Shown: positions 1 to 64,000 of the stretch, in pieces | How the letters are laid out: every line of letters begins with the position of its first letter | Numbering within the stretch: position 1 is the first letter of the stretch | Origin: Streptomyces canus | GTDB taxonomy: Bacteria > Actinomycetota > Actinomycetes > Streptomycetales > Streptomycetaceae | DNA: 64,000 nucleotides | Reading direction: 5' to 3' | Assembly: GCF_030816965.1 (NCBI RefSeq) | Contig: NZ_JAUSYQ010000002.1 | Coordinates: 7,678,001 to 7,742,000, forward strand | Position numbers and translations under genes: made by a program | The notes under the pieces: generated by a model | What the model saw: the letters and a program-made list of their open reading frames with translations, nothing else | Told to the model about the DNA's origin: nothing | Database searches by the model: none

Positions 1-176
1 CCGGAGCAGGCCGTGCGCTGAGCCTCCTGCCACTCGCAGACCGGGCACAGGGTGATCCCCTTGTACGACTCCGGATACTCCGTCGGATTCCGGCACAGCA
101 CGCACTCCGCGTACGGCGGTCCGTCGGCGACCGGAGGCTTCGGCACGTTGCCGATGGTGCAGTGGTCCTCGCTCAT
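1..176 (-). CDS. Small zinc-ribbon-like protein (3' end outside window)
   Basis: The frame opens at an ATG at 176 and runs leftward off the window; 58 complete codons are visible. The peptide has two CxxC pairs (Cys25/Cys28 and Cys44/Cys47) plus Cys6 and Cys57, a pattern that suggests a zinc ribbon. Codon use has the high GC3 expected of a real gene. It lies just upstream of the deacetylase gene on the same chromosome arm but reads away from it. No function is recognised; a small metal-binding conserved Streptomyces protein is the most I can say. Confidence 0.6.
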   Translation of the reverse strand, partial: MSEDHCTIGNVPKPPVADGPPYAECVLCRNPTEYPESYKGITLCPVCEWQEAQRTACS

Positions 177-185
177 ATCTCCAGC

Positions 186-1007
186 CTAGGACCCGATCAA
201 CTCGGACACCTTCACGAACCGGAACCCCCGCTCACGCAGCTCCGGCACCACCGCCCGCACCACCCGCTCCGTCGTCGGCGCGGCACTGCGCGTGCAGTGC
301 ATGACGACGACCGACCCCGGCCGCACCCCGTCCAGCACCTGTCGGGTCACAGCCTCCGCGTCCGTCGCGAACGCGTCCCCGCTCACCACATCCCACTGGA
401 CGGCGGTCACGCCGACCGGGGCCAGCGCCTTCAGCGCCCGCCGGTCGTAGCACCCGCCGGGAAAACGGAAGTACGGCCTCGCGTCCGGCACCCCCGCCCT
501 CCCGAACGCCGCGTACGCCCGCTCCACATCCGCCCGCATCCGGTCACCGGAGACCCTCGGCAGCCCGTAACAGTCGTCGGTGAAGGCGTAGTGGCTGTAG
601 GAGTGGTTGGCGACCTCGAAGAGCGGGTCCCGCCCGATGGAGCGTGCCTGCTCCGGATACTGCTCGGCCCACCGCCCGGTCATGAACACGGTGGCCGGCA
701 CCTTCAGTGCCCGCAGGGCCGCGATCAGCCCCGGGTTGTCGAAGTGCTCGCCGGCTGCCGCCCGCGTCCCCTGGTCCGCCGTCATGTCGGCGTCGAAGGT
801 GAGCGCGACGGTCCTGCCGTGCCTGCGCGACCCGTTCTTGAAGACGGGGGTCAGTCCGCCGGGCCCGGGGGCGAGAGTGGGGGGCGCGGAAGGAGCCGTA
901 GGGGCCGCGGAAGATGCCGGGCGGACGGGTTGCGGCGTGGCCGCGCAGGCGGTGAGGGCGGCGCTGAGGGCACAGGCGGCGGTGACTCGTCGTACAAGAG
1001 TGATCAC
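186..1007 (-). CDS. Polysaccharide deacetylase, NodB-type lipoprotein
   Basis: A 273 aa carbohydrate esterase family 4 (NodB) protein that removes acetyl groups from cell-wall or extracellular polysaccharide, probably N-acetyl groups. A lipobox LTAC ends at Cys21, so it is probably a lipoprotein on the outer face of the membrane. A Pro/Ala linker follows. Motif 1 is TFDAD (catalytic and metal Asp72, Asp74), motif 2 is HSYSH with metal His135 and His139, motif 3 is RFPGGCYD, and a late VMHC matches the last NodB motif. The start is GTG at 1007. No Shine-Dalgarno is evident and an AT-rich inverted repeat sits immediately upstream. It stands alone between unrelated genes. Substrate is not predictable. 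Confidence 0.9.
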   Translation of the reverse strand: MITLVRRVTAACALSAALTACAATPQPVRPASSAAPTAPSAPPTLAPGPGGLTPVFKNGSRRHGRTVALTFDADMTADQGTRAAAGEHFDNPGLIAALRALKVPATVFMTGRWAEQYPEQARSIGRDPLFEVANHSYSHYAFTDDCYGLPRVSGDRMRADVERAYAAFGRAGVPDARPYFRFPGGCYDRRALKALAPVGVTAVQWDVVSGDAFATDAEAVTRQVLDGVRPGSVVVMHCTRSAAPTTERVVRAVVPELRERGFRFVKVSELIGS

Positions 1008-1014
1008 CGTATGA

Positions 1015-1037
1015 AAATAGGGCGAACTGTCCTATTT
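1015..1037. promoter_or_regulatory. AT-rich inverted repeat before the deacetylase
   Basis: AAATAGG and CCTATTT form perfect 7-bp arms around a 9-bp spacer. The repeat lies 8 bp upstream of the GTG start at 1007, inside the expected promoter. AT-rich sequence is rare in this GC-rich DNA, so an operator is plausible. No specific regulator family is recognised. Confidence 0.35.
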
Positions 1038-1067
1038 ACCTCTCATCTCGGCCGCAACGTCACCCGC

Positions 1068-2585
1068 TCAGATGTCCCGCCGCTCCAGCGGCTTGGTCGC
1101 CGGCCCCTGGATCACCTTGCCGTTCGTGTCGAAGCGGGAGCCGTGGCAGGGGCATTCCCAGGCGTCCTCGGCACCGTTGAAGGAGACCAGGCAGCCGAGG
1201 TGGGTGCAGCGCGGGGAGACGGCGTGCAGGGTGCCCTCGTCGTCGCGGTACACCGCGAGACGGTCGCCGTTCACCCGGACGACCGCGCCCTCGCCGGGCG
1301 GGAGGGACTCCAGCGGAGGTGCGGGACGCAGCCGGTCGCCGACGAAGTGGCGGGCCACCTGTGCCTGGGTCTTGAGGAAGGACGGGGCCTCGCGGACCGT
1401 CGAGCGCAGGCGGCGCGGGTCGTACAGGTCGCTCCACGCGCACTTCTCGCCGGTGATCTGGGCCGTGAGCAGGAGGCCCGCCATGATTCCGCCGCTCATG
1501 CCCCAGCCGCCGAAGCCGGTGGCGACGTAGGTGTGCTTGGCGCCCGGGTGCAGGGGGCCGACGAGCGGCACGGTGTCGGTGGGGTCGTTGTCCTGGGTGG
1601 CCCAGGCGTGGGTGAGGTCCACGTCGGGGAAGTGCCGGGAAGCCCAGGCACCAAGGTGGTCGAAACGGCTCCGGGTGTCGCCGGTGCCGGGCGTGAAGTG
1701 CTCGCCGGTGACGATGAGCAGGCGCCGGTCGGCGTCCCAGGGAGCCGTACGGACCGAGCGGGTGCCCTCCTCCGGCGTGATGTACATACCGTCCGGATCC
1801 CGTTCCCGCTCGATCGTCCCGGCGACGACCAGCTCGCGGCGCGGGGAGAGCCGGGTGAACAGGAGGGCACGGTCGAAGATCGGGTAGTGGGTGGCGACCA
1901 CGACGTCCCGTGCCGTCACCGTCGCCCCCGTGTCGGTGGTCAGGCGGCACGGCTCGCCCTCGTCGAGGCCGACGACGGCCGTGTGCTCGTGGACGGCCGC
2001 ACCGGAGGCGACGAGGTCCTCGGCCAGGGCCAGCAGGTACTTGCGTGGATGGAACTGGGCCTGCCCGGTCACCCGCACCGCGCCCGCCACGGGGAACGGC
2101 AGCCCGGTCTCCGTCACGAACGAAGCCGGCAGCCCCGCCTCCCGGGCGGCCGCCGCCTCGGCCCGCAGCTCGTCGACGCGGCTCGGGTCACGGACGTAGG
2201 TGTAGGCGCTGCGCTGTTCCCAGTCGCAGTCGACGCCCAGCTCGTCCGCGATCCCGGCGGCCCGCTCGATCGCCTCGCTCTGCGAGCGGGCGTACAGCCG
2301 GGCGCCCTCGGGGCCGCGGGTGCGGCGCAGCTTGTCGTAGATCAGGGTGTGCAGGGCGGTCAGCTTGGCGGTGGTGTGCCCGGTGACCCCCGCGGCCACC
2401 TGTCCGGCCTCCAGGACCGCCACCCGGCGCCCGGCCCGCGTCAGTTCCCACGCCGTGCTCAGCCCGGCGATGCCGGCGCCGATGACGGCCACGTCGACGT
2501 CGAGGTCCTCGGTCAGTGGCGGCTGGGGTCCGCCGGGTGCCGTCTCCAGCCAGTACGAGCCCTTGACGTGCCGGTTCTCGGTCAT
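1068..2585 (-). CDS. FAD-dependent oxidoreductase with C-terminal Rieske domain
   Basis: A 505 aa protein. The N-terminal DadA/GlpO-type FAD domain opens with the dinucleotide-binding pattern GAGIAGLS near residue 36. The last ~90 residues are a Rieske [2Fe-2S] domain: Cys460-x-His462 and Cys478-x-x-His481 are the cluster ligands, and Cys465 and Cys480 could form the stabilising disulfide. No signal peptide is seen, so it should be cytoplasmic and oxidise an amino acid or amine with an internal iron-sulfur relay. This FAD-Rieske arrangement is common in actinobacteria, but its substrate is unknown to me. It is followed 21 bp downstream by the PPK2 gene stop region, with no obvious operon partner. 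Confidence 0.9.
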   Translation of the reverse strand: MTENRHVKGSYWLETAPGGPQPPLTEDLDVDVAVIGAGIAGLSTAWELTRAGRRVAVLEAGQVAAGVTGHTTAKLTALHTLIYDKLRRTRGPEGARLYARSQSEAIERAAGIADELGVDCDWEQRSAYTYVRDPSRVDELRAEAAAAREAGLPASFVTETGLPFPVAGAVRVTGQAQFHPRKYLLALAEDLVASGAAVHEHTAVVGLDEGEPCRLTTDTGATVTARDVVVATHYPIFDRALLFTRLSPRRELVVAGTIERERDPDGMYITPEEGTRSVRTAPWDADRRLLIVTGEHFTPGTGDTRSRFDHLGAWASRHFPDVDLTHAWATQDNDPTDTVPLVGPLHPGAKHTYVATGFGGWGMSGGIMAGLLLTAQITGEKCAWSDLYDPRRLRSTVREAPSFLKTQAQVARHFVGDRLRPAPPLESLPPGEGAVVRVNGDRLAVYRDDEGTLHAVSPRCTHLGCLVSFNGAEDAWECPCHGSRFDTNGKVIQGPATKPLERRDI

Positions 2586-2606
2586 GCGCCCCGAGTACCC
2601 CGGTAT

Positions 2607-3503
2607 TCACTGTTCGAGCAGCCGCCTGCGGGCTTCCTCCACGTCGAAGTCCGCCTTCGGGTAGCGCGGGTCCAGATCCGACAGGTGTTCGAGGAGAAGT
2701 CGGCTGACCGCCCAGTTGCGGTACCACTTGCGGTCGGCGGGGACCAGGTACCACGGGGCGCGCGGTGTCGAGCAGCGCTCCAGTGCCAACTCGTACGCCT
2801 GCTGGTAGGCGGGCCACAGGGCGCGGTCGTCGATGTCCGAGACGTTGAACTTCCAGTGCTTGTCCGGGCGGTCGAGGCGCTTGAGCAGGCGGTCGCGCTG
2901 TTCGTCGTACGAGATGTGCAGGAAGCACTTGATCACGGTGACGCCGTCGCCGGCGAGGGACTTCTCGAAGCGGTTGATCTCGTCGTAGCGGCGCTCGATC
3001 TCGGCGGCCGGGGCGAGGGCACGGACGCGGGCGACGAGGACGTCCTCGTAGTGCGAGCGGTCGAAGATGCCCAGCTCACCGGCTTGCGGGAGGGCCCTTT
3101 TGATGCGCCAGAGAAAGGGGTGCCGGAGTTCCTTGGGCGTGGGTGCCTTGAAGGCGTGGATGCGGCACCCGGACGGGTTGAACAGACCGATGACGTGCTT
3201 GACCGTGCCGCCCTTGCCGCTGGTGTCCATGCCCTGGAGCACCAGCAGGACCCGGCGCCGGTCGCCGGCCGTGCTCGCCGCCCACAGGCGTTCCTGAAGG
3301 TCGGCGAGCGGGGTGGCCAGATCGGTCATCGCGGCCAGGCCCGCCTGCTTGTCGCGGGGGCCGGCCGGGATCTCCCGGCTGTCGTGGGCGGCGAGGTCCA
3401 TCGGCTTGCCGCCGGGTACCCGCAGCAGCTCGCGCAGGGCGAGGTCGTCGCCGGCCGTGGGGCCCTTCTTCGTCGTGCGGCCCTTCGAGTCCTTCTTCGA
3501 CAT
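2607..3503 (-). CDS. ppk2: Polyphosphate kinase 2 family protein
   Basis: A 298 aa PPK2-type enzyme, which transfers phosphate between polyphosphate and nucleotides. The Walker A loop GMDTSGKGG lies near residues 91-99, followed by the family motif DRSHYEDVL and a lysine/arginine-rich lid. The start chosen is ATG at 3503, preceded by GAAAGGG. The frame stays open far upstream, but that extension only overlaps phoX in another frame. The first ~25 residues are basic and probably flexible. The gene follows phoX across a strong hairpin, giving a phosphate-metabolism pair. PPK2 classes I and III cannot be told apart here by eye. Confidence 0.92.
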   Translation of the reverse strand: MSKKDSKGRTTKKGPTAGDDLALRELLRVPGGKPMDLAAHDSREIPAGPRDKQAGLAAMTDLATPLADLQERLWAASTAGDRRRVLLVLQGMDTSGKGGTVKHVIGLFNPSGCRIHAFKAPTPKELRHPFLWRIKRALPQAGELGIFDRSHYEDVLVARVRALAPAAEIERRYDEINRFEKSLAGDGVTVIKCFLHISYDEQRDRLLKRLDRPDKHWKFNVSDIDDRALWPAYQQAYELALERCSTPRAPWYLVPADRKWYRNWAVSRLLLEHLSDLDPRYPKADFDVEEARRRLLEQ

Positions 3504-3526
3504 GGGGCACCCTTTCCGGTCCGGGT

Positions 3527-3557
3527 CCGGCCCCTCGATCCTGCGCCGAGGGGCCGG
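3527..3557 (-). terminator. Hairpin between phoX and ppk2
   Basis: CCGGCCCCTCG (3527-3537) and CGAGGGGCCGG (3547-3557) form perfect 11-bp arms around a 9-nt loop, directly after the phoX stop. No U-tract is present, as is usual for Streptomyces terminators. Confidence 0.6.
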
Positions 3558-3583
3558 GGCGCGCCAGCCGTCGTGCGGGGCGG

Positions 3584-4951
3584 CTACCGGCGCCAGGGGC
3601 CCGTCACCGCGAAGGTCGTCCCGGGCGTGTAGCAGTTGACGTACATCGTCTGCCCGTCGGGGGAGAAGGTGACGCCCGCGAACTCGCCCCACTCCGGCGC
3701 CTCGGGTGTGCCGATGTTCTGCCGGCCGCGGGCCATGGCGTACACCTCGCCCTGCCGCGTCACGCCGAAGACGTGCTGGGCGCCGTTGCCGTCCTCGCAC
3801 ACCATCAGACCGCCGCTGGGCGCGAGGCAGATGTTGTCCGGGGACTCGCCGGGCAGCTGGACGTCGGTGTCCGGACCGAAGACGATCACCAGGGTCAGCC
3901 GACGCGCCGAGGGGTCGTAGCGCCAGATCTGCCCGAAGTGGTCGGCGGCCGAACCCTCGGCGCTGTGCGCGAACGACGAGACGAAGTAGACGCTCTTCCC
4001 GCCCCAGTAGCAGCCCTCCAGTTTCTGGGCATGGGTGATGCCCTTCGGGCCGAAGTCCTGGAGCCGGACGGGCGTTTCGGTGGCCAGCGGGTCCGGTACG
4101 TCGACCCACTCGATGCCCTCGAAGCAGGCGCCGGTCTCCTGCACCACGGACAGGTCCGGCACCCCGGGCACCCGCATCGCCTGGAGCCGGCCGCCCGCGC
4201 GCAGTGAACCGAGGCCGCCTTCGGGCCTGTTGGGCAGGAAGCGGTAGAAGAGGCCGAAGGGTTTGAGGAAGGCGTCCTCGGTCTCGTAGACGATGCCGCG
4301 TTTCGGGTCGATCGCGATGGCCTCGTGCTGGAAGCGGCCCATCGCGGTCAGCGGTACGGCCCCGGAGCGGTGCGGGTCGACCGGGTCGACCTCGAAGATG
4401 AAGCCGTGGTCCTTGGTGTAGCCGTTGGTGCCGGCCTTGTCCTCGGTCTCCTCGCAAGTCAGCCAGGTGCCCCAAGGGGTGGGCCCGCCCGCGCAGTTGA
4501 CGGCGGTGCCGGCGATGGCGACCCGCTCCGACAGCACGTTGTTGCGGGAGTCCAGCGTGAGGGCGGTACAGCCGCCCTTGCCCGCCGGGTCGTAGGTGAG
4601 GCCCTCGACGGTGGGGACGGCGATGGCCGCGGTGGGGCGGTTCTCGTGGTTGCGGACCAGGTGGACGCGACCGTGTCTGCCGGGCAGCGCGGTCATGCCG
4701 TCGTGGTTCGAGGGGACCTTGCCCTCGCCGGAGCGGAGCTGGTCGCCCTCGCGGGACAGGACCTTGTAGCGGAAGCCCTTCGGCAGGTCCAGCAGGCCCT
4801 TCGGGTCGGGGACGAGGGGGCCGTAACCGGTGTGGCCGAGGGACTGGGCGGCGGCGGTGCCGGCGAAGAGTTCGGAGAGGGCGCCGGTGAAGGCGATGCC
4901 CACGCCCAAGGCGCCGGAGCGGGCCAGGACCTGACGTCGTGTTGCGGACAT
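3584..4951 (-). CDS. phoX: PhoX-family (DUF839) Tat-exported phosphatase
   Basis: A 455 aa protein of the PhoX/DUF839 family, calcium- and iron-dependent secreted phosphatases that release phosphate from organic esters. The N-terminus is a Tat signal (TRRQV core, hydrophobic stretch, cleavage near ATAAAQS). The sequence holds the repeated beta-propeller blades expected of the family, with segments such as HEAIAIDP, SPDNICLAPSG and CEDGNGAQ. The ATG at 4951 has a GGAAGG ribosome-binding site. I looked for PHO boxes (GTTCACC repeats) upstream and found none, so PhoP control is not supported by the sequence. Downstream neighbour is ppk2. Confidence 0.88.
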   Translation of the reverse strand: MSATRRQVLARSGALGVGIAFTGALSELFAGTAAAQSLGHTGYGPLVPDPKGLLDLPKGFRYKVLSREGDQLRSGEGKVPSNHDGMTALPGRHGRVHLVRNHENRPTAAIAVPTVEGLTYDPAGKGGCTALTLDSRNNVLSERVAIAGTAVNCAGGPTPWGTWLTCEETEDKAGTNGYTKDHGFIFEVDPVDPHRSGAVPLTAMGRFQHEAIAIDPKRGIVYETEDAFLKPFGLFYRFLPNRPEGGLGSLRAGGRLQAMRVPGVPDLSVVQETGACFEGIEWVDVPDPLATETPVRLQDFGPKGITHAQKLEGCYWGGKSVYFVSSFAHSAEGSAADHFGQIWRYDPSARRLTLVIVFGPDTDVQLPGESPDNICLAPSGGLMVCEDGNGAQHVFGVTRQGEVYAMARGRQNIGTPEAPEWGEFAGVTFSPDGQTMYVNCYTPGTTFAVTGPWRR

Positions 4952-5051
4952 GGCGGAGCAACCTTCCTGCTGGCGGACAGGACTGTGACGTCGCTGTGTC
5001 TATCACCTGGGTCGGCCCGCGGGAACCACGCGCGTAGCGTGTCCCCGCCCG

Positions 5052-5828
5052 TCATGTGCCGGTCGGGTGCTCCTGCGCCCTCTCCAGGAAGCGGAGCAGC
5101 TCCACCGGGAAGGGCAGGACGAGCGTCGAGTTCTTCTCGGCGGCCACCGCCACGACCGTCTGCAGCAGCCTGAGTTGGAGTGCGGCGGGCTGCTCGGACA
5201 TCTCCTTGGCGGCCTCCGCGAGCTTCTTCGAGGCCTGGAGTTCGGCGTCGGCGTTGATGATCCGGGCCCGACGCTCACGGTCGGCCTCGGCCTGCCGGGC
5301 CATCGACCGCTTCATCGCGTCCGGCAGCGACACGTCCTTGATCTCCACGCGGTCCACCTGCACGCCCCAGCCGACGGCCGGGCTGTCGATCATCAGCTCC
5401 AGGCCCTCGTTGAGTTTCTCGCGGTTGGACAGCAGGTCGTCCAGCTCGCTCTTGCCGATGATCGAGCGGAGCGAGGTCTGGGCCATCTGGGAGACGGCGA
5501 ACTTGTAGTCCTCGACCTTGACCAGGGCGTTGGCGGCGTCGACGACGCGGAAGTAGACGACCGCGTCCACGCGCACCGTCACGTTGTCCCGGGTGATGCC
5601 CTCCTGGGCCGGCACCGGCATCGTGACGATCTGCATGTTCACCTTGTGCAGCCGGTCCACGAACGGCACGATCACCGTGAACCCGGGCTCGCGCACCTCA
5701 CCCGCGAGCTGCCCGAGGCGGAAGACCACCCCGCGCTCGTACTGCTTGACGACCCGGGCCGCCGCCGTGAGGTAGACGAACCCCGCGGCACCGGCCGCCA
5801 CGGCCGCCGTCACCAGTTCCTGGAGCAT
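5052..5828 (-). CDS. SPFH/band-7 domain membrane protein (slipin/stomatin-like)
   Basis: A 258 aa protein with one N-terminal membrane segment (residues ~2-22) followed by the SPFH domain. Recognisable blocks are VVKQYERGVVFRLG, the central VRVDAVVYFRV and a coiled-coil C-terminal part rich in Ala, Glu and Lys. Such proteins form oligomeric membrane scaffolds and often recruit proteases. I chose the ATG at 5828 because GAGGAGG lies 6 nt upstream; a longer frame to 5900 lacks a ribosome-binding site. No NfeD partner is adjacent, so its client is unknown. Confidence 0.88.
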   Translation of the reverse strand: MLQELVTAAVAAGAAGFVYLTAAARVVKQYERGVVFRLGQLAGEVREPGFTVIVPFVDRLHKVNMQIVTMPVPAQEGITRDNVTVRVDAVVYFRVVDAANALVKVEDYKFAVSQMAQTSLRSIIGKSELDDLLSNREKLNEGLELMIDSPAVGWGVQVDRVEIKDVSLPDAMKRSMARQAEADRERRARIINADAELQASKKLAEAAKEMSEQPAALQLRLLQTVVAVAAEKNSTLVLPFPVELLRFLERAQEHPTGT

Positions 5829-5882
5829 TCCGACCTCCTCGTCCAGAGGTCCGTATGTCTGCTCCTGCAACGATATGCCCGG

Positions 5883-5920
5883 TGCCTGGTCGGGGGCCAC
5901 GATCGGCCCCGGACCAGGCA
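5883..5920 (-). terminator. Strong hairpin after the SulP gene
   Basis: TGCCTGGTC (5883-5891) pairs with GACCAGGCA (5912-5920), and the inner GGGGCC/GGCCCC bases extend the stem to about 16 bp with a short loop. It starts 8 bp beyond the SulP stop codon and ends the minus-strand carbonic anhydrase-SulP transcript. Confidence 0.65.
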
Positions 5921-5927
5921 GGGAGTG

Positions 5928-7409
5928 CTACGGAGCGGTGGCCTTCACCGGCTCGGGCTCGGTGACCCGGACCGGTTCGGTGCCGACCGCGCTGTGCCGC
6001 TCGGCCCAGTTTTCCAGCGCCGTACCGCAGGCGTGGTCCAGGTGGTGCAGACCGGTCAGGTCCAGCTCCACGGGCCGGTCCTGGGGCAGCGACTCCAGGC
6101 TGTCGAGGATCTTCGGCAGCCGCAGGAAGGTGGCGTTGCCCGACAGATGGGCCTGGATGGGGCCCGCGCCCTTGTCGACGATCTCCAGCTTGAGGTGCGA
6201 GGCCTCCCAGGCGGTCTTGACGACCGACAGGGCCAGACCGATCAGCACGCCCTCGAACATGTTCACCGCGACGATCGAGACGGCCGTGACCACCAGGATC
6301 AGCGCCTCACCGCGGTGGCCCCGCCACAGCGACACGATCTCCCGGAAGGGGATCAGCTTGAAGCCCGCGTGGACCAGGATGCCGGCGAGCGCGGGCAGCG
6401 GGATCAGCGCCAGCGTCGAGGGCAGCAGGGCCGCGAACAGCAGGAGCCACACGCCGTGCATGACCCGGGAGGCCTTGGTCTTCGCGCCCGCCTGGACGTT
6501 GGCCGAACTGCGCACGATGACCGCGGTCATGGGCAGGGCGCCGAGCGCGCCGCAGACCGCGTTGCCCGCGCCCTGGGCCATGAGCTCCTTGTCGTACTCG
6601 GTGCGCGGGCCGTCGTGCAGCCGGTCCACCGCGGCGGCGCTGAACAGGCTCTCGGCGGAGGCGATCAGGGTGAAGGCGATGATCGTGCCGAAGATGGCGG
6701 GGTTGGCGAGTTCGCCGAAGGCGTCCATGCCGGGCGGCTGGACGGAGGCCAGCAGGCCGTTCACCTCGACGGTGGCGATCGACAGGCCGAAGACCTGGGT
6801 GACCAGGGTGGCCAGCAGGACCGCGGCGAGCGCGCCCGGCACCGTCTGCGCCTTCTTGGGCAGCTTCTTCCACAGGACGAGCACCGCGATGGTGCCCGCG
6901 CCGACGGCGAGCGAGGCGAGTGCCGTGGTGCTGCCGAGCACGTCGGCGACGGCGCCGGGCAGGCCCAGGATCTTGTCGAGTCCGGAGGCGGGCGCCTTCA
7001 GACCGGCCGCCGAGTACAGCTGGCCCGCGATGATCACGAGACCGATACCGGCCAGCATGCCCTCGACGACCGAGACGGATATCGCCCGGAACCAGCGCCC
7101 CAGCTTCAGGGCGCCCATGACGAGCTGGATCAGTCCGGCGGCCAGCACGATGACACCGAGCGCGGGCAGCCCGAACTCGTTCACCGCCTCGAAGACGAGC
7201 ACGGTCAGACCGGCCGCGGGCCCGGAGACCTGGAGGCTGCTGCCGCGCATCAGACCGGTGACGATGCCGCCGACTATGCCGGTGATCAGGCCGAGTTCGG
7301 CCGGGACGCCGGAGGCGACGGCCACGCCCACGCAGAGCGGGAGCGCGACCAGGAAGACGACCAGGGAGGCGGCGAAGTCCTGCCGCAGGTGAGGGTATTT
7401 GGTCATCAT
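5928..7409 (-). CDS. SulP-family anion transporter with STAS domain
   Basis: A 493 aa SulP (SLC26-type) permease with about 11-12 membrane segments and a C-terminal STAS domain (roughly residues 400-493, containing LDLTGLHHLDHACG). SulP proteins carry sulfate, bicarbonate or other anions. The gene directly follows and overlaps or abuts the carbonic anhydrase gene, which favours a bicarbonate role. Start choice: tandem ATG codons at 7409/7406 lie 12 nt after GAGGG. A GTG at 7418 would give a 4-bp GTGA overlap with the upstream stop and is equally possible. Substrate is inferred from context only. Confidence 0.9.
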   Translation of the reverse strand: MMTKYPHLRQDFAASLVVFLVALPLCVGVAVASGVPAELGLITGIVGGIVTGLMRGSSLQVSGPAAGLTVLVFEAVNEFGLPALGVIVLAAGLIQLVMGALKLGRWFRAISVSVVEGMLAGIGLVIIAGQLYSAAGLKAPASGLDKILGLPGAVADVLGSTTALASLAVGAGTIAVLVLWKKLPKKAQTVPGALAAVLLATLVTQVFGLSIATVEVNGLLASVQPPGMDAFGELANPAIFGTIIAFTLIASAESLFSAAAVDRLHDGPRTEYDKELMAQGAGNAVCGALGALPMTAVIVRSSANVQAGAKTKASRVMHGVWLLLFAALLPSTLALIPLPALAGILVHAGFKLIPFREIVSLWRGHRGEALILVVTAVSIVAVNMFEGVLIGLALSVVKTAWEASHLKLEIVDKGAGPIQAHLSGNATFLRLPKILDSLESLPQDRPVELDLTGLHHLDHACGTALENWAERHSAVGTEPVRVTEPEPVKATAP

Positions 7410-7414
7410 GGCGA

Positions 7415-7993
7415 TCACAGGCCCTCGAACGCGTCGGACTCGGCGCGGTGGACGCGCACCGCGCCCGTGTGCACCTCGTAGTACCAGGCGTGCAGGGTCA
7501 GTTGTTCTTCCGCCAGCTTCTTGTCGATGAAGGGGTACGACCGCAGGCGCAGTACCTGGGCCAGGACGTGGCTCTGCACGCCCTCGGCGACGCACGGGTC
7601 CTCGGCCGCGCCCGCGGGACGCGGGGTGGCGTTCGTGAGCCAGTCGCGTACGGCCGGTACGGCGTCCAGGTCGTCGCCGCGCACCAGGGCGCCGACGGCA
7701 CCGCAGTGCGAGTGGCCGCAGACCACGATGTCGCGGACGCCCAGCACCTCCACGGCGTACTCGATGGTGGCCGCCTCGCTGGTGGGGTGCTCGGAGGCGT
7801 ACGGGGGGACGATGTTGCCCGCGGTGCGCAGCTCGAAGAGCTCGCCCGGGCGGGCGCCCGTGATCAGGGCCGGGACGACCCTGGAATCCGAGCAGGTGAT
7901 GAACAGAACCTGGGGGGACTGGCCTTCGGCCAGCTTGGCGAACTCCTCAGGGCGCTGTCCGAACGTACGGGCGTTGTCGATGAGGGGCTGCAT
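7415..7993 (-). CDS. Beta-class carbonic anhydrase
   Basis: A 192 aa beta-carbonic anhydrase that interconverts CO2 and bicarbonate in the cytoplasm. The zinc site is visible: Cys34 in CSDSR (with Asp36 and Arg38 as the catalytic dyad), then His94 and Cys97 in CGHSHCGA. The ATG at 7993 has a strong GGAGGAG ribosome-binding site 8 nt upstream; a longer frame to 8017 does not. It is first in a two-gene transcript with the SulP permease. The pairing resembles known SulP-carbonic anhydrase fusions in actinobacteria and suggests supply or uptake of bicarbonate. Confidence 0.93.
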   Translation of the reverse strand: MQPLIDNARTFGQRPEEFAKLAEGQSPQVLFITCSDSRVVPALITGARPGELFELRTAGNIVPPYASEHPTSEAATIEYAVEVLGVRDIVVCGHSHCGAVGALVRGDDLDAVPAVRDWLTNATPRPAGAAEDPCVAEGVQSHVLAQVLRLRSYPFIDKKLAEEQLTLHAWYYEVHTGAVRVHRAESDAFEGL

Positions 7994-8041
7994 GTGGTGA
8001 CTCCTCCTGGCGCGCAATGGGGACGCGTCGGGCTTACCTGG

Positions 8042-8057
8042 CGCGCCGAAAGGCGCG
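8042..8057 (-). terminator. Short hairpin downstream of the small secreted gene
   Basis: CGCGCC and GGCGCG flank a 4-nt loop about 50 bp after the stop at 8107 and about 50 bp before the carbonic anhydrase start. It could end the upstream transcript. The stem is short. Confidence 0.35.
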
Positions 8058-8106
8058 TCGGCTTACATGACAGGTGGGGGAACAGATGGGGGGAACGGTT
8101 CTGCCG

Positions 8107-8499
8107 TCAGCAGCGGAACACTTGAAGTGCCGCTGCAGCGTGGGCTGTCGAGGGTCTCGACAGGGGGAAATCGCCGGTTGCGACCCGCTCGGGCGCGGCC
8201 GCCGGCTCCTGAGCCGACAGCGGGCGCTCGGGCCCCTCGGGGGCGAAGTCGACGGCGCGGTGCCGGTCGCGGGTGCGCAGGGGACCGGTCGGGTCCCCGA
8301 GGTGGTTGCACTGGCGCTTGCCAGAGGGTTCGGCGCGTGCCGCCTTGCCGGAGAGCTTGGTTCCGGTCTGGGCTTTGGCCTTGGCCTGACGGACTGTGTG
8401 CGCGGTTGCGAATTCCTCGCTGGATGTGAAGAAGGGGAGCGCGAGAAGAGCGGCGGTGAGGACCGCCAGCACGGTCCGTACCATCGCACCTCGGAACAT
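8107..8499 (-). CDS. Small secreted protein of unknown function
   Basis: A 130 aa protein. The ATG at 8499 follows a clear GAGGGGGG ribosome-binding site. Residues ~6-22 are a hydrophobic signal segment (VRTVLAVLTAALLALPF). The rest is basic and proline-rich with only two cysteines, one in CNHLGDPTGP and one as the last residue (LQVFRC). I recall similar small proteins in other streptomycetes but no function. A promoter with an obvious palindromic operator precedes it, so expression is probably tightly controlled. Confidence 0.65.
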   Translation of the reverse strand: MFRGAMVRTVLAVLTAALLALPFFTSSEEFATAHTVRQAKAKAQTGTKLSGKAARAEPSGKRQCNHLGDPTGPLRTRDRHRAVDFAPEGPERPLSAQEPAAAPERVATGDFPLSRPSTAHAAAALQVFRC

Positions 8500-8527
8500 G
8501 CGCCCCCCTCTCGGCAGTTCACACTTC

Positions 8528-8556
8528 TAGTCCAGACCAAGCATTGGTCAATGACT
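8528..8556 (-). promoter_or_regulatory. Promoter with GntR-type (DasR-like) operator
   Basis: Reading the minus strand, a TTGACC -35 (8554-8549) is followed 16-17 bp later by TAGAAG/AGAAGT as -10. The spacer holds the inverted repeat GACCAA-GCA-TTGGTC (8535-8549). The adjoining TGGTCTGGACTA matches the DasR consensus TGGTCTAGACCA at 10 of 12 positions. A further TTGACC copy lies just upstream at 8565-8560. Binding here would block RNA polymerase at the small secreted gene. DasR is a guess from the consensus; another GntR-family protein is possible. Confidence 0.5.
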
Positions 8557-8692
8557 GGTCAAGAAACAGCTTAGCCCGGCAAAGTTGTTTGCAGGGTTAA
8601 CTTAACGTTTCCAGCTGAAGAGAGGCTGAAGCGTGCCGGGTCGTGGCGCGAACCGGCTCTTGATCTTGTGGATGTGGTGCGTTAGAAGCGCC

Positions 8693-9811
8693 TCAGGCGC
8701 CCTCGACCAGACCCTTCGCGTCGCGCGCCAGCGCGGTGAGCCGGGATATCGCGCGGAAGTACTTCTTGCGGTAGCCGCCGTTCAGCATCTCCTCGCTGAA
8801 CAGCCGGTCGAAGGGCAGCCCGGAGGCCAGCACCGGCACCTCGCGGTCGTAGAGGCGGTCCGCGAGCACCACGAGCCGAAGCGCCGTCGACTGGTCCGGC
8901 ACCGGTTGGACGTCCGTGAGGCACACCGCCTTCACGCCGTCGGTCAGGGCGCCGTACCGGCTCGGGTGGACCTTGGCGAGATGCGCCAACAGGCTCGGGA
9001 AGTCATCGAGCGAGGCGCCCTCGGTGGCGTACGCCGCCTTGCTGACCTCCTCGTCGGCGAACGGCGCCGGCGCCTCGGGCAGCCCTCGGTGGCGGTAGTC
9101 CTCGCCGTCGATGCGCAGGGGGCGGAAGCGTGCGGCGAGGCCCTGAATCTCGCGCAGGAAGTCGGCGGCCGCGAACCGGCCCTCGCCGAGCTTGCCCGGC
9201 AGGGTGTTGGAGGTGGCGGCGAGCGCCACGCCCGCGTCGACCAGCTTGCCCAGCAGGGTGGAGACCAGGACGGTGTCGCCCGGGTCGTCCAGCTCGAACT
9301 CGTCGATGCACAGGAGGCGGTGGCCGGAGAGCGTCTGGACCGTCTTCTGGAAGCCGAGGGCGCCTACCAGGTTGGTCAGCTCGACGAACGTGCCGAAGGC
9401 CTTGAGGGAGGGTTCGGCGGGAGTGGCGTGCCAGAGCGAGGCCAGCAGGTGGGTCTTGCCGACGCCGTAGCCGCCGTCGAGATAGACGCCGCGCGGGCCT
9501 GCCGGGGTTCTGGCCTCCTTGGGCTTCCCGAACGCCTTTCCGAAACCGAGGAAGCCGCGCTTGCCGCCGCCGACCGCGTGTGCGCCGGAGAGGCCTGCCG
9601 CGAAGCCCGCGAGGACTCGGACGGCCTCGGTCTGGCTGGGCTGGTTCGGGTCCGGGATGTACGTGTCGAAACGCACCGAGTCGAACCGCGGCGGCGGCAC
9701 CATCTCGGCGACCAGCCGGTCCGCGGGGACGTGCGGCTCACGGTCGCACAGGGAGAGCGGGGCGGTGTCGGCCATGGAGCCGAACCCGGACGCGGCGGGG
9801 GAAGTAGACAC
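8693..9811 (-). CDS. zapE: Cell division protein ZapE (AFG1-like ATPase)
   Basis: A 372 aa AFG1/ZapE-family P-loop ATPase. The Walker A motif GGYGVGKTH (near residue 113) and Walker B LLCIDEFELDD are intact, and ATSNTLP matches the sensor-1 region. In E. coli ZapE acts at the Z ring; in streptomycetes the role is untested to my knowledge. The GTG start at 9811 has a TAACAT -10-like hexamer (9825-9820) about 8 nt upstream, suggesting a leaderless message. It is divergent from the reductase gene, 37 bp away. Confidence 0.92.
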   Translation of the reverse strand: MSTSPAASGFGSMADTAPLSLCDREPHVPADRLVAEMVPPPRFDSVRFDTYIPDPNQPSQTEAVRVLAGFAAGLSGAHAVGGGKRGFLGFGKAFGKPKEARTPAGPRGVYLDGGYGVGKTHLLASLWHATPAEPSLKAFGTFVELTNLVGALGFQKTVQTLSGHRLLCIDEFELDDPGDTVLVSTLLGKLVDAGVALAATSNTLPGKLGEGRFAAADFLREIQGLAARFRPLRIDGEDYRHRGLPEAPAPFADEEVSKAAYATEGASLDDFPSLLAHLAKVHPSRYGALTDGVKAVCLTDVQPVPDQSTALRLVVLADRLYDREVPVLASGLPFDRLFSEEMLNGGYRKKYFRAISRLTALARDAKGLVEGA

Positions 9812-9848
9812 GGTTCACCATGTTAAGGGCCGTGCCACACTGCACGAC

Positions 9849-10643
9849 ATGCGACGCCTGTTCCCTGTGACCGACGAGACAGCGACCCGGAGCTCCGAGG
9901 AGGCCGACCACGAGTGGGGCCTCGCCGAGCTGGCCGCCGCCTACGCGTATCCCGAGCTCGGGCCCGGCCCCGGGGCCCCGGAGGTGTGGCTGCGCGCCAA
10001 CATGGTGTCCACGATCGACGGGGCCGCCCAGCACGACGGCCGTTCGCAGCCCATCTCCACCGCGACCGACATGCGGATCTTCGGGACGCTGCGGGCACTG
10101 GCGGACGTGGTGATCGCCGGTGCGGAAACCGTCCGCCAGGAGGGGTACCGGCCGGCACGCGTGCGTGACGAGTTCGCGGAGCTGCGCGAGGCGGCCGGAC
10201 AGGGCCCGGTCCCGGCGATCGCGGTGATCACCGCCAGCCTGGACCTGGACTTCTCCCTCCCGCTGTACACCTCGCCCGTGGTGCCCACGCTGATCCTCAC
10301 GGGTGCCGCGGCCGCCCCGGACCGGATCGCCGCGGCCGAGAAGGCGGGCGCGCGCGTGGTGATCGCGGGGGACGGCGTCGGCGTGGACCCCGCGCGGGCG
10401 GTACGGGCGCTCGCCGAGCTGGGACACACCCGGCTGCTGACCGAGGGCGGCCCCCGGCTGCTCGGCCAGCTGGTGGCCGCCGGAGTGCTCGACGAGCTCT
10501 GCCTGACCCTGTCCCCGATGCTCACCGCGGGGGACGCGCAGCGGATCGCCGGGGGGCCGTCGGTGGCGGTGCCGGCACGGTTCGCACTGGACTCCCTGCT
10601 GGAGGAGGACGGATTCCTCTACAGCAGGTACCGCAGGGCTTGA
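9849..10643 (+). CDS. RibD C-terminal-type (pyrimidine) reductase family protein
   Basis: A 264 aa protein with the dihydrofolate-reductase-like fold of the RibD C-terminal domain. Visible blocks are LRANMVSTIDGAAQ (substrate/NADPH site), DVVIAGAETVRQEGY and the glycine-rich LLTEGGPRLLGQL. RibD enzymes reduce 5-amino-6-ribosylamino-uracil phosphate in riboflavin synthesis, but stand-alone actinobacterial homologues away from rib operons have unknown substrates. The start is ATG at 9849; upstream codons are in the divergent zapE promoter. No rib gene is nearby, so the riboflavin role is not supported by context. Confidence 0.85.
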   Translation: MRRLFPVTDETATRSSEEADHEWGLAELAAAYAYPELGPGPGAPEVWLRANMVSTIDGAAQHDGRSQPISTATDMRIFGTLRALADVVIAGAETVRQEGYRPARVRDEFAELREAAGQGPVPAIAVITASLDLDFSLPLYTSPVVPTLILTGAAAAPDRIAAAEKAGARVVIAGDGVGVDPARAVRALAELGHTRLLTEGGPRLLGQLVAAGVLDELCLTLSPMLTAGDAQRIAGGPSVAVPARFALDSLLEEDGFLYSRYRRA

Positions 10644-10796
10644 CCACCCCGGACGCGGGTGCGATCGGTACCGCTGACGTCGACATCGGTGGAATCTGTC
10701 GTTCCGCTTGGTTTCCGGTGGGCGCACTGAATCCGGCAGTACCGTGCGACCACGGGGCAGGATGGTTTCCGCAGAGCATAGAGAAGGGGACGCACG

Positions 10797-11270
10797 GTGT
10801 TCACAAGCGTTTTGATGATCGAGAAGGCCCTGACGTCCGCCGATGTGGAGTTCGTCACCACCTTGCACGGTGATGAGTCGGTCGCGTTCCACGTGCTGCT
10901 CCAGCCGCGGGGGAATCAGGCCGACCGCCTGCTGCGGGCCATCGACGACGTGGCGCTGGGCGAGCTGGACGAGGCCGTACGGGAGCGGGAGACCCCCGAA
11001 GGCCAGGACGCGAAGCCCTTCGGGGAGCGGGCGCTGGAGGTGTCTCTCCAGGCGCTGCGGATTTCAGGGAGCGAGGCGGAGGGACGGCTGATCGAGGACC
11101 ATCCGCTGGACGCGCTCAAAGCGCTGGTGGAAGAGACCGGAGCCGACGAGGTGATCGTGCTGACCGATCCCCACTACGTGGAGGAGTTCTTCCACCGGGA
11201 CTGGGCGTCGAGAGCGCGGCACAAGGTGGGCGTACCGGTGCTGAAGCTGTTCTCGCACAGCAAGGAGTAG
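10797..11270 (+). CDS. Conserved actinobacterial protein of unknown function
   Basis: A 157 aa acidic protein with a GTG start at 10797, preceded by GAGAAGGGGA. The C-terminal half (ALKALVEETGADEVIVLTDPHYVEEF, then VPVLKLF) has the alternating pattern of a UspA-like or Rossmann-like alpha/beta fold; the N-terminal half is mixed helix and strand. There are no cysteines, signal peptide or membrane segment. Database entries sometimes label such proteins indole-3-glycerol phosphate synthase, but no TIM-barrel phosphate-binding motif is visible, so I do not accept that name. It precedes murC by 115 bp. Confidence 0.75.
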   Translation: MFTSVLMIEKALTSADVEFVTTLHGDESVAFHVLLQPRGNQADRLLRAIDDVALGELDEAVRERETPEGQDAKPFGERALEVSLQALRISGSEAEGRLIEDHPLDALKALVEETGADEVIVLTDPHYVEEFFHRDWASRARHKVGVPVLKLFSHSKE

Positions 11271-11385
11271 CCCGGCAAGGAGCAGCCGGCTCGTTCGTCG
11301 GCCGCGGGCCGGTGGGGGTGGGCGCGGTCGCCGCAGGCAATAAGCTGGGGCCTTCGCCGTAGCCGTATGCACAGGGAGACACCAC

Positions 11386-12777
11386 ATGGCCCCCGGCCTT
11401 CCTACCGCCATGGACCGACCGCACTTCATCGGGATCGGTGGGGCGGGGATGTCGGGGATCGCGAAGATCCTCGCGCAGCGTGGGGCGAAGGTGGCCGGCA
11501 GTGACGCCAAGGAGTCCCCGACCGCCGAGGCGCTGCGGGCGCTGGGCGCGACCGTGCACATCGGGCACGCGGCGGAGCACCTGGCGTCCGACGCCACCTG
11601 TGTGGTCGTGTCGTCGGCGATCCGGGCCGACAACCCGGAGCTGGCGCGGGCGGCCGAGCTCGGCATCCCGGTGGTGCACCGGTCCGACGCCCTCGCCTCG
11701 CTGATGGACGGCCTGCGGGCGATCGCGGTCGCCGGTACCCACGGCAAGACCACGACCACGTCGATGCTGGCCGTCTCGCTGAGCGCACTGGGCCTGAAGC
11801 CGTCGTACGCGATCGGCGGCGACCTGGACGCCCCCGGCTCCAACGCCCTGCACGGCGAGGGCGAGATCTTCGTCGCCGAGGCGGACGAATCCGACCGCAG
11901 CTTCCACAAGTACGCCCCCGAGGTCGCGATCGTCCTCAACGTCGAGCTCGACCACCACGCCAACTACGCGTCGATGGACGAGATCTACGCCTCCTTCGAG
12001 ACGTTCGTGGACCGCGTCGCCGAGGGCGGCACACTGGTGATCTCGGCGGATCACGAGGGCGCGCGGGAGCTGACCCGGCGCGTCACCGCGTGCGACGTGA
12101 GCGTGGTGACCTACGGCGACGCCGAGGACGCCGACGTGCGCGTGCTGTCCGTCGTCCCGCAGGGGCTGAAGAGCGAGGTCACCGTGGAGATGGACGGCTC
12201 GCCGCTCACCTTCACCGTGTCCGTGCCCGGCCGCCACTACGCGCACAACGCGGTGGCCGCGCTGGCGGCGGGCGTCGCGCTGGGTGTCCCGGCCGCCGAA
12301 CTGGCTCCCGCCCTGGCCGCGTACACGGGCGTCAAGCGGCGCCTGCAGCTCAAGGGCGAGGCGGCCGGGGTGCAGGTCATCGACTCCTACGCCCACCACC
12401 CCACCGAGATGACGGCGGACCTGGAGGCCATGCGGGCGGCGGCCGGTGACGCCCGCATCCTGGTCGTCTTCCAGCCCCATCTGTTCTCGCGGACGCAGGA
12501 GCTCGGCAAGGAGATGGGCGAGGCGCTCGCTGCTGCGGACGGCTCGCTGGTCCTTGACATCTACCCGGCCCGCGAGGACCCGATCCCCGGGGTGACGAGC
12601 GAGCTGATCATCGACGCGGCGCGGGCCGCGGGCGCGGACGTGACGCCGGTCCACGACAAGGCGGACGTGGCGTCGGTGGTCGCGGGAATGGCGAAGGCCG
12701 GTGATCTCGTTCTCACCATGGGCGCGGGTGACGTGACGGACCTCGGCCCGCTGATTCTGGACCGTCTCGCGAAGTAA
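11386..12777 (+). CDS. murC: UDP-N-acetylmuramate--L-alanine ligase
   Basis: A 463 aa MurC, which adds L-alanine to UDP-MurNAc in the cytoplasmic phase of peptidoglycan synthesis. The N-terminal Rossmann domain begins with HFIGIGGAGMSG, the ATP loop is GTHGKTTTT (residues 117-125), and the central domain contains EADESDRSF and the DSYAHHPTE motif near residue 335. ATG at 11386 follows GGGAG. It lies outside the dcw cluster, immediately before msrB with a 13-bp gap, so the two are probably co-transcribed. Confidence 0.96.
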   Translation: MAPGLPTAMDRPHFIGIGGAGMSGIAKILAQRGAKVAGSDAKESPTAEALRALGATVHIGHAAEHLASDATCVVVSSAIRADNPELARAAELGIPVVHRSDALASLMDGLRAIAVAGTHGKTTTTSMLAVSLSALGLKPSYAIGGDLDAPGSNALHGEGEIFVAEADESDRSFHKYAPEVAIVLNVELDHHANYASMDEIYASFETFVDRVAEGGTLVISADHEGARELTRRVTACDVSVVTYGDAEDADVRVLSVVPQGLKSEVTVEMDGSPLTFTVSVPGRHYAHNAVAALAAGVALGVPAAELAPALAAYTGVKRRLQLKGEAAGVQVIDSYAHHPTEMTADLEAMRAAAGDARILVVFQPHLFSRTQELGKEMGEALAAADGSLVLDIYPAREDPIPGVTSELIIDAARAAGADVTPVHDKADVASVVAGMAKAGDLVLTMGAGDVTDLGPLILDRLAK

Positions 12778-12790
12778 GGGGCTGAGCTTC

Positions 12791-13198
12791 ATGTCGTACG
12801 ACGTCGAAAAGCCGGACGAGCAGTGGCGTGCGGAGCTGACCCCGGCCGAGTACGCCGTACTCCGGCAGGCCGGGACGGAGCCCGCCTTCACAGGTGAGTA
12901 CACCAACAGCAAGACCACGGGCGTGTACTCCTGTCGCGCCTGCGGGGCCGAGCTCTTCACCTCCACCACGAAGTTCGAGTCCCACTGCGGCTGGCCGTCC
13001 TTCTACGACCCGAAGGACACCGACGCGGTCGAACTGATCGAGGACCGCTCCCACGGCATGGTCCGCACCGAGGTCCGCTGCGCCCGCTGCGGCTCGCATC
13101 TCGGGCACGTGTTCGAGGGTGAGGGGTATCCGACGCCCACCGACCAGCGGTACTGCATCAACAGCATCTCGTTGCGGTTGACGGCGGACGAGGGCTGA
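12791..13198 (+). CDS. msrB: Peptide-methionine (R)-S-oxide reductase MsrB
   Basis: A 135 aa MsrB that repairs the R epimer of oxidised methionine. Structural zinc is held by two CxxC pairs (SCRAC and CARCGSH). The catalytic region HLGHVFEGEG and the terminal RYCINSISL with the catalytic cysteine are intact, as is HCGWPSFY. Length is normal for the family. It follows murC closely and is followed by a hairpin, so it is the last gene of that transcript. Confidence 0.96.
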   Translation: MSYDVEKPDEQWRAELTPAEYAVLRQAGTEPAFTGEYTNSKTTGVYSCRACGAELFTSTTKFESHCGWPSFYDPKDTDAVELIEDRSHGMVRTEVRCARCGSHLGHVFEGEGYPTPTDQRYCINSISLRLTADEG

Positions 13199-13234
13199 CG
13201 GAGCGGTTCTGGTCACGTTTCCTCCGGACGCGTG

Positions 13235-13256
13235 CCGGGCGGTGGGGGCCGCCCGG
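13235..13256 (+). terminator. Hairpin after msrB
   Basis: CCGGGCGG (13235-13242) and CCGCCCGG (13249-13256) flank a TGGGGG loop, 36 bp beyond the msrB stop. There is no U-tract. Confidence 0.55.
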
Positions 13257-13370
13257 GGTGACGCTGCCCGTGGCGGTCTGCCGGCTGTTCGGGGACCGCG
13301 GACGCCGACCGATCAACTCCGGCCACATGAGCCCTCTTTGTGATGCGGTGCCGGGGGCGTGGGCGGGAGT

Positions 13371-13559
13371 GTGAACCCGTTGCTGTCCACGCGGGTCGTC
13401 GGCGAGACCTTCCGGACCGGCAACGATCTCCAGGAGCAGGCGCTCTACGGCGGCCCCCTGGACGACACCGGCCCGGCGGGCCCGGGTCACCTCGTCGCCT
13501 CCGCGGACCGGCTGGGCTGGGACACGGCTCGAGTGACGGTCCGCCCCGCGGAGCGATGA
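13371..13559 (+). CDS. Short orphan reading frame, possible gene remnant
   Basis: A 62-codon frame with GTG at 13371 and TGA at 13557-13559. Codon third positions are overwhelmingly G or C, as in neighbouring genes, so it looks like real coding sequence. There is no convincing ribosome-binding site and no recognised domain. The peptide (with segments TRVVGETFRTGND and SADRLGWDTARVTV) is soluble and mixed in charge. It may be the tail of a degraded gene. Apart from the msrB hairpin and the nagZ promoter, nothing else is seen in the 417-bp gap between msrB and nagZ. Confidence 0.3.
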   Translation: MNPLLSTRVVGETFRTGNDLQEQALYGGPLDDTGPAGPGHLVASADRLGWDTARVTVRPAER

Positions 13560-13579
13560 ATGACCGAACCATTGGCATG

Positions 13580-13609
13580 TTGACTTTCGGCTGGACGAGC
13601 CAGAGGATT
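13580..13609 (+). promoter_or_regulatory. Promoter of the NagZ-like gene, probably leaderless
   Basis: TTGACT (13580-13585) and AGGATT (13604-13609) are separated by 18 bp. The transcription start would fall at about 13615-13617, on the GTG start codon at 13616. The hexamers are close to the housekeeping consensus. Confidence 0.5.
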
Positions 13610-13615
13610 CCGGGG

Positions 13616-15094
13616 GTGACCCACACCGAGCGCCAGCTTGCCCGCACCGCCCTGCCCGTCGACCTCGACGAGGCCGCACACCGCTGTCTCGTCGCCGGGT
13701 TCGAGGGCACCACGGTCGTCCCCGACACCCTGAAGCGGCTCATCGACCGCGGTCTCGGCGGAGTCATCCTGTTCACTCGCAACGTGCGCGACGCGGAACA
13801 GGTGCGCCGGCTCACCGACACGCTGCGGGCGCTGAGGCCGGACCTGCTGGTCGCCATCGACAACGAGGGCGGCGGCATCGGGCACCTGGTCGCCGCGGGC
13901 GCCCCGGAGGTCCCCGGCTCCTACGCACTCGGCGTCGTCGACGACCCGGACCTCACCGCCCGCTGCGCCGACGCCCTCGCCGGACATCTGGCCACGCTGG
14001 GCATCACCGCCTCCTACGCCCCCGTCGCCGACATCCAGCGACAGGCCGACAACCCGATCGTGCGCACACGGGCCTTCGGTACCGAGTCCGAGCTGGTCTC
14101 CCGGCACCTGGGCGCCTGGATCGCGGCCACCGAGGCGCGGGGCGTCGCCTCCTGCGCCAAGCACTTCCCCGGGCACGGCGGCACGCTCACCGACAGCCAC
14201 CACGAACTCGCCGTCGACCCGCGGCCGTACGACGAACTGGACCTCGGCCCCTTCCGGGCCGCGATCGCCGCGGGCGTGCCGATGCTGATGAGCGCGCATG
14301 TCGTCTTTCCGGCGCTGGACCCCAACCGGCCGGCCACGCTCAGCCGGCGCATCCTGGGGGATCTGCTGCGGCACGAGCTCGGCTTCGACGGGGTGCTGGT
14401 CAGCGACGCGCTGGAGATGAAGTCGATCGCGGACCTGTACGGGGAGGCCGCGGGGGCGCGGATCGCCCTCGCCTCCGGAGCGGACCAGGTCATCGTCGCC
14501 GTGGCGGATCTGAGGGTGACCCTGGAGTGCCGGGACGCTGTGCTCGAGGCGTTGCGGGACGGGGTGCTGGGCGAGGAACGGGTTCGGGAGGCCGCGGGGC
14601 GGGTGGAGCGGCTGGCGGAACGGTATGCGACACCGGTGAGCGAGGTGGACGTATGGGATGCGGGGGCCGGGCTGGAGGCGGCTCGGCGGGCCCTGCGGGG
14701 GCAGGTTTCGCCGGGTGCCGTGTCCGGGGCGCATGTCGTGGACCTGTTCCCGGCGCCGCATCCGGCGTTGAACTGGGGTGGGGAGGATCTGCTGACCGAG
14801 GTGCTCGCCGTTGATCCGACGGCCACGGGGACGGCGGTCGCCGGGGAGCCGGCCGATCCTGCCGCGCTGGTCGACGTGATTCTGACCGACGCCGGGAGTG
14901 CGCCGCTGGTCGTGGCCACCTGTGATGCGGGCCTGTACCCGTGGCAGGCCCGCATGCGGGATGAGCTGGTGGCCCGGCGGCCGGGGGCGGTGCGGGTCGC
15001 CACGGGGCTGCCGGAGGGGGGTGCGTTGTGTTCTTACGGGCGGGGGCGGGTCAATTTGCGGGCGGTGGCTGAAGTGCTGGCGGGAGCGCGGTGA
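13616..15094 (+). CDS. nagZ: Beta-N-acetylhexosaminidase, GH3 (NagZ-like)
   Basis: A 492 aa GH3 enzyme. The bacterial NagZ signature KHFPGHGGTLTDSH, whose Asp/His pair supplies acid/base catalysis, is present, and SDALEM carries the nucleophile Asp. NagZ enzymes release GlcNAc from the non-reducing end of peptidoglycan or chitin fragments. The ~150-residue C-terminal extension resembles the second domain of Gram-positive NagZ. No signal peptide is seen. GTG at 13616 was chosen because the promoter points to it and AGAGGA precedes it; an ATG at 13557 is less likely. It faces the GH5 gene tail to tail across a dispersed repeat. Confidence 0.9.
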   Translation: MTHTERQLARTALPVDLDEAAHRCLVAGFEGTTVVPDTLKRLIDRGLGGVILFTRNVRDAEQVRRLTDTLRALRPDLLVAIDNEGGGIGHLVAAGAPEVPGSYALGVVDDPDLTARCADALAGHLATLGITASYAPVADIQRQADNPIVRTRAFGTESELVSRHLGAWIAATEARGVASCAKHFPGHGGTLTDSHHELAVDPRPYDELDLGPFRAAIAAGVPMLMSAHVVFPALDPNRPATLSRRILGDLLRHELGFDGVLVSDALEMKSIADLYGEAAGARIALASGADQVIVAVADLRVTLECRDAVLEALRDGVLGEERVREAAGRVERLAERYATPVSEVDVWDAGAGLEAARRALRGQVSPGAVSGAHVVDLFPAPHPALNWGGEDLLTEVLAVDPTATGTAVAGEPADPAALVDVILTDAGSAPLVVATCDAGLYPWQARMRDELVARRPGAVRVATGLPEGGALCSYGRGRVNLRAVAEVLAGAR

Positions 15095-15100
15095 TTCGTC

Positions 15101-15178
15101 TGCGGGCCGGTGGGGGCTGGTCGCGCCCACGCGGCGGAGCCGCATATCGACACAGCCCCGCGCGCCTAAAGGGGCGCG
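15101..15178. repeat. Dispersed Streptomyces intergenic repeat, copy 1
   Basis: A 78-bp element starting TGCGGGCCGGTGGGGGCTGG and ending in the hairpin GGGGCGCG, with an internal GCGGCGGAGCCGC palindrome. It closely matches the copy at 23676-23750. It lies between convergent nagZ and the GH5 gene, can fold, and supplies the TAG stop of the GH5 gene (15168-15166), so it probably also works as a bidirectional terminator. Confidence 0.8.
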
Positions 15179-16476
15179 TTGATGATCTCCTTGATTCCCC
15201 GTGCCGCCAGGTACGCCTCGTCCTCCGCCCGGTCGGCCCGTACTACTGCCGGGCGCATCCCCTCCTGGCGCAGCTTCATCCACGCCTCGAAGTACGCCCC
15301 GCCCGGCCCCGACACCGATCGCGTGGACGGCGTGCAGTCCAGGACCAGGGCCGTGTCGCGCGGCTCAGCCGGCAGTGATCCGGCTCGCAGTTCGGCGATC
15401 GTCGTCGCCAGCGCCTCCGCGATCGGCTTGGGCCGCCCCTCCGCGTCGAACAACCCCAGCGTGTACTCCAGCTCCGGGAAGTCCGCCAGTGACCGGTCCA
15501 CGTCGTGGGAGCACCACCACGTCACGCCCCACAGGTTCTCGCACCCCGACGCGTTCAGGATCGTCTCGCGGGCGAAGTGCGGGGCGTCGGCGGCCGGGAT
15601 GTGGGGTTCGGGGGCGCCGGTTTCCTGGACCCAGACCGGGCGGGCGGGGTCCTCGGCGTAGGCCTTGGCCAGTTCCGTGCCGTATTCGGCGAGGTGCAGG
15701 ACCTGGGGGGAGCGGGGGCCGTAGAGGCTCGCGCAGCCGCCGGAGAAGACCCAGGGGTGGACCGTGGTGAGGTCTCCCTTGCGGGCCGAGGCCTCCGGGG
15801 TGAAGGGGTGGTCGTCGCCGTACCAGGCCGCGTCGTACGCGGAGTGGGTGACCAGGCCCTGGGAGCCCAGGCCGTCCCGGGCGGCGGCCAGCAGGGTGTC
15901 CAGGTAGTGGTCGACCTCGGCCACCGTGGCCGGGTTGTGCTCGATGAGGTTGTTGAGCTCGTTGCCCAGCTGGAGGCCGATGAGGTTCGGGCGGCCGGCG
16001 AGAGCGCGGCCGAGGGTGCGGAGCAGGTCCGCCTGGGCGTCGATCGCCTCCGGGTCGGTGAAGACGTTGCGGTGGTGCCAGCTGCGGGTCCACTCCGGAT
16101 AGAAGTCGAAGCTCGACAGATGGCCCTGCACGCCGTCCACCAGGACGTCGAGGCCCGCCTCGGCCGCCAGTTCGACCAGCTGCGCCAGCTGGTCCACGGC
16201 GGCGGTGCGGATCAGCGTGCGGTTGGGCTGCAGGAGCGGCCAGAGGTGGAAGACCCGGACGTGGTCGAGCCCGAGCCCGGCTATCTGGGCCAGGTCCTCG
16301 CGGGCGCGGCCCGGATCGAAGTCGTGCCAGGCGTGGAACCAGCCGTGGCGGGGCGTGTAGTTGACGCCGAAGCGGAGCGTGGGAATGGGATCCTCCTCGG
16401 GTTCGGCCCGGTCCGACCTCGGTCCGGCTCTTGTTCTGCTCTTGTCCTGCGCGAATGTATCAATCACCATAGTCAT
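15166..16476 (-). CDS. Glycoside hydrolase, GH5-like (possible beta-mannosidase)
   Basis: A clan GH-A (beta/alpha)8 hydrolase of up to 436 aa. Family blocks seen are LRFGVNYTPRHGW, LQLGNELNN (acid/base Glu after Asn), WVQETGAPEP (nucleophile Glu) and GVTWWCSHDV. No signal peptide is present, so it acts on imported oligosaccharides. The layout reminds me of the GH5_18 beta-mannosidases that cut Man-beta-1,4-GlcNAc; this is inference. The first ~30 codons of the longest frame (AGA, ACA, ATT and similar) are not Streptomyces-like. GAGGAGGA at 16398-16391 sits just before an ATT at 16386, which may be the true start. The extreme C-terminus is encoded by the dispersed repeat. Confidence 0.82.
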   Translation of the reverse strand: MTMVIDTFAQDKSRTRAGPRSDRAEPEEDPIPTLRFGVNYTPRHGWFHAWHDFDPGRAREDLAQIAGLGLDHVRVFHLWPLLQPNRTLIRTAAVDQLAQLVELAAEAGLDVLVDGVQGHLSSFDFYPEWTRSWHHRNVFTDPEAIDAQADLLRTLGRALAGRPNLIGLQLGNELNNLIEHNPATVAEVDHYLDTLLAAARDGLGSQGLVTHSAYDAAWYGDDHPFTPEASARKGDLTTVHPWVFSGGCASLYGPRSPQVLHLAEYGTELAKAYAEDPARPVWVQETGAPEPHIPAADAPHFARETILNASGCENLWGVTWWCSHDVDRSLADFPELEYTLGLFDAEGRPKPIAEALATTIAELRAGSLPAEPRDTALVLDCTPSTRSVSGPGGAYFEAWMKLRQEGMRPAVVRADRAEDEAYLAARGIKEIINAPL

Positions 16477-16498
16477 TGATGGGTAATGATTTGAACCA
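16456..16498. promoter_or_regulatory. Divergent promoter region with TGGTTCA-type half-site
   Basis: The AT-rich stretch between the GH5 and kinase genes contains ATCAAT and ATTGAT as an inverted pair (16460-16465 and 16475-16480), and TAATGATTTGAACCA at 16484-16498. The complement of the latter begins TGGTTCAAAT, the half-site shared with the other promoters of the locus. It overlaps both candidate start codons. Confidence 0.45.
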
Positions 16499-17555
16499 CG
16501 AACTGCGCGACGGGCGCGACCTGGTCGTCGGCCTCGACGCCGGGGGCACCCGCACCCGCGCGGTCCTCGCCGCCGCCGACGACGGGCGCGTGCTGGGCGA
16601 GAGCACCGGTGGCCCGGGCAACGCCATGACCGTGCCGGTCCCGCAGCTCACCGACCACCTCGCCGAGGCGCTGGCCCGGGTGGTGCCCGAAGGTGCGCGC
16701 GCCCGGGTGGTGGCCGTGACCGGTGGTTTCGCGGGCGCCACGGCGGCCTCCGAGGAGGACCCCGGCACCTCCAGGGCCCGCACGGCCCTGACCGAGGCCC
16801 TGGGCCGCCTCGGCATCCCGACCGGCCGGGTGGGCGTCTGCAGCGACATCGAGGCCGCCTTCGCCGCCGCCCCCGGCACCCCCTCCGACGGCCTCGCCCT
16901 GGTGGCGGGCACGGGCGCGGTCGCCATGCGCATCACCGACCGTCGCGCCACGACCACGGTCGACGGCGACGGCTGGCTCCTCGGCGACGAGGGCAGCGGC
17001 TTCTGGATCGGCCGCAGCGCGGTCCGCGCGGCCCTGCGCATGGCCGACGGCCGCGGCCGTCCGACCGTCCTCGCCGGCTGGGTCGGCCGCACCCTCGGCC
17101 TGCCGGTCGACGTCCTCCCGAAGGGCGGAATCCCTTCGTACGACCGTGGCGGCACCGCCCTCCCGAGCGGTACCGGCGCCCACCCCACCGGCGTCCCCGG
17201 CTGGTCACGCGCCCGGCGTGAGGACTTCCGCCGCCATCTGCTGCCCGCCGTCATGGCCGATCCGCCGATCCGGCTGGCCCGCTTCGCCCCGCTGGTCGCC
17301 GACGCGGCCGCCGAGCAGGACGCCGTGGCCGAGGCGATCCTGAGCGAGGCGGCGGACCACCTGCTGGAGACCGTACGGGCGCTGGAACCGCGCCCCGGCG
17401 AGCGGATCGTCGCCACGGGCGGCCTGCTCGGCCCCCGGGGTCCGCTCACGGCCCCGCTGGCCGAACGGCTCCACACCCACGGCCTGCGCCTCGACTGGGT
17501 GGCCGACGGCTGTCCCGGCGCGGTGGCCCTCGCACGGCTGGCGCACCCGTCATGA
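16479..17555 (+). CDS. BadF/BadG-type ATPase, probable N-acetylglucosamine kinase
   Basis: A 358 aa actin-fold sugar kinase. VVGLDAGGTRTRAVL near residue 15 is the phosphate-1 loop, LALVAGTGAVAMR the phosphate-2 loop, and GDEGSGFWIG a block typical of GlcNAc kinases of the BadF family. It would phosphorylate GlcNAc or a related sugar freed by the neighbouring hydrolases. ATG at 16479 is preferred; a TTG at 16476 would add one residue. No Shine-Dalgarno is visible, and CATAGT five nt upstream could be a -10 giving a leaderless message. The last codons overlap the GH3 gene start by 4 bp, so the two are coupled. Confidence 0.87.
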   Translation: MGNDLNHELRDGRDLVVGLDAGGTRTRAVLAAADDGRVLGESTGGPGNAMTVPVPQLTDHLAEALARVVPEGARARVVAVTGGFAGATAASEEDPGTSRARTALTEALGRLGIPTGRVGVCSDIEAAFAAAPGTPSDGLALVAGTGAVAMRITDRRATTTVDGDGWLLGDEGSGFWIGRSAVRAALRMADGRGRPTVLAGWVGRTLGLPVDVLPKGGIPSYDRGGTALPSGTGAHPTGVPGWSRARREDFRRHLLPAVMADPPIRLARFAPLVADAAAEQDAVAEAILSEAADHLLETVRALEPRPGERIVATGGLLGPRGPLTAPLAERLHTHGLRLDWVADGCPGAVALARLAHPS

Positions 17556-19780
17556 GCGATGTCCTCTACCGCGACCCCACCGCACCCGTGGACGCCCGCG
17601 TCCGTGACCTCCTGTCCCGGATGACCCTGCGCGAGAAGGTCGGCCAGCTCAACCAGCGCATGTACGGCTGGGACGCCTACCGCCGCACGCCCGACGGCGG
17701 CTTCGAACTCACCGAGGCCCTGCACGCCGAGACCGACCGTTTCGAGGGACTCGGTGCCCTGTACGGCCTCCAGCGCGCCGACGCCTGGTCCGGCGTGGAG
17801 CACGGGAGCGGGCCCGGCGCAGAGGACGGAGCCGCCCTCGCCGAGCTGGTCCAGCGGCACGTCGTGGGCCGCAGCCGGCTCGGCATCCCCGCACTCTTCG
17901 TCGAGGAGGTCCCGCACGGCCACATGGCCCTCGACGGCACGGTCCTTCCGGTCAATCTGGCGATCGGCGCCACCTGGGACCCCGACCTCCACGAGCGCGC
18001 CGCCGCGCACGCCGCCGCCGAACTGCGTGCCCGCGGCGGCCACGTGGCCCTCGTCTCGGCGCTGGACATCGTCCGCGACCCGCGCTGGGGCCGTACGGAG
18101 GAGTGCTTCGGCGAGGACCCCTACCTGGCCGCCCGGCTGACGGAGGCGCTGGTCCGGGGCATGCAGGGCGTCCCGGACGACGACGTCTTCGCCGCCGACA
18201 AGGCTCCTGTCGTCCTCAAGCACTTCGCCGGCCAGGGTGCCACCGTCGGCGGCCGCAACTCCGCCGAGTCGGAACTCGGCCTGCGTGAACTCCACGAGAT
18301 CCACCTCCCCGCCGCCCGGGCCGGTGTCCGCGCGGGCGCCGCCGCCGTCATGGCCGCCTACAACGAGGTCGACGGGATGCCCTGCTCCGGCAACCGCGCC
18401 CTGCTCACCGGGCTGTTGCGCGAGGACTGGGGCTTCGACGGGCTCGTCATGGCGGACGGCCTGGCCGTCGACCGGCTGGCGCGGATCACGGGGGACAAGG
18501 TCTCCGCGGGTGCTCTCGCCCTCGACGCCGGTGTGGATCTGAGCCTGTGGGACGAGGGCTTCACGCATCTGGAGGAGGCGGTCGAGCGTGGGCTGGTGAG
18601 CGAGAAGACCCTCGACGCCGCCGTCGCCCGGGTGCTGCGGCTCAAGTTCCGGCTGGGCCTCTTCGAACAGCAGGACGCGACGGCCCGCCCGCCGGCCGCC
18701 GGTGAGGCGATCAGCAGGGAGGCCGCCCGGGCGGCCGTCACGCTCCTGCGCAACGACGGCGTGTTGCCCATCGGCGCGCGCGTCTCACGGATCGCCGTTC
18801 TCGGACCCCAGGCCGCCACCACCGCACACCAGTTGGGCGACTACACGGCCCCGCAGCGCCCCGGCACCGGCAGCAGCGTCCTCGACGCCCTGCGCCGCCT
18901 CGCTCCGCCCGGCCTGGAGATCCGCCACGCCCCCGGCTGCGCCCTCACCGGCGCCGACCTCTCCCGGATCCCCGAGGCCATCGCCCAGGCGGCCGCGTCC
19001 GACCTGGCCGTCCTGGTGCTGGGCGGCAGCAGCGCCCGTACCCCCGGGACCGAGTTCGACGCCAACGGGGCCGCACGCACAGCCGTGTCCGAGATGACCT
19101 GCGGCGAGGGCGTCGACCTGGCCGGACTGCGGCTCGGCAGGGCCCAGTACGCGCTCCTGGACGCCGTCGTCGCGACCGGCACACCTACGGCGGTCGTCCT
19201 GATCCAGGGCCGCCCGCACCTGGTCCCCGACACCCCGGCCGCGCTGCTCACCGCCTGGTATCCGGGCCCGTGGGGCGGCGAGGCGATCGCCCGGGTACTG
19301 CTCGGGCTCACGGAGCCGGCCGGCCGACTGCCCGTCTCCGTCCCGCGCTCGGCGGCCCAACTCCCCGTCTATTACAACCACAAGGACACCGAGTACGGCG
19401 GATACGTGGACGAGAGCGCGCAGCCGCGGTACTCCTTCGGGCACGGGCTGTCGTACACGAGTTTCGCGTACGGCACGCCACGGCTGAGGGGCCTCACGGT
19501 CGAGGTCGATGTCACCAACACCGGTCAGCGCTACGGGCGTTCGGTGGTCCAGGTCTATCTGCGCCGTCTGCTCACTCCCACCTGGCCGCGCACCCTCGAA
19601 CTGTGCGCGTTCGAGGGTGTCGGCCTGGCTCCGGGTGAGCGCCGTACGGTCTCGCTGACCCTGGACCCCGAGCAGCTCGCCCCTTCCCGGACGGTCGAGA
19701 TCAGGGTCGCCGCGTCAGCCGGGGAGGCGCTCGGCGTGCGGGGTCACAGCTTGACGGCCCCTGACGAGACACCCTTGTAG
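17552..19780 (+). CDS. Glycoside hydrolase family 3 (beta-glucosidase-type)
   Basis: A 742 aa three-domain GH3 enzyme without signal peptide. The N-terminal barrel has LKHFAGQGA, and the nucleophile Asp is in GFDGLVMADGLAVD. The alpha/beta sandwich holds GEGVDLAGL near the expected acid/base region, and a C-terminal fibronectin-like domain begins near YSFGHGLSYTSF. Such enzymes remove terminal beta-linked glucose, xylose or GlcNAc; specificity cannot be read here. ATGA overlap couples it to the kinase. Its 3' end overlaps the convergent permease gene by 37 bp. Intracellular location fits hydrolysis after import. Confidence 0.9.
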   Translation: MSDVLYRDPTAPVDARVRDLLSRMTLREKVGQLNQRMYGWDAYRRTPDGGFELTEALHAETDRFEGLGALYGLQRADAWSGVEHGSGPGAEDGAALAELVQRHVVGRSRLGIPALFVEEVPHGHMALDGTVLPVNLAIGATWDPDLHERAAAHAAAELRARGGHVALVSALDIVRDPRWGRTEECFGEDPYLAARLTEALVRGMQGVPDDDVFAADKAPVVLKHFAGQGATVGGRNSAESELGLRELHEIHLPAARAGVRAGAAAVMAAYNEVDGMPCSGNRALLTGLLREDWGFDGLVMADGLAVDRLARITGDKVSAGALALDAGVDLSLWDEGFTHLEEAVERGLVSEKTLDAAVARVLRLKFRLGLFEQQDATARPPAAGEAISREAARAAVTLLRNDGVLPIGARVSRIAVLGPQAATTAHQLGDYTAPQRPGTGSSVLDALRRLAPPGLEIRHAPGCALTGADLSRIPEAIAQAAASDLAVLVLGGSSARTPGTEFDANGAARTAVSEMTCGEGVDLAGLRLGRAQYALLDAVVATGTPTAVVLIQGRPHLVPDTPAALLTAWYPGPWGGEAIARVLLGLTEPAGRLPVSVPRSAAQLPVYYNHKDTEYGGYVDESAQPRYSFGHGLSYTSFAYGTPRLRGLTVEVDVTNTGQRYGRSVVQVYLRRLLTPTWPRTLELCAFEGVGLAPGERRTVSLTLDPEQLAPSRTVEIRVAASAGEALGVRGHSLTAPDETPL

Positions 19781-20625
19781 AACCACCGCTGGGTGATCAC
19801 GAACAGCACCAGCACCGGGATCACGGAGATCACCGAGCCGGCCATGACCATCCGCTGGTCGTAGCCGAACGACGAGTTCTGCAGGCGTGAAAGTCCCAGC
19901 GTCAGCGTCATGTTGCTCTCGGAACGCAGCACGATCAGCGGCCACAGGAAGTCGTCCCAGGCGCTGATGAAGGTGTTGATGACGACCACCAGGATCGCGC
20001 CCCACGCGGACGGCAGATACAGGTGCCGGAAGCGCTGCCACTCGTTCGCGCCGTCGAGCATGGCCGAGTCCTCGATCTCGCGCGGGACCGCGAGGAACGC
20101 GCCGCGCATGAGGAGGACGTTGATGGCGCCGACGAATCCGGGCAGCCACACCCCGGCCAGGTGGTCGACCAGGCCCATGTCCCGGATGCTCAGGAACAGC
20201 GACACCATGATCGACTCGAAGGGGAACATCATCGAGGCGATCAGGACCACCCAGACCGCCTTGCGGCCCTTCCAGCCGGGCTTGGAGAGCATGTAGCCGG
20301 CGGTGGTGGAGAAGACCAGCTGGCTGGTGACCGACAGGGCGACCACGATCAGGCTGTTCCTGATGTACGTGCCCACCGGCACCTGGTCGAAGACGGTCCG
20401 GTAGGCCCGCAGGGTCGGGTGGTGGGGCAGCAGGGTGGCGTTCGCGCCGAAGACGTCCTCGCCGGTGCTCTTCAGGGAGGCGAGGAGCTGCCAGAGCAGC
20501 GGGCCGACGGTGAGGCCGAGGACCAGAAGGAGCAGCAGATAGCGGACGACGAGTTCGCGGGGGCGGCCGTAGTCCCGCCAACGCGGCATCAGGCGGCGGC
20601 GCTTGGGTGCGACAGCGGTCGTCAT
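19744..20625 (-). CDS. Sugar ABC transporter permease, MalG type
   Basis: A 293 aa inner-membrane permease with about six membrane segments. The conserved cytoplasmic loop that contacts the ATPase is present as EDSAMLDGANEWQRF (residues ~190-205). ATG at 20625 overlaps the stop of the upstream permease (ATGA). It is third in the binding protein-permease-permease operon. No ATP-binding gene is in the operon; in Streptomyces such importers usually share the MsiK ATPase, which would be encoded elsewhere. Confidence 0.93.
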   Translation of the reverse strand: MTTAVAPKRRRLMPRWRDYGRPRELVVRYLLLLLVLGLTVGPLLWQLLASLKSTGEDVFGANATLLPHHPTLRAYRTVFDQVPVGTYIRNSLIVVALSVTSQLVFSTTAGYMLSKPGWKGRKAVWVVLIASMMFPFESIMVSLFLSIRDMGLVDHLAGVWLPGFVGAINVLLMRGAFLAVPREIEDSAMLDGANEWQRFRHLYLPSAWGAILVVVINTFISAWDDFLWPLIVLRSESNMTLTLGLSRLQNSSFGYDQRMVMAGSVISVIPVLVLFVITQRWFYKGVSSGAVKL

Positions 20626-21644
20626 GCCTCGTCCTCCTTCGTCAGGCGCTGCGCCAGCAGGGTCAGTCCCAGCGTCAGCAGGAACAGGGCCACGCTGACG
20701 GCCGAGCCGTACCCCGCGTTGCCGGTGATCGGGTCCAGGCCGACGTCCCGGATGTAGAAGGGCAGGGTGCGGTCGGCGCCACCGGGGCCGCCGGTGGCGC
20801 TGCCGAGCATGTAGATCTCGGTGAAGACCCTGAGCGATCCGATGCCGGTGAGGGTGCCGACGAGCATCATGGCCTGCCGTACGCCGGGCACGGTGATGTG
20901 CCAGAAGCGGCGGGCCGCTCCGGCGCCGTCCATGGCGGCGGCCTCGTGGAGTTCCTTGGGGACGTTCCCGAGGGCGGCCAGGTAGAACACCATGTACCAG
21001 CCGAGCCCCTTCCACAGGGTCAGGCCCATCGCGGACAGCAGGATCAGCCAGGAGTCCGACAGGAACGGGACGGCCGACCTGATCAAGTGGGCCTTCTGGA
21101 GCCAGGTGTTGACCAGTCCGTCGTCGGCCAGCAGCCACTGCCAGCTCAGTCCGACGACCACGCTGGAGGCCAGCACCGGTGTGTAGAAGGCGGACCGGAA
21201 GAAGCCGATGCCCGGCAGGTTCTTCTCCACCAGCACGGCGAGCAGCAGCGGCAGCAGCACCATCAGCGGTACGACGATCAGCGCGTACAGGATGCTGTTG
21301 CGGGTCGCCAGCCAGAAGTCCGAGTCGTCCAGCATCCGCGTGTAGTTGTCGAGTCCGACGAAACTCGACGCGCCGCCCAGCGGCTTGGCGTTGGTGAACG
21401 ACAGCAGGACGGTGTTGAGGAACGGGAACACCCCGAAGATCACCGCGCAGGCGATCGCGGGCGCCGTCCACAGCCAGGGCAGCCACCAACGGCGGTACAT
21501 GGCGGCGCCGTTGGCGCCGGGTGCGGGTCCCGGCAGGACGGCCCTGGCGAGTCGGCGGGCGCGGGACGGGGCCGGGCCCGGTGCGGAGACCTTCGCCTCC
21601 GCACCGGGCACGGACACCGGGTTCGTGGTGTGCGTCGCCGCCAT
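20622..21644 (-). CDS. Sugar ABC transporter permease, MalF type
   Basis: A 340 aa permease with a ~50 residue basic, Ala/Pro-rich N-terminal tail and six predicted membrane segments. The EAA loop reads HEAAAMDGAGAARRFWHITVP. It pairs with the MalG-type subunit to form the channel for the oligosaccharide bound by the upstream lipoprotein. Start ATG at 21644 overlaps the preceding stop by one base (TGATG). Confidence 0.93.
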   Translation of the reverse strand: MAATHTTNPVSVPGAEAKVSAPGPAPSRARRLARAVLPGPAPGANGAAMYRRWWLPWLWTAPAIACAVIFGVFPFLNTVLLSFTNAKPLGGASSFVGLDNYTRMLDDSDFWLATRNSILYALIVVPLMVLLPLLLAVLVEKNLPGIGFFRSAFYTPVLASSVVVGLSWQWLLADDGLVNTWLQKAHLIRSAVPFLSDSWLILLSAMGLTLWKGLGWYMVFYLAALGNVPKELHEAAAMDGAGAARRFWHITVPGVRQAMMLVGTLTGIGSLRVFTEIYMLGSATGGPGGADRTLPFYIRDVGLDPITGNAGYGSAVSVALFLLTLGLTLLAQRLTKEDEA

Positions 21645-23017
21645 CAGCTGCTCTGCTTCAGCATCTCGTTGGCCTTCGCCTGGGCGTCCTTCACCGCGTC
21701 CGCCGCGCTCTTCTTGCCCTGCATGGCCAGCTGCACCTGGGCGACGATGGCGTTCTGCATGGCAGAGGAGATGTTGGTCTGGTAGGCGGTGGCCGTCTTC
21801 AGCTGCTCGGCGACCAGCTTGCGGGCCTGTGCGAACGGGTCGTCACCGGTGACCTTCTGGAAGAACGGGTCGTCCAGCGAGGCCGAGGTCGTCGGGAAGA
21901 TCACCACCTTCGGGTCCTTGCACCAGGCCGTCTGGTTCTCGGCGTTGGTGAGGAACTCGGAGAACGCCAGTGCCGTGGGGGCGTTCTTGCTGGTCGCCGC
22001 GGTGGCTATGTACTGCGGGGCGCCGGTGGTGTGGCCGAGCGCGTCGAAGGGCTGCTGGCCGACCGCGGTCTTGTCGTAGACCGAGGGGCTGTTCTGCTGC
22101 ACGAAGCGCACGAAGCTCGGGTTGGTCGAGCCGTAGGCGACCTTGCCCTGGCTGTAGAGCGTGGAGGGGTCGTTGCTGGAGGACAGCGAGTCCTTCGGCA
22201 TCGCGCCCTCCTTGTACAGCTTGGTCATCCACTCGACCCACTGGACCGTGCGCGGGTCGTCGGCGAAGACGGCGGACTTGCCGTCGGCGGACAGCGTCTT
22301 GATGTTCATCTGGTCCCAGTCGGACGGGATCCGCCACACCGGGTTGGCCATCGTCGCGTAGAACTTGCCGTCGCCCGCCTTGGCGACCTTCTCGTAGTCC
22401 GCGAACAGCCCGAACAGGGTCGTCGGCGGCTTCGCCGGGTCGATGCCCGCCTTCTTCAGCAGGTCGGTGTTGTACGTCAGGACGATGCCGCCGGTGTACC
22501 AGGGCAGGACCGTGTGGACCGACGCGCCGGAGGGGTCCTTCATGACGCTGGACTTCCAGAAGGCCGGGACGAAGGGCTTGGCGGCGTCGGGGTCCTTGAC
22601 GCCCACGTTCAGCAGGTAGCCGGCCTTGGTGAGGGAGGTCGCGGTGGGGGAGTCGACGTTGAGGACGTCCGGCAGGGTGCAGGCCTGGGCGTCGGCGACC
22701 GTGCGCTGGCCGAACGTCGAGTCGCCCGGGTCGTCGATCCACTTGACCTTGGTGCCGGGGTGGGCCGTCTCGAAGTCCTTGATCACTCCGTTGAAGAAGT
22801 CCCCGAAGTCCTTCTTCAGGTTGGTGGTCTGGAAGGTGATGTCGCCCTTGACCTCGCCGGTGAGCTTGCCCGACCCGACGTTGCCCTTGTCGACCTTGCA
22901 GCCGCCGGCGGTGGCGTCACCGCTGTCGGATCCGCCGCCGGACAGGCCGCAGCCGGCGGCCGTCAGCGACAGAACGGCGAAACAGGTCAGGGTGCGGGTC
23001 AGTCTCTTTGCGCGCAT
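21644..23017 (-). CDS. Extracellular sugar-binding lipoprotein of ABC importer
   Basis: A 457 aa type-1 solute-binding protein. The signal peptide ends in the lipobox TAAGC, so the mature protein is lipid-anchored outside the cell. The body has the extracellular-binding fold (VLNVDSPTATSLTKAGYLL, TYNTDLLKKAGID). ATG at 23017 follows GGAGGGG and was preferred over an in-frame ATG 15 nt earlier. A TTGACC (23100-23095) and CACCTT (23077-23072) pair with 17-bp spacing is a plausible promoter. The palindromic operator would then sit just after the transcription start. Ligand is unknown; the locus suggests mannose/GlcNAc oligosaccharides. Confidence 0.92.
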   Translation of the reverse strand: MRAKRLTRTLTCFAVLSLTAAGCGLSGGGSDSGDATAGGCKVDKGNVGSGKLTGEVKGDITFQTTNLKKDFGDFFNGVIKDFETAHPGTKVKWIDDPGDSTFGQRTVADAQACTLPDVLNVDSPTATSLTKAGYLLNVGVKDPDAAKPFVPAFWKSSVMKDPSGASVHTVLPWYTGGIVLTYNTDLLKKAGIDPAKPPTTLFGLFADYEKVAKAGDGKFYATMANPVWRIPSDWDQMNIKTLSADGKSAVFADDPRTVQWVEWMTKLYKEGAMPKDSLSSSNDPSTLYSQGKVAYGSTNPSFVRFVQQNSPSVYDKTAVGQQPFDALGHTTGAPQYIATAATSKNAPTALAFSEFLTNAENQTAWCKDPKVVIFPTTSASLDDPFFQKVTGDDPFAQARKLVAEQLKTATAYQTNISSAMQNAIVAQVQLAMQGKKSAADAVKDAQAKANEMLKQSS

Positions 23018-23035
23018 GTGATGCCCCTCCACGGC

Positions 23036-23050
23036 TGGTTCAATGAACCA
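23036..23050. promoter_or_regulatory. Perfect palindromic operator TGGTTCAATGAACCA
   Basis: TGGTTCA-A-TGAACCA is a perfect 7-bp inverted repeat around one base. It lies 19 bp upstream of the binding-protein start codon and downstream of the predicted -10, a typical repressor roadblock position. It is the best copy of a motif that recurs at the other promoters of this locus. Confidence 0.65.
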
Positions 23051-23135
23051 ACTCCGACTCCGATTGATGAAAAGGTGGACCAGAATTCATCGGAGGTCAA
23101 TGGTTTCCCGTGTTGCGTTTAGGTTCCGTGCGAGA

Positions 23136-23822
23136 TCAGTGACGGTGTTCGTGGTCCGGGTGCGAGGGATCGCCGGGGTGTTCGTGCCCGTGGGCGTAGG
23201 TCACACCGCCGCGTGCCTGGTCCAGCCAACCGAAGAATGCCTTGCGGCCGGCTGCCTTGCGGAGCTCGCGTGAGATGCCTTCGCGGACCTCGTCGTACGG
23301 CAGCGTGTCGCTGGGCGCGGCCTCGTCGAAGGGATCGACGCCCCGCCTGAGGGCGTCCGGGGTGAGGAAGCGGTCCCGGTTGCGGTCGTAATAGTCCCGT
23401 ACGGCGGTTTCCGGGACCGTCTGTTCGGACTCCAGGGCGGCGAGGAGGGTGCGGGCGGCGGGGGAGTGGGCGAGGGCTGCGGCGACGATGCTGCCGAGGT
23501 CTGCGACGTCTGTCTCGGCGACGGCCAGGACGGAGGCGGGTGACACCTCTTCCGGTACTTTCAGGCCCCGGTCGGCGCAGGCTCGGCGGGCGAGTTCGTC
23601 GGTGACGACGACTTGAGTGGCCCAGCGACGGCGTTGTCTCGCGGCAGAGGGTGCCTCTGGTTGCCGTCTGGCGGGTGCGGGTTCGTGGTGGCTGGTCGCG
23701 CCCCGCGGCGGAGCCGCAAATCGATACAGCCCCGCGCCCCTGCGGGGCGCTTTCAGGAACGAGTCGACCCGTTCTCTTGGTAGCGGCTCACCGTCTATCA
23801 GCGCCGCGTGTTCCGGCGTCAC
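23136..23822 (-). CDS. Protein with PPIase-like helical region and His-rich tail
   Basis: A 228 aa protein that I cannot name with confidence. Residues ~60-200 are helical, with a segment like the chaperone part of SurA/parvulin proteins (TVPETAVRDYYDRNRDRFLTPDA). The C-terminal ~20 residues contain many histidines (AHGHEHPGDPSHPDHEHRH), suggesting metal binding. Residues ~24-48 are encoded by a dispersed repeat read in-frame and look like an insertion. GTG at 23822 overlaps the alpha-mannosidase stop by 4 bp, so translation is coupled to that gene. No membrane segment is seen. Confidence 0.7.
   Translation of the reverse strand: MTPEHAALIDGEPLPRERVDSFLKAPRRGAGLYRFAAPPRGATSHHEPAPARRQPEAPSAARQRRRWATQVVVTDELARRACADRGLKVPEEVSPASVLAVAETDVADLGSIVAAALAHSPAARTLLAALESEQTVPETAVRDYYDRNRDRFLTPDALRRGVDPFDEAAPSDTLPYDEVREGISRELRKAAGRKAFFGWLDQARGGVTYAHGHEHPGDPSHPDHEHRH
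23676..23750. repeat. Dispersed repeat, copy 2, inside a coding sequence
   Basis: A 75-bp element that aligns with 15101-15178 along its whole length, including the GCGGCGGAGCCGC palindrome and the terminal CCCGCG/GGGGCGC hairpin. It is read in-frame as part of the protein encoded at 23136-23822. Confidence 0.8.
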
Positions 23823-26800
23823 GGGGTCACCTCCAGGGCGATCGCCCTCGTGTAGGCCACGTGGCCGTTCCACGCCGCCTTCGCCATCAGCCAGTACGAG
23901 CCCGGTGGGATCGACGAGCCATCCACCTCGATCGCGCACTCCACCTCTTCCCCGCCCGGCACCGTGAAGCCCCGCAGCCCGGGTCCCACGCCCCGCCACG
24001 TGCCCCACGACGACACCGTCCACAGCTGGCCGCCGACCGGGCCCCGTGTGGTGTTGCGCAGGCTCACCGGAACCTGAGCCCGCTCACCCTTTCGCACGGT
24101 GACCCGGTCGGCGTTCAGCTCGCACACCAGCCCCTGACCGGCGGGCGGACCGCCGGGCACGTCGAGGCCGACGACGTCCTCGTAGTTCTGACCGCCGTAC
24201 GACAGCCGGGCCGTGAGCCAGTGGCGGCCGGGATCGGCGTCCGGTGGCGGTGTCACCGTCACCTCGGCCAGCGAGAAGCCGCCGGGGCCGAGCGTGTACG
24301 GCAGTTCGGCGGGCTCCGCGGACCAGCCGGGCGGCACCTCGAAGACCACGGTGCCGTTCGTCGAGGTGTCGGTGAGCTCCGAACTGACCCGGACCGTCGC
24401 CGTGACGGGGCCGGAGGCGGTCAGCGCCGTGGGGGAGAGGTAGACGGAGACGGGCATGTTGCCGCGTGGGGCGGGCCCGGAGTTGTGCAGCCAGTAGCGG
24501 GTGTGGACGGGCTGGGCGGGCTCGTGGGCGGCGACCCCGGGATCGGCCGTCGGCTCGGGCGCCTGTGGGGGCGTGGCCAGGACGGTAGCCACCTCGAAGC
24601 CGGTCAGCTCCGCCTCCAGCGCCCCCTCGCCGTCCGGGATCAGCGACTCCCCGGGCCTTTCCAGTACGTCCGCCCGGGCGCCCTCCGTCCAGGCGACCGG
24701 CCCGCGCACCCGGGCCCGCACCGGCCGTCCGTTCACCTCGTGCACGCGGACGACGACCCCGCGCCCCGGGTCCGCCGGCGTCGTGCCGCCCCGGGCCAGC
24801 GGGGAGCCCAGCGGCTTGAGGGCGTCGAGGAGCACCTCGCGGGCGGGCTCGACCGCCAGCAGGGAGGTCTTCCTGGGCAGGAGCGGGGACGTGCCCTCGC
24901 CGCGCAGCCGGGCCGTGAGCGGATGGTTGAACTCATGGCCGCGGGCGGGGAGTCGGAGGTCCCGCCAGTCACCCTCGCCCGCCACGACCGCGTACTCGAA
25001 GGTGTGCGACCAGCGCTGGAGCTGGAAGCCCGACCCGTCGGGGGTCGTGCGGCGGGGCGGGTCGACCCAGATGCCGGACGGCCAGCCCGTGCAGGAGCGC
25101 ATCAGGGACATGTAGAGGTCTCCGGAGGAGGTGACCACACAGCCCGGCGTGCCGCGGTTCAGGACGGCGAAGCCGCGCCCGTCCCAGGCGTCGCCCGGCG
25201 GCAGGGCCTCGCCACCGCCCGGCGCTGTGGCCGTGACGGTGAAGTCCTCCAGGTCGGCGATCAGCGCGTCGACCGCCTTGGCGTCACCCGAGGGGTCCGC
25301 GCCCGCGATCACCAGCAGCGGCAGGCGTTCCAGGTCGCGCAGGTCGGCGCCCGGTACCCACTCCTCGCGCAGAGAGGCGCGCGGTGCGACCCACACGGCC
25401 GCCACGCCCCGCTCGGCGACCTGGCGGCGCAGCTCGCGGTCGGCGGCCGGGTCCATGGCGAGCGCCTCGGCGACCAGGGAGTTGCGCTGCGGGCCGCCGA
25501 CGGCGATCCGGATGTCGGGGAGGTTGGAGTCCACCTCCAGATCTCCGTAGCGGGGGCCGCCCGCGATGGTCGAGGTGGCGGTGACGCCGGCGCGGACCAG
25601 GGCCGCCGCGAGCGGGGTGCCCAGCTCACCGGCCTCGTCCCAGTCGGCGTACACCAGCTCCGCGACACCGATGGCCCGCCTGCCGAGCGGCGCACCGGAG
25701 TCGTCGTGCAGGAGGACCCGGGCCGTGGACCCCAGTGCGAACCAGGTGTTGGCCGGGTTGTCCAGCGTCCACGGGAACTGCTCGCTGTCCACCTCGACGA
25801 AGCCGAAGCCGCGCCCGATCACCGCGTCGGCGACCTCGTGCACGGGCAGCCCGCCCCGCACGTCGGAGGGCCAGCGGACCCGGATCAGGCGGTCGGCGCC
25901 GTCGTAGCCGTCGATCGTCGTGGAGACGTCGAGGCGGTCGACGCCCGCCCAGAGGGTCAGCCGCTGGGTGTACTTGAAGAGGCCGAGGTCGGCGCGGACG
26001 GTGATCCGGGAGCCGGCCGGGGGAGTGATCGACATCGACCTCGGCGGTCACGTCACGGCCGCGCGCGGCGGTCGTGCCGGTCGGGGTGAGGTGCCAGGGG
26101 CCCTCGCCGAAGCGCGGGTGCCTCGGGAACTCCTCCTGGACGACGAGCTCGTTGCCGATCTCCCCGGCGGGCAGGAGCTCCCGGCCGCCCTCGGTCACCG
26201 CCCGCAGACTGCTCACGGCACCACCGCGCGCTGCGTCGACCGTCACCTCGTAGAACTCGTTGCGGATGGTCGTCCCCTCGCCGGGGGTCCACCCGGGGAG
26301 GGAACCGGCCGCCAGGGGCAGGGTCTTGAGGCCCATGCCGGGCACCTGCGGGACGACGACCCGCAGGGTGCCGTCCCCTTCGCGCACGGCCGGCAGCGGC
26401 TGGAAGTCGTCGCCGACGGGCACCAGGCCCGGGTCGTCGACGGTCAGCACGTCCTGGCGTTCCCAGGTCGCCGGGTTGAAGACCACCAGGTCCGGGCCGG
26501 TGCCCGGCTCGACCCGGTCGGCCAGCGCCTTGGTGGCGTCCGCGTGCACGGTCTCGGCGAGGTCGGCCAACTCCCGCCAGCCGGTGAGGAGATCGATGTA
26601 CACCTGGTCCGACTCGGAACCGGTGATGGCGTCGTGGTGGGCGCCGTAGACGAGGTGCCGCCAGGCCTTGTCGAGGGCCGCGTCCGGATAGGCGTGCCCG
26701 GTGACGAGGGAGGCGAGCGTCGCCCAGGCCTCCGCGTCGGCGAGGAGCGTCTCGCCGTGGCGCTGGGCCTGCTTGGTGTCGATGTAGGAGACGTCCTTGC

Positions 26801-28034
26801 CGGTGTAGATCGGGTTCATGTCCCGGGTCTGCGGCGAGGCCCTGCGGCCCTCGGCGTCCAGCTCCGCGCGCACGGCGGCGAAGAAGTCCCGGGGAACGGC
26901 GCTGATGAACCGGGGCCAGACGTAACGGGCGTTCCAGTCCCGGTGGATGTCCATCACCCAGCGGCACGGCGGCGCGTAGTCCCCGCCGACCGGGAGCAGC
27001 ACATTGCGCGTGAGCGCGACCTTCTTGAGCCCCTGGAAGAGCTTGAACGCCTCCGCCTCCGCCTCCGGCAGCGTCGGCGCGTTGTCGATCCGCCAGCCGG
27101 CGCCGTAGTGGTTGACCATGTACGCGGTGAGGATCCCGCGCCCGGAGGGGGCGATCCAGTCGAACTCCGCCGGGAACTGCATCCGCGTCGGGTCCCGCGG
27201 CTCCTCGCCGAAGACGGACAGGGTGGGTCCCCACTGGTGGAAGGGACCGCGCGCCCAGGAGCTGGACGTCACCCCGGCGTCGGCCATCAGCCCCGGGAAC
27301 TGCGGGTCGTGCCCGAACGCGTCCAGTTGCCAGGCCGTCTCCGGGGACGCCCCGAGGATCGCGCGCTGGTATCCGTCGCCGTACAGCGCATTGCGTACGG
27401 TCGCCTCGGCGCCGGTGAGATTGGTGTTCGGCTCGTTGTAGGTGCCGCCCATGATCTCGACGCGGCCGGTGCGGATCAGCTCGCGCAGGAAGCCGCGCTC
27501 CTCCGGGAAGGAGTCCCAGTACGGCTTGAGGTAGTCGACCTCGGCCAGCACGAAGGTGTACGCCGGGTCGCGCCGGGCCAGGTCGCTGTGGGCGCGGACC
27601 AGGCTCATGCCCGACTGGCCGCGCGAGTCGAAGGTGCGGGCCGGCAGGCCGGTGGTGGCCGGGTCGTCGGCGACGTCCCAGGTCTCGGTGTAGGCGCCCT
27701 GGGTGTTCCACCAGACGGGGTCGTAGTGGAAGTGGCTGACCATGAACATGGTCCAGCCGGGCTCGGCGACCGTGAACTCCCCGGTGCCGTGCGCGCTCTC
27801 GGCGCCGTCCGTCGCGGTGACCGTGATCGGCCCGCCGTCGCCGGTCACGGGTATCTCGGCGCGCACGGTGCCGTTCTCGCCGACGGTGACGACCGACGCT
27901 CCGACGCCGCGTCCCTCGACGGTGACGTGGACCGAGCGACCCGGAAGGTGCTCGATGCCGACGGCCACCACCTGGAGCGGCCGCTCGGGTGTACCGACGA
28001 ACAACTCGGTCGACTCAACAGCGGTGACACGCAT
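23819..28034 (-). pseudogene. GH38 alpha-mannosidase, apparently frameshifted
   Basis: A ~1,400 codon GH38 alpha-mannosidase split into two frames. The first (from ATG 28034, ribosome-binding site TAGGAG) carries the zinc motif HFHYDPVWW at residues 101-109 and the nucleophile Asp238 in WQLDAFGHD. The second (from about 26020 to the stop at 23819) carries the C-terminal beta-sandwich domains, including PGLRGFTVPGGEEVECAIEV. Frames join if one base is removed from the five Gs at 26019-26023. Either the gene is broken or the assembly has an extra base. Two further upstream and downstream open parts keep normal codon use, so any lesion is recent. It would remove alpha-mannose from imported glycans and precedes the His-rich gene with a 4-bp overlap. 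Confidence 0.85.
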
Positions 28035-28084
28035 GGGGCTCCTACGAGATGACTCGGGGGAGCACCATCCTGGCACTGAGAGGA

Positions 28085-28131
28085 TGATTCAAACAACCAT
28101 CTTTGCGTTATCTCGGTGGTTCATCCATGCA
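28085..28131. promoter_or_regulatory. Operator-like sites upstream of the alpha-mannosidase gene
   Basis: TGATTCAAACAACCA (28085-28099) matches the palindrome at 23036 at 12 of 15 positions, and TGGTTCATCCATGCA (28117-28131) carries a good left half-site. Both lie between the mannosidase start at 28034 and the stop of the RpiR gene. Confidence 0.45.
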
Positions 28132-28144
28132 TGATCGGTCAGGG

Positions 28145-29029
28145 TCAACGCGTACGGCGTGCCTTCACCGCGTGCTGCGGGGTGATGTGGTCGGTGAGCG
28201 CGAGGGAGGCACTGGCCCGCTGGTAGGCGACCTGGCCGACGCGGACGTAGAGGCAGTCGACGATCATCAGGACGGAGTGCCGGCCACCGATGCTGCCGGT
28301 GCGGAAGCTGGTCTCCGAGGTCGCCGAGATGAGCCGGATGTCGGCGGCCTTGGCCAGGGGGGAGCGCGGGTCGGTGGTGATGGCGATGGTGGTCGCGCCC
28401 CGCTCCTTGGCCATCTCGAAGGGCTCGAGGGTCTCGCGGGTGGCGCCGGAGTGGGAGATGCCTATGGCCACGTCGGCGGGGGTGAGCAGGGCCGCGGAGG
28501 TGGCCGCGCCGTGCACCTCGGTCCAGCCGCGGACCTGGCAGCCGATGCGGAACAGCCGGGTCTCGGTCTCCTGGGCGACCGCGCCACTGCCGCCGACGCC
28601 GTACACGTCGATACGGCGCGCCTTGGCCAGCGCCTGGGCGGCGCGCTCCAGGGCGTCGAAGTCGATGCGCTCGATGGTCTGCTGAATGGCGCGCAGATCC
28701 GCGCTGCCCACCACCTGGACGACCCGCTCCAGGCTGTCGTCCGGCGAGATGTCGGGGCCGATCTCGGCCGAACCCCAGTCGGAGACCTCGCCGCGGCCGC
28801 GCTCCTGGGCCAGTTCGATCAGCAGATGCTGGTAGGAGTCGAGTCCGATGGCGCGGCAGAACCGGGTCACCGTGGCCTGCGAGGTCCCGGTGCGGCGGCC
28901 CAGCTCGGCGGCCGAGCAGTGGGTGACGGCGGCCGGATCCTCCAGGATCAGCTCGCCCACCTTCCGCAGGGAACCGGCCAGCCGGGGCAGCTCGGTGCGG
29001 ATCAGGGTGGTGACGTCGGTCGGAGGCAT
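28145..29029 (-). CDS. RpiR/MurR-family transcriptional regulator with SIS domain
   Basis: A 294 aa regulator. The N-terminal helix-turn-helix (CSAAELGRRTGTSQATVTRFCRAIG, residues ~38-62) has the RpiR form, and the C-terminal SIS domain (residues ~120-270; VYGVGGSGAVAQE, GISHSGATRETLE) would bind a phosphosugar effector. It is divergent from the SIS isomerase gene with 119 bp between start codons that hold two copies of the TGGTTCA motif. It is the only regulator within the sugar locus and so is the best candidate for that operator. Family members mostly act as repressors relieved by sugar phosphates. Confidence 0.9.
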   Translation of the reverse strand: MPPTDVTTLIRTELPRLAGSLRKVGELILEDPAAVTHCSAAELGRRTGTSQATVTRFCRAIGLDSYQHLLIELAQERGRGEVSDWGSAEIGPDISPDDSLERVVQVVGSADLRAIQQTIERIDFDALERAAQALAKARRIDVYGVGGSGAVAQETETRLFRIGCQVRGWTEVHGAATSAALLTPADVAIGISHSGATRETLEPFEMAKERGATTIAITTDPRSPLAKAADIRLISATSETSFRTGSIGGRHSVLMIVDCLYVRVGQVAYQRASASLALTDHITPQHAVKARRTR

Positions 29030-29085
29030 GGAAAGAAGGTATCAGCCACCCTTAGGGCCACTGATTGAATACCAGGACCGCGCTG

Positions 29086-29134
29086 TGGTTTATTGATTCA
29101 TCGATGGGTGATTGTATGGTGGTTCAATCCATCA
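29086..29134. promoter_or_regulatory. Two operator-like repeats in the divergent regulator/isomerase promoter
   Basis: TGGTTTATTGATTCA (29086-29100) and TGGTTCAATCCATCA (29120-29134) both resemble the perfect palindrome at 23036; the second matches at 12 of 15 positions. A further ATTGAATACCA lies at 29064-29074. The spacing suggests autoregulation of the RpiR gene and control of the isomerase. Confidence 0.5.
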
Positions 29135-29148
29135 GTGGGGAGTGTTGC

Positions 29149-29913
29149 GTGTCCGTCGAGTCAGTCAGCGCCCAGGGCTTCGCCGAACAGAGCCTGGACG
29201 TCCTCCGTCACGTCACCGAGTCCGCCCGCGAGGACGTGCGCCGCGCCGCCGAGCTGATCGCCGACTGCATCCGCGCCGACGGTGTGATCCATGCCTTCGG
29301 CACCGGTCACTCCCAGGCGATGGTCCTGGAGGTCGCGGGCCGCGCGGGCGGTCTCGTGCCCACGAACCGGCTCCAGATTTCCGACCTCGTCCTCTACGGC
29401 GGCGACGACCCGAGCGTCCTCGACGACCCGCTGCTGGAGCGTGAGCCGGGGGTGGCCGTCCGCCTCTACGACCTGGCCGCGCCGCAGGCCCGGGACCTGT
29501 TCGTCATCATCTCCAACTCCGGCGTCAACAACGTCATCGTGGAGATGGCGCTGCATGCCAGGCAACAGGGGCACAAGATCCTCGCGATCACCTCCCTCAC
29601 CCACACCGCGGCCGTGCCGGCCGGGCACGCGAGCGGGAAGAAGCTCGTGGACCTGGCGGATGTGGTGCTGGACAACGCGGCGCCGGTCGGGGACGCGTTG
29701 CTGTCGTTGCCGGGGGGTGGGGCGGTGGGGGCGCTGTCCACTCTGACCGGGGTGATGCTGGTGCAGATGGCGGTGGCCGAGGCTTCGGGGCTGCTGCTCG
29801 CCGCGGGTCAGCGTCCGCCGGTCTACGTGTCGGCCAACGTGCCCGGTGGGTTCGAGGGGAACCTGGAGCTGGAGAAGCGGTACGCGGGGCGGGTTCGGCG
29901 TACGGCGAGTTAG
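29149..29913 (+). CDS. SIS-domain phosphosugar-binding protein (UPF0309 family)
   Basis: A 254 aa SIS-domain protein. IHAFGTGHSQAMVLEVAGRAGG and FVIISNSGVNNVIVEMAL are the two sugar-phosphate loops, and the C-terminal segment ends in GGFEGNLELEKRY, typical of UPF0309. Relatives are sugar-phosphate isomerases or deaminase-like enzymes. In this locus it could act on GlcNAc-6-phosphate or mannose-6-phosphate. GTG at 29149 follows GGGGAG; upstream in-frame codons lie within the operator region and are not coding. It is divergent from the RpiR gene. Confidence 0.87.
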   Translation: MSVESVSAQGFAEQSLDVLRHVTESAREDVRRAAELIADCIRADGVIHAFGTGHSQAMVLEVAGRAGGLVPTNRLQISDLVLYGGDDPSVLDDPLLEREPGVAVRLYDLAAPQARDLFVIISNSGVNNVIVEMALHARQQGHKILAITSLTHTAAVPAGHASGKKLVDLADVVLDNAAPVGDALLSLPGGGAVGALSTLTGVMLVQMAVAEASGLLLAAGQRPPVYVSANVPGGFEGNLELEKRYAGRVRRTAS

Positions 29914-29940
29914 TGCTTGGGCGGCGGTTTGCGGGGAAGC

Positions 29941-29988
29941 TGCGGGCCGGTGGGGGTCGGTCGCGCAGTTCCCCGCGCCCCTTCAGGG
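29941..29988. repeat. Dispersed repeat, short form, copy 3
   Basis: TGCGGGCCGGTGGGGG followed by TCGCGCAGTTCCCCGCGCCCC is the short variant of the dispersed element. It sits between the convergent isomerase and GH84 genes and contains the GH84 stop codon (29985-29983). Its GC-rich arms can fold and probably terminate both transcripts. Confidence 0.7.
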
Positions 29989-32900
29989 AGTCAGTGCCAC
30001 CGCCAGCGGATAGGCGCCGGTGCTGAAGGGGGGCCCTGCTGTCCCCGAGGTGACGTCGATCGGTACCAGGGCGTTTCCGTCGGCTGTCGTCACGTACGCC
30101 GTGCTGCCGTTCCAGTTCAGGGCCACGTCGAACGCCGACTTTCCGACGGTCACCTGCTTGCCCGGGGCGCCGGTCACCGTGTCGACCGGGGTGATCGTGT
30201 CCCCGTTGCTGGGACTGACCCACAGGGTCCGGCCGTCCGGTGACAGGCCCAGGCCGTACGCCTGGCCGGAGACCAGGAAGGTCGGTTCGGTCTCGTTCGT
30301 CGTCGTGTCGATCGGGGTCACCGTCGAGCCTCCGGAGTTGGAGACGTACACCGTCCTGCCGTCGGGGGCCGCCACCACGTTGAAGGGGCTGGGGCCGACC
30401 GGGATCGGCGCGCCCGCCGTGCCGGTGGTGAGGTCGACCGGGCTCACCGTGTTGTCGTGGATGTCGGCCACGTACAGGGTTCTGCCGTCGGGCGTGATCG
30501 CCATGTTCTCGGGGCCGTCGCCGACCGGGACCGGAGTGCCGGTCCTCAGGGTGCCCGTGTCGATCGACTGCACTGTGCCGTCCGTGTAGTTGGCGACCCA
30601 GAGGGTGCCGCCGTCCGGGGTGAGCGCGAGTCCGGCGGGGACCTTGCCGACGGCGACCGTGGCGGTGACCGCGCCGCTCGCCACGTCGATCACGCTGACC
30701 GTGTCGGAGCCCTGGTTGGCGGCGTACGCGGTACGCCCGTCCGCACTCACGACGACCTCGCCGGGGTTGTTGCCGACGGCGATGTTCCTGGTCGTGCCGG
30801 AGGACAGGTCGATGGAACTCACCGACGCGCCGCTGAAGTCGGCGGTCAGGGCGCGGGGTGTGCCGGTGCCGTCGGTGACCCGGACCGGGAGTGCGCGGTC
30901 CAGGAGGCCGGTGCCCGACACGACGACGGAGTGGACGCCCTCGGTCTTCCCGGTGAGGGTGACGGTGACCTTGGCGTCCGGGGTCGTGGCCGTGCCCTCG
31001 GAGGGCGAGGCGGTGACACCGTCGGGCACGTCGAGCTTCCAGCTCACGGTCCTGGCCTGCGCGTCGGAGAAGTCGAGGGTGACCGTGGCGGAGGCTCCGG
31101 GCCTGAGCGACACGGAGCTGGGCGAGAAGGCGGCGTCCACGCCGGGATCGGGGGCGTTCTCCAGCATCGTGGTGTAGAGGAACTGGTCCATCACGCCCGG
31201 CGAGACCTGCTGCGGAATGGCGTCCAACTCCTTGCGGTCTTCCTGGAGTCGCTTCCAGTACGTGGAGACCGCGTCCGCGTCACCGCGCTTGTGGGCCAGC
31301 AGCAGATCCACGGCCGTCCCGCCCGCGCCGCCGTAGCGGCCGAGCTTGTCGAGCCAGGCGGAGGTCTCGTCGAGGAACCCGGGGTTGTCGAGCCGGGCGC
31401 GCAACTGGGCGGGGGTGGCGGCCATGTCGGCGAAGTAGGACGTCAACCGGGTCGCCGCTCGGTCGAGTCCGCTGTCCTGCTCGTAGGCCTTGCGGAAGGC
31501 GGCGATCAGCCGGGTGAGGGTGGGGGACTCGGTCGGGTCGAGCTGGGAGGAGTAGTTGTTCTCGGCGAAGATCCGCAGCCACTTGGCGGCGTGGGGGCCT
31601 GCCAGGTCCTGGACCGAGGCGGCGAACGCCTTGCGTGGGTCGTAGTGGGCCGGGTTCCACAGATAGGCGGCCGAGGTGAACAGGGCGATCCGGCTCGCCT
31701 CGCCCTGGACCATCGGGTTGGCGGTCACGCCGGTGGCGGCGCTCGCCACGCCGGGTTCCCGGCCCGTGTAGGGGCCGAGGAGGAGACGGCTGGTGACGTA
31801 GTCGTTGACCGGGTAGTTGTCCCAGACCAGGATCGGGTGGCCGTAGACCTCGCGGGCCTGCTTCAGCTGCTCGGTGGTGATGGTGGGCGCGATGACACCG
31901 ACGCCGGTCCACTCGACGACCACGGACGGATCGAGCTGCTCCCTGAGGGCCTTCTTGTACGGGGAGTCGGCGAGGTCGGAGTACTCGGTGGGGACCATTT
32001 CCAGGGGCTGAAGTCCGGTGTGGTCGGCGGAGAACCGCTTCCACACGGTGTTCAGCAGATGGGCCTGCGCGGCACCCGCCGCGCCACCGCCCGTGCCGAA
32101 CTCCTGCTCGTCCTCGGGGCAGTTCCACTTGGTGTAGCTGATGTCGTCCAGCGGGATCGCGAAGGAGCGCACGCCGATGGCGTACAGCGAGTCGAACTTG
32201 GCGGTGAGCGCCTTGATGTCGGCGTCCGACGAATAGCAGACCGACAGGCCGGGGGAGAGGGCGTAGGTGAAGCGGACGTGGTCGGTGTCGGCCCGGTCGA
32301 CCAGTTCCTTCAGCCGGTCCAGCGCCGCGGCCGGGTACTCGTCCCGCCAGCGGGCGCGCAGGTAGTCGTCGTCCTTGGGGGAGTACACGTAGACGTTCTG
32401 CTTCGTCCGGCCGTAGAAGTCGAGTTGGGCGAGTCGCTCGGCGTGCGTCCAGGGGGTGCCGTAGAAGCCCTCGATGACTCCGCGGAGCGCGGCGGTCGGC
32501 CAGTCGCGGACCTTGATCACGGGCAACTGGCGCTTGCCGTCCAGGAGTTGGCGCAGGGTCTGGGCGGCGTAGAAGGTGCCGGTGGTGTCGACGCCGGAGA
32601 GGGCGAGGAGGGCCTGGCCGTGGCTGCGGCCGGAGGCCAGGACGTAACCGCCGGAGGCGAGACCGGACGGGGAGGCGACGCCGAGCTGTTTCAGTGCACG
32701 GGCGGTGCCGCTGTTCTCCCCGGGGCCGCCGAGGTAGACGGTCAGGTCGGACGCGGATCGCCGGTCGCCGGCGTCGACCCTCGTGATGCGGTCGGCTCCG
32801 GCGGCCTTGAGGGCCGCCTCGACGACCTTTCGGGCCGAGGGATCGGTACCGGGGCCGACGACCTCGACCACCCGGTCGGGAACGGGGAGCCGGCCGGATC

Positions 32901-33042
32901 CGACGGTGATCTTCTGAGGGGTCGGCCATACCTCCGGCACCGTCTGCCGGGGGTCGGCCGAGGCGGGGGCCGTCGGCGCCGCGAGGCCCAGGGCCAGCAG
33001 CAGGGCGGCGACCACACATCTGAGATTGATGAATGAATCCAC
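29983..33042 (-). CDS. Secreted GH84 beta-N-acetylglucosaminidase with YVTN beta-propeller
   Basis: A 1,019 aa exported protein. Residues 1-29 are a signal peptide. A GH20b/GH84 N-terminal domain covers ~35-175. The GH84 barrel starts at RGVIEGFYGTPW (187-198), and the catalytic Asp pair is D299-D300 in PLDDISY. A helical domain follows. From about residue 745 to the end are six or seven YVTN/YncE repeats (DGRTLYVADIHDNTV and similar) forming a beta-propeller that may bind carbohydrate or cell wall. It would remove GlcNAc from glycoproteins or glycans outside the cell. The GTG start at 33042 overlaps an ATTCATTCATCAAT stretch resembling the locus operator; no Shine-Dalgarno is seen. Confidence 0.9.
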   Translation of the reverse strand: MDSFINLRCVVAALLLALGLAAPTAPASADPRQTVPEVWPTPQKITVGSGRLPVPDRVVEVVGPGTDPSARKVVEAALKAAGADRITRVDAGDRRSASDLTVYLGGPGENSGTARALKQLGVASPSGLASGGYVLASGRSHGQALLALSGVDTTGTFYAAQTLRQLLDGKRQLPVIKVRDWPTAALRGVIEGFYGTPWTHAERLAQLDFYGRTKQNVYVYSPKDDDYLRARWRDEYPAAALDRLKELVDRADTDHVRFTYALSPGLSVCYSSDADIKALTAKFDSLYAIGVRSFAIPLDDISYTKWNCPEDEQEFGTGGGAAGAAQAHLLNTVWKRFSADHTGLQPLEMVPTEYSDLADSPYKKALREQLDPSVVVEWTGVGVIAPTITTEQLKQAREVYGHPILVWDNYPVNDYVTSRLLLGPYTGREPGVASAATGVTANPMVQGEASRIALFTSAAYLWNPAHYDPRKAFAASVQDLAGPHAAKWLRIFAENNYSSQLDPTESPTLTRLIAAFRKAYEQDSGLDRAATRLTSYFADMAATPAQLRARLDNPGFLDETSAWLDKLGRYGGAGGTAVDLLLAHKRGDADAVSTYWKRLQEDRKELDAIPQQVSPGVMDQFLYTTMLENAPDPGVDAAFSPSSVSLRPGASATVTLDFSDAQARTVSWKLDVPDGVTASPSEGTATTPDAKVTVTLTGKTEGVHSVVVSGTGLLDRALPVRVTDGTGTPRALTADFSGASVSSIDLSSGTTRNIAVGNNPGEVVVSADGRTAYAANQGSDTVSVIDVASGAVTATVAVGKVPAGLALTPDGGTLWVANYTDGTVQSIDTGTLRTGTPVPVGDGPENMAITPDGRTLYVADIHDNTVSPVDLTTGTAGAPIPVGPSPFNVVAAPDGRTVYVSNSGGSTVTPIDTTTNETEPTFLVSGQAYGLGLSPDGRTLWVSPSNGDTITPVDTVTGAPGKQVTVGKSAFDVALNWNGSTAYVTTADGNALVPIDVTSGTAGPPFSTGAYPLAVALTP

Positions 33043-33080
33043 CTGGGAATGCTAGGAGTGTTGAATGCATCATTCAATGG
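33024..33080. promoter_or_regulatory. AT-rich promoter region of the GH84 gene
   Basis: TTGAAT and ATTCAA form an inverted pair with a 5-bp spacer near 33061-33077, and ATTGATGAATGAATCCA overlaps the GTG start. These are weaker relatives of the TGGTTCAAT motif found elsewhere in the locus. Confidence 0.35.
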
Positions 33081-33090
33081 TGCCGGTGTG

Positions 33091-34131
33091 TCAGAGTGCC
33101 TTTCGGTGTACGAGGGCCGACATGCACAGCACACCCGGCAGCAGGGGCAGCCACACCGTCAGGACGCGGTAGCCGATGAGGGTCGCCGTGCCGAGGGCCA
33201 CGGGGACGCCGTAGGCGGCGAGGGTGAAGACCATGGCCGCGTCCACCGGACCGATGCCGCCCGGCGCGGGTACGGAACCGACCGCGCTGCTCGCGGCGAG
33301 GTACGCGAACGCGACCTGTGCCCAGGACAGTGTCACTCCGAGCGAGGCACCGACCGCGTGGATCACACTCGCCTGGAGCAGGGGTGCGGCGGCCGCGCCG
33401 CCCCACAGGGCGAGGATCCGGCTGGGCATGGTGTGCAGTCGGCGGGCGTCGGTCAGGGCGGTACGCACGAACGTGACCGCCGGGCTGCGCAGCGGGCGGA
33501 CGAGGGTCAGCACCAGGAGCGTGCCGGCGAGCCCGAGTCCCGCCGCCGCCAGGGGCAGGAACAGCATGCGCCGGTCCGGGACGAGCTCATCGAGCCGCAG
33601 CAGACCGGGCATGACGACCAGGAAGCCGATCAGGACGAGCGTCTTGGCGATCGGCCTGACCAGCGCGTACAGGGCGAGCGAGGCGGTGGCGCGGCCCAGC
33701 GGGATGCCCTGCCCCTGGAGGAAGCGCAGGGTGACGGCGTGTGCGCCGAGACTCGCCGGTAGCACATGGTTGGCCGCGCCGGCGGCGAACTGCGAGGCGA
33801 CCAGCAGTCCCGACGGCAGCCGCTCGGGCAGGGCGCCCTGCCGGACGACGGAGGCGGACACCCAGCCCAGGCAGGTGTAGAAGAGCCCGATGAGCAGCCA
33901 CCAGGGGTCGGCAGTGGCCAGCCGCGCGGTGCCGTCGTACAGGGCACGCCAGTCCAGTGCCGCCCAGATGCCGATGAGCAGGACGGGGAGCAGGGTGAGC
34001 AGGCGGCGGGTGAGACGGGTCAGGGAGCGGCGGGAACCGGCGGGAGCGGGAGCCGGAACACGGACCGGGCGCGGAGCCCCGGCCGGGGCCGGGAGTGGCC
34101 CCGGGGGACCTTCGATCGGAAGCAGGGACAC
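33091..34131 (-). CDS. Lysylphosphatidylglycerol synthetase-type membrane (flippase-like) protein
   Basis: A 346 aa integral membrane protein of the COG0392/UPF0104 type, with about eight membrane segments and a Pro/Ala/Arg-rich cytoplasmic N-terminus of ~40 residues. Conserved blocks are AAGAANHVLPASLGAHAV and SVPAPGGIGPVDAAM, the paired proline/glycine motifs of this family. It has only the flippase-like part and no aminoacyl-transferase domain. Such proteins are thought to translocate lipids or lipid-linked sugars. The GTG start at 34131 is preceded by a long perfect inverted repeat in the leader. Confidence 0.85.
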   Translation of the reverse strand: MSLLPIEGPPGPLPAPAGAPRPVRVPAPAPAGSRRSLTRLTRRLLTLLPVLLIGIWAALDWRALYDGTARLATADPWWLLIGLFYTCLGWVSASVVRQGALPERLPSGLLVASQFAAGAANHVLPASLGAHAVTLRFLQGQGIPLGRATASLALYALVRPIAKTLVLIGFLVVMPGLLRLDELVPDRRMLFLPLAAAGLGLAGTLLVLTLVRPLRSPAVTFVRTALTDARRLHTMPSRILALWGGAAAAPLLQASVIHAVGASLGVTLSWAQVAFAYLAASSAVGSVPAPGGIGPVDAAMVFTLAAYGVPVALGTATLIGYRVLTVWLPLLPGVLCMSALVHRKAL

Positions 34132-34150
34132 GGCGCACGTCGTCCTTTCG

Positions 34151-34183
34151 CGTCATGCCCCGTGCGGGACACGGGGCATGACG
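34151..34183. promoter_or_regulatory. Perfect 14-bp inverted repeat upstream of the flippase-like gene
   Basis: CGTCATGCCCCGTG (34151-34164) and CACGGGGCATGACG (34170-34183) flank a 5-bp spacer, 20 bp before the GTG at 34131. It can form a stable hairpin in the 5' leader or act as a dimeric operator. The remaining ~520 bp up to 34703 holds no gene that I can support. Confidence 0.5.
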
Positions 34184-34703
34184 GAGGCAAGGCGATGCAG
34201 AGGGGACGAGGGAAACGTTCCCTCTCGGTGTGACGTTCAAATGTCAGGCAGCCGAAGAGGGGCGGGCAGGCGGGCGAAACGGGGTGGGGCGTCGGGGCGG
34301 ACCCGCTGGTTCCCACCGCGCAGGGCCTCCCGCTGTCGCTCGAGGTGCAGGTCGGTGCCGTATCCGTGCCGGGCGGGCCCACCCCGTCCTCATGACACGT
34401 GACGCACATGGAATTCCGGCGCGAGAAATATCGCAGAGCCCTCATACGAGCGCCCCCGATCAGCCGTCCCTCAGGGGAGGGGTATCTCTGGGCACCGCCG
34501 AAATCCAGCCAACCGTCGTCCGGGGGGAAGCCAGGCGTCCGGCTTCTGCGCACTGGGCGCAACCCGCTGTTCGGGGACCGCCGCCCTGCGGCCCCCTGGC
34601 CGGATCCGGCCAGGGCCGCCCCGATCTCGTCGTCCACCGGCACCACCCGTCGATATCGTCGAACACGCATCCGTGGGGCGGGCGGTACGGCGATCGGGGA
34701 ACG

Positions 34704-37700
34704 ATGCTCCAGGTACGTCTTCTCGGTCCGGTGGAGGTGTGGGAGGGGAACCGACAGGCGCCGCTCGGCGGGGTCAGACCCCTGGCGGTGCTGTCCGCAC
34801 TCGTCGTCCATCTGGGCGAGGTGCTCTCCACGGAACGGCTCGTGGACTGTGTCTGGGACGAGCAGGCGCCCGCCACCGCCAGCGCCCTCGTCGCCACCCA
34901 TGTCTCCGCGGTACGACGCGCGCTCGCCCGCGTCGGTGAGGCGGAGGTGATCCGAACCCGGCCGCCGGGATACGTCGCCGACCTCGACCCCTCCCAGGTC
35001 GACGCCCGCCGCTTCGAGGAACTGCTCACGTCGGGCCGGGCCGAGGCCGCCCGGGGCCGCGCGGACGACGCCGCCGAGCTGCTGTCCGAGGCATTGGGGC
35101 TGTGGCGGGGGCAGGAGGCCATGGAAGGACTGGGCCAGTCGTTCGCCCGGATCGAGGCGGCCCGGCTGGGCGAACTGCGGCTGGTCGCCCAGGAGGAGTC
35201 CTTCGGCCTCCAGTTGGAGCTCGGCCGCGCGGACCGCACCATCGCGCCCCTGCTCGCGCACGTCGCCGCCCACCCCCTCCGGGAACGGCCGCGCGGCCAG
35301 CTGATGACCGCGCTGTTCCGCACCGGACGGGTCTCCGACGCCCTGCGCACCTACCAGGAGGGCCGCGAGGTCCTGCGCGAGGAGCTGGGCATCGACGCCG
35401 GGCCGGAACTGCGGGCGCTGCACAAGGCCGTACTGACCAACGACCCCTCGCTGCTCGGCGCCGGCTCCCGGCCCCACGACCCCGCACTCCTCGGCACCGG
35501 CTCCAGACCCCACAACCCCGCTCCGCCGGGCTCCGGCTACCGCCCCCACGACCCCTCACCGCTCGGCTCCGGCTCCGGCCCGTCGGCACAGGAAGCGGCC
35601 GCCGCTGCCGACCGGGCCCGGCAGCGGACCACGAGCCGTACGACGGCGGTCGGCACCGGAGCGGACGCGCCGTCCCCGAGACCCGCCCCGTCCCATCTCC
35701 CCCCGGACATAGCCGACTTCGTCGGCCGGTCGGACCAGATCGACTGGGCCGTCTCGCTGCTGGGCCGGGTCGACGACCCCGGCCGTACCGCCCCGCCGAT
35801 CGGGGTGATCTCCGGACGCTCCGGAACGGGCAAGACCGCCCTCGCCGTCCACGTCGGCCATCGCACCGCGGAACTCTTCCCGGACGGCCGTCTGTTCGTG
35901 GACCTGCGGGCCGCCGACACCGCCCCGCTGCAACCGGCCGACGCCCTCGCCCGGCTGCTGCGGGCCATGGGCGCCGAACCGGCGACGCTGCCGAGCTCCG
36001 TCGAGGAACTGACGGGGCTGTACCGCACGTACACCGGCCACCGCCGCATTCTGCTGATCCTGGACAACGCCGCCGGCGAGGCGCACGTACGGCCGCTGCT
36101 GCCGCCCGGCCCCGGCTCCGCGGTGCTCGTCACGAGCCGGCGCCGACTGGTGGCGCTGGAGGGCGCGGCCCATCTCGATCTGACCGTCCCGGACGAGGAG
36201 GAGGCACTCGAACTCCTCAGACGGGTCGCCGGAGCGGACCGTGTCCGCGCGGAGCCAGAACAGACCGCCGAGATCGTCGCCCTGTGCGGGCGCCTGCCGC
36301 TCGCCGTGCGCATCGCCGGAGCGCGGCTCGCGGCCCGGCCGCACTGGGTGCCCGGCCGGCTCGCCGCCCGCCTGCGGGACGAACGCCTTCGGCTCAACGA
36401 ACTCCGCGCCGGGGACCTGGAGTTGCGCACCAGCCTCGAACTGGGCTACGCCGACCTCGATCCGCAGGAGCGTCGCGCCCTGCGCCGGCTGGCCCTGCTC
36501 GACCTGCCCGACTTCGCGGCCTGGATCGCCGCGCCCCTGCTGGACATCGGCACGGAGGAGGCCGAGGAGGCCGTCGAGCGGCTGGTGGACTGCCACTTCA
36601 TCGACGTGATCGGGGTGGACGGCACCGGCCGCAGCCGCTACCGCATCCATGACCTGGCCCGTGAGCACGCCCGCGAACGCTGCCTGTCGGAGGAGAGCGC
36701 CGAGGAGCGGGCGGGTGCAGTACGGCGCCTGGTGGAGTGCTGGCTCGGGCTGGCCGAGAAGGCCGCCGCACGGGGCCCCGGCGGCACGGCACGCTACTTC
36801 CCCGAACCGGCCGCCGTACGGCCCGTCGACCCGCTCGATCCGCAGGCCGACGAGGATCTGCTCAGCCGCCCCACGGCCTGGTTCGCCGCCGAACAGGCCG
36901 GTCTGCTGGCGGCGGTGGAGTACTGCGCCGACCACGGGATGGACCGCGCCGCCCGGGACCTCGCCGGCGCCCTGATCGCGAGCTCGGTCGCGCTGTACAA
37001 CCAGTTCGACGCATGGTCCCGCTCGCACACCGCGGCGATGGCGGCGGTGCGGCGCAGCGGCGACGGCGAGGGTGAGGCGTGGCTGCTCACGGGGCTGGGT
37101 CAACTGCGCTACGAACAGGACGAGTTCGAGGAGTCGTACGCCTACTACCGCGACGCCCTGAGGCTGTTCGAGGCACAGGGCGACGGGCCGCAGGGGACGG
37201 CCCAGGCCCTTCTCGGCATGGCAACGGCCCGGCGTGAACAGGCCCGTTACTCCGAGGCGTTGGAGCTGCTCGGCGCTGCGCTGGAGCGGTACAGGGGGCT
37301 CGACGACCGCGGTGCCCGGGCCCGGGTGCTGTACGGCCTCGGTTACGTGTACCGGGAACAGGGCGACGGCTCCGCGGCCCGGGAGGCCTTCGCGCAGGCC
37401 CTGGAGCTGTACCGCGCGGAGAACGACCGGCACGGCGAGGCGCTGATCCTGCGCGCGCTGGCCCTGTGCCACCGGGCCGAGGGGGAGTACGAGGACGCCG
37501 AACGGTTGCTGCGGGGCGCGTTGCGGGTTTTCGTCGGCCTCCACGACACGTTCGGCGTGATGTACGCGGAGCAGTCGCTGGCGAAGGTGGAGCTGCGTCT
37601 GGGTCTTCTGGACGAGTCGCGCGAACGGCTCGGGCGGTGTCTGGAGCTGGCGCGGGAGCGACAGGACCGGTTCGGCGAGGCACTGGTGCTGCGGACGCTG

Positions 37701-37931
37701 GGGGAGTGGTGTCTGGCCTCCGGTGACGCCGGGAGCGCGCGGGGGCCGCTGGAGCGGGCGCTGTCGCTCTGGGAGACGCTGCGGCTGCCGCTGTGGCGGG
37801 CACGGACCCTCTGGGACCTGGCTGAGGTGTGGGAGGCCGACGGGGAGGCGGGGGCGGCTTCGGGGGCACGAGCCGAAGCGATGGGGGTTTTCGGGGAGTT
37901 GGGGGCTCGGGAGGCGCGGGAGCGGGCGTAG
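34704..37931 (+). CDS. SARP/AfsR-family regulator: BTAD, NB-ARC and TPR domains
   Basis: A 1,075 aa regulator. An OmpR-like winged helix (residues ~1-90) and BTAD domain (~95-240) form the SARP module. An NB-ARC ATPase follows, with P-loop GRSGTGKT near residue 370 and a GLPL-type LPLAVRIAG. C-terminal TPR repeats run from about 790 to 1,060. SARPs bind direct repeats near -35 and activate transcription. The linker at ~245-292 is a low-complexity repeat of SRPHDP-type units from a 36-bp tandem. ATG at 34704 follows GGGGA; the frame upstream is open but shows no conserved sequence. The next gene is preceded by SARP-like direct repeats. Confidence 0.9.
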   Translation: MLQVRLLGPVEVWEGNRQAPLGGVRPLAVLSALVVHLGEVLSTERLVDCVWDEQAPATASALVATHVSAVRRALARVGEAEVIRTRPPGYVADLDPSQVDARRFEELLTSGRAEAARGRADDAAELLSEALGLWRGQEAMEGLGQSFARIEAARLGELRLVAQEESFGLQLELGRADRTIAPLLAHVAAHPLRERPRGQLMTALFRTGRVSDALRTYQEGREVLREELGIDAGPELRALHKAVLTNDPSLLGAGSRPHDPALLGTGSRPHNPAPPGSGYRPHDPSPLGSGSGPSAQEAAAAADRARQRTTSRTTAVGTGADAPSPRPAPSHLPPDIADFVGRSDQIDWAVSLLGRVDDPGRTAPPIGVISGRSGTGKTALAVHVGHRTAELFPDGRLFVDLRAADTAPLQPADALARLLRAMGAEPATLPSSVEELTGLYRTYTGHRRILLILDNAAGEAHVRPLLPPGPGSAVLVTSRRRLVALEGAAHLDLTVPDEEEALELLRRVAGADRVRAEPEQTAEIVALCGRLPLAVRIAGARLAARPHWVPGRLAARLRDERLRLNELRAGDLELRTSLELGYADLDPQERRALRRLALLDLPDFAAWIAAPLLDIGTEEAEEAVERLVDCHFIDVIGVDGTGRSRYRIHDLAREHARERCLSEESAEERAGAVRRLVECWLGLAEKAAARGPGGTARYFPEPAAVRPVDPLDPQADEDLLSRPTAWFAAEQAGLLAAVEYCADHGMDRAARDLAGALIASSVALYNQFDAWSRSHTAAMAAVRRSGDGEGEAWLLTGLGQLRYEQDEFEESYAYYRDALRLFEAQGDGPQGTAQALLGMATARREQARYSEALELLGAALERYRGLDDRGARARVLYGLGYVYREQGDGSAAREAFAQALELYRAENDRHGEALILRALALCHRAEGEYEDAERLLRGALRVFVGLHDTFGVMYAEQSLAKVELRLGLLDESRERLGRCLELARERQDRFGEALVLRTLGEWCLASGDAGSARGPLERALSLWETLRLPLWRARTLWDLAEVWEADGEAGAASGARAEAMGVFGELGAREARERA
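35440..35580 (+). repeat. 36-bp tandem repeats inside the SARP gene
   Basis: About 3.7 imperfect copies of a 36-bp unit encode 12-residue repeats with the core GSRPHDPA-LLG. They form the flexible linker between the BTAD and NB-ARC domains and are a likely site of length variation. Confidence 0.6.
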
Positions 37932-37988
37932 GAGCGAAGTGGGCGCGACGTGGGCGCTGAGCGAGCGAAGCGGGTGCGGCGATGCCGC

Positions 37989-38042
37989 TGCAGACCCCTT
38001 GGTCCGCTGCTTGCAGGCGATCTGCAGAGCATTTGCAGAGGA
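37989..38042 (+). promoter_or_regulatory. SARP-type direct repeats before the dipeptidase gene
   Basis: TGCAG recurs at 38012, 38023 and 38034, exactly 11 bp apart, within TTGCAGG, TCTGCAGAG and TTTGCAGAG. A fourth TGCAG lies at 37989, 23 bp upstream. Heptamer direct repeats at 11-bp intervals just upstream of -10 are the known recognition pattern of SARP activators. The SARP gene ends 80 bp upstream. Confidence 0.5.
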
Positions 38043-38060
38043 CCCCGCGACGCTCTTCTC

Positions 38061-38728
38061 GTGACAGACATCATCACGCTCGCGGATCCCAGGGTTGCCG
38101 CGGTGACGCACGACGAGTGCGGGGAACCGCTCGTCGATCTGCGGGAGGACGGCCAGTTGAGGCTCGATGCCCGGCAGGCCGACGACGAGGGGAGCTACGC
38201 CCATCTGCGGGTCGGCGCGCTGCGGCGGCTCGTCCGGGCGCAGCGGCTGCTGCCCGCGGGGATCCGGTTTCTGGTGGTGGAGGGGTACCGGCCGCCGGAC
38301 CTCCAGCGCCGGTACTTCGAGCAGTATGCGGCGACCATGCGGCAGGCTCACCCGGACGCGGCTCCCGAGCGGATCCGTGAGCTGGCGAGCGCGTACATCT
38401 CGCCGCCGGAAGTCGCCCCGCACGTCAGTGGCGGCGCGGTCGACCTGACCCTGTGCGACGACACGGGCCGGGAACTGCCGCTCGGCACGGAGGTCAACGC
38501 CACTCCGGAGGAGAGCGCGGCTGCGCCTGCCGCACCGACGCGCCCGGCATCGGCGCCGAGGCACGCGAGTACCGGGCCCTGCTGCGCCGGGTGCTCACCC
38601 GGACCGGGTTCGTCAACTACCCGACCGAGTGGTGGCACTGGTCCTACGGCGACCGGTACTGGGCCCTGCTGCGCCGCGTGCCGGCCGCCCGCTACGGCCC
38701 CGCCGACCCGCCCCGCTCTCCGGCCTGA
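38061..38728 (+). pseudogene. D-Ala-D-Ala dipeptidase (VanX/DdpX family), apparently frameshifted
   Basis: A ~220 codon zinc dipeptidase of the VanX/DdpX type. The first frame, from GTG 38061, has FLVVEGYRPPD and the metal motif HVSGGAVDLTL, then loses similarity after NATPEESA near 38517. The second frame resumes with CRTDAPGI at about 38528 and contains the conserved TEWWHWSYGDRYW and a stop at 38728. A missing base (or two extra) near 38520-38527 explains the break. Both parts keep normal codon use. The intact enzyme would cut D-Ala-D-Ala, trimming peptidoglycan precursors or recycling them. SARP-like repeats precede it; an ECF sigma factor and NlpC/P60 gene follow. Confidence 0.8.
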
Positions 38729-38766
38729 CCACCGGAGCGGGACAGCGCACGAAGAACACCACGAGG

Positions 38767-38805
38767 GGATCACCGCAAGGGATCACCGCGAGGATCACCG
38801 CAAGG
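38767..38805 (+). repeat. Three short direct repeats before the sigma factor gene
   Basis: GGATCACCGC followed by A or G occurs at 38767, 38780 and 38792, spaced 13 and 12 bp. They end just before the ribosome-binding site of the sigma gene. Confidence 0.5.
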
Positions 38806-38814
38806 GGGAATGAA

Positions 38815-39366
38815 ATGCACAGCCACGCCACCTGTCCGCCACCGCCGCGCGAGGCCGACAGCCGGACGAGCCCGGACAACCGGATGACCCCGGGAGACTT
38901 CGACGCGTCCTTCACGGCCGACATGCCACGTCTGCGGAGACGGCTGCTGGCACTGACGGGCAATCCGCACGACGCCGACGACCTGCTCCAGGAGACCTAT
39001 CTGCGGCTCTCCCGGCGGGCCCGCTCCCAGAGCCTGACGCGGCAGCGGCATCCGTACGCCTACACCTGCGCCGTGGCCCTCAACCTGCTGCGCGACTCCT
39101 GGCAGCATCCCTCCCGCCGCGAGCGCACCACGGACCAGCTGCCGGAAGCCGGCTGGGACGGCGGACTCGCCTCCTACGAGGCCTCCGCGACGGCGCTCGC
39201 GCTGCTCGGCATGCTCTCCGAGAAGGAGGCCGCCGCGGTGATCCTCGTGGACCTGGAGGGGCTCACTCACGACACGGCCGGGGAGCGCCTCGGCGCCCAC
39301 CGCGGCACGGTCCAGCGCAACCGCCTGCGCGGCCTCGCCAAGATGCGTGCCGCCCTCCACAACTAG
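38815..39366 (+). CDS. ECF-type RNA polymerase sigma factor
   Basis: A 183 aa sigma-70 family protein. Region 2 is NPHDADDLLQETYLRLSRRA (start at residue ~52), and region 4 is a C-terminal helix-turn-helix, AGERLGAHRGTVQRNRLRGLAKMRAAL. There is no region 3, as in ECF factors. ATG at 38815 follows AAGGGGG. No anti-sigma gene is adjacent, so control must be by other means; the N-terminal ~30 residues contain one Cys and two His, too few to call a zinc domain. It lies between two cell-wall hydrolase genes, hinting at an envelope-related regulon. Confidence 0.88.
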   Translation: MHSHATCPPPPREADSRTSPDNRMTPGDFDASFTADMPRLRRRLLALTGNPHDADDLLQETYLRLSRRARSQSLTRQRHPYAYTCAVALNLLRDSWQHPSRRERTTDQLPEAGWDGGLASYEASATALALLGMLSEKEAAAVILVDLEGLTHDTAGERLGAHRGTVQRNRLRGLAKMRAALHN

Positions 39367-39383
39367 GGCCGGACCGGCCCTGG

Positions 39384-39424
39384 CCGGGTGGCACTCCCCC
39401 ACGGGGGTGGGGTGTGCCACCCGG
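39384..39424 (+). terminator. Strong hairpin between sigma factor and NlpC/P60 genes
   Basis: CCGGGTGGCAC (39384-39394) and GTGCCACCCGG (39414-39424) form 11-bp arms, with an inner CCCCCACGGGGG. It begins 18 bp after the sigma stop and lies 67 bp before the next start codon. It may terminate or attenuate read-through. Confidence 0.65.
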
Positions 39425-39490
39425 GTCTCCGCGTGTCCCACCGGTGTCACCGGCCTCCCGCTGACGCCACCTCGACGAAGGAAGAGTCCC

Positions 39491-40627
39491 TTGAAGACCA
39501 TCAGTACGCGCCGTCGGACCAGCGGCGCGCTCCTGGGCGCCTCGGCGCTGGCGCTCACCGCTTTCTTCTCCGCCCCGGCCCACGCCGCCCAGGACGCCAC
39601 CTGCGGTGTCCTGGCGCCCGGCGCCTCGGCCACCGCGCAGGCCGCCGTCGACGCGGCCTGTTCGCAGATCGGCGTCTGGTACAGCTGGGGCGGCGGCCAC
39701 GCGGCCACACCCGGGGCCAGCTACGGCTACTACGACGGCTCCGACCCGGACAGCCTCCACGACGGCGAGCGCAAGGGCTTCGACTGCTCGGGCCTGATGC
39801 GGTACGCGTACTACCGGGCGACCGGCAAGGACCTGCTCAACGGCACGGCCGACGACCAGTTCCACAGCTCGCAGGCCACCGCCCGGTTCTCCGCCGGACA
39901 GGGCACCGCCCCGCTGCTGCCGGGCGACCTGATGTTCTGGGGCAGCGGGCACATCCACCACGTCGCCATGTACCTGGGCGGCGGCCAGATGGTCGAGGCG
40001 TACGAGTCGGGCACCCACATCAGGGTCACGTCCGTGCGCACCGGCGGCGACTACGCGGGTGCGATCCGGATCAACGGTTCCGGCTCCCCCGTCCCGCCAC
40101 CCGCGAACGGCGGCACGGTCTTCGAGACCTGGGGCACCGGCGTGCGCACGCACAGGACGCCGAGCGTGGGCTCCGCCGTCGTCGACACCTTCCCCGGACC
40201 GACCCAGGTGTCCGTCCAGTGCCAGCAGCACGCGGAGACCGTGACCGCCGAGGGCTACACCAACGACGCCTGGGCCAAGCTCGCCGACGGCTCGTGGGTG
40301 ACCAACATCTACATCAAGGGCCCGGCATGGCTGCCCGGCATCCCGGACTGCGGCGGCAGCAGCACCCCGCCGCCGTCCGGTGGCAGCAAGGCCTTCCAGA
40401 CCTGGGGCACCGGGGTGCGCACCCACAGCGAGCCGAACGTCAACGCCGGCGTCGTCGACTACTTCGCGCAGCCGACCACGGTCAACGTGGTCTGCCAGAA
40501 GCACGCCCAGGAGGTGACGGCCGAGGGCTACACCAACGACGCCTGGTCGAAGCTGACCGACGGCTCGTGGATGACCAACATCTACATCAAGGGCCCGGCC
40601 TGGCTGGACGGCGTGGCCACCTGCTGA
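39491..40627 (+). CDS. Secreted NlpC/P60 peptidase with two SH3-like repeats
   Basis: A 378 aa exported protein. Signal peptide residues 1-32 end in SAPAHA. The NlpC/P60 domain has catalytic Cys99 in GFDCSGLMRYAYY and the His at ~157 in HIHHVAMYLGGG. After a Pro/Gly linker come two ~85-residue SH3b-like repeats, each with TWGTGVRTH near the start and GYTNDAWxKLxDGSWxTNIYIKGPAWL at the end, and paired cysteines. It should cleave peptidoglycan stem peptides, with the repeats binding the wall. The start is TTG at 39491, set by the AAGGAAGAG ribosome-binding site and the signal peptide. Confidence 0.9.
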   Translation: MKTISTRRRTSGALLGASALALTAFFSAPAHAAQDATCGVLAPGASATAQAAVDAACSQIGVWYSWGGGHAATPGASYGYYDGSDPDSLHDGERKGFDCSGLMRYAYYRATGKDLLNGTADDQFHSSQATARFSAGQGTAPLLPGDLMFWGSGHIHHVAMYLGGGQMVEAYESGTHIRVTSVRTGGDYAGAIRINGSGSPVPPPANGGTVFETWGTGVRTHRTPSVGSAVVDTFPGPTQVSVQCQQHAETVTAEGYTNDAWAKLADGSWVTNIYIKGPAWLPGIPDCGGSSTPPPSGGSKAFQTWGTGVRTHSEPNVNAGVVDYFAQPTTVNVVCQKHAQEVTAEGYTNDAWSKLTDGSWMTNIYIKGPAWLDGVATC

Positions 40628-40645
40628 CCCCTCCCCTCCCCTCCC

Positions 40646-40680
40646 GACCGGACCGGCCGTGCGGGTGGGCCGGTCCGGTC
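40646..40680 (+). terminator. Terminator after the NlpC/P60 gene
   Basis: GACCGGACCGGCC (40646-40658) and GGCCGGTCCGGTC (40668-40680) form perfect 13-bp arms with a 9-nt loop, 19 bp downstream of the stop. Confidence 0.75.
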
Positions 40681-40725
40681 GCGGCACGACCCGGTATCGA
40701 TGGGCGTGTCCGCGCCCGACAGGTG

Positions 40726-40755
40726 TTGTGATGTGCGTCACAAGGGGTCTACGGT
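40726..40755 (+). promoter_or_regulatory. Crp-like palindrome overlapping the PP2C gene promoter
   Basis: TTGTGATGTGCGTCACAA (40726-40743) is a palindrome with 6-bp arms. It fits both the E. coli consensus TGTGA-N6-TCACA and the Streptomyces Crp motif GTG-N6-GNCAC. A TACGGT -10 follows at 40750-40755, so the site covers the -35 region and would be expected to repress if bound by Crp. Confidence 0.55.
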
Positions 40756-40818
40756 GTAGGGGCTCGGAGGGCGCCGGGGGGCGAGCCGAGTGGCGGTGAG
40801 CGACCGGGCCGCCTCCGG

Positions 40819-43710
40819 GTGAGGGAAGTGATTCCGTTGTCCGTCACCTGGGACGACATCGGCGGGCTGGTCGATGCCCACGAACGATTCCTGACCGGTG
40901 CCCGCGTGGACGCGGACGTCCGGGGCGCGGTGCTCGACTCCTGGAAGCGGTGCAGGTCCGGCGGTCTCGAGCCGGACCGGCTGCTGGTGTCCTACGCACC
41001 CGATCTGGCCCTGGACGACACCTTCCTGCGGGCCGCCGAGCCGGTGCTGCAACGGCTCACCGGCTCGCTGTCCGAGGTCGGCATGACCATCGCGCTCTGC
41101 GACGGCCAGGGCCGGATGGTCCAGCGGCTCGGCGGCGACCGGCTGTTGCAGGGGCGCCTGGACGACGTGCGGTTCGCCCCGGGTTTCGACGCCTCCGAGC
41201 AGGTCGTCGGCACCAACGGTGTCGGCACCGCGCTGGCCGAGCGTGGACCCGTCTACGTCGTCGGGCGTGAGCACTTCGCGGACTGCCTCCAGCCCTTCGC
41301 CTGCGCGGGCACGCCGGTGCGCAACCCGCTCAGCGGGCACATCGAGGCCGTACTCGATCTCACCTGTCTGCGGGACGACGGCGACCCCCTCATGCTGCGG
41401 CTGGTCCGCGAGGCCGCCCGGGACATCGAGGCGCGGCTGCTGGAACAGGCCACGCAGCGGGAGCGGGCGCTGCTCGCCGCATACCGGCGCGCCGGGCGGG
41501 CCGCCGACGGGTGGCCGCAGCAGCCCACGGCCACGCGGTCGGGGCGGAACGGCGAGGGAGCGGGCGCTCGCCTCGGGCGGATCGATCTGGCCGTACTGCG
41601 GGAGAAGGCCGAGGAGCTCATCGCCGCACCGCACCGGACCCTCGACGAAGTGATGCTGTCCGGCGGCCGCAGCGCCCTGTTGCTGCGCCGCCAGGTGCGG
41701 GGGGAGACGGGGGTCGTGGTCGAGGCGCGGATTCTCGGCGGGGCGGATGTGGGACCGGTCGGGCTCGCGGGACCGGCCACCGTGGCCGGGGTGGTGCCGG
41801 TGCCCGCGTCCGCGACGGAGGCCACCGTCACGGTGCCGATCCCCAAGATCACCCCGCCGCCGAAGAAGCGGTCGGCGGCCACCGGCCCGCCTGGTTCGCC
41901 CACGTCACCGCCCATCTCCACGCTTCACCTCCCGCCCCCGCAGCCCTCCGCCCTCGAGCCCGTGATGGACGACCGCCTGCTCCTCCTCGGCGACCCCGGC
42001 GTGGGCCGGCTCGCCGTACTCGCGCGCAGGCGCCTGGAGTTGCTGCACGAGGCGGGGATCAGGATCGGCACCACGCTGGACGTCGCACGGACCGCGGAGG
42101 AGCTCGCGGAGGTGGCCGTACCGTGGTTCGCCGATTTCGCGGCCGTGGATCTCCCGGACCCGGTGCTGCACGGCGAGGAGCCCGGACCGCTCGGCGCGGA
42201 CATCCCGCTGCGCCGGGTGGCCGTGGGCAGCGTGCGCGAGGAGCCCGACCTGTACGGCGTCGGCGACCAGGTCGGTTACGTGCCCTCCACCCCGCAGTCC
42301 CGCAGCCTGGAGACCGGGCGGGCGGTGCTCGAACCGGTGCTCGCGGAGGCGGGCGGCTGGCTCGCCCAGGACCCGGCGCGGCTCTCCCGGGTGCTCACCG
42401 CCGGCATCCACTCCCTGATCACCGTGCCGCTGCGGGCGCGCGGCACGACCCTCGGCGTGGTCAGCTTCTACCGCTCGGGGCACCCAGCCCCCTTCGAGGA
42501 GGACGACCTGTCCCTCGCCCAGGAGCTGGCCGGACGCGCGGCGATCTGCATCGACAACGCCCGCCGCTACACCCGCGAGCACAACACGGCGCTCGCCCTC
42601 CAGCGCAGTCTGCTGCCGAAGGGCCGCCCCGAGCAGAGCGCCGTCGAGGTCGCCTACCGCTATCTGCCCGCGCAGGCCGGTGTCGGCGGCGACTGGTTCG
42701 ACGTCATCCCGCTGTCCGGGGCGCGGGTGGCGCTGGTCGTCGGGGACGTCGTCGGCCACGGCCTGCACGCGGCCGCCACCATGGGCCGGCTGCGCACCGC
42801 CGTGCACAACTTCTGCTCCCTGGACCTGCCGCCCGACGAACTCCTCACCCATCTCGACGACCTGGTGGGCCGCCTGGACCGCGGTGAGGGCTGGGCGGTG
42901 GACAGCAGTCAGGCGGACTCCGGCATCGTCGGGGCCACCTGCCTGTACGCCGTCTACGACCCGGTGTCCCGGCGCTGCGCCCTCACCCGCGCCGGACACC
43001 CCCTGCCCGCGGTCGTCGGCCCCGACGGCACCGTCGAGTTCGTCGACCTGCCCTCGGGACAGCCCCTCGGGCTCGGCGGCATGCCCTTCGAGACGGTGGA
43101 GCTGGAACTCGCCGAGGGAAGCCAACTGGTGCTCTACACCGACGGGTTGGTCGAGGACCGGCACCAGGACATCGACGCCGGGCTGGAGCGGCTGCGTACC
43201 GTCCTGGCCCGTGCCGACCGGTCACCGGAGGAGACCTGCGAGGCCGTGCTGGACGCGCTGCTCCCGGATCGCCCCAGAGACGACGTGGCCCTCCTCGTCG
43301 CCCGCACCCGCGCCCTCGGCCCCGAGCGGGTCGCCCAGTGGGAGCTGCCGAGCGACCCGGCGGTCGTCTCCCGCTCCCGCGCCGCGGTCACCGAACAGCT
43401 CGCCGCCTGGGGCCTGGACGAACTGTCGTTCACCGTCGAACTCGTCGCCAGCGAACTGGTCACCAACGCCATCCGCCACGCCACGGGCCCGGTCCAGCTA
43501 CGGCTGCTCCGCGACCGCGCCCTGATCTGCGAGGTGTCCGACGGCAGCGGCACCTCACCCCGGCTGCGCCGCGCCCGCACCGAGGACGAGGGCGGCCGCG
43601 GCCTCTTCCTCGTCGCCCAGCTCACCGAGCGCTGGGGAACCCGCTACACCCCCGACGGCAAGATCATCTGGACCGAAATGCCGCTGCCGCGAGGGCTCAC
43701 CACCCCGTGA
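40819..43710 (+). CDS. Multidomain GAF/SpoIIE-type phosphatase/ATPase signalling protein
   Basis: A 963 aa cytoplasmic regulator. Residues ~80-215 are a GAF domain like those of FhlA-type activators (EQVVGTNGVGTAL). A Pro-rich linker near 340-385 leads to a second GAF (~395-590). The PP2C/SpoIIE phosphatase (~600-815) shows metal Asp residues in VGGDWFDV, VGDVVGHG and LYTDGLVED. A C-terminal anti-sigma-type ATPase (HATPase; VASELVTNAIRHA) closes the chain. Such proteins dephosphorylate anti-anti-sigma factors and release sigma factors. The GTG at 40819 gives the longest frame; a TTG at 40837 with GAGGGA upstream is an alternative. Confidence 0.9.
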   Translation: MREVIPLSVTWDDIGGLVDAHERFLTGARVDADVRGAVLDSWKRCRSGGLEPDRLLVSYAPDLALDDTFLRAAEPVLQRLTGSLSEVGMTIALCDGQGRMVQRLGGDRLLQGRLDDVRFAPGFDASEQVVGTNGVGTALAERGPVYVVGREHFADCLQPFACAGTPVRNPLSGHIEAVLDLTCLRDDGDPLMLRLVREAARDIEARLLEQATQRERALLAAYRRAGRAADGWPQQPTATRSGRNGEGAGARLGRIDLAVLREKAEELIAAPHRTLDEVMLSGGRSALLLRRQVRGETGVVVEARILGGADVGPVGLAGPATVAGVVPVPASATEATVTVPIPKITPPPKKRSAATGPPGSPTSPPISTLHLPPPQPSALEPVMDDRLLLLGDPGVGRLAVLARRRLELLHEAGIRIGTTLDVARTAEELAEVAVPWFADFAAVDLPDPVLHGEEPGPLGADIPLRRVAVGSVREEPDLYGVGDQVGYVPSTPQSRSLETGRAVLEPVLAEAGGWLAQDPARLSRVLTAGIHSLITVPLRARGTTLGVVSFYRSGHPAPFEEDDLSLAQELAGRAAICIDNARRYTREHNTALALQRSLLPKGRPEQSAVEVAYRYLPAQAGVGGDWFDVIPLSGARVALVVGDVVGHGLHAAATMGRLRTAVHNFCSLDLPPDELLTHLDDLVGRLDRGEGWAVDSSQADSGIVGATCLYAVYDPVSRRCALTRAGHPLPAVVGPDGTVEFVDLPSGQPLGLGGMPFETVELELAEGSQLVLYTDGLVEDRHQDIDAGLERLRTVLARADRSPEETCEAVLDALLPDRPRDDVALLVARTRALGPERVAQWELPSDPAVVSRSRAAVTEQLAAWGLDELSFTVELVASELVTNAIRHATGPVQLRLLRDRALICEVSDGSGTSPRLRRARTEDEGGRGLFLVAQLTERWGTRYTPDGKIIWTEMPLPRGLTTP

Positions 43711-45019
43711 GCAGCAGATGGTTCAGGAGCAGTGCGAGTACGGCCTGCCCGACCAGCCAGCCCCGCACCCCCGTCAGAAACGCACACGCGGGCAACAGCC
43801 ATGCGGCGAACGGCAACCAGATACGTTCCGTCTCCGCCTTGCTCATCCCGGAGAGATCGGCGATGAGCAGGGCCAGCACGGCGGCGAGCACCAACACCGC
43901 CAAGGGGCGCGGGGAACTGCGCGACCAGCCCCCACCCGGCCGCAGCCGAACGACGACCCGCCGCACCCCCGCCACCGTCGCCGGCCCCACGATCAGCACC
44001 GTGCACGCCAGATTCGCCCACACCCAGTACCCGTACGGCCGCACTCCGCCCGCCCCCTGGTAGTAGCGGGTGACGAGAATCCGATACCCCTCCCACCACT
44101 CGAACCCCAGCGCGGTGAAGATCGCCGGCATGACCACGAAACCGGCCAGGGCGAACAACAGGGGCCGACGGGAGGACCCCACGCACACCACCGCCCCCGC
44201 GACGACGACCATCAGCGTCAGGCCGTACGACAGATAGACGGTCACCCCGAACAGCAACCCCGAGCAGAAGCCGTTCAGCCCCGGCCGGACCCCCCGCACC
44301 GCAAGGGCGAGCAGTGCCACCGCCCACGCGGCCACCGCCGCGAAGTACCCGTCGGCCGACGTGCCCACCCAGACCGCGGCCGGGGCCAGGACCAGGAAGG
44401 GCGCGGCGCGGCGGGCGAGCGACTCGTCGGCGAGGGCCCGTACGGCGACCAGGACCGCGACCGCCGCGGTCGTGCCGACCGTGATGCACCAGGTCCCCGC
44501 CCAGCCCCCGCCGCCCAGCCCGATCCGGTCGAGCAGGACGAAGGTGAGGGTGGCGCCCGGGGGATGCCCCGCGACATGGGCGCCCCAGTTGTCCGGCGAG
44601 TCGATCAGGATGTGCCGGGTGAAGTCCCGCAGGGCCGCCGGGATGTCGTGGAAGCGACCGACGGCCGGGAGGTACTCGTTCCTGGTGGTCAGCTGCTCGG
44701 CGACGCCCCGGTGCCAGCCGTCCACGAGGGCCAGGGACCACGTCCAGACCATCCCCGTGCCCCAGCCGGCGAGCAGCAGCGGGCGCCAGGGGAGCCGGGC
44801 GGCGAGCGAGGGGCCGTACGCCACCACGGCGGCCGCGACGACGACCGCGGCCGGGGTACCGGGGCCGACATGCGGGTCCCAACTCGCCAGCAGGGGCGGC
44901 CGGCCGACGCGGAGCGAGCCGTCCCGGTGCTGGATCGCCGTGCCGACCAGTGCGGCGGTCAGCACGAGGAGCGCGGCGCACACGGCCGCGTACAGGTCGC
45001 GAAGGAGGTCCCGGTTCAC
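43697..45019 (-). CDS. Polytopic membrane protein, probable glycosyltransferase-like
   Basis: A 440 aa protein with about ten membrane segments and soluble loops typical of GT-C polyprenyl-sugar transferases or related DUF2029 proteins. There is no diagnostic catalytic motif that I can name, though the early loop DSPDNWGAHVAGHPPG carries acidic residues in a plausible active-site position. Residues near 375-388 (RPGGGWSRSSPRP) come from a dispersed repeat read in-frame. GTG at 45019 has TAGCGT eight nt upstream as a possible -10, so the message may be leaderless. Its 3' end overlaps the convergent phosphatase gene by 14 bp. Confidence 0.78.
   Translation of the reverse strand: MNRDLLRDLYAAVCAALLVLTAALVGTAIQHRDGSLRVGRPPLLASWDPHVGPGTPAAVVVAAAVVAYGPSLAARLPWRPLLLAGWGTGMVWTWSLALVDGWHRGVAEQLTTRNEYLPAVGRFHDIPAALRDFTRHILIDSPDNWGAHVAGHPPGATLTFVLLDRIGLGGGGWAGTWCITVGTTAAVAVLVAVRALADESLARRAAPFLVLAPAAVWVGTSADGYFAAVAAWAVALLALAVRGVRPGLNGFCSGLLFGVTVYLSYGLTLMVVVAGAVVCVGSSRRPLLFALAGFVVMPAIFTALGFEWWEGYRILVTRYYQGAGGVRPYGYWVWANLACTVLIVGPATVAGVRRVVVRLRPGGGWSRSSPRPLAVLVLAAVLALLIADLSGMSKAETERIWLPFAAWLLPACAFLTGVRGWLVGQAVLALLLNHLLLTGW
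43902..43944. repeat. Dispersed repeat, short form, copy 4, inside a coding sequence
   Basis: AAGGGGCGCGGGGAACTGCG followed by CGACCAGCCCCCACCCGGCCGCA is the complement of the short repeat at 29941-29988. It is read in-frame in the membrane protein gene. Confidence 0.75.
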
Positions 45020-45133
45020 GCGGACGACGCTAGGCCGCACGACCTCCCCCGGACGGCTGACATGCGAGGACGTCAGAGTTTCGTCATGGTTCGCGGGCCC
45101 GTTTCCACGGTGGCGCGGGCCTACCGTCGGGGC

Positions 45134-46360
45134 ATGGCACGGTCTCCCTTCGCACCCTCCTTCTGGCGCAGTCCGCTGCGCGGCCCCTGGCTCACCTCTG
45201 TCCTCGGGGTCGTGCTCCTCGGCGGGATCACGCTGCTGTTCGTGACGGGGCTGCTGTCGTACGCCGCCTACAACCCGGACCTCTCGCCGGTGAACGACAA
45301 GACCCCGGACAAGGGCGTCCTCGGCTTCTACCTCTTCTCCTGGCCGACCGACCCGCGCTGGCTGTACCGGCTGAACCAGGGCGTCCACGTCACCCTCGGC
45401 ATCACCCTGATCCCCGTCCTGCTGGCCAAGCTGTGGTCGGTCGTACCGAAGCTGTTCACGCTGCCGCCCGCGCGGTCGCTCGCGCACGCCCTGGAACGGA
45501 TCTCGCTCCTGCTGCTGGTCGGCGGTGCCCTGTTCGAGTTCGTGACCGGCGTGCTCAACGTCCAGTTGGACTACGTCTTCCCGGGCTCCTTCTATCCCCT
45601 GCACTTCTACGGGGCGTGGGTGTTCTTCACCGCCTTCGTCGCCCATGCCGTCCTGAAGACGCCGCTCGCCTGGCGGAATCTGCGCACACTCCGTGAGGAG
45701 AAGACCGAGTTGGTGTCGCCGAACCCCGCCCGGCCGACCGTGTCCCGGCGCGGTGCCCTCTGGTTCGTCGGGAGCGGCTCGCTGCTGTTGTTCGTCACCA
45801 CGGCCGGGCAGAACTTCGACGGCGTGCTCCGCAGAACCGCCCTGCTCGCCCCGCACGGAGGCGCCGAACCCGGCTCCGGGCCCGGAGGGTTCCAGATCAA
45901 CAAGACCGCCGCGTACGCGGGGATCGATCCGGGTGAGACGAGCGAGGAAGCCTGGCGGCTCGTCATCGTGGGGCGTGCGGGGCGCACCGTCCGTCTCGGC
46001 CGCGCGGAACTCCTCCGACTTCCCTTGTACAGCTCGGCGTTGCCCATCGCCTGTGTGGAGGGCTGGTCCACCTCCGACCAGTGGTGGCGCGGGGTGCGGC
46101 TGCGGGACCTCGCGGCGCTCGTCGGGTACGAGGACGATCCGCCGGACGTCTTCGTGGAGTCGCTGCAACGGCACGGTGCCTTCCGGCGGGCCGCCCTGCG
46201 CGCCAACCAGGTCGCCGATCCGCGGTCCCTGCTGGCCCTGTCCGTCAACGGCGAGGACCTGACCCCCGACCACGGCCACCCGGCCCGGATCATCGTGCCC
46301 GCGGCGCCCGGTGTGCTCAACACCAAGTGGGTGGCCCGGCTGACGTTCGGAGACCTGTGA
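45134..46360 (+). CDS. Membrane-anchored molybdopterin oxidoreductase (sulfite oxidase-like)
   Basis: A 408 aa protein. The N-terminal ~200 residues contain about four membrane helices with histidines suited to a cytochrome b561-like heme (QGVHVTLG, LHFYGAW). A further helix near 215-235 leads to the C-terminal oxidoreductase molybdopterin-binding domain (~265-408), with SALPIACVEGWS holding the candidate molybdenum-ligand Cys. It may oxidise or reduce a small substrate outside the membrane, with electrons passing through the heme part. ATG at 45134 has TACCGT six nt upstream, suggesting a leaderless message. The next gene overlaps its stop by one base. Confidence 0.85.
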   Translation: MARSPFAPSFWRSPLRGPWLTSVLGVVLLGGITLLFVTGLLSYAAYNPDLSPVNDKTPDKGVLGFYLFSWPTDPRWLYRLNQGVHVTLGITLIPVLLAKLWSVVPKLFTLPPARSLAHALERISLLLLVGGALFEFVTGVLNVQLDYVFPGSFYPLHFYGAWVFFTAFVAHAVLKTPLAWRNLRTLREEKTELVSPNPARPTVSRRGALWFVGSGSLLLFVTTAGQNFDGVLRRTALLAPHGGAEPGSGPGGFQINKTAAYAGIDPGETSEEAWRLVIVGRAGRTVRLGRAELLRLPLYSSALPIACVEGWSTSDQWWRGVRLRDLAALVGYEDDPPDVFVESLQRHGAFRRAALRANQVADPRSLLALSVNGEDLTPDHGHPARIIVPAAPGVLNTKWVARLTFGDL

Positions 46361-46797
46361 TGCGGATCCCTCTCGGCAACACTCTCCAACTCCTCCTGCT
46401 CGTCTGCTCGTTCGCCCTCGCGGGGTACGCGGGGGTGCGGCTGCTGGCGGGGGACTGGTTCGGGGTCGCGCTGTGGTTCGTGGGGGCGGCCGTGGTCCAC
46501 GACGTGGTGCTGCTGCCGCTGTACGCGGCGGCCGACCGGGCGCTCGTGAGGACGGCGGGGCAGCACGTGATGTACGTGCGGGTCCCCGCCGCCCTCTCTC
46601 TCCTGCTCCTGCTCGTGTGGTTCCCGCTGATCAGCGGGCAGGTCGCGGACCGTTACGCCTCCGCGACCGGCCTGTCCCCGGACGGCTTCCTGGCCCGCTG
46701 GCTGCTGGTGACGGCCGTGCTGTTCGGTGGTTCGGCGGTGGTCTTCGTCGTACGGCGGCGCAGGGAGACGAAGGAACGGCCGCCCGCCGTCCACTGA
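46360..46797 (+). CDS. Small integral membrane protein of unknown function
   Basis: A 145 aa hydrophobic protein with four predicted membrane helices and a basic C-terminus (VVRRRRETKERPP). ATG at 46360 overlaps the stop of the oxidoreductase gene (TGATG), so the two are coupled; it may be a membrane partner of that enzyme. Its last 145 bp overlap the convergent methyltransferase gene on the other strand. No known domain is recognised. Confidence 0.8.
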   Translation: MRIPLGNTLQLLLLVCSFALAGYAGVRLLAGDWFGVALWFVGAAVVHDVVLLPLYAAADRALVRTAGQHVMYVRVPAALSLLLLLVWFPLISGQVADRYASATGLSPDGFLARWLLVTAVLFGGSAVVFVVRRRRETKERPPAVH

Positions 46798-47813
46798 TCC
46801 ACGGGCGCCCAGCCGGTGCGGGCCGCGTGCCGCAGCAGGGCCAGGCTGCCCAGCCGGGCCCACGGGAACGGGTTGCCGGTGGCGCCCCGGGCATCGGTGA
46901 CACGCACCTGCACCCGCTCGTCGATGTCCGGGTCGGTGACCGTCTCCACGATCAACAGGCCGCCAGAGGTGAGGAGTTGGGACATCCGGTCGAGCAGGGC
47001 CGGTGGGTCGCCGCCGATGCCGACGTTGCCGTCGATCAGCAGCGCGGTGCCCCAGCGGCCCTCGCCCGGCAAGGACTCGAAGACGGACCGCCGAAGGGCC
47101 CGCCCGCCGAGCGCGAGGGTCCGTGCGACGGCCGCCTCGCTCACGTCGATGCCGAGCACCCGTCGGCCGTCGGCACCGAGCGCGGCGACGAGCCGCCCCG
47201 GACCACAGCCGACGTCCAGCACCGCGCCCTCGCAGCGGCGCAACACCTCCAGGTCCGCGGCATCCGCGGCCGCACACCACCGTTCCAGCTCGAGCAGGAG
47301 CAGCCATCCGTCGGAGCGGCGCAGGAACAGGGGGCCCTGACCGGTGCGGAGGGCCTGGGCATAGGGGTCGGCGGACCAGGTGCCGTCGTTGGACGGGCCG
47401 CCCGCGGCGTGCGGCCAGGCTCCGGGTCGTGTGTCGGTCGCGGCGGCCGTGGCGGGCTTGCGCCTCTGCTCGGTGCTGTTCGTCTGCGGCCGTGGGGTGT
47501 CGGCTTGGGCTGCGGTGCCGGGCGGCCGGGCCCCGGGCGGTGCGTCGGTCGCGGCGGCCGTGCCCGGCTTTCGGCGTTGCTCGGTGCTGTCCGCTGGGGC
47601 TTGCGTGCCGGTGCCGGGCGGCCGGGTGTCGGGCGTGGGGGGCAGGTTCGGTTCTCCCGGTGCTCGGTCGGCGTCTCGCTGTCGGCCGATCCCGCCGCGC
47701 CGCGGGCTGCCGGCCTCGCCGCGCGACTCGGGGCCGGCGCCGCTCTCGCAGTCCGCCCGCAGGCGCCCCACCTCCGTGATCCGTGCCGCGACGTCTGCCC
47801 CCGGCCCCCTCAT
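46653..47813 (-). CDS. Class I SAM-dependent methyltransferase with repetitive N-terminal extension
   Basis: A 386 aa protein. The catalytic core begins near residue 145 (DPYAQALRTGQGPLFLRR) and contains motif I, VLDVGCGPGRLVAALG, then GIDVSEAAVARTLALG. The first ~140 residues are Pro/Ala/Thr-rich and hold a duplicated ~37-residue unit with core STEQRRKPxTAAATD. ATG at 47813 overlaps the upstream stop (ATGA), so it is the third gene of a coupled operon with two glycosyltransferases. The C-terminal ~40 residues (after GRSFVSLRRR) are basic and may be non-conserved, as they overlap the gene on the opposite strand. Confidence 0.85.
   Translation of the reverse strand: MRGPGADVAARITEVGRLRADCESGAGPESRGEAGSPRRGGIGRQRDADRAPGEPNLPPTPDTRPPGTGTQAPADSTEQRRKPGTAAATDAPPGARPPGTAAQADTPRPQTNSTEQRRKPATAAATDTRPGAWPHAAGGPSNDGTWSADPYAQALRTGQGPLFLRRSDGWLLLLELERWCAAADAADLEVLRRCEGAVLDVGCGPGRLVAALGADGRRVLGIDVSEAAVARTLALGGRALRRSVFESLPGEGRWGTALLIDGNVGIGGDPPALLDRMSQLLTSGGLLIVETVTDPDIDERVQVRVTDARGATGNPFPWARLGSLALLRHAARTGWAPVDQWTAGGRSFVSLRRRTTKTTAEPPNSTAVTSSQRARKPSGDRPVAEA
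47394..47640 (-). repeat. 111-bp imperfect duplication inside the methyltransferase gene
   Basis: GTCGGTCGCGGCGGCCGTG occurs at 47433 and again at 47544, and the surrounding sequence repeats with the same 111-bp (37-codon) period. It encodes the low-complexity N-terminal extension. Confidence 0.55.
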
Positions 47814-48418
47814 CGCCCCGCCCCCGTGAGTCGTTCCAGCTCCGTCGCGAACCGTCCGCCCGGGGCCGCCTTCGCCACCAGCTCCGCGTCGTACGCCGTG
47901 TCCACGTCCCGCAGCGGCGGCAGCTGCCGTACCCGCAGGCCGGTCAGGCGGGCGCGCTGGGCCGCTCCGGTCTCGGGTGTCGACATCGGCACCCCGCGCA
48001 GCCGGGCCGGATCCGGTCGTGCCAGACCCAGTGCCCAGAAGCCGCCGTCCTCGGCCGGCCCGAAGTACGCCTCGCAGTCGGCGAAGTCCACCGTGAGCAG
48101 TTCCGGAGTCACCTGGGGCGTGTCCATGCCGATGAGGAGGGCCGGGCCGTCGCAGCCCGCGAAGGCCGCGGCCAGCCGTTCGTCGAGGCCGCCCGCGCAC
48201 TGCCGTACGACATCGAAACCCGGCGGCAGCCAGGGGCCCGGCGCGCCCTCCAGGACCAGGACCCGGCGGCGGGCCGGGGTGCGGGCCACCACGTCGAGGG
48301 TGTCCGCGAGGGACGCCTCGGCCAGCGCGGCCGCCTCCTCGGGGGTGAACGGCGGGGTGAGCCGGGTCTTGACCCGCCCCGGCCGCGGTTCCTTGGCGAT
48401 GACGAGCAGCGTGGTCAC
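47810..48418 (-). CDS. DUF2064/TIGR04282-type glycosyltransferase
   Basis: A 202 aa GT-A-fold protein. It starts TTLLVIAKEPRPGRVKTRLTPP, the nucleotide-sugar entry motif of this family, and has LLIGMDTPQVTPELL with the metal-binding Asp and PAEDGGFWALGL. Relatives include the ArsS-linked glycosyltransferase and cofactor guanylyltransferases. GTG at 48418 overlaps the preceding stop by 4 bp. It lies between a GT2 enzyme and a methyltransferase, the usual trio for building a modified sugar lipid or small glycoside; the product is unknown. Confidence 0.88.
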   Translation of the reverse strand: MTTLLVIAKEPRPGRVKTRLTPPFTPEEAAALAEASLADTLDVVARTPARRRVLVLEGAPGPWLPPGFDVVRQCAGGLDERLAAAFAGCDGPALLIGMDTPQVTPELLTVDFADCEAYFGPAEDGGFWALGLARPDPARLRGVPMSTPETGAAQRARLTGLRVRQLPPLRDVDTAYDAELVAKAAPGGRFATELERLTGAGR

Positions 48419-49116
48419 GCCCGCACCCCCGTCCCGGACTCGGACAGGACCTGGCTCATGTCCCGCACCGCCTGCCACGTGCCCCGCCAGGTGCCCGTCA
48501 CCTTGGAGGCACCGGTACGCGGTCGGTACGGGACGTCGTGCTCGGCGATCCGCCAGCCCGCGTCGGCCGCCCGCACCACCATCTGCAGCGGGTAGCCGCT
48601 GCGCCGGTCCGTGAGGCCGAGGGCGAGCAGCGGCTCGCGCCGGGCGGCCCGCAGTGGGCCCAGGTCGTGCAGGCGCAGACCGGTGCGGCGGCGCAGCAGC
48701 CGGGCGAGCGCGAGGTTGCCCGCCCGGGCGTGCGGCGGCCAGGCACCACGGGCCTGTGGACGGCGCCGGCCGAGCACGAGGTCCGCCTCGCCGGCCAGCA
48801 CCTCGCCCACGAACGGCACCAGCTCCGAAGGGTCAAGGGAGGCGTCGCAGTCGCAGAAGCACACGATGTCGGCCGTGGCCGCGGTCAGCCCCGCATGGCA
48901 GGCGGCGCCGAAGCCGCGCCGCTCCTCGCGGACGACGGTCGCGCCGAGGGCCCGGGCGATGCGGGCCGAGCCGTCCGTGGAGCCGTTGTCGACGACGAGC
49001 GCGCGCCAGCCGGGCGGGATGCGTTCCAGCACCCACGGCAGGGCCCGGGCCTCGTCGAGACAGGGCAGCACGACGTCCACGGACGTCGCCGGTTCGTTTG
49101 CGGAAGGGGTCGTCAC
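48415..49116 (-). CDS. Family 2 glycosyltransferase
   Basis: A 233 aa GT2 enzyme. VDVVLPCLDEARALPWVLE is the nucleotide-binding strand, ALVVDNGSTDGSA the next, and CFCDCDASLDP supplies the DxD-type metal site. RSGYPLQMVVRAADAGWRIAE resembles the acceptor-side region of dolichol-phosphate-mannose synthase-like proteins. No C-terminal membrane segments are present. GTG at 49116 is placed by the TAGGGT -10 (49129-49124), which puts transcription start on the codon itself. It is first in a three-gene coupled operon. Confidence 0.87.
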   Translation of the reverse strand: MTTPSANEPATSVDVVLPCLDEARALPWVLERIPPGWRALVVDNGSTDGSARIARALGATVVREERRGFGAACHAGLTAATADIVCFCDCDASLDPSELVPFVGEVLAGEADLVLGRRRPQARGAWPPHARAGNLALARLLRRRTGLRLHDLGPLRAARREPLLALGLTDRRSGYPLQMVVRAADAGWRIAEHDVPYRPRTGASKVTGTWRGTWQAVRDMSQVLSESGTGVRA

Positions 49117-49228
49117 GACGTTCACCCTACGAGCGCAAAACGGACGAACCCGACTCCGGCTCCTTACGAAACAAGGACGTCGGCGCCCGTCGGCGGCACA
49201 TGCGCACGCGCGGTGCGAGGCTTGCGGC

Positions 49229-49942
49229 ATGGAGCAGCAGCAGTACCCACAGACCCGGCCCCGGGTCCTCGTCGTCGACGACGATCCCACCGTCGCCGAG
49301 GTGGTCGCCGGCTATCTCGACCGGGCCGGATACCTCGTGGACCGGGCCGCCGACGGCCCCGACGCACTCGCCCGCGCCGCCGCCAACCGCCCGGACCTCG
49401 TGGTCCTCGACCTGATGCTGCCCGGCATGGACGGCCTGGAGGTGTGCCGCCGGATGCGGGGGCGCGGGCCTGTCCCGGTCATCATGCTCACCGCGCGCGG
49501 CGACGAGGACGACCGGATCCTGGGCCTGGAGGTCGGCGCCGACGACTACGTCACCAAGCCGTTCAGCCCCCGCGAACTGGTCCTGCGCGTCGAGTCCGTG
49601 CTGCGCCGCTCCCGGCCCTCCCAGCCGTCCGGCCACCTGGGTGCCGCCGGACTCTCGATGGACCCGGCGGCCCGCCGCGCCCTCAAGAACGGAACCGAAC
49701 TCGCCCTCACCATCCGGGAGTTCGACCTCCTCGCCTTCTTCCTGCGGCACCCGGGCCGGGTCTTCAGCCGCGAGGACCTGATGCGCGAGGTGTGGGGCTG
49801 GGACTTCGGCGACCTGTCGACCGTCACCGTCCATGTGCGCCGGCTCAGGGGCAAGGTCGAGGACGACCCGGCCAGGCCCCGCCTGATCCAGACCGTGTGG
49901 GGCGTCGGCTACCGTTTCGACGGCTCACCAGCGGAGGTGTGA
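49229..49942 (+). CDS. Two-component response regulator, OmpR/PhoB family
   Basis: A 237 aa regulator. The receiver domain (residues ~12-125) has the acidic pocket VVDDDP and phosphorylated Asp in VVLDLMLPG, with Lys in YVTKPFSP. The C-terminal winged helix (~140-232) ends in VWGVGYRF. ATG at 49229 was chosen at the start of similarity. It is followed 3 bp later by its sensor kinase and is divergent from the GT2 operon, which it may control. Confidence 0.93.
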   Translation: MEQQQYPQTRPRVLVVDDDPTVAEVVAGYLDRAGYLVDRAADGPDALARAAANRPDLVVLDLMLPGMDGLEVCRRMRGRGPVPVIMLTARGDEDDRILGLEVGADDYVTKPFSPRELVLRVESVLRRSRPSQPSGHLGAAGLSMDPAARRALKNGTELALTIREFDLLAFFLRHPGRVFSREDLMREVWGWDFGDLSTVTVHVRRLRGKVEDDPARPRLIQTVWGVGYRFDGSPAEV

Positions 49943-49945
49943 CCC

Positions 49946-51058
49946 GTGCGCGACACGCTCCTCATCGCCCTCTACGCCTTCCTCGGCGCCGTCACGGCCG
50001 GAGTCCTCGGCGCGTGCGTGCTGCTGCTGATCCGGCGGCGCTCGCTCTCCCTGCACCTCACCGTGGTCGCCGCCGTCGGCGTCACCGCGATGCTGGCCGG
50101 CACCCTCGCGGTCGCCCAGGCCATGTTCCTGTCCGGGCACGACCTGAGCGTCGTCACGACCGTCGTCCTGATGGCCGCCGTGGTCTCCCTGGCCACCGCC
50201 CTGCTGCTCGGCCGCTGGGTGGCCGCCCGCAGCCGGGCCCTCGCGCTCGCCGCCCGCTCCTTCGGCGACGGCGGTGACTTCACCTCACCCGGCGGGCCCA
50301 CGACCGCCGAACTCACCGAACTCAGCCGGGAGTTGGAGGCCACCAGCGCCAAGCTCGCCGAGTCCCGGGAGCGGGAACGTGCCCTGGAGTCCTCCCGGCG
50401 TGAACTCGTCGCCTGGATCTCCCACGACCTGCGCACCCCTCTGGCCGGCCTGCGCGCGATGTCCGAGGCACTGGAGGACGGTGTCGCCGCCGACCCCGCC
50501 CGCTACCTGAGGCAGATCCGCACCGAGGTCGAACGCCTCAACGGCATGGTCGGCGACCTCTTCGAACTCTCCCGCATCCACGCGGGGACACTGGCGCTGA
50601 GCCCCAGCCGGATCTCCCTGTACGACCTCGTCTCCGACGCCCTCGCGGGCGCCGACCCGCTGGCGCGCGAGCACGGTGTACGGCTGGTCGGCGACCGGGT
50701 GGCGGCCGTGCCGGTCGAGGTGGACGGCAAGGAGATGAGCCGCGTGCTGGGCAACCTCCTCGTCAACGCCATCCGCCGCACACCCGCCGACGGGACGGTC
50801 GCGGTGGCCGCCGAGCACCGCGCCGAGGGGGTAGTCCTGTCCGTCACGGACGGCTGCGGCGGCATCCCCGAGGAGGACCTGCCCCGCGTCTTCGACACCG
50901 GCTGGCGCGGCACGCACGCCCGGACACCGCCCGCCGGGGCGGGACTCGGGCTCGCCATCGTCCGGGGCATCGTCGAAGCCCACCAGGGCCGCACCACGGT
51001 CCGCAACGTCCCCGGCGGCTGCCGCTTCGAGGTGCTGCTGCCCGAAGCCGTCTCCTGA
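49946..51058 (+). CDS. Two-component sensor histidine kinase
   Basis: A 370 aa membrane kinase. Two membrane helices (residues ~5-27 and ~38-60) are followed by a third hydrophobic stretch near 65-85 and a HAMP-like linker. The H-box is WISHDLRTPLAGLRAM, and the ATPase domain has GNLLVNAIRRTP (N-box), GCGGIPEED and GAGLGLAIVRGI. With almost no extracytoplasmic loop it probably senses a membrane or internal signal. GTG at 49946 is 3 bp after the regulator stop. A strong terminator follows. Confidence 0.92.
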   Translation: MRDTLLIALYAFLGAVTAGVLGACVLLLIRRRSLSLHLTVVAAVGVTAMLAGTLAVAQAMFLSGHDLSVVTTVVLMAAVVSLATALLLGRWVAARSRALALAARSFGDGGDFTSPGGPTTAELTELSRELEATSAKLAESRERERALESSRRELVAWISHDLRTPLAGLRAMSEALEDGVAADPARYLRQIRTEVERLNGMVGDLFELSRIHAGTLALSPSRISLYDLVSDALAGADPLAREHGVRLVGDRVAAVPVEVDGKEMSRVLGNLLVNAIRRTPADGTVAVAAEHRAEGVVLSVTDGCGGIPEEDLPRVFDTGWRGTHARTPPAGAGLGLAIVRGIVEAHQGRTTVRNVPGGCRFEVLLPEAVS

Positions 51059-51093
51059 CCGAGGACGCCCTGTTGCCCGCTTCCCGGGTCAGA

Positions 51094-51137
51094 GGTGGTG
51101 CCGCCCGCGGCCGCTTTCTTTCGCGGGCGGCACCACC
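51094..51137. terminator. Bidirectional terminator between kinase and epimerase
   Basis: GGTGGTGCCGCCCGCG (51094-51109) and CGCGGGCGGCACCACC (51122-51137) form a perfect 16-bp stem with a 12-nt loop between convergent genes. Confidence 0.8.
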
Positions 51138-51150
51138 GGTCCACCGCAGG

Positions 51151-52152
51151 CTAGGCGCCCCGCATGCCCGCGCCCGCGAACTCCCGCATTCCCTCGGCGA
51201 ATCCGACCTCCGCCTTCCACCCCAGCTCCGCCCGCAGCCGCGCCGAGTCCGCCGTGATGTGCCGTACGTCCCCGAGGCGGTACTCCCCGGTGACCACGGG
51301 CTCGGGCCCGCCGCGGGCCCCGGCCAGCGCGCGGGCCATCTCGCCCACCGTGTGCGGCTCGCCGCTTCCGGTGTTGTACGAGGTGAGCGCGCCGTCCCTC
51401 GAACTCGCCTCCAGCGCCGCCACGTTGGCCGCGGCCACGTCCCGTACGTGCACGAAGTCCCGGCGCTGACAGCCGTCCTCGAAGACACGCGGGGCCTCGC
51501 CGCGGGCGAGCGCGGAGCGGAAGAAGGAGGCGACGCCGGCGTACGGGGTGTCGCGGGGCATGCCCGGTCCGTAGACGTTGTGGTACCGCAGTGCCACCGC
51601 CGACCCGCCCGTGGCCCGTGCCCAGGACGCCGCCAGGTGCTCCTGAGTGAGCTTGGTCGTCGCGTACACGTTCCGGGGATCGACCGGGGCGTCCTCGCCG
51701 ACCAGGCCGGGCGAGAGGTCCGCGCCGCACACCGGGCACGGCGGCTCGAAGCGCCCCGCGTCGAGGTCGGCGACGGCTCGCGGGCCCGGCCGTACGGTCC
51801 CGTGCCGGGCGCAGGTGTAGCGGCCCTCGCCGTACACCACCATCGACCCGGCCAGCACGAGCCGCCGTACCCCCGCCCCGGCCATCGCGGCGAGCAGCAC
51901 CGCCGTGCCGAGGTCGTTGTGGGAGACGTACTCCGGGGCGTCGGCGAAGTCCACGCCCAGGCCGACCATCGCCGCCTGATGGCACACCGCGTCCACGCCG
52001 GTCAGGGCGCGGCGGACGGCGTCGGGGTCCCGTACGTCGGACGCCGGGTCGGCCCGGACGTCGTAGAGGACGGGCTCGTGACCGTGTGCCACGAGCGCCT
52101 CGACGATCTGGGACCCGATGAAACCGGCACCGCCGGTGACCAGTACGCGCAT
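51151..52152 (-). CDS. NAD-dependent epimerase/dehydratase with inserted zinc ribbon
   Basis: A 333 aa extended short-chain dehydrogenase. MRVLVTGGAGFIGSQIV is the NAD loop and NVYATTKLTQEH the catalytic Tyr-x3-Lys. Between them (residues ~115-155) a cysteine-rich insert, TCARHG and then CPVCGADL, looks like a zinc ribbon; I recall this in other actinobacterial members. It should convert a nucleotide sugar such as UDP-glucose to its C4 epimer or a related product. Gene context suggests supply of activated sugar for the nearby glycosyltransferases, though it is separated from them by the two-component genes. Confidence 0.9.
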   Translation of the reverse strand: MRVLVTGGAGFIGSQIVEALVAHGHEPVLYDVRADPASDVRDPDAVRRALTGVDAVCHQAAMVGLGVDFADAPEYVSHNDLGTAVLLAAMAGAGVRRLVLAGSMVVYGEGRYTCARHGTVRPGPRAVADLDAGRFEPPCPVCGADLSPGLVGEDAPVDPRNVYATTKLTQEHLAASWARATGGSAVALRYHNVYGPGMPRDTPYAGVASFFRSALARGEAPRVFEDGCQRRDFVHVRDVAAANVAALEASSRDGALTSYNTGSGEPHTVGEMARALAGARGGPEPVVTGEYRLGDVRHITADSARLRAELGWKAEVGFAEGMREFAGAGMRGA

Positions 52153-52222
52153 GCCCTCACGCTAGGGCCGTGAGCTGCCCGGACGGCCGGACCGCGCCCG
52201 TCACGTCACGGCTTCGTAAGAC

Positions 52223-53680
52223 TCACGGCCGCGGGAGGCTCAGCGGGAGCGCCACCGTGAACACCGTCGAGCCGGGCTCGGTGGCCAGCTCGATCGTGCC
52301 GCCGTGCGCCCGGACCAGGGACCTCGCCACCGCGAGGCCCAGGCCGCTGCCGCCCCGGTCCCGGCTGCGGGCCTTGTCGACGCGGTAGAAGCGGTCGAAG
52401 ACCCGCTCCTGGTCGGCGGCCGGAATGCCGGGACCCGCGTCCGCGATCCGCACCTGCGCCCGGCCGTCCCGGACACGCACCCCGACGGAGACCGCCGTGC
52501 CCGGCGGAGTGTGCACGGCCGCGTTGGTGAGGAGGTTGTCGAGCACCTGCCGGACGCGTTGCGGATCGAGCCGCAGCTTCAGGGACCGGGGGCCCGGCGT
52601 CACCGTCAGCGGACGGTCGGGGTGGCTCGCGCGGAAGGCGTCGACCGCGTGCTCCATCAGCTCCACCAGGTCCACCTCGACGGGCCTGAGCGGGGTCTCC
52701 ACCTCCGCCGCGTCCAGGCGGGCGAGCAGCAGCAGGTCGTCCAGGAGAAAACCCATGCGGGCGGCCTCGGCGCGCAGCCGGGCCAGGTGCTTGTCGCGCT
52801 CCTCGGGGGCGTTCGCGGCGGCGTACTGGAAGAGGTCCGCGTAGCCCCGTACGGACATCAAAGGGGTGCGCAGCTCGTGCGAGGCGTCCGCGACGAACCG
52901 GCGCAGCCGCTGCTCGGCCTCCGCGCGGACCGCGAGCGAGTCGTCGATGTGCTCCAGCATGGTGTTGAACGCCGTCCGCAGCTCCTCGACCTCCGGACCG
53001 CCGCCCCGCTTGTCGGCTCGCAGCGGCAGCCGGGCCGCCGACTCGGTCAGGTCGTGCGAGGCGATGCCGTGCGCGGTGTGCGCCATGTCGCTCAGCGGCT
53101 TCAGGCCCCGGCGCAGCAGCTTGCGGCCGACCACCACGAGCGCCAGCAGCGCGAGCCCGAAGGCGACGACCTGGACCGTGATCAGCCGCCGTACCGTGGC
53201 GTCGATGTCGTCCATGGGAGCCGCGCTGACCAGGACCACACCGGGCTCGACCTCGCAGGCGCGCAGCCGGTACTCGCCCTGGCCCCTCAGGTACTCGGTG
53301 GCCAGGACCTCGGTGTGCGCGACGGTCTGCGTCTTCGCGACGACGGTCAACTCCTCGACGTCCTCCGGCAGGTCGGAGGGGTCCTCGGGCTTGCGCAGCC
53401 GCGGGGTGCCGTCCTTGACGTCGTACACCGCGTAGTACCAGGCCCAGTACTTCTTGCCCGCGAGCGTGCCGGACTCGGCGATGCTCTTCGACTGGGCGAC
53501 CTGGGCGAGCGACAGCTGCTCGTTGAGCTGGGCCGACAGATAGTCCCGCATGTACGTGGTCAGCGCGGTGCCCACCACCGCGAACACCACCAGGGCCAGC
53601 GCCCCGAGTCCCAGCGCGAGGCGGGTACCGAGCCGCATCCTCCGGTACGCCGAACGCAGGCGGCCGAAAAAGGATCTCAT
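52223..53680 (-). CDS. Two-component sensor histidine kinase with HAMP domain
   Basis: A 485 aa sensor. A basic N-terminus, a membrane helix (~20-42), an extracytoplasmic domain (~43-180; contains SGTLAGKKYWAWYYAVYD), a second helix (~185-205), HAMP, then the H-box ADASHELRTPLMSVRGY and a complete ATPase domain (DNLLTNAAVHTP, DAGPGIP, GSGLGLAVARSL). ATG at 53680 overlaps the stop of the regulator gene (ATGA), so the two are coupled. The signal is unknown. Confidence 0.93.
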   Translation of the reverse strand: MRSFFGRLRSAYRRMRLGTRLALGLGALALVVFAVVGTALTTYMRDYLSAQLNEQLSLAQVAQSKSIAESGTLAGKKYWAWYYAVYDVKDGTPRLRKPEDPSDLPEDVEELTVVAKTQTVAHTEVLATEYLRGQGEYRLRACEVEPGVVLVSAAPMDDIDATVRRLITVQVVAFGLALLALVVVGRKLLRRGLKPLSDMAHTAHGIASHDLTESAARLPLRADKRGGGPEVEELRTAFNTMLEHIDDSLAVRAEAEQRLRRFVADASHELRTPLMSVRGYADLFQYAAANAPEERDKHLARLRAEAARMGFLLDDLLLLARLDAAEVETPLRPVEVDLVELMEHAVDAFRASHPDRPLTVTPGPRSLKLRLDPQRVRQVLDNLLTNAAVHTPPGTAVSVGVRVRDGRAQVRIADAGPGIPAADQERVFDRFYRVDKARSRDRGGSGLGLAVARSLVRAHGGTIELATEPGSTVFTVALPLSLPRP

Positions 53681-54384
53681 TCGGCCGCCTGCCGGATGAC
53701 GTATCCGAAGCCCCGCACGGTGTGGATCAGGGGCTCGCCCGTGTCGTCCAGCTTGCGGCGCAGCCGGCTGACGACCAGCTCCACGACGTTGGAGCGGCCG
53801 CCGAAGCCGTACTCCCACACGTGGTCGAGGATCTGCGCCTTGGTCAGCACGGTCGGCGACTTGCGCATCAGGTACCTGAGGACCTCGTACTCGGTCGGGG
53901 TGAGGGTCAGCAGCTTGTCGCCGCGGCGCACCTCGCGGGTGTCCTCGTCCATCGTGAGATCCGCGACCCCGAGCACCGAGCGCTGGAAGCCGGGCCCGGA
54001 GCTGCGCCGCAGCACGGTCCGCAGCCGGGCCATCAGCTCCTCCACCGCGAACGGCTTGACCAGGTAGTCGTCCCCGCCCCGGGTCAGCCCGGCCACCCGG
54101 TCGGCGACCGCGTCCCGCGCCGTGAGGAACACCACGGGCACCATCGTGCCCGAGCGCCGCAGCCGCTCCAGGACGCCGAAGCCGTCGATGTCGGGCAGCA
54201 TGAGGTCGAGCACCACGATGTCGGGACGGAAGTCCGCGGCGCGGCTCAGCGCCTCCTCACCGGAGTTCGCGGTGACCGCCTCCCAGCCCTCGTAGCGGGC
54301 GACCGTCGCCACGAGATCGGCGATCGGCGGGTCGTCGTCCACGACGAGGAGTCGTACTTTTTCCACCTGCTCATAGTGCTTCAC
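53677..54384 (-). CDS. Two-component response regulator, OmpR/PhoB family
   Basis: A 235 aa response regulator. Receiver acidic residues are in LLVVDDDPP, the phosphorylated Asp in IVVLDLMLPD and the Lys in YLVKPFAVEE. The DNA-binding winged helix ends in HTVRGFGYVIRQ. GTG at 54384 is my choice; GTG at 54366 is an alternative closer to the conserved start. It is divergent from the ferric reductase-like operon, so control of that operon is plausible. Confidence 0.92.
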   Translation of the reverse strand: MKHYEQVEKVRLLVVDDDPPIADLVATVARYEGWEAVTANSGEEALSRAADFRPDIVVLDLMLPDIDGFGVLERLRRSGTMVPVVFLTARDAVADRVAGLTRGGDDYLVKPFAVEELMARLRTVLRRSSGPGFQRSVLGVADLTMDEDTREVRRGDKLLTLTPTEYEVLRYLMRKSPTVLTKAQILDHVWEYGFGGRSNVVELVVSRLRRKLDDTGEPLIHTVRGFGYVIRQAAE

Positions 54385-54519
54385 AGCGGCCGGAAAGCCA
54401 TCCCCGGGTGGGCGCCCCGGCCACATCGATAACCTCTTGAAAGTTGTACGACAGCGAATCGACAGCTCCCGCCGGAGAAGCTCGGACATCCAGAGGCCCC
54501 GATCAAGGAGCTACGACCC

Positions 54520-55860
54520 GTGACGACCGTCCAATCGCCCCCTGCGCCCCCCACGGCGATACAACGCCCCAGGGTGGTGGCCCGCACCGGGCTCTACGCC
54601 GTGCTGGCCGCCAACGCGGCCGTGGTCGCCTGGTTCTTCGCCCAGGCCGGCTTCGCCTCGAACGCGCTCATCGTGCTCGGCCGCCTCACCGGTCTGTACG
54701 CCGCGCTCATCATGGCCTTCCAGCTGGTCCTGGTGGCCCGGCTGCCGTGGCTCGACCGCCGCATCGGCATGGACCGGCTGACCTCCTGGCACCGCTGGAC
54801 CGGCTTCGGCATCCTGTGGACGCTCCTCGCGCACGTCGTCTTCATCAGCTTCGGCTACGCAGAGGGCACCGACGTGGGCCCGATCGGCGAGATCGTCGAC
54901 CTCGCCGAGACCACCGAGGGCGTGCTGCGCGCGGTCGTCGCGTTCTGCCTGATCATCGTGGTCGGCGCGGTCTCCGCCCGGTACGCCCGGCGCCGTCTCG
55001 CCTACGAGACCTGGCACTTCGTCCACCTGTACACGTACGTCGCCGTGGTGCTGGCCTTCACCCACCAGGTCGCCGTCGGCACGACCTTCACGTCCTCCTC
55101 CGTCGCCACCGGGTACTGGTACGGCGTGTGGGGCGTGGCCCTCGGCTCGGTCGTGCTGGGCCGCGCGGTGCTTCCGCTGTGGCGGAACGGGCGTCACCAG
55201 TTCCGGGTCACGGCCGTCGTGCCCGAGAACGACAGCGTCGTCTCGATCTACATCAGCGGCAAGGACCTCGACCAACTGCCCGCCCGCGCCGGACAGTTCT
55301 TCCTGTGGCGCTTTCTGACCGCCGACCGCTGGTGGCAGGCCAACCCCTTCTCCCTCTCCGCCGCCCCCGACGGCAGGACACTGCGGCTGACCGCCAAGGC
55401 GGCCGGCGAGGGCAGCGCCGCCCTGCGGCACATCAAGGTCGGCACCCGCGTCTTCGCCGAGGGCCCCTACGGCGCCTTCACCGCCCTGCACCGCACGCGG
55501 CCCGAGTCCGTGCTCATCGCCGGCGGCGTCGGCGTCACGCCGATCCGGGCCCTCCTGGAGGAGGTGCACGGCCACGCCGTCGTCATCTACCGGGTCGGCT
55601 CCGACCGGGACGCCGTCCTCTACGACGAGCTGCGCGACCTCGCGATCGCCAAGGGTGCCGAACTCCACCTGGTCACCGGCCCGCCGGTGCCCGACAAGCT
55701 GGCGGCGGGCGAACTGGCGCGTCTCGTGCCCGACATCGCCGAGCGGGACGTCTTCCTGTGCGGACCACCCCCGATGATGAACGCGGTCCTGGGCAGCCTG
55801 CGCGAGCTGGACGTGCCCAAGCCGCAGATCCACTTCGAGCGCTTCAGCCTGGCGGGATGA
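54520..55860 (+). CDS. Ferric reductase-like transmembrane flavoprotein
   Basis: A 446 aa membrane flavocytochrome. About six helices (residues ~25-210) hold heme-coordinating histidines (LTSWHRWTGF, ETWHFVHLYTYVA). A ferredoxin-reductase module follows: FAD site RAGQFFLWRF and NPFSLSAAP, NAD(P)H site IAGGVGVTPIRALLEEV, and C-terminal CGPPPMMNAVLGSL. It would carry electrons from NAD(P)H across the membrane. GTG at 54520 has AAGGAG 9 nt upstream. It is first in an operon with an FMN-binding protein and ApbE, and the three form an extracytoplasmic electron-transfer chain. Confidence 0.92.
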   Translation: MTTVQSPPAPPTAIQRPRVVARTGLYAVLAANAAVVAWFFAQAGFASNALIVLGRLTGLYAALIMAFQLVLVARLPWLDRRIGMDRLTSWHRWTGFGILWTLLAHVVFISFGYAEGTDVGPIGEIVDLAETTEGVLRAVVAFCLIIVVGAVSARYARRRLAYETWHFVHLYTYVAVVLAFTHQVAVGTTFTSSSVATGYWYGVWGVALGSVVLGRAVLPLWRNGRHQFRVTAVVPENDSVVSIYISGKDLDQLPARAGQFFLWRFLTADRWWQANPFSLSAAPDGRTLRLTAKAAGEGSAALRHIKVGTRVFAEGPYGAFTALHRTRPESVLIAGGVGVTPIRALLEEVHGHAVVIYRVGSDRDAVLYDELRDLAIAKGAELHLVTGPPVPDKLAAGELARLVPDIAERDVFLCGPPPMMNAVLGSLRELDVPKPQIHFERFSLAG

Positions 55861-55870
55861 GGAACAGACC

Positions 55871-56575
55871 GTGAAACGAGCCATACCTGTCGTCGTCCTC
55901 AGCATCGCGGGCCTGGTCCCCGTCTGGCTCTACCAGCCGTCGGCCGGGTCCTCCACCGTCCAGGCCGTCACGCCGGCGCCTTCCACCTCGTCCTCTTCAT
56001 CCTCGGGAACCTCCGGCGCGAACGTCGTCACGAGCTCGACGATCACCACGGAGAAGGGCCCCGTGCAGCTCCAGGTGACCTTCGACGGTACGAAGATCAC
56101 CGCCGTGAAGATGCTTCAGCAGCCGAACCACCCGCAGACCACGGCCGCTGTGCCGAAGCTGATCGCGGAGACTCTGGAGGCGCAGAGCGCGGACATCGAC
56201 ACGGTGTCCGGTGCGACCATCACCAGCGAGGCCTACAAGAAGTCCCTTCAGGCCACGATCGACGACAACGCGAAGACGGCGGCGGCCTCGCCCTCGGCGT
56301 CCGCTTCCGAGGCGTCTTCCCGGACCGTCGACGGTTCGGCCCTCACCACGGAGAAGGGCCCCGTACAGGTCCAGGTGACTTTCTCCGGTACGAAGATCAC
56401 CGCCGTGAAGATGCTTCAGCAGCCGAACCACCCGCAGACCACGGCCGCTGTGCCGAAGCTGATCGCGGAGACTCTGGAGGCGCAGAGCGCGGACATCGAC
56501 ACGGTGTCCGGTGCGACCATCACCAGTGAGGCCTACAAGGAGTCCCTCCAGGCCGCGATCGACGCGAAGGGCTGA
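55871..56575 (+). CDS. Exported protein with two tandem FMN-binding domains
   Basis: A 234 aa protein with an N-terminal signal anchor (residues ~1-20) and a Ser-rich linker. Two almost identical FMN-binding domains follow, each ending in DTVSGATITSEAYK. The SGAT motifs at residues 113-116 and 213-216 are the sites where ApbE attaches FMN to threonine. The two domains are exactly 100 residues apart. It probably accepts electrons outside the membrane from the upstream reductase. GTG at 55871 lies 10 bp after the preceding stop. Confidence 0.92.
   Translation: MKRAIPVVVLSIAGLVPVWLYQPSAGSSTVQAVTPAPSTSSSSSSGTSGANVVTSSTITTEKGPVQLQVTFDGTKITAVKMLQQPNHPQTTAAVPKLIAETLEAQSADIDTVSGATITSEAYKKSLQATIDDNAKTAAASPSASASEASSRTVDGSALTTEKGPVQVQVTFSGTKITAVKMLQQPNHPQTTAAVPKLIAETLEAQSADIDTVSGATITSEAYKESLQAAIDAKG
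56043..56560 (+). repeat. Tandem 300-bp duplication within the FMN-binding gene
   Basis: The sequence at 56043-56260 recurs at 56343-56560 with an offset of exactly 300 bp. Positions 56086-56226 are identical to 56386-56526 over 141 bases, including every synonymous position. Confidence 0.9.
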
Positions 56576-56585
56576 GATACCGACC

Positions 56586-57311
56586 ATGTTGCACCGCGTC
56601 GAACACGTCATGGGGTTCCCGGTCTCGCTGCGGGTCGACGACGAGGACGTCCTCGAGTCGGCGGCGGACACCGTCTTCGCCTGGCTGCGCGAGGCCGACG
56701 CCCGGTTCAGCCCGTTCAAGGAGGACAGCGAGGTCTCGCGGTACGACCGGGGCGAGCTGTCCGCGGACGGGCTGAGCGCGGACCTGCGGGAGATCCTCGA
56801 CCTGTGCGAGCACTACCGGAAGGCCACCGGCGGCGCCTTCGACGTACGGCTGCCCGGTCGCCGTCTCGACCCCTGCGCGGTGGTCAAGGGCTGGTCGGTG
56901 CAGCGGGCGGCGGAGTTGCTGACAGCGGCCGGCACGACGCGGTTCGTCCTCAACGCCGGCGGTGACGTGGTCAGCGGCGGCGGCCCCTGGCGGGTGGGCG
57001 TACGGCATCCCGACGATGCCGACAAACTGTGCACGGTCCTCTCGCTCGAGGGCGGGGCGGTCGCGACTTCCGCGCGCTACGAGCGGGGCGACCACATCAT
57101 CGACGGCCGGACCGGACGTGCGGCGACGGGCCTCCTCAGTCTCACCGTCGTGGCCCCGACCCTCACGGAGGCCGACTCGGTCGCCACGGCGGCCTTCGCC
57201 ATGGGCCCCGAGGGGGTCGACTGGGCCGCCTCCCTGGAGGGCTGCGAGGTCTTCGCGGTGGACGCGGAGCGCCGGGTGCTGCGTACGCCGGGCTTTCCGG
57301 CCGTGTCCTGA
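56586..57311 (+). CDS. apbE: FAD:protein FMN transferase ApbE
   Basis: A 241 aa ApbE, the Mg-dependent enzyme that transfers FMN from FAD to threonine in the D-x-x-(S/T)-G-A-T motif. Typical blocks are MGFPVSLRV, LDPCAVVKGWSVQRA, RFVLNAGGDVV and the late ADSVATAAFAMG. No lipobox or signal peptide is evident in this start version (ATG 56586), so either it works inside or export relies on an unseen N-terminus. Its direct substrate is surely the preceding FMN-binding protein. Confidence 0.93.
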   Translation: MLHRVEHVMGFPVSLRVDDEDVLESAADTVFAWLREADARFSPFKEDSEVSRYDRGELSADGLSADLREILDLCEHYRKATGGAFDVRLPGRRLDPCAVVKGWSVQRAAELLTAAGTTRFVLNAGGDVVSGGGPWRVGVRHPDDADKLCTVLSLEGGAVATSARYERGDHIIDGRTGRAATGLLSLTVVAPTLTEADSVATAAFAMGPEGVDWAASLEGCEVFAVDAERRVLRTPGFPAVS

Positions 57312-57324
57312 CAGGGCACGGCAC

Positions 57325-57365
57325 GAGGGCGGGCCGCCGGTTTCGTTCACCTGCGGCCCGCCCTC
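57325..57365. terminator. Bidirectional terminator between apbE and the GT39-like gene
   Basis: GAGGGCGGGCCGC (57325-57337) and GCGGCCCGCCCTC (57353-57365) form perfect 13-bp arms with a 15-nt loop between convergent genes. Confidence 0.75.
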
Positions 57366-57383
57366 TGCGTGACCACGTGCTGG

Positions 57384-59462
57384 TCAGCCGAGACGGTACA
57401 AGCCGCTGTAGGCGGAGACCGCCGTGCCGTTCTTCTTGACCCAGGTGGAGATCTCGGAGTTCGAGGAGCCCTGGCCGCTGTCGCCGACGACGATGTAGTG
57501 CAGCTCGCCGGACTTCACGAGGCTCTTCAGCTTGGCGAGGGTCATGGCGTCGTCGGAGCCCGACCAGCCGCCCATGGAGATCACCGGCTCACCGGACTCC
57601 AGGATGATCGAGGAGGCGGTCTGGTCGGTGGCGACCGCGACCAGCCAGGTGGCGCCGTCCTGGTTCTTCTTCAGGTACGAGATCATCGCGGCGGAGACCT
57701 GGGTGTCGCCCATGCCTCCTGCGGTACGGCCGGACGCGGACTGGCTACTGGAGGTGGAGCTGGAGCTGGAGCTGCTGGAGCTACTGGAGCCGCTGGGTGC
57801 GCTGCCGCTGTTGCTCGTGCCCGTGCCGCCGCCCGGGCCGCCGCTCCCACTGGGCCGTTGGCCCCCTCCCATGCCGCCACCCCCGCCTATGCCGCCGGTG
57901 CTCGGACCGGCCGTCGGGTTGGTGCCGTTGGTGCTGGAGGTGGCAGCCGACGCCGAGTACGCGGCGGGACCGGCGAGCAGGGCGACGACCGCCGCGAGGG
58001 CCGCGATGCCCGTCAGCCGCTGCCGCCCCGTGAACCGGCCGAGCAGCAGCCCGATCACGGCGACCGCACCCGCGACCCCGGCCACGACCTCGGCGACCGT
58101 GTACAGCGTCCCGGAGCCGGAGACCCGCTGGAGCAGGACGACCGCCCACACCGTGCTGCCCGCGATCGCCACCGGCAGCACCCATCCCCTCGCCCACGCT
58201 CGAACTCGCTTGCGCGGGGGGACCCCCACCGCCGCCGAACCCTCCCGGAAGGCCCTGTACAGCATCACGCCGCCGATCCCGGCCAGAGCCGCGACACCGG
58301 GCGCCATGGCGGTGACGTAGTACGGGTGGAAGGTGCCCTCGGCGAGCGCGAAGGTCAGGTAGTGCAGGACGAACCAGCCGCCCCACAGCAGCAGCGCCGC
58401 CCGCTTGGCGTCCGTACGAGGGGCCCGGCCGCGCAGCACCACACCGCCGATCAGGGCAACGAGCGCGAAGGGGATCAGCCAGGAGATCTGGCCGCCCATG
58501 ATGCTGTTGAACAGCCGGTACACCCCCGCATCACCGCCGAAACTGGCGCCGTTGCCCTGCGAGCCCACCGAGGAACTCGCCCCGAAGATGCGGCCGAAGC
58601 CGTTGTAGCCGATGACCAGGTCCCACACCGTGTTGTCGGTGGAGCCGCCGATGTACGGCCGGGAGGACGCCGGAATGAGGTCGACGACCACCATCCACCA
58701 GGCGCTGGAGACGACCAGCGCCACCGTGCCGACGGCGAGATTACGGATCCGCCTGCCCAGGCCGAGCTGAGCGGCCCAGAGGTAGACGAGGAAGAAGACC
58801 GGCAGGACGACGTAGGCCTGCATCATCTTGGTGTTGAAGGCGAAGCCGATCGCCACCCCGGACCACACCAGCGGCAGCAGCCGCCCGGTGCGCACGGCCT
58901 TCATCAGCGCGGCCGCGCCGAGCAGCATCAGGAAGACCAGGACCGGGTCGGGGTTGGTGTCCCGGGTGATGGCGACGGTGATCGGCGTGAGGGTGAGCGC
59001 GAGCGCCGCGATCGTGGCCGCGACGGCGCCGAAGTCCCGCTTGACCATGCGGTACAGCAGGGCCACCGAGCCGGTGCCGAGCGCGACCATCGGCAGCATC
59101 AACTGCCAGGTGCCGTAGCCGAAGACGCGGGCCGAGAGGCCCATCACCCACAGGGCGAAGGGCGGTTTGTCGACCGTGATGAAGCTGCCCGCGTCCAGGG
59201 CGCCGAAGAAGAACGCCTTCCAGCTCTTGGTGCCGGAGTAGACGGCCGCGTTGTAGAAGGTGTTGCCGCTGACGGACGACATGTTCCAGGCGTACAGCGC
59301 CGTGGCCAGCACGAGGATCGCCCACAGAGCGGGGCGGGCCCAGCGCGGATCGTCCGGGGGACCGGTGAACAGTCCGCGCAGCCGGCTGCGCGCGGCGGGC
59401 GGCGCGGCCCGGTGCCGGCCGTCCTGGGTGGTCGGCGCGGGCGGTGGGGCGAGGGTCGTCAT
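57384..59462 (-). CDS. GT39/ArnT-like membrane glycosyltransferase
   Basis: A 692 aa GT-C enzyme. The early loop DAGSFITVDKPPFALWVMGLSARVFGYG holds the catalytic acidic residue and DKPP motif of the family, and about 11-13 membrane helices follow. Residues ~505-570 are a Gly/Ser-rich linker with a run of serines, leading to a C-terminal soluble domain (~575-692; ISMGGWSGSDDAMTLAKLKSLV). It would transfer a sugar from a polyprenyl phosphate to a surface acceptor. ATG at 59462. Residues near 415-430 (VGVPPRKRVRAWARGW) appear to come from a degenerate dispersed repeat. Confidence 0.9.
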   Translation of the reverse strand: MTTLAPPPAPTTQDGRHRAAPPAARSRLRGLFTGPPDDPRWARPALWAILVLATALYAWNMSSVSGNTFYNAAVYSGTKSWKAFFFGALDAGSFITVDKPPFALWVMGLSARVFGYGTWQLMLPMVALGTGSVALLYRMVKRDFGAVAATIAALALTLTPITVAITRDTNPDPVLVFLMLLGAAALMKAVRTGRLLPLVWSGVAIGFAFNTKMMQAYVVLPVFFLVYLWAAQLGLGRRIRNLAVGTVALVVSSAWWMVVVDLIPASSRPYIGGSTDNTVWDLVIGYNGFGRIFGASSSVGSQGNGASFGGDAGVYRLFNSIMGGQISWLIPFALVALIGGVVLRGRAPRTDAKRAALLLWGGWFVLHYLTFALAEGTFHPYYVTAMAPGVAALAGIGGVMLYRAFREGSAAVGVPPRKRVRAWARGWVLPVAIAGSTVWAVVLLQRVSGSGTLYTVAEVVAGVAGAVAVIGLLLGRFTGRQRLTGIAALAAVVALLAGPAAYSASAATSSTNGTNPTAGPSTGGIGGGGGMGGGQRPSGSGGPGGGTGTSNSGSAPSGSSSSSSSSSSSTSSSQSASGRTAGGMGDTQVSAAMISYLKKNQDGATWLVAVATDQTASSIILESGEPVISMGGWSGSDDAMTLAKLKSLVKSGELHYIVVGDSGQGSSNSEISTWVKKNGTAVSAYSGLYRLG
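58189..58229. repeat. Degenerate GGGGGGACCCCC-type element inside the GT39-like gene
   Basis: CGCCCACGCTCGAACTCGCT followed by TGCGCGGGGGGACCCCC resembles a second short element that I remember from Streptomyces intergenic DNA (CTCGAGCGGGGGGACCCCC type). Identification is from memory and similarity is partial. Confidence 0.35.
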
Positions 59463-59692
59463 GGCACGTACTCCAGGTCTCCGAGCGGTGGTTGTGACGA
59501 CCCTCGGGCCCTGGGCTGGGCGATCGCTGTGCCTTCGCTGAACGAAGCATGAGAATCAGGGGATTCACAGGAAGGACACAGTGGGGCCGGATGCGGCACC
59601 CAGGAACGACGGTCGGCGTGGCACCGGGACGGTTGTGTTCCTGGGAACTGGGACGGGCCGCCCGGGGCGGGGGACATGGCGACGGGGGAAGC

Positions 59693-60097
59693 ATGGAGGG
59701 CACGGCCGCGATCGTCTTCGTCCACGGGCTGTTCTCCTCGTTCGAGACCTGGCGCGACCTCGGCGCGGAGTCATCGGCGGCGCCCGGTCTTGCACAGGAT
59801 CTCGACACGGTCGCCGACAGCCTCAGAAGCTTTCTGGACGGCCAGCCGAACCCGGCCGCCCGCCACGACTCCCTCGTCTTCCTCCAGGACCTCGCCAAGG
59901 ACCTCAGCAGGCCGGTCTTCCACGACGGCCGCAAGCACCGTGACCGCCGGCCGGCCCAGTACCTGACCGACCACTTCCGCCAGTCCACCGAGCTGAACGT
60001 CGAGGGTGTCCGGAGCCGGAAGCCGCGAAGGGTGAGGGCACGCTGCGACTCATCAAAGGGTCGGAAGGGGTGCACGACCTCAACCGCAGTCACGTAA
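59693..60097 (+). pseudogene. Degraded alpha/beta-hydrolase remnant
   Basis: A 134-codon frame starting at ATG 59693 after GGGGGAA. The first 25 residues, TAAIVFVHGLFSSFETWRDLG, are the classic N-terminus of a lipase/esterase with the oxyanion HG. The expected catalytic GxSxG and later His segments are absent; instead DTVADSLRSFLDGQ and HDSLVFLQDLAKDLSR look like joined pieces of the original. The last ~30 codons lose normal GC3. I read it as an internally deleted pseudogene. The 230 bp before it, up to the GT39-like start, holds nothing recognisable. Confidence 0.5.
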
Positions 60098-60183
60098 CAC
60101 AAGCCGTCTAGACTCTGCCGGACGGCCTGCCGGACTGGCCGAATGCGGACAACTTCTGCCAGACCCGAAGGGTATTCGGCGCT

Positions 60184-61326
60184 TTGATACGGATAGATTC
60201 AGTCACCAAGCGGTACCCGGACGGCACGGTGGCGGTCGACCGGCTCTCGTTGGAGATTCCCGACCGTTCGATCACCGTCCTCGTCGGTCCCTCGGGCTGC
60301 GGCAAGACGACGACGCTGCGCATGATCAACCGGATGGTCGAGCCCAGCGAGGGGACCATCCTGATCGACGGCAAGGACAGCCGGCAGCAGCCGGTCAACA
60401 CGCTGCGCCGGTCCATGGGCTACGTCATCCAGAACGCCGGTCTCTTCCAGCACCGCACGATCGTCGACAACATCGCCACCGTGCCCCGGATGCTGGGCTG
60501 GGGCAAGGAGAAGGCGCGGGCCCGGGCGCGAGAGCTGATGGAGCGGGTCGGGCTCGACGGCTCGCTCGCCAAGCGGTACCCCTACCAGTTGTCCGGCGGA
60601 CAGCAGCAGCGCGTCGGGGTGGCGCGGGCGCTCGCCGCCGATCCGCCGGTGCTGCTGATGGACGAGCCGTTCTCGGCCGTCGACCCCGTCGTCCGCAAGG
60701 GTCTCCAGGACGAACTCCTGCGCATCCAGGACGAGTTGGGCAAGACCATCGTCTTCGTCACCCATGACATCGACGAGGCCGTCAAGATCGGCACGATGGT
60801 CGCCGTGATGCGCACCGGCGGCAAGCTCGCCCAGTACGCGCCGCCCGCCGAACTGCTCTCCAGCCCCGCCGACGCGTTCGTCGAGGACTTCCTCGGCACC
60901 GACCGCGGCATCCGGCGGCTCTCCTTCTTCCCTTCCGCGGGCCTGCGACTGCTCACCGGACCGGTCGTCGCGGTCGACGCCACCGCGGAGCAGATCGCCG
61001 CGCGGGAGACGGCCGAGGCCCCCTATCTCCTCGTCACCGACGTGGACGGCAAGCCCCTTGGCTGGAGCGAGCCGCGACAGCTGACCGCCGGGAGCATCGA
61101 CGTCGGGCAACTGTTGCCGTACGGGCGGCCGTTCGTCGCCGGTACGGACTCCCTGCGGGCCGCACTGGACTGTGCCGTGCTCTCGCCCACCGGGTGGGCC
61201 GTCGGTGTCGACGCCGAGGGGCGGGTGGCCGGGGTGGTCTCCCAGCAGGCCATCGGCGAGGCGATCCGCGGGGCGCACGCGCAGGGCCGTACGGACGCCC
61301 CCGTCCCGGACTCCAAGGTCGGCTGA
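60184..61326 (+). CDS. Glycine betaine/choline-type ABC transporter ATP-binding protein
   Basis: A 380 aa OpuA/OpuC-type ATPase. Walker A GPSGCGKTTT (residues 35-44), signature LSGGQQQRV and Walker B VLLMDEPFSAVDP are intact. The C-terminal ~120 residues resemble a CBS-containing regulatory tail that senses ionic strength in OpuA. The start is TTG at 60184, with GAAGGG 10 nt upstream. It is first of three overlapping genes for compatible-solute uptake. No binding-protein gene follows in this window. Confidence 0.92.
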   Translation: MIRIDSVTKRYPDGTVAVDRLSLEIPDRSITVLVGPSGCGKTTTLRMINRMVEPSEGTILIDGKDSRQQPVNTLRRSMGYVIQNAGLFQHRTIVDNIATVPRMLGWGKEKARARARELMERVGLDGSLAKRYPYQLSGGQQQRVGVARALAADPPVLLMDEPFSAVDPVVRKGLQDELLRIQDELGKTIVFVTHDIDEAVKIGTMVAVMRTGGKLAQYAPPAELLSSPADAFVEDFLGTDRGIRRLSFFPSAGLRLLTGPVVAVDATAEQIAARETAEAPYLLVTDVDGKPLGWSEPRQLTAGSIDVGQLLPYGRPFVAGTDSLRAALDCAVLSPTGWAVGVDAEGRVAGVVSQQAIGEAIRGAHAQGRTDAPVPDSKVG

Positions 61327-62015
61327 TGGACGGCTTCTTCGACATCCCCAGCGACCTCCAGCACAGCTGGCTCGGTCTCGTCGGACTGCACGTCCGGGAG
61401 GCCATGCTGCCGGTCCTCGCCGGGCTGCTGATCTCCCTGCCGCTTGCCCAGCTGTGCGTGCGCTTCCGGTGGCTGTACCCGCCGGTGCTGTGGGTGACGA
61501 CCGTGCTGTACGCCATCCCGTCGCTGGCCTTCTTCGTGGTCCTCATCGACTACACCGGTCAGACCGAGCTCACGGTGATGATCCCGCTCACCGTCTACAC
61601 GCTCGTCATCCTGGTACCGGCGATCGTCGACGGAGTCCGTTCGGTGCCGCAGGAGACCATCGCCGCCGCGACGGCCATGGGCTTCGGACCCGTACGCCGT
61701 TACGTCCAGGTCCAGTTGCCGATCGCCGTGCCCGCCATCATCGCGGGGCTGCGGGTGGCGACCGTGTCGAGCATCTCCCTCGTCAGCGTCGGCGCGCTCA
61801 TCGGCAACCAGGGGGCGCTCGGCAACCTCGTCAACGACGCGAACATCTACAACCGGCCCGAACTCGCCGTGAACGCCGTCATCACCATGGCGGCCCTCGC
61901 GATCCTCGCCGACGGGCTGCTGGTCGTCGTACGAATGCTTCTGACGCCGTGGATGCCGAGCGGCGCGCGGGCGCGGCGCGCGGAGCGGCCCGAACCGGAG
62001 GTCGCCGCCCGGTGA
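61326..62015 (+). CDS. Opu-type ABC transporter permease (first)
   Basis: A 229 aa permease with about five or six membrane helices. The coupling loop is VPQETIAAATAMGFGPVRRYVQVQLP. ATG at 61326 overlaps the ATPase stop by one base. Together with the second permease it makes a two-permease OpuC-type importer for glycine betaine, choline or a related osmolyte. Confidence 0.92.
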   Translation: MDGFFDIPSDLQHSWLGLVGLHVREAMLPVLAGLLISLPLAQLCVRFRWLYPPVLWVTTVLYAIPSLAFFVVLIDYTGQTELTVMIPLTVYTLVILVPAIVDGVRSVPQETIAAATAMGFGPVRRYVQVQLPIAVPAIIAGLRVATVSSISLVSVGALIGNQGALGNLVNDANIYNRPELAVNAVITMAALAILADGLLVVVRMLLTPWMPSGARARRAERPEPEVAAR

Positions 62016-62680
62016 ACGTCCTCAACTTCATCAACGCCTTCTTCAGCGACAGCGCGCACTGGCAGGGCTACGACGGGATTCCCACGAGGCTGGGGGAGCA
62101 CGTCCAGTACACGCTGGAGGCCCTCGCCATCGCCGCGGCGATCGGACTGCCGGTGGGACTCGTCACCGGGCACTACGGGCGGGGCGGCAACGCGCTGGCC
62201 CTCATCGCCGTCGCCGGGCGGGCTCTGCCCACCTTCGGTCTGCTGGTGCTGATGACCCTGTCGCTCGGGTTCGGGCTGATCAACGTGATGATCCCGCTGG
62301 TCGTGCTCGCCGTGCCGCCGATCCTGGTCACCACCTACGAGGCGATGCGGTCGGTCGACCCCGCACCGGTGGACGCGGCCCGGGGGATGGGCATGCACGA
62401 CGTGGAGGTGCTCTTCCGGGTCGAGCTTCCGGTCGCCCTTCCGCTGATTCTCGGCGGACTGCGGTCGGCGGCCATCCAGATCGTGTCGACGGCCACGATT
62501 GCCGCGTACGTGTCTCTCGGTGGGCTCGGCCGGTACATCGTCGACGGCCTGTACCAGCGCAACTACGAGAAGGTCGTGGGCGGCGCCGCCCTGGTCGCCC
62601 TGATGGCGCTGGCCACGCTGGCGGTGTTCTGGGGGATCACCCGGCTCACGGTCTCGCGCGGGGTGCTCAGGAGCAACTAG
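62012..62680 (+). CDS. Opu-type ABC transporter permease (second)
   Basis: A 222 aa permease with six membrane helices and coupling loop VDPAPVDAARGMGMHDVEVLFRVELP. GTG at 62012 overlaps the previous stop by 4 bp. The operon ends here at a hairpin; in many genomes a substrate-binding lipoprotein would follow, but the next gene is a convergent conservon GTPase. Confidence 0.92.
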   Translation: MNVLNFINAFFSDSAHWQGYDGIPTRLGEHVQYTLEALAIAAAIGLPVGLVTGHYGRGGNALALIAVAGRALPTFGLLVLMTLSLGFGLINVMIPLVVLAVPPILVTTYEAMRSVDPAPVDAARGMGMHDVEVLFRVELPVALPLILGGLRSAAIQIVSTATIAAYVSLGGLGRYIVDGLYQRNYEKVVGGAALVALMALATLAVFWGITRLTVSRGVLRSN

Positions 62681-62687
62681 GCGAAGC

Positions 62688-62713
62688 GCCGGGGGAGTTC
62701 CGATTCCCCCGGC
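62688..62713. terminator. Hairpin between Opu operon and conservon
   Basis: GCCGGGGGA (62688-62696) and TCCCCCGGC (62705-62713) form 9-bp arms with an 8-nt loop between convergent stop codons. Confidence 0.65.
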
Positions 62714-62717
62714 CCCG

Positions 62718-63320
62718 TCAAGCCTCGGTGCGCGCCAACGCCTGTTCCAGTACGACCAGCAGCGCGTCGCGGACCGAACCGCGCTCCCTCGCGTCGAAGA
62801 CGATCACCGGGACGCGGTCGTTGACGTCCAGGGCCCAGCGGACCTCGTCCAGGGTGTGTTCGACCCTGCCGTCGAAGGCGTTGACGGCGACCGCGAACGG
62901 GATCTGCCGGTGCTCGAAGTAGTCGACCGCGGCATAGCAGTCGTCGAGGCGGCGGGTGTCGACGATGACCAGGCCGCCGAGCGCGCCCTCGACGATGTCG
63001 TCCCACATGAAGCCGAAGCGCTCCTGCCCCGGCGTGCCGAACAGGTACAGCTTCAGGGTCGGGTCGACGGTGATGCAGCCGAAGTCCATCGCGACCGTGG
63101 TCGTGGTCTTGCGCGGGGTGTGGCTGAGGTCGTCCACGCCCGCGGCGACCTCGGTGATGGCGGCCTCGGTGGTCAGCGGCTCGATCTCGGAGATCGAGCC
63201 GACCGCGGTGGTCTTGCCCACCCCGAAGCCACCCGCGATCACCATTTTGACCGGCAGCGGCGGTCGTACGGCGGCGGAGGGCGCGGCCGAGGGCCGGGGG
63301 GCCGGTTCAGTCGGTGTCAC
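62718..63320 (-). CDS. cvnD: Conservon GTP/ATP-binding protein (CvnD type)
   Basis: A 200 aa small GTPase-like protein. P-loop GGFGVGKTT, switch-region LYLFGTPGQERF and NAFDG in place of NKxD are the conservon pattern. CvnD proteins work with the CvnA kinase, CvnB roadblock and CvnC proteins in a membrane complex likened to eukaryotic G-protein systems. GTG at 63320 overlaps the end of the cvnC gene by 14 bp, so the two are coupled. Confidence 0.92.
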   Translation of the reverse strand: MTPTEPAPRPSAAPSAAVRPPLPVKMVIAGGFGVGKTTAVGSISEIEPLTTEAAITEVAAGVDDLSHTPRKTTTTVAMDFGCITVDPTLKLYLFGTPGQERFGFMWDDIVEGALGGLVIVDTRRLDDCYAAVDYFEHRQIPFAVAVNAFDGRVEHTLDEVRWALDVNDRVPVIVFDARERGSVRDALLVVLEQALARTEA

Positions 63321-63723
63321 GGAGTACCCCTCGGGAGTCGGGGATGGCGCGCAGGCCGTCGATGAGCCTGCGCAGGACGGAGGCGTCGTGGGTGACGTCG
63401 GTGTCGGGCACGTGCACCGTCAGCTGCCCGGCCGTACGCAGGTCCTCGGCGAGGATCCGCACCACGTTCAGGTGCAGCCGCAGCCGGGCCGCGATCTCCG
63501 CGATCGACTGCGGTATCCGGCACGCGGCGACGATGTCGTGCTGTTCGAAGGCGAGCCGGTCGAGCACGGCGAGTCCCTCGGCGGTGGCCACCACCTGGGT
63601 CTCGACGGGCATCGTCCGGCCCGACGGATCGGGTGCCACCCGGCCCGCGGTGACGAGGAACGGCCGTACGGCGGGCACGGGACCGCCCGGCTCCGGACTC
63701 GGAGGCGTGCTGCCGTCCGCCAT
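63307..63723 (-). CDS. cvnC: Conservon DUF742 protein (CvnC type)
   Basis: A 138 aa DUF742 protein. After a Pro-rich N-terminus, VRPFLVTAGR begins the domain, and CRIPQSIAEIAARLRLHLNVVRILAEDL is a winged-helix-like core. It overlaps cvnD and follows cvnB by 19 bp. Function within the conservon is not biochemically clear. Confidence 0.92.
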   Translation of the reverse strand: MADGSTPPSPEPGGPVPAVRPFLVTAGRVAPDPSGRTMPVETQVVATAEGLAVLDRLAFEQHDIVAACRIPQSIAEIAARLRLHLNVVRILAEDLRTAGQLTVHVPDTDVTHDASVLRRLIDGLRAIPDSRGVLRDTD

Positions 63724-63742
63724 GACTGCGCTTCCTCCTCGG

Positions 63743-64000
63743 TCAGCGCTTCGACGCCGCGCCGACGCTGTTCTTCAGTTCGAGCACGAGCTGGGGGCTG
63801 AGCGCGCTGCCGGCACGGTTCGCGAACAGCGTCATCTCGTACGCGATGTTGCCGAGCTTGGCCTCCTTGTCGGTGACGACGCCGAGCACGGCGCCGCTGC
63901 CGATCGCGGAGACCAGGACATGGCCGCCCTCCAGGTCGATGATGACCTTGTTGAGGCCGCCGAGGCCGTAGTTGCCGGAGGCACCGGCGGCCAGGCTCGT
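63743..64000 (-). CDS. cvnB: Conservon roadblock/LC7 protein (CvnB type), N-terminus outside window
   Basis: The last 85 codons of a roadblock/LC7 protein, read in from the right edge to the TGA at 63745-63743. Visible segments include GLGGLNKVIIDLEGG, HVLVSAIGSGAVLGVV and the C-terminal SPQLVLELKNSVGAASKR. Roadblock proteins dimerise and regulate small GTPases, matching the CvnD neighbour. The cvnA kinase gene should lie beyond the window. Confidence 0.88.
   Translation of the reverse strand, partial: TSLAAGASGNYGLGGLNKVIIDLEGGHVLVSAIGSGAVLGVVTDKEAKLGNIAYEMTLFANRAGSALSPQLVLELKNSVGAASKR

Follow-up and report, generated by a model that had tools for sequence, protein, structure and literature searches.

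Candidate paired operators of an RpiR-family regulator in a Streptomyces canus locus resembling N-glycan utilisation clusters

The promoters of a sugar locus in Streptomyces canus share 15-bp palindromic boxes. Comparison of related loci shows these boxes to be conserved, arranged in clear pairs at four of six promoters (kinase/GH5_18, GH38, GH84 and SIS) and tied to one subfamily of RpiR regulators. On this comparative evidence they are candidate operators. We consider it highly probable that the local RpiR protein binds them and that its tetramer represses the promoters in the absence of an N-acetylhexosamine 6-phosphate, which would release it. The window, that is, the whole stretch analysed, comprises 64,000 nt of the forward strand (assembly GCF_030816965.1, contig NZ_JAUSYQ010000002.1, positions 7,678,001-7,742,000).

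Gene content of the locus

The putative binder (28145..29029, reverse strand) combines an HTH_6 domain (PF01418, 45.5 bits; cut-off 28.3) with a SIS domain (PF01380, 78.5 bits; cut-off 25). The hydrolases consist of a GH5_18 beta-mannosidase-like protein of uncertain start (15166..16476, reverse; PDB 7lr7, ScGH5_18, E 1.4e-135), a GH3 glycosidase (17552..19780, forward; PF00933, PF01915), a GH84 beta-N-acetylglucosaminidase (29983..33042, reverse; PF07555, E 1.1e-114), and the 5' part of a GH38 alpha-mannosidase (25626..28034, reverse; PF01074, PF09261). A further hydrolase has a GH3 N-terminal domain (13340..15094, forward; PF00933), and its true start, judged by eye, is probably the ATG at 13556. 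Most of the orthologs listed encode the GH38 enzyme in one uninterrupted frame of about 1420-1500 aa. The frame of the 5' part (25626-28034) is unlike that of 23819-26035. A BadF-type sugar (hexosamine) kinase-like protein is encoded at 16476..17555 (forward; PF01869), with hexokinase and GlcNAc kinase relatives in the PDB. The ABC importer comprises a solute-binding protein (SBP; 21644..23017, reverse; PF01547), a sugar permease (20622..21644, reverse; PF00528) and a probable second permease (19744..20619, reverse), whose frame was taken from orthology and is 82-96% conserved where found in ortholog loci. The protein at 23136, considered as a possible regulator, gave no Pfam match above cut-off. 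Rfam gave no match and ARAGORN no tRNA.

Between the rpiR and GH84 genes is encoded a SIS-domain protein (29149..29913, forward; NF002805, 280.7 bits, scanned from 29065). It is related to NagS, the GlcNAc-6P dehydratase SCO4393 (PDB 9eol, E 2e-35), and keeps its residues H53, S54, R64, E94, S119, S121, D179 and N228, including all four catalytic ones (H53, R64, E94, D179). However, S91 is a proline, and the protein is only about 38-40% identical to L110, the NagS orthologue of this genome (E 5.9e-127 to SCO4393). This is below the identity of at least 58.7% given for NagS orthologues in the accessible part of PMC12680351. The adjacent dmdR1 gene that marks nagS is absent here. We call the protein a NagS paralogue.

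GH5_18, GH38, a beta-N-acetylglucosaminidase and an ABC importer occur together, and the locus resembles an N-glycan-core utilisation cluster, with enzyme substrates predicted from homology. The same combination is described for Cutibacterium acnes locus 1, and GH5_18 for S. cattleya and B. longum, in the accessible part of PMC6160142. Compared with the loci described there, the window has GH84 and GH3 instead of GH20. It also includes the kinase, the NagS paralogue and RpiR, with candidate operators mapped. An earlier note on this DNA had spoken of hydrolase, importer, kinase, regulator and isomerase genes. The hydrolases point to the N-glycan core, and "isomerase" should give way to NagS paralogue.

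Boxes, pairs and their conservation

We learned the motif, TGgtTgA-a-TcAacCA (15 bp), from 24 orthologous loci, excluding the window. When the number of sites was not usefully capped, soft mixture EM produced over-permissive models with hundreds of sites. For this reason, only the 15-bp palindromic solution was kept and then refined with a score cut-off. In the 64-kb window the matrix ranks nine sites first (23036, 28085, 29086, 29120, 16452, 33062, 33030, 16484 and 28117; scores 24.2 to 15.9), followed by 13557 (14.2), 29034 (12.2) and then 9.8. At a score of at least 14, nine sites are in five gaps and one elsewhere in the window. The earlier note had named most of these boxes from the letters alone. 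Direct reading confirms every one at its position, and the search over orthologous loci that it proposed recovers the same sites, together with 16452, as the window's top nine. The note did not list 16452-16466 or the rpiR-start box (29034), and did not remark on the constant spacing within pairs.

In three of the pairs the box starts lie 32 bp apart (15+17+15 = 47 bp in all). Between the GH5_18 and kinase genes, box A1 CGAATGTATCAATCA (16452..16466, score 20.0) has its partner at +32, box A2 TAATGATTTGAACCA (16484..16498, 16.5). A2 covers the first kinase codons if the kinase starts at ATG 16479, and is among the boxes of poor symmetry, matching at 2 of 7 arm positions. Of 21 ortholog kinase promoters fetched, 17 have a 32-bp partner scoring above 5 and four have none. 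The GH38 promoter carries C1 TGATTCAAACAACCA (28085..28099, 24.0) and C2 TGGTTCATCCATGCA (28117..28131, 15.9). At least one box is present in all 71 held-out GH38 promoters and two in 64, spaced by 32 bp in 61. At the GH84 promoter, E1 TGAATGAATCCACCT (33030..33044, 18.0) and E2 TGAATGCATCATTCA (33062..33076, 18.8) are two good boxes, where the earlier note had correctly located a repeat (33024-33077) but called it weak. E2 overlaps a likely -35 element, TTGAAT (33072-33077), with TAGCAT (33049-33054) as -10 and a spacer of 17, all by eye. Among held-out GH84 promoters, 31/32 have at least one box and 17/32 have two.

The SIS pair differs in its spacing. D1 TGGTTTATTGATTCA (29086..29100, 22.8), which covers a likely -35, TTGATT (29093-29098, by eye), and D2 TGGTTCAATCCATCA (29120..29134, 22.4) are 34 bp apart start to start, with 19 bp between them. 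Most relatives likewise have 34 and not 32: of 72 held-out SIS promoters, 69 carry two or more boxes and 55 have them at 34 bp. Likely -35/-10 elements, judged by eye, are convincing only at GH84 and SIS.

The SBP and rpiR promoters present one box each, the rpiR one weaker, and, offset by 32 bp, a second element that is tentative. For SBP, B1 TGGTTCAATGAACCA (23036..23050) is the top site of the window (24.2) and a perfect palindrome, as the earlier note had said (odd, with 7/7 arm positions). A box of at least 14 is found in 66/67 held-out SBP promoters. Element B2 TGAAAAGGTGGACCA (23068..23082, 32 bp from B1) was picked by eye and has a matrix score of -8.7; by matrix, offsets 25 and 29 outscore 32 in this region. 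The B2 type is recognised in 66/67 held-out SBP promoters, invariably at 32 bp from the strong box, though inside a conserved block, the sequence between the two elements being itself fairly conserved. At these promoters the matrix prefers offset 25 in 55/67. At the rpiR start, R1 AGAAGGTATCAGCCA (29034..29048, 12.2) is conserved in orthologs, and R2 TGAATACCAGGACCG (29066..29080), 32 bp away, was also chosen by eye (-5.4). The R2 type is recognised in 71/73 rpiR promoters, in every case at 32 bp from the best downstream box, and the sequence between varies; by matrix alone, offset 32 is chosen in just 6/73 and the rest scatter. Automatic second-box searches at SBP and rpiR did not select 32, so both elements are kept as tentative. 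Their invariant 32 bp partly reflects that they were chosen so. One possible, uncertain single box (13557..13571, 14.2) lies where the first GH3 gene starts and has no good partner; similar single boxes occur at the orthologous GH3 start in L100 and L105.

The held-out set consists of 74 named loci, after six of 80 were dropped for overlap with the training set. These loci are related by descent, and their counts are not independent events: 403 boxes in 47,385 bp of promoter windows versus 19 in 1,383,121 bp elsewhere. Pairs at 30-36 bp with both sites at least 10, overlapping sites counted, number 241 in promoter windows versus 2 elsewhere; merging overlapping sites leaves 166 pairs. Both off-promoter pairs are in one locus (L160), with sequence like the GH38 boxes. 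The best partner offset, upstream or downstream according to gene orientation, is 32 in 68/71 GH38, 34 in 53/72 SIS, and 32 in 22/32 GH84 promoters. At a score of 14, a second box is not found in 7/71 GH38, 3/72 SIS, 15/32 GH84 and 67/67 SBP held-out promoters.

Chance AT-rich words in a G+C-rich genome could in principle produce such boxes. In the whole genome, 15 sites have 0-1 mismatch to TGRWTSWWWSAWYCA, nine of them off-locus, and some off-locus sites score about 21. Because a lone site is thus not specific to the locus, and symmetry is poor in some boxes, the case rests on pairing and conservation. Against chance, none of 1000 column-permuted matrices reaches nine sites in the gaps (maximum 4), and 500 dinucleotide shuffles of the gaps give at most 2. 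The literal palindrome word, with up to 3 mismatches, has 5 matches (4 distinct sites) in the window versus 0.25 expected, and 0/100 shuffles reach 5. Moreover, 400 kb of the same genome contain 3 single sites and no pair. Strong off-locus sites (668859, 1087043, 5453924 and others) have no partner above 3.1 within 25-45 bp, so no wider regulon is seen. The 38 off-locus stretches checked around such sites hold no pair. One strong off-locus site lies, by eye, just before a dnaK-like start. The held-out promoter enrichment, permuted matrices, pair counts and 400-kb scan refute chance, to which we give practically no weight. The boxes could also be conserved core promoter or coding elements of loci that share ancestry, considering that some overlap likely -35 elements and the kinase start. 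This is very improbable, since boxes in five separate promoter gaps fit a single matrix and the 400-kb scan contains 3 single sites but no pair. In addition, GH38 relatives outside this locus type present no box of at least 14 in 12/12 fetched (of 17 matches; best 13.8), and spacing is kept in the divergent clade described below.

Association with one RpiR subfamily

By these comparisons, the boxes follow one RpiR subfamily. Boxes of at least 14 occur in 32/32 fetched loci with RpiRs of 62-98% identity, and in 74/74 held-out RpiR loci. In the seven loci with 62-66% RpiRs, only kinase and SIS genes accompany rpiR, of 13 genes looked for. This clade was outside the training, and its SIS promoters have both boxes of at least 10 exactly 32 bp apart in 6/7 (the seventh, 11.2/8.9). 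One strong box is present in 7/7 of its rpiR/kinase gaps, and 5/7 loci have no pair with both boxes at 14 or more. Conversely, no box of at least 14 was found beside 19/19 RpiR relatives of 39-46% identity (best 10.3), whose loci are short and whose helix-turn-helix differs. The helix T-G-T-S-Q-A-[TS]-V-T-R-F-C is found only in the ten box-bearing rows compared. Beside the 39% RpiR of L234, a search for palindromes yielded no convincing candidate. Among the 19 box-free relatives, L037 SGTSPATVTRFC has the nearest helix-turn-helix and differs little.

Another regulator might bind the boxes, with RpiR merely resident: DasR, the SARP-like protein at 34230, or a distant LacI/ROK protein. Streptomyces amino-sugar genes are commonly under DasR control, and the earlier note's statement that RpiR is the only local regulator overlooked the regulator-like gene at 34230-37931, about 1.2 kb beyond GH84. 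That gene is present in only 7/62 fully flanked relatives and cannot explain the boxes, so we rejected it as the binder. For DasR, the window has 0 matches to the dre consensus with up to 3 mismatches. The lack of boxes beside RpiRs with a different helix-turn-helix and at GH38 relatives elsewhere, together with the MurR-like geometry, makes another binder quite unlikely. RpiR, which the earlier note had proposed, appears as the probable binder, both because the boxes track its subfamily and by the layout.

Proposed control and known RpiR systems

In the accessible part of PMC12713135, E. coli MurR (RpiR family) has two adjacent sites with a 17-bp gap, spanning 47 bp over -35/-10. The RpiR locus of the window has the same gap and span at three promoters (34 bp offset at the fourth), as known from its DNA layout. 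The likeness is one of geometry. The SxSG loop of the window RpiR (ishsgatre) aligns with isysgskke of MurR. However, the protein scores 108.6 bits on the MurR equivalog NF012026, against a cut-off of 408, and its partners are N-glycan hydrolases, a kinase and a NagS paralogue at several promoters.

NanR of Vibrio vulnificus, Clostridium perfringens and S. pneumoniae, which responds to ManNAc-6P, is likewise an RpiR protein of amino-sugar catabolic loci. Published accounts give a conserved 14-bp element at C. perfringens NanR promoters, and an 18-bp near-palindromic site for the S. pneumoniae activator (PMC12713135), with no adjacent second full site described. In contrast, no sialic-acid gene is among those identified in the window locus, and the half-sites here are A/T-centred TGGTTSA.

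The RpiR of 28145-29029 would recognise half-sites TGrwTsA around an A/T centre, in two 15-bp pseudo-palindromes with 17 bp between them at kinase/GH5_18, GH38 and GH84. In this 47-bp unit the boxes are about three helical turns apart, and a single tetramer, as two dimers, could occupy both. The GH84 and SIS pairs frame likely -35/-10 elements, so that RNA polymerase would be blocked. Autoregulation of rpiR is probable. Imported N-glycan fragments would be cut by GH38, GH5_18, GH84 and GH3, and then phosphorylated by the BadF kinase. On binding to the SIS domain, the resulting phosphorylated amino sugar would free the promoters; the most likely candidate is an N-acetylhexosamine 6-phosphate, for example GlcNAc-6P. 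Tetramer bridging, the N-glycan substrate and the second elements of the SBP and rpiR promoters are likewise presumed.

One RpiR protein, NanR of S. pneumoniae, activates its target, and control here could have either sign. As proposed for that protein, RpiR might be a ligand-stabilised activator: the NanR ligand stabilises the tetramer and leaves DNA affinity unchanged (accessible part of PMC12713135), and avidity might be the role of the tentative second elements of the SBP and rpiR promoters. Yet the NanR site is 55 bp from the -35 in that source, whereas the GH84 and SIS boxes overlap likely -35 elements and reach or just pass the -10, as with the repressor MurR. Activation seems unlikely. 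Repression by RpiR is the reading we keep. It is equally doubtful, though conceivable, that RpiR, BadF kinase and NagS-like SIS protein form a dedicated phosphorylate-and-dehydrate amino-sugar route, with RpiR sensing its substrate or dehydrated product (6P-chromogen I or an epimer) and not plain GlcNAc-6P. In that case, a reaction that is toxic in the NagS pathway would here serve as a regulated route of nutrient use.

No Streptomyces RpiR operator appeared among the literature matches listed. The type of control is familiar, and an N-glycan-type Streptomyces cluster with paired RpiR boxes would be a new example. For this RpiR subfamily it defines an operator code open to testing, two 15-bp boxes with a 17-bp gap, and links it to a locus that likely serves N-glycan utilisation and includes a NagS paralogue. 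The recurrence of the MurR spacing, as described in the accessible source, in a distant actinobacterial relative suggests that bridging of two boxes by a tetramer could be a general RpiR mode. Of 392 genomes sampled in the genus, 65 have this subfamily, that of the window included.

Conserved paired boxes at the promoters of the sugar locus

An earlier note had listed palindromes at the promoters of this locus and had named the RpiR protein as their probable binder. Each listed palindrome is present in place. We confirm the boxes and their conservation, and several comparative lines support the predicted control by RpiR.

With an E-value limit of 1e-90, RpiR orthologues occur in 65/392 genomes of the genus. 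Of these, 58 (this genome among them) have ≥80% RpiR identity, and 7 have 62-66%. We fetched 32 ortholog regions. Palindromic EM was applied to 86 promoter gaps from 24 ortholog regions (RpiR >75%), with the window excluded, which makes the test non-circular. This motif search, which the earlier note had proposed, recovered the 15-bp palindrome as TGgtTgAaTcAacCA. The top nine window positions of the refined matrix (169 sites, 18 bits) are the nine locus sites. Column-permuted matrices placed on average 0.07 and never more than 4 sites in the gaps, where 9 were observed. In shuffled gaps the maximum was 2, and 400 kb taken from this genome held 3 single sites and zero pairs.

Eight of the nine boxes form four pairs. 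Three have a start-to-start distance of exactly 32 bp (16452/16484, 28085/28117 and 33030/33062), that is 15 + 17 + 15, or 47 bp overall. The pair at the SIS gene (29086/29120) is spaced by 34 bp. We examined the spacing in held-out loci at score ≥14, using 74 of 80 named loci, since six overlapped with the training set. GH38 alpha-mannosidase promoters had at least one box in 71/71 cases and two in 64/71, 61 of them at 32 bp. Likewise, SIS promoters had at least one in 72/72 and two in 69/72 (55 at 34 bp), and GH84 promoters at least one in 31/32 and two in 17/32 (12 at 32 bp). The solute-binding protein (SBP) promoters had at least one box in 66/67 and two in 0/67. The only held-out kinase promoter has a box (1/1), the kinase gene lying beyond the flanks in the other loci. 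Among fetched regions with RpiR >75%, 17/21 kinase promoters have a 32-bp partner and 4/21 have none. In total, the held-out promoter windows contain 403 boxes in 47,385 bp, versus 19 in 1,383,121 bp elsewhere. Five of these 19 share one sequence and are found ~1 kb from rpiR in five loci; several are ≤140 bp from the rpiR start. Some of the 19 are thus boxes of un-windowed promoters.

Genome-wide, TGRWTSWWWSAWYCA has 108 sites with 0-2 mismatches, versus 41 for a control pattern. The locus holds 2/2 sites without mismatch and 4/13 with one. Among the matches listed, the off-locus sites inspected have no partner box. On the sites inspected, the regulon thus looks local. A strong lone site, TGGTGCTATCAATCA (score 20.9), lies without partner in an AT-rich off-locus stretch (G000:C2:1087043, locus L217).

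RpiR and the distribution of the boxes

The boxes follow one RpiR subfamily. At least one box of score ≥14 is present in 32/32 fetched loci (RpiR 62-98%) and in 74/74 held-out loci. The 62-66% clade (7 loci) was absent from training. Its SIS promoters carry two boxes (score ≥10) exactly 32 bp apart in 6/7 loci, and the seventh scores 11.2 and 8.9; with both boxes at score 14, the pair is retained in 2/7. The rpiR/kinase gap of this clade has one strong box in 7/7, and a near-palindrome at +32 scores only 0.4-5.6. Beside 19 RpiR relatives with 39-46% identity, scores reach at most 10.3; the loci of these relatives are short (2.4-9 kb). The recognition region TGTSQA[TS]VTRFC is present in ten box-bearing rows (L036 and L065 being one genome) and differs in these 19. 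The nearest box-free RpiR (L037) has SGTSPATVTRFC.

Twelve GH38 relatives outside this locus type (fetched from 17 matches, 51-75% identity, genomes outside the 65) are also without boxes, with a best score of 13.8, unpaired. The AfsR/SARP-type regulator adjoining the locus (34230-37931, plus strand; BTAD, NB-ARC and TPR domains) was rejected as binder: it occurs in 7/62 fully flanked relatives. For DasR, no site was found in the 64-kb window with its consensus at up to 3 mismatches.

RpiR therefore stays the probable binder, and the geometry resembles a known family member. A 2025 preprint (PMC12713135) gives the proposal that in E. coli one MurR tetramer connects a pair of neighbouring sites lying over the -35 and -10. 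The gap between these sites is 17 bp and the whole unit measures 47 bp, like the predicted 32-bp box pairs here. Our 32-bp offset was measured ahead of this comparison. The earlier note had overlooked this MurR-like pair geometry; the type of regulation is ordinary, and unusually clean. No RpiR operator study in Streptomyces appeared among the literature matches listed, a scope that leaves out most subscription papers.

Promoter architecture and candidate second elements

By eye, the likely GH84 promoter is TTGAAT-17-TAGCAT (33077-33049, minus strand), whose -35 lies within the distal box; the proximal one sits near +1. The likely SIS promoter is TTGATT-16-TATGGT, where D1 contains the -35 and D2 lies at the end of the -10. 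At the kinase, one box lies within the first codons. An RpiR tetramer across both boxes would shut the promoter. The RpiR family and the neighbouring genes point to a sugar phosphate as the possible inducer; the four characterised family members that PMC12713135 compares bind sugar phosphates.

The matrix finds only a single box at SBP and at rpiR. We chose candidate second elements by eye, 32 bp further, at 23068 (SBP) and 29066 (rpiR); both score below 0. They are recognised in 66/67 SBP and 71/73 rpiR promoters, there at a constant 32 bp from the other box. At SBP, the matrix favours offset 25 (55/67 promoters). At rpiR it has no clear preference; 32 occurs in 6/73, yet has the highest mean. 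The SBP spacing is little informative because the whole block is conserved. The constant rpiR spacing is suggestive of a second element, because the intervening sequence varies. Within the SBP promoter (23060-23110), some 40 bp (CCATTGACCTCCGATGAATTCTGGTCCAC.TTTTCATCAATC, minus strand) are kept in 66 held-out promoters. They are perhaps a promoter core or another regulator's site rather than a second RpiR box.

Gene content and the SIS protein

The window is part of a 10.66 Mb genome, and gene identities come from Pfam and PDB comparisons. The locus comprises a GH3-domain hydrolase (13340-15094, plus), a GH5_18 beta-mannosidase-like protein (15166-16476, minus; PDB 7lr7 ScGH5_18, E 1.4e-135), a BadF-type sugar kinase (16476-17555, plus) and a GH3 glycosidase (17552-19780, plus). 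It continues with an ABC permease, probably another permease, and the SBP (19744-23017, minus), the GH38 region (23819-28034, minus), RpiR (28145-29029, minus), the SIS protein (29149-29913, plus) and the GH84 beta-N-acetylglucosaminidase (29983-33042, minus). Such loci are reportedly described for Actinobacteria in a structure paper on S. cattleya GH5_18. The gene combination is like that of C. acnes, where GH38, GH5_18, a beta-N-acetylhexosaminidase and an ABC importer are proposed for cytoplasmic N-glycan core breakdown (PMC6160142).

In this genome, GH38 and its downstream NEW3-domain part are encoded in separate frames that overlap (open frame of 820 aa). Most of the GH38 orthologs listed have a single open frame of about 1420-1500 aa. 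The split is either a genuine frameshift or an assembly error. The gene between SBP and GH38 (23136 to ~23800, minus) has no Pfam match above cut-off; it has a histidine-rich C-terminus, AHGHEHPGDPSHPDHEHRH, and is present in 69/74 relatives.

The rpiR, kinase and SIS genes recur in the 32 fetched loci (kinase 27/32, SIS 31/32, some regions being cut by contig ends or by the chosen stretch). In L091, a locus of the 62-66% clade, the kinase and SIS genes are separated by an HTH gene and the gene of a serine hydrolase from the beta-lactamase family (14237-19066). Speculatively, this content hints at a role in cell-wall amino-sugar recycling.

By sequence comparison, the SIS protein is a paralogue of NagS, the GlcNAc-6P dehydratase. 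The residues essential in NagS are common to both; however, S91 of NagS is proline here. According to PMC12680351, NagS orthologues share at least 58.7% identity, and those more remote homologues that were assayed showed no activity on GlcNAc-6P. Because of this proline, the identity criterion and the inactive homologues, the substrate may differ from that of NagS. The genome's own NagS orthologue lies elsewhere, in locus L110 (SCO4393 match, E 5.9e-127). Upstream of it, at ~1400-1416, is CACTGGTCCAGACCGC, which resembles a DasR site (3 mismatches by eye from the consensus). Perhaps the two paralogues have two regulators: the L110 copy with a DasR-like site, and the window copy with RpiR boxes.
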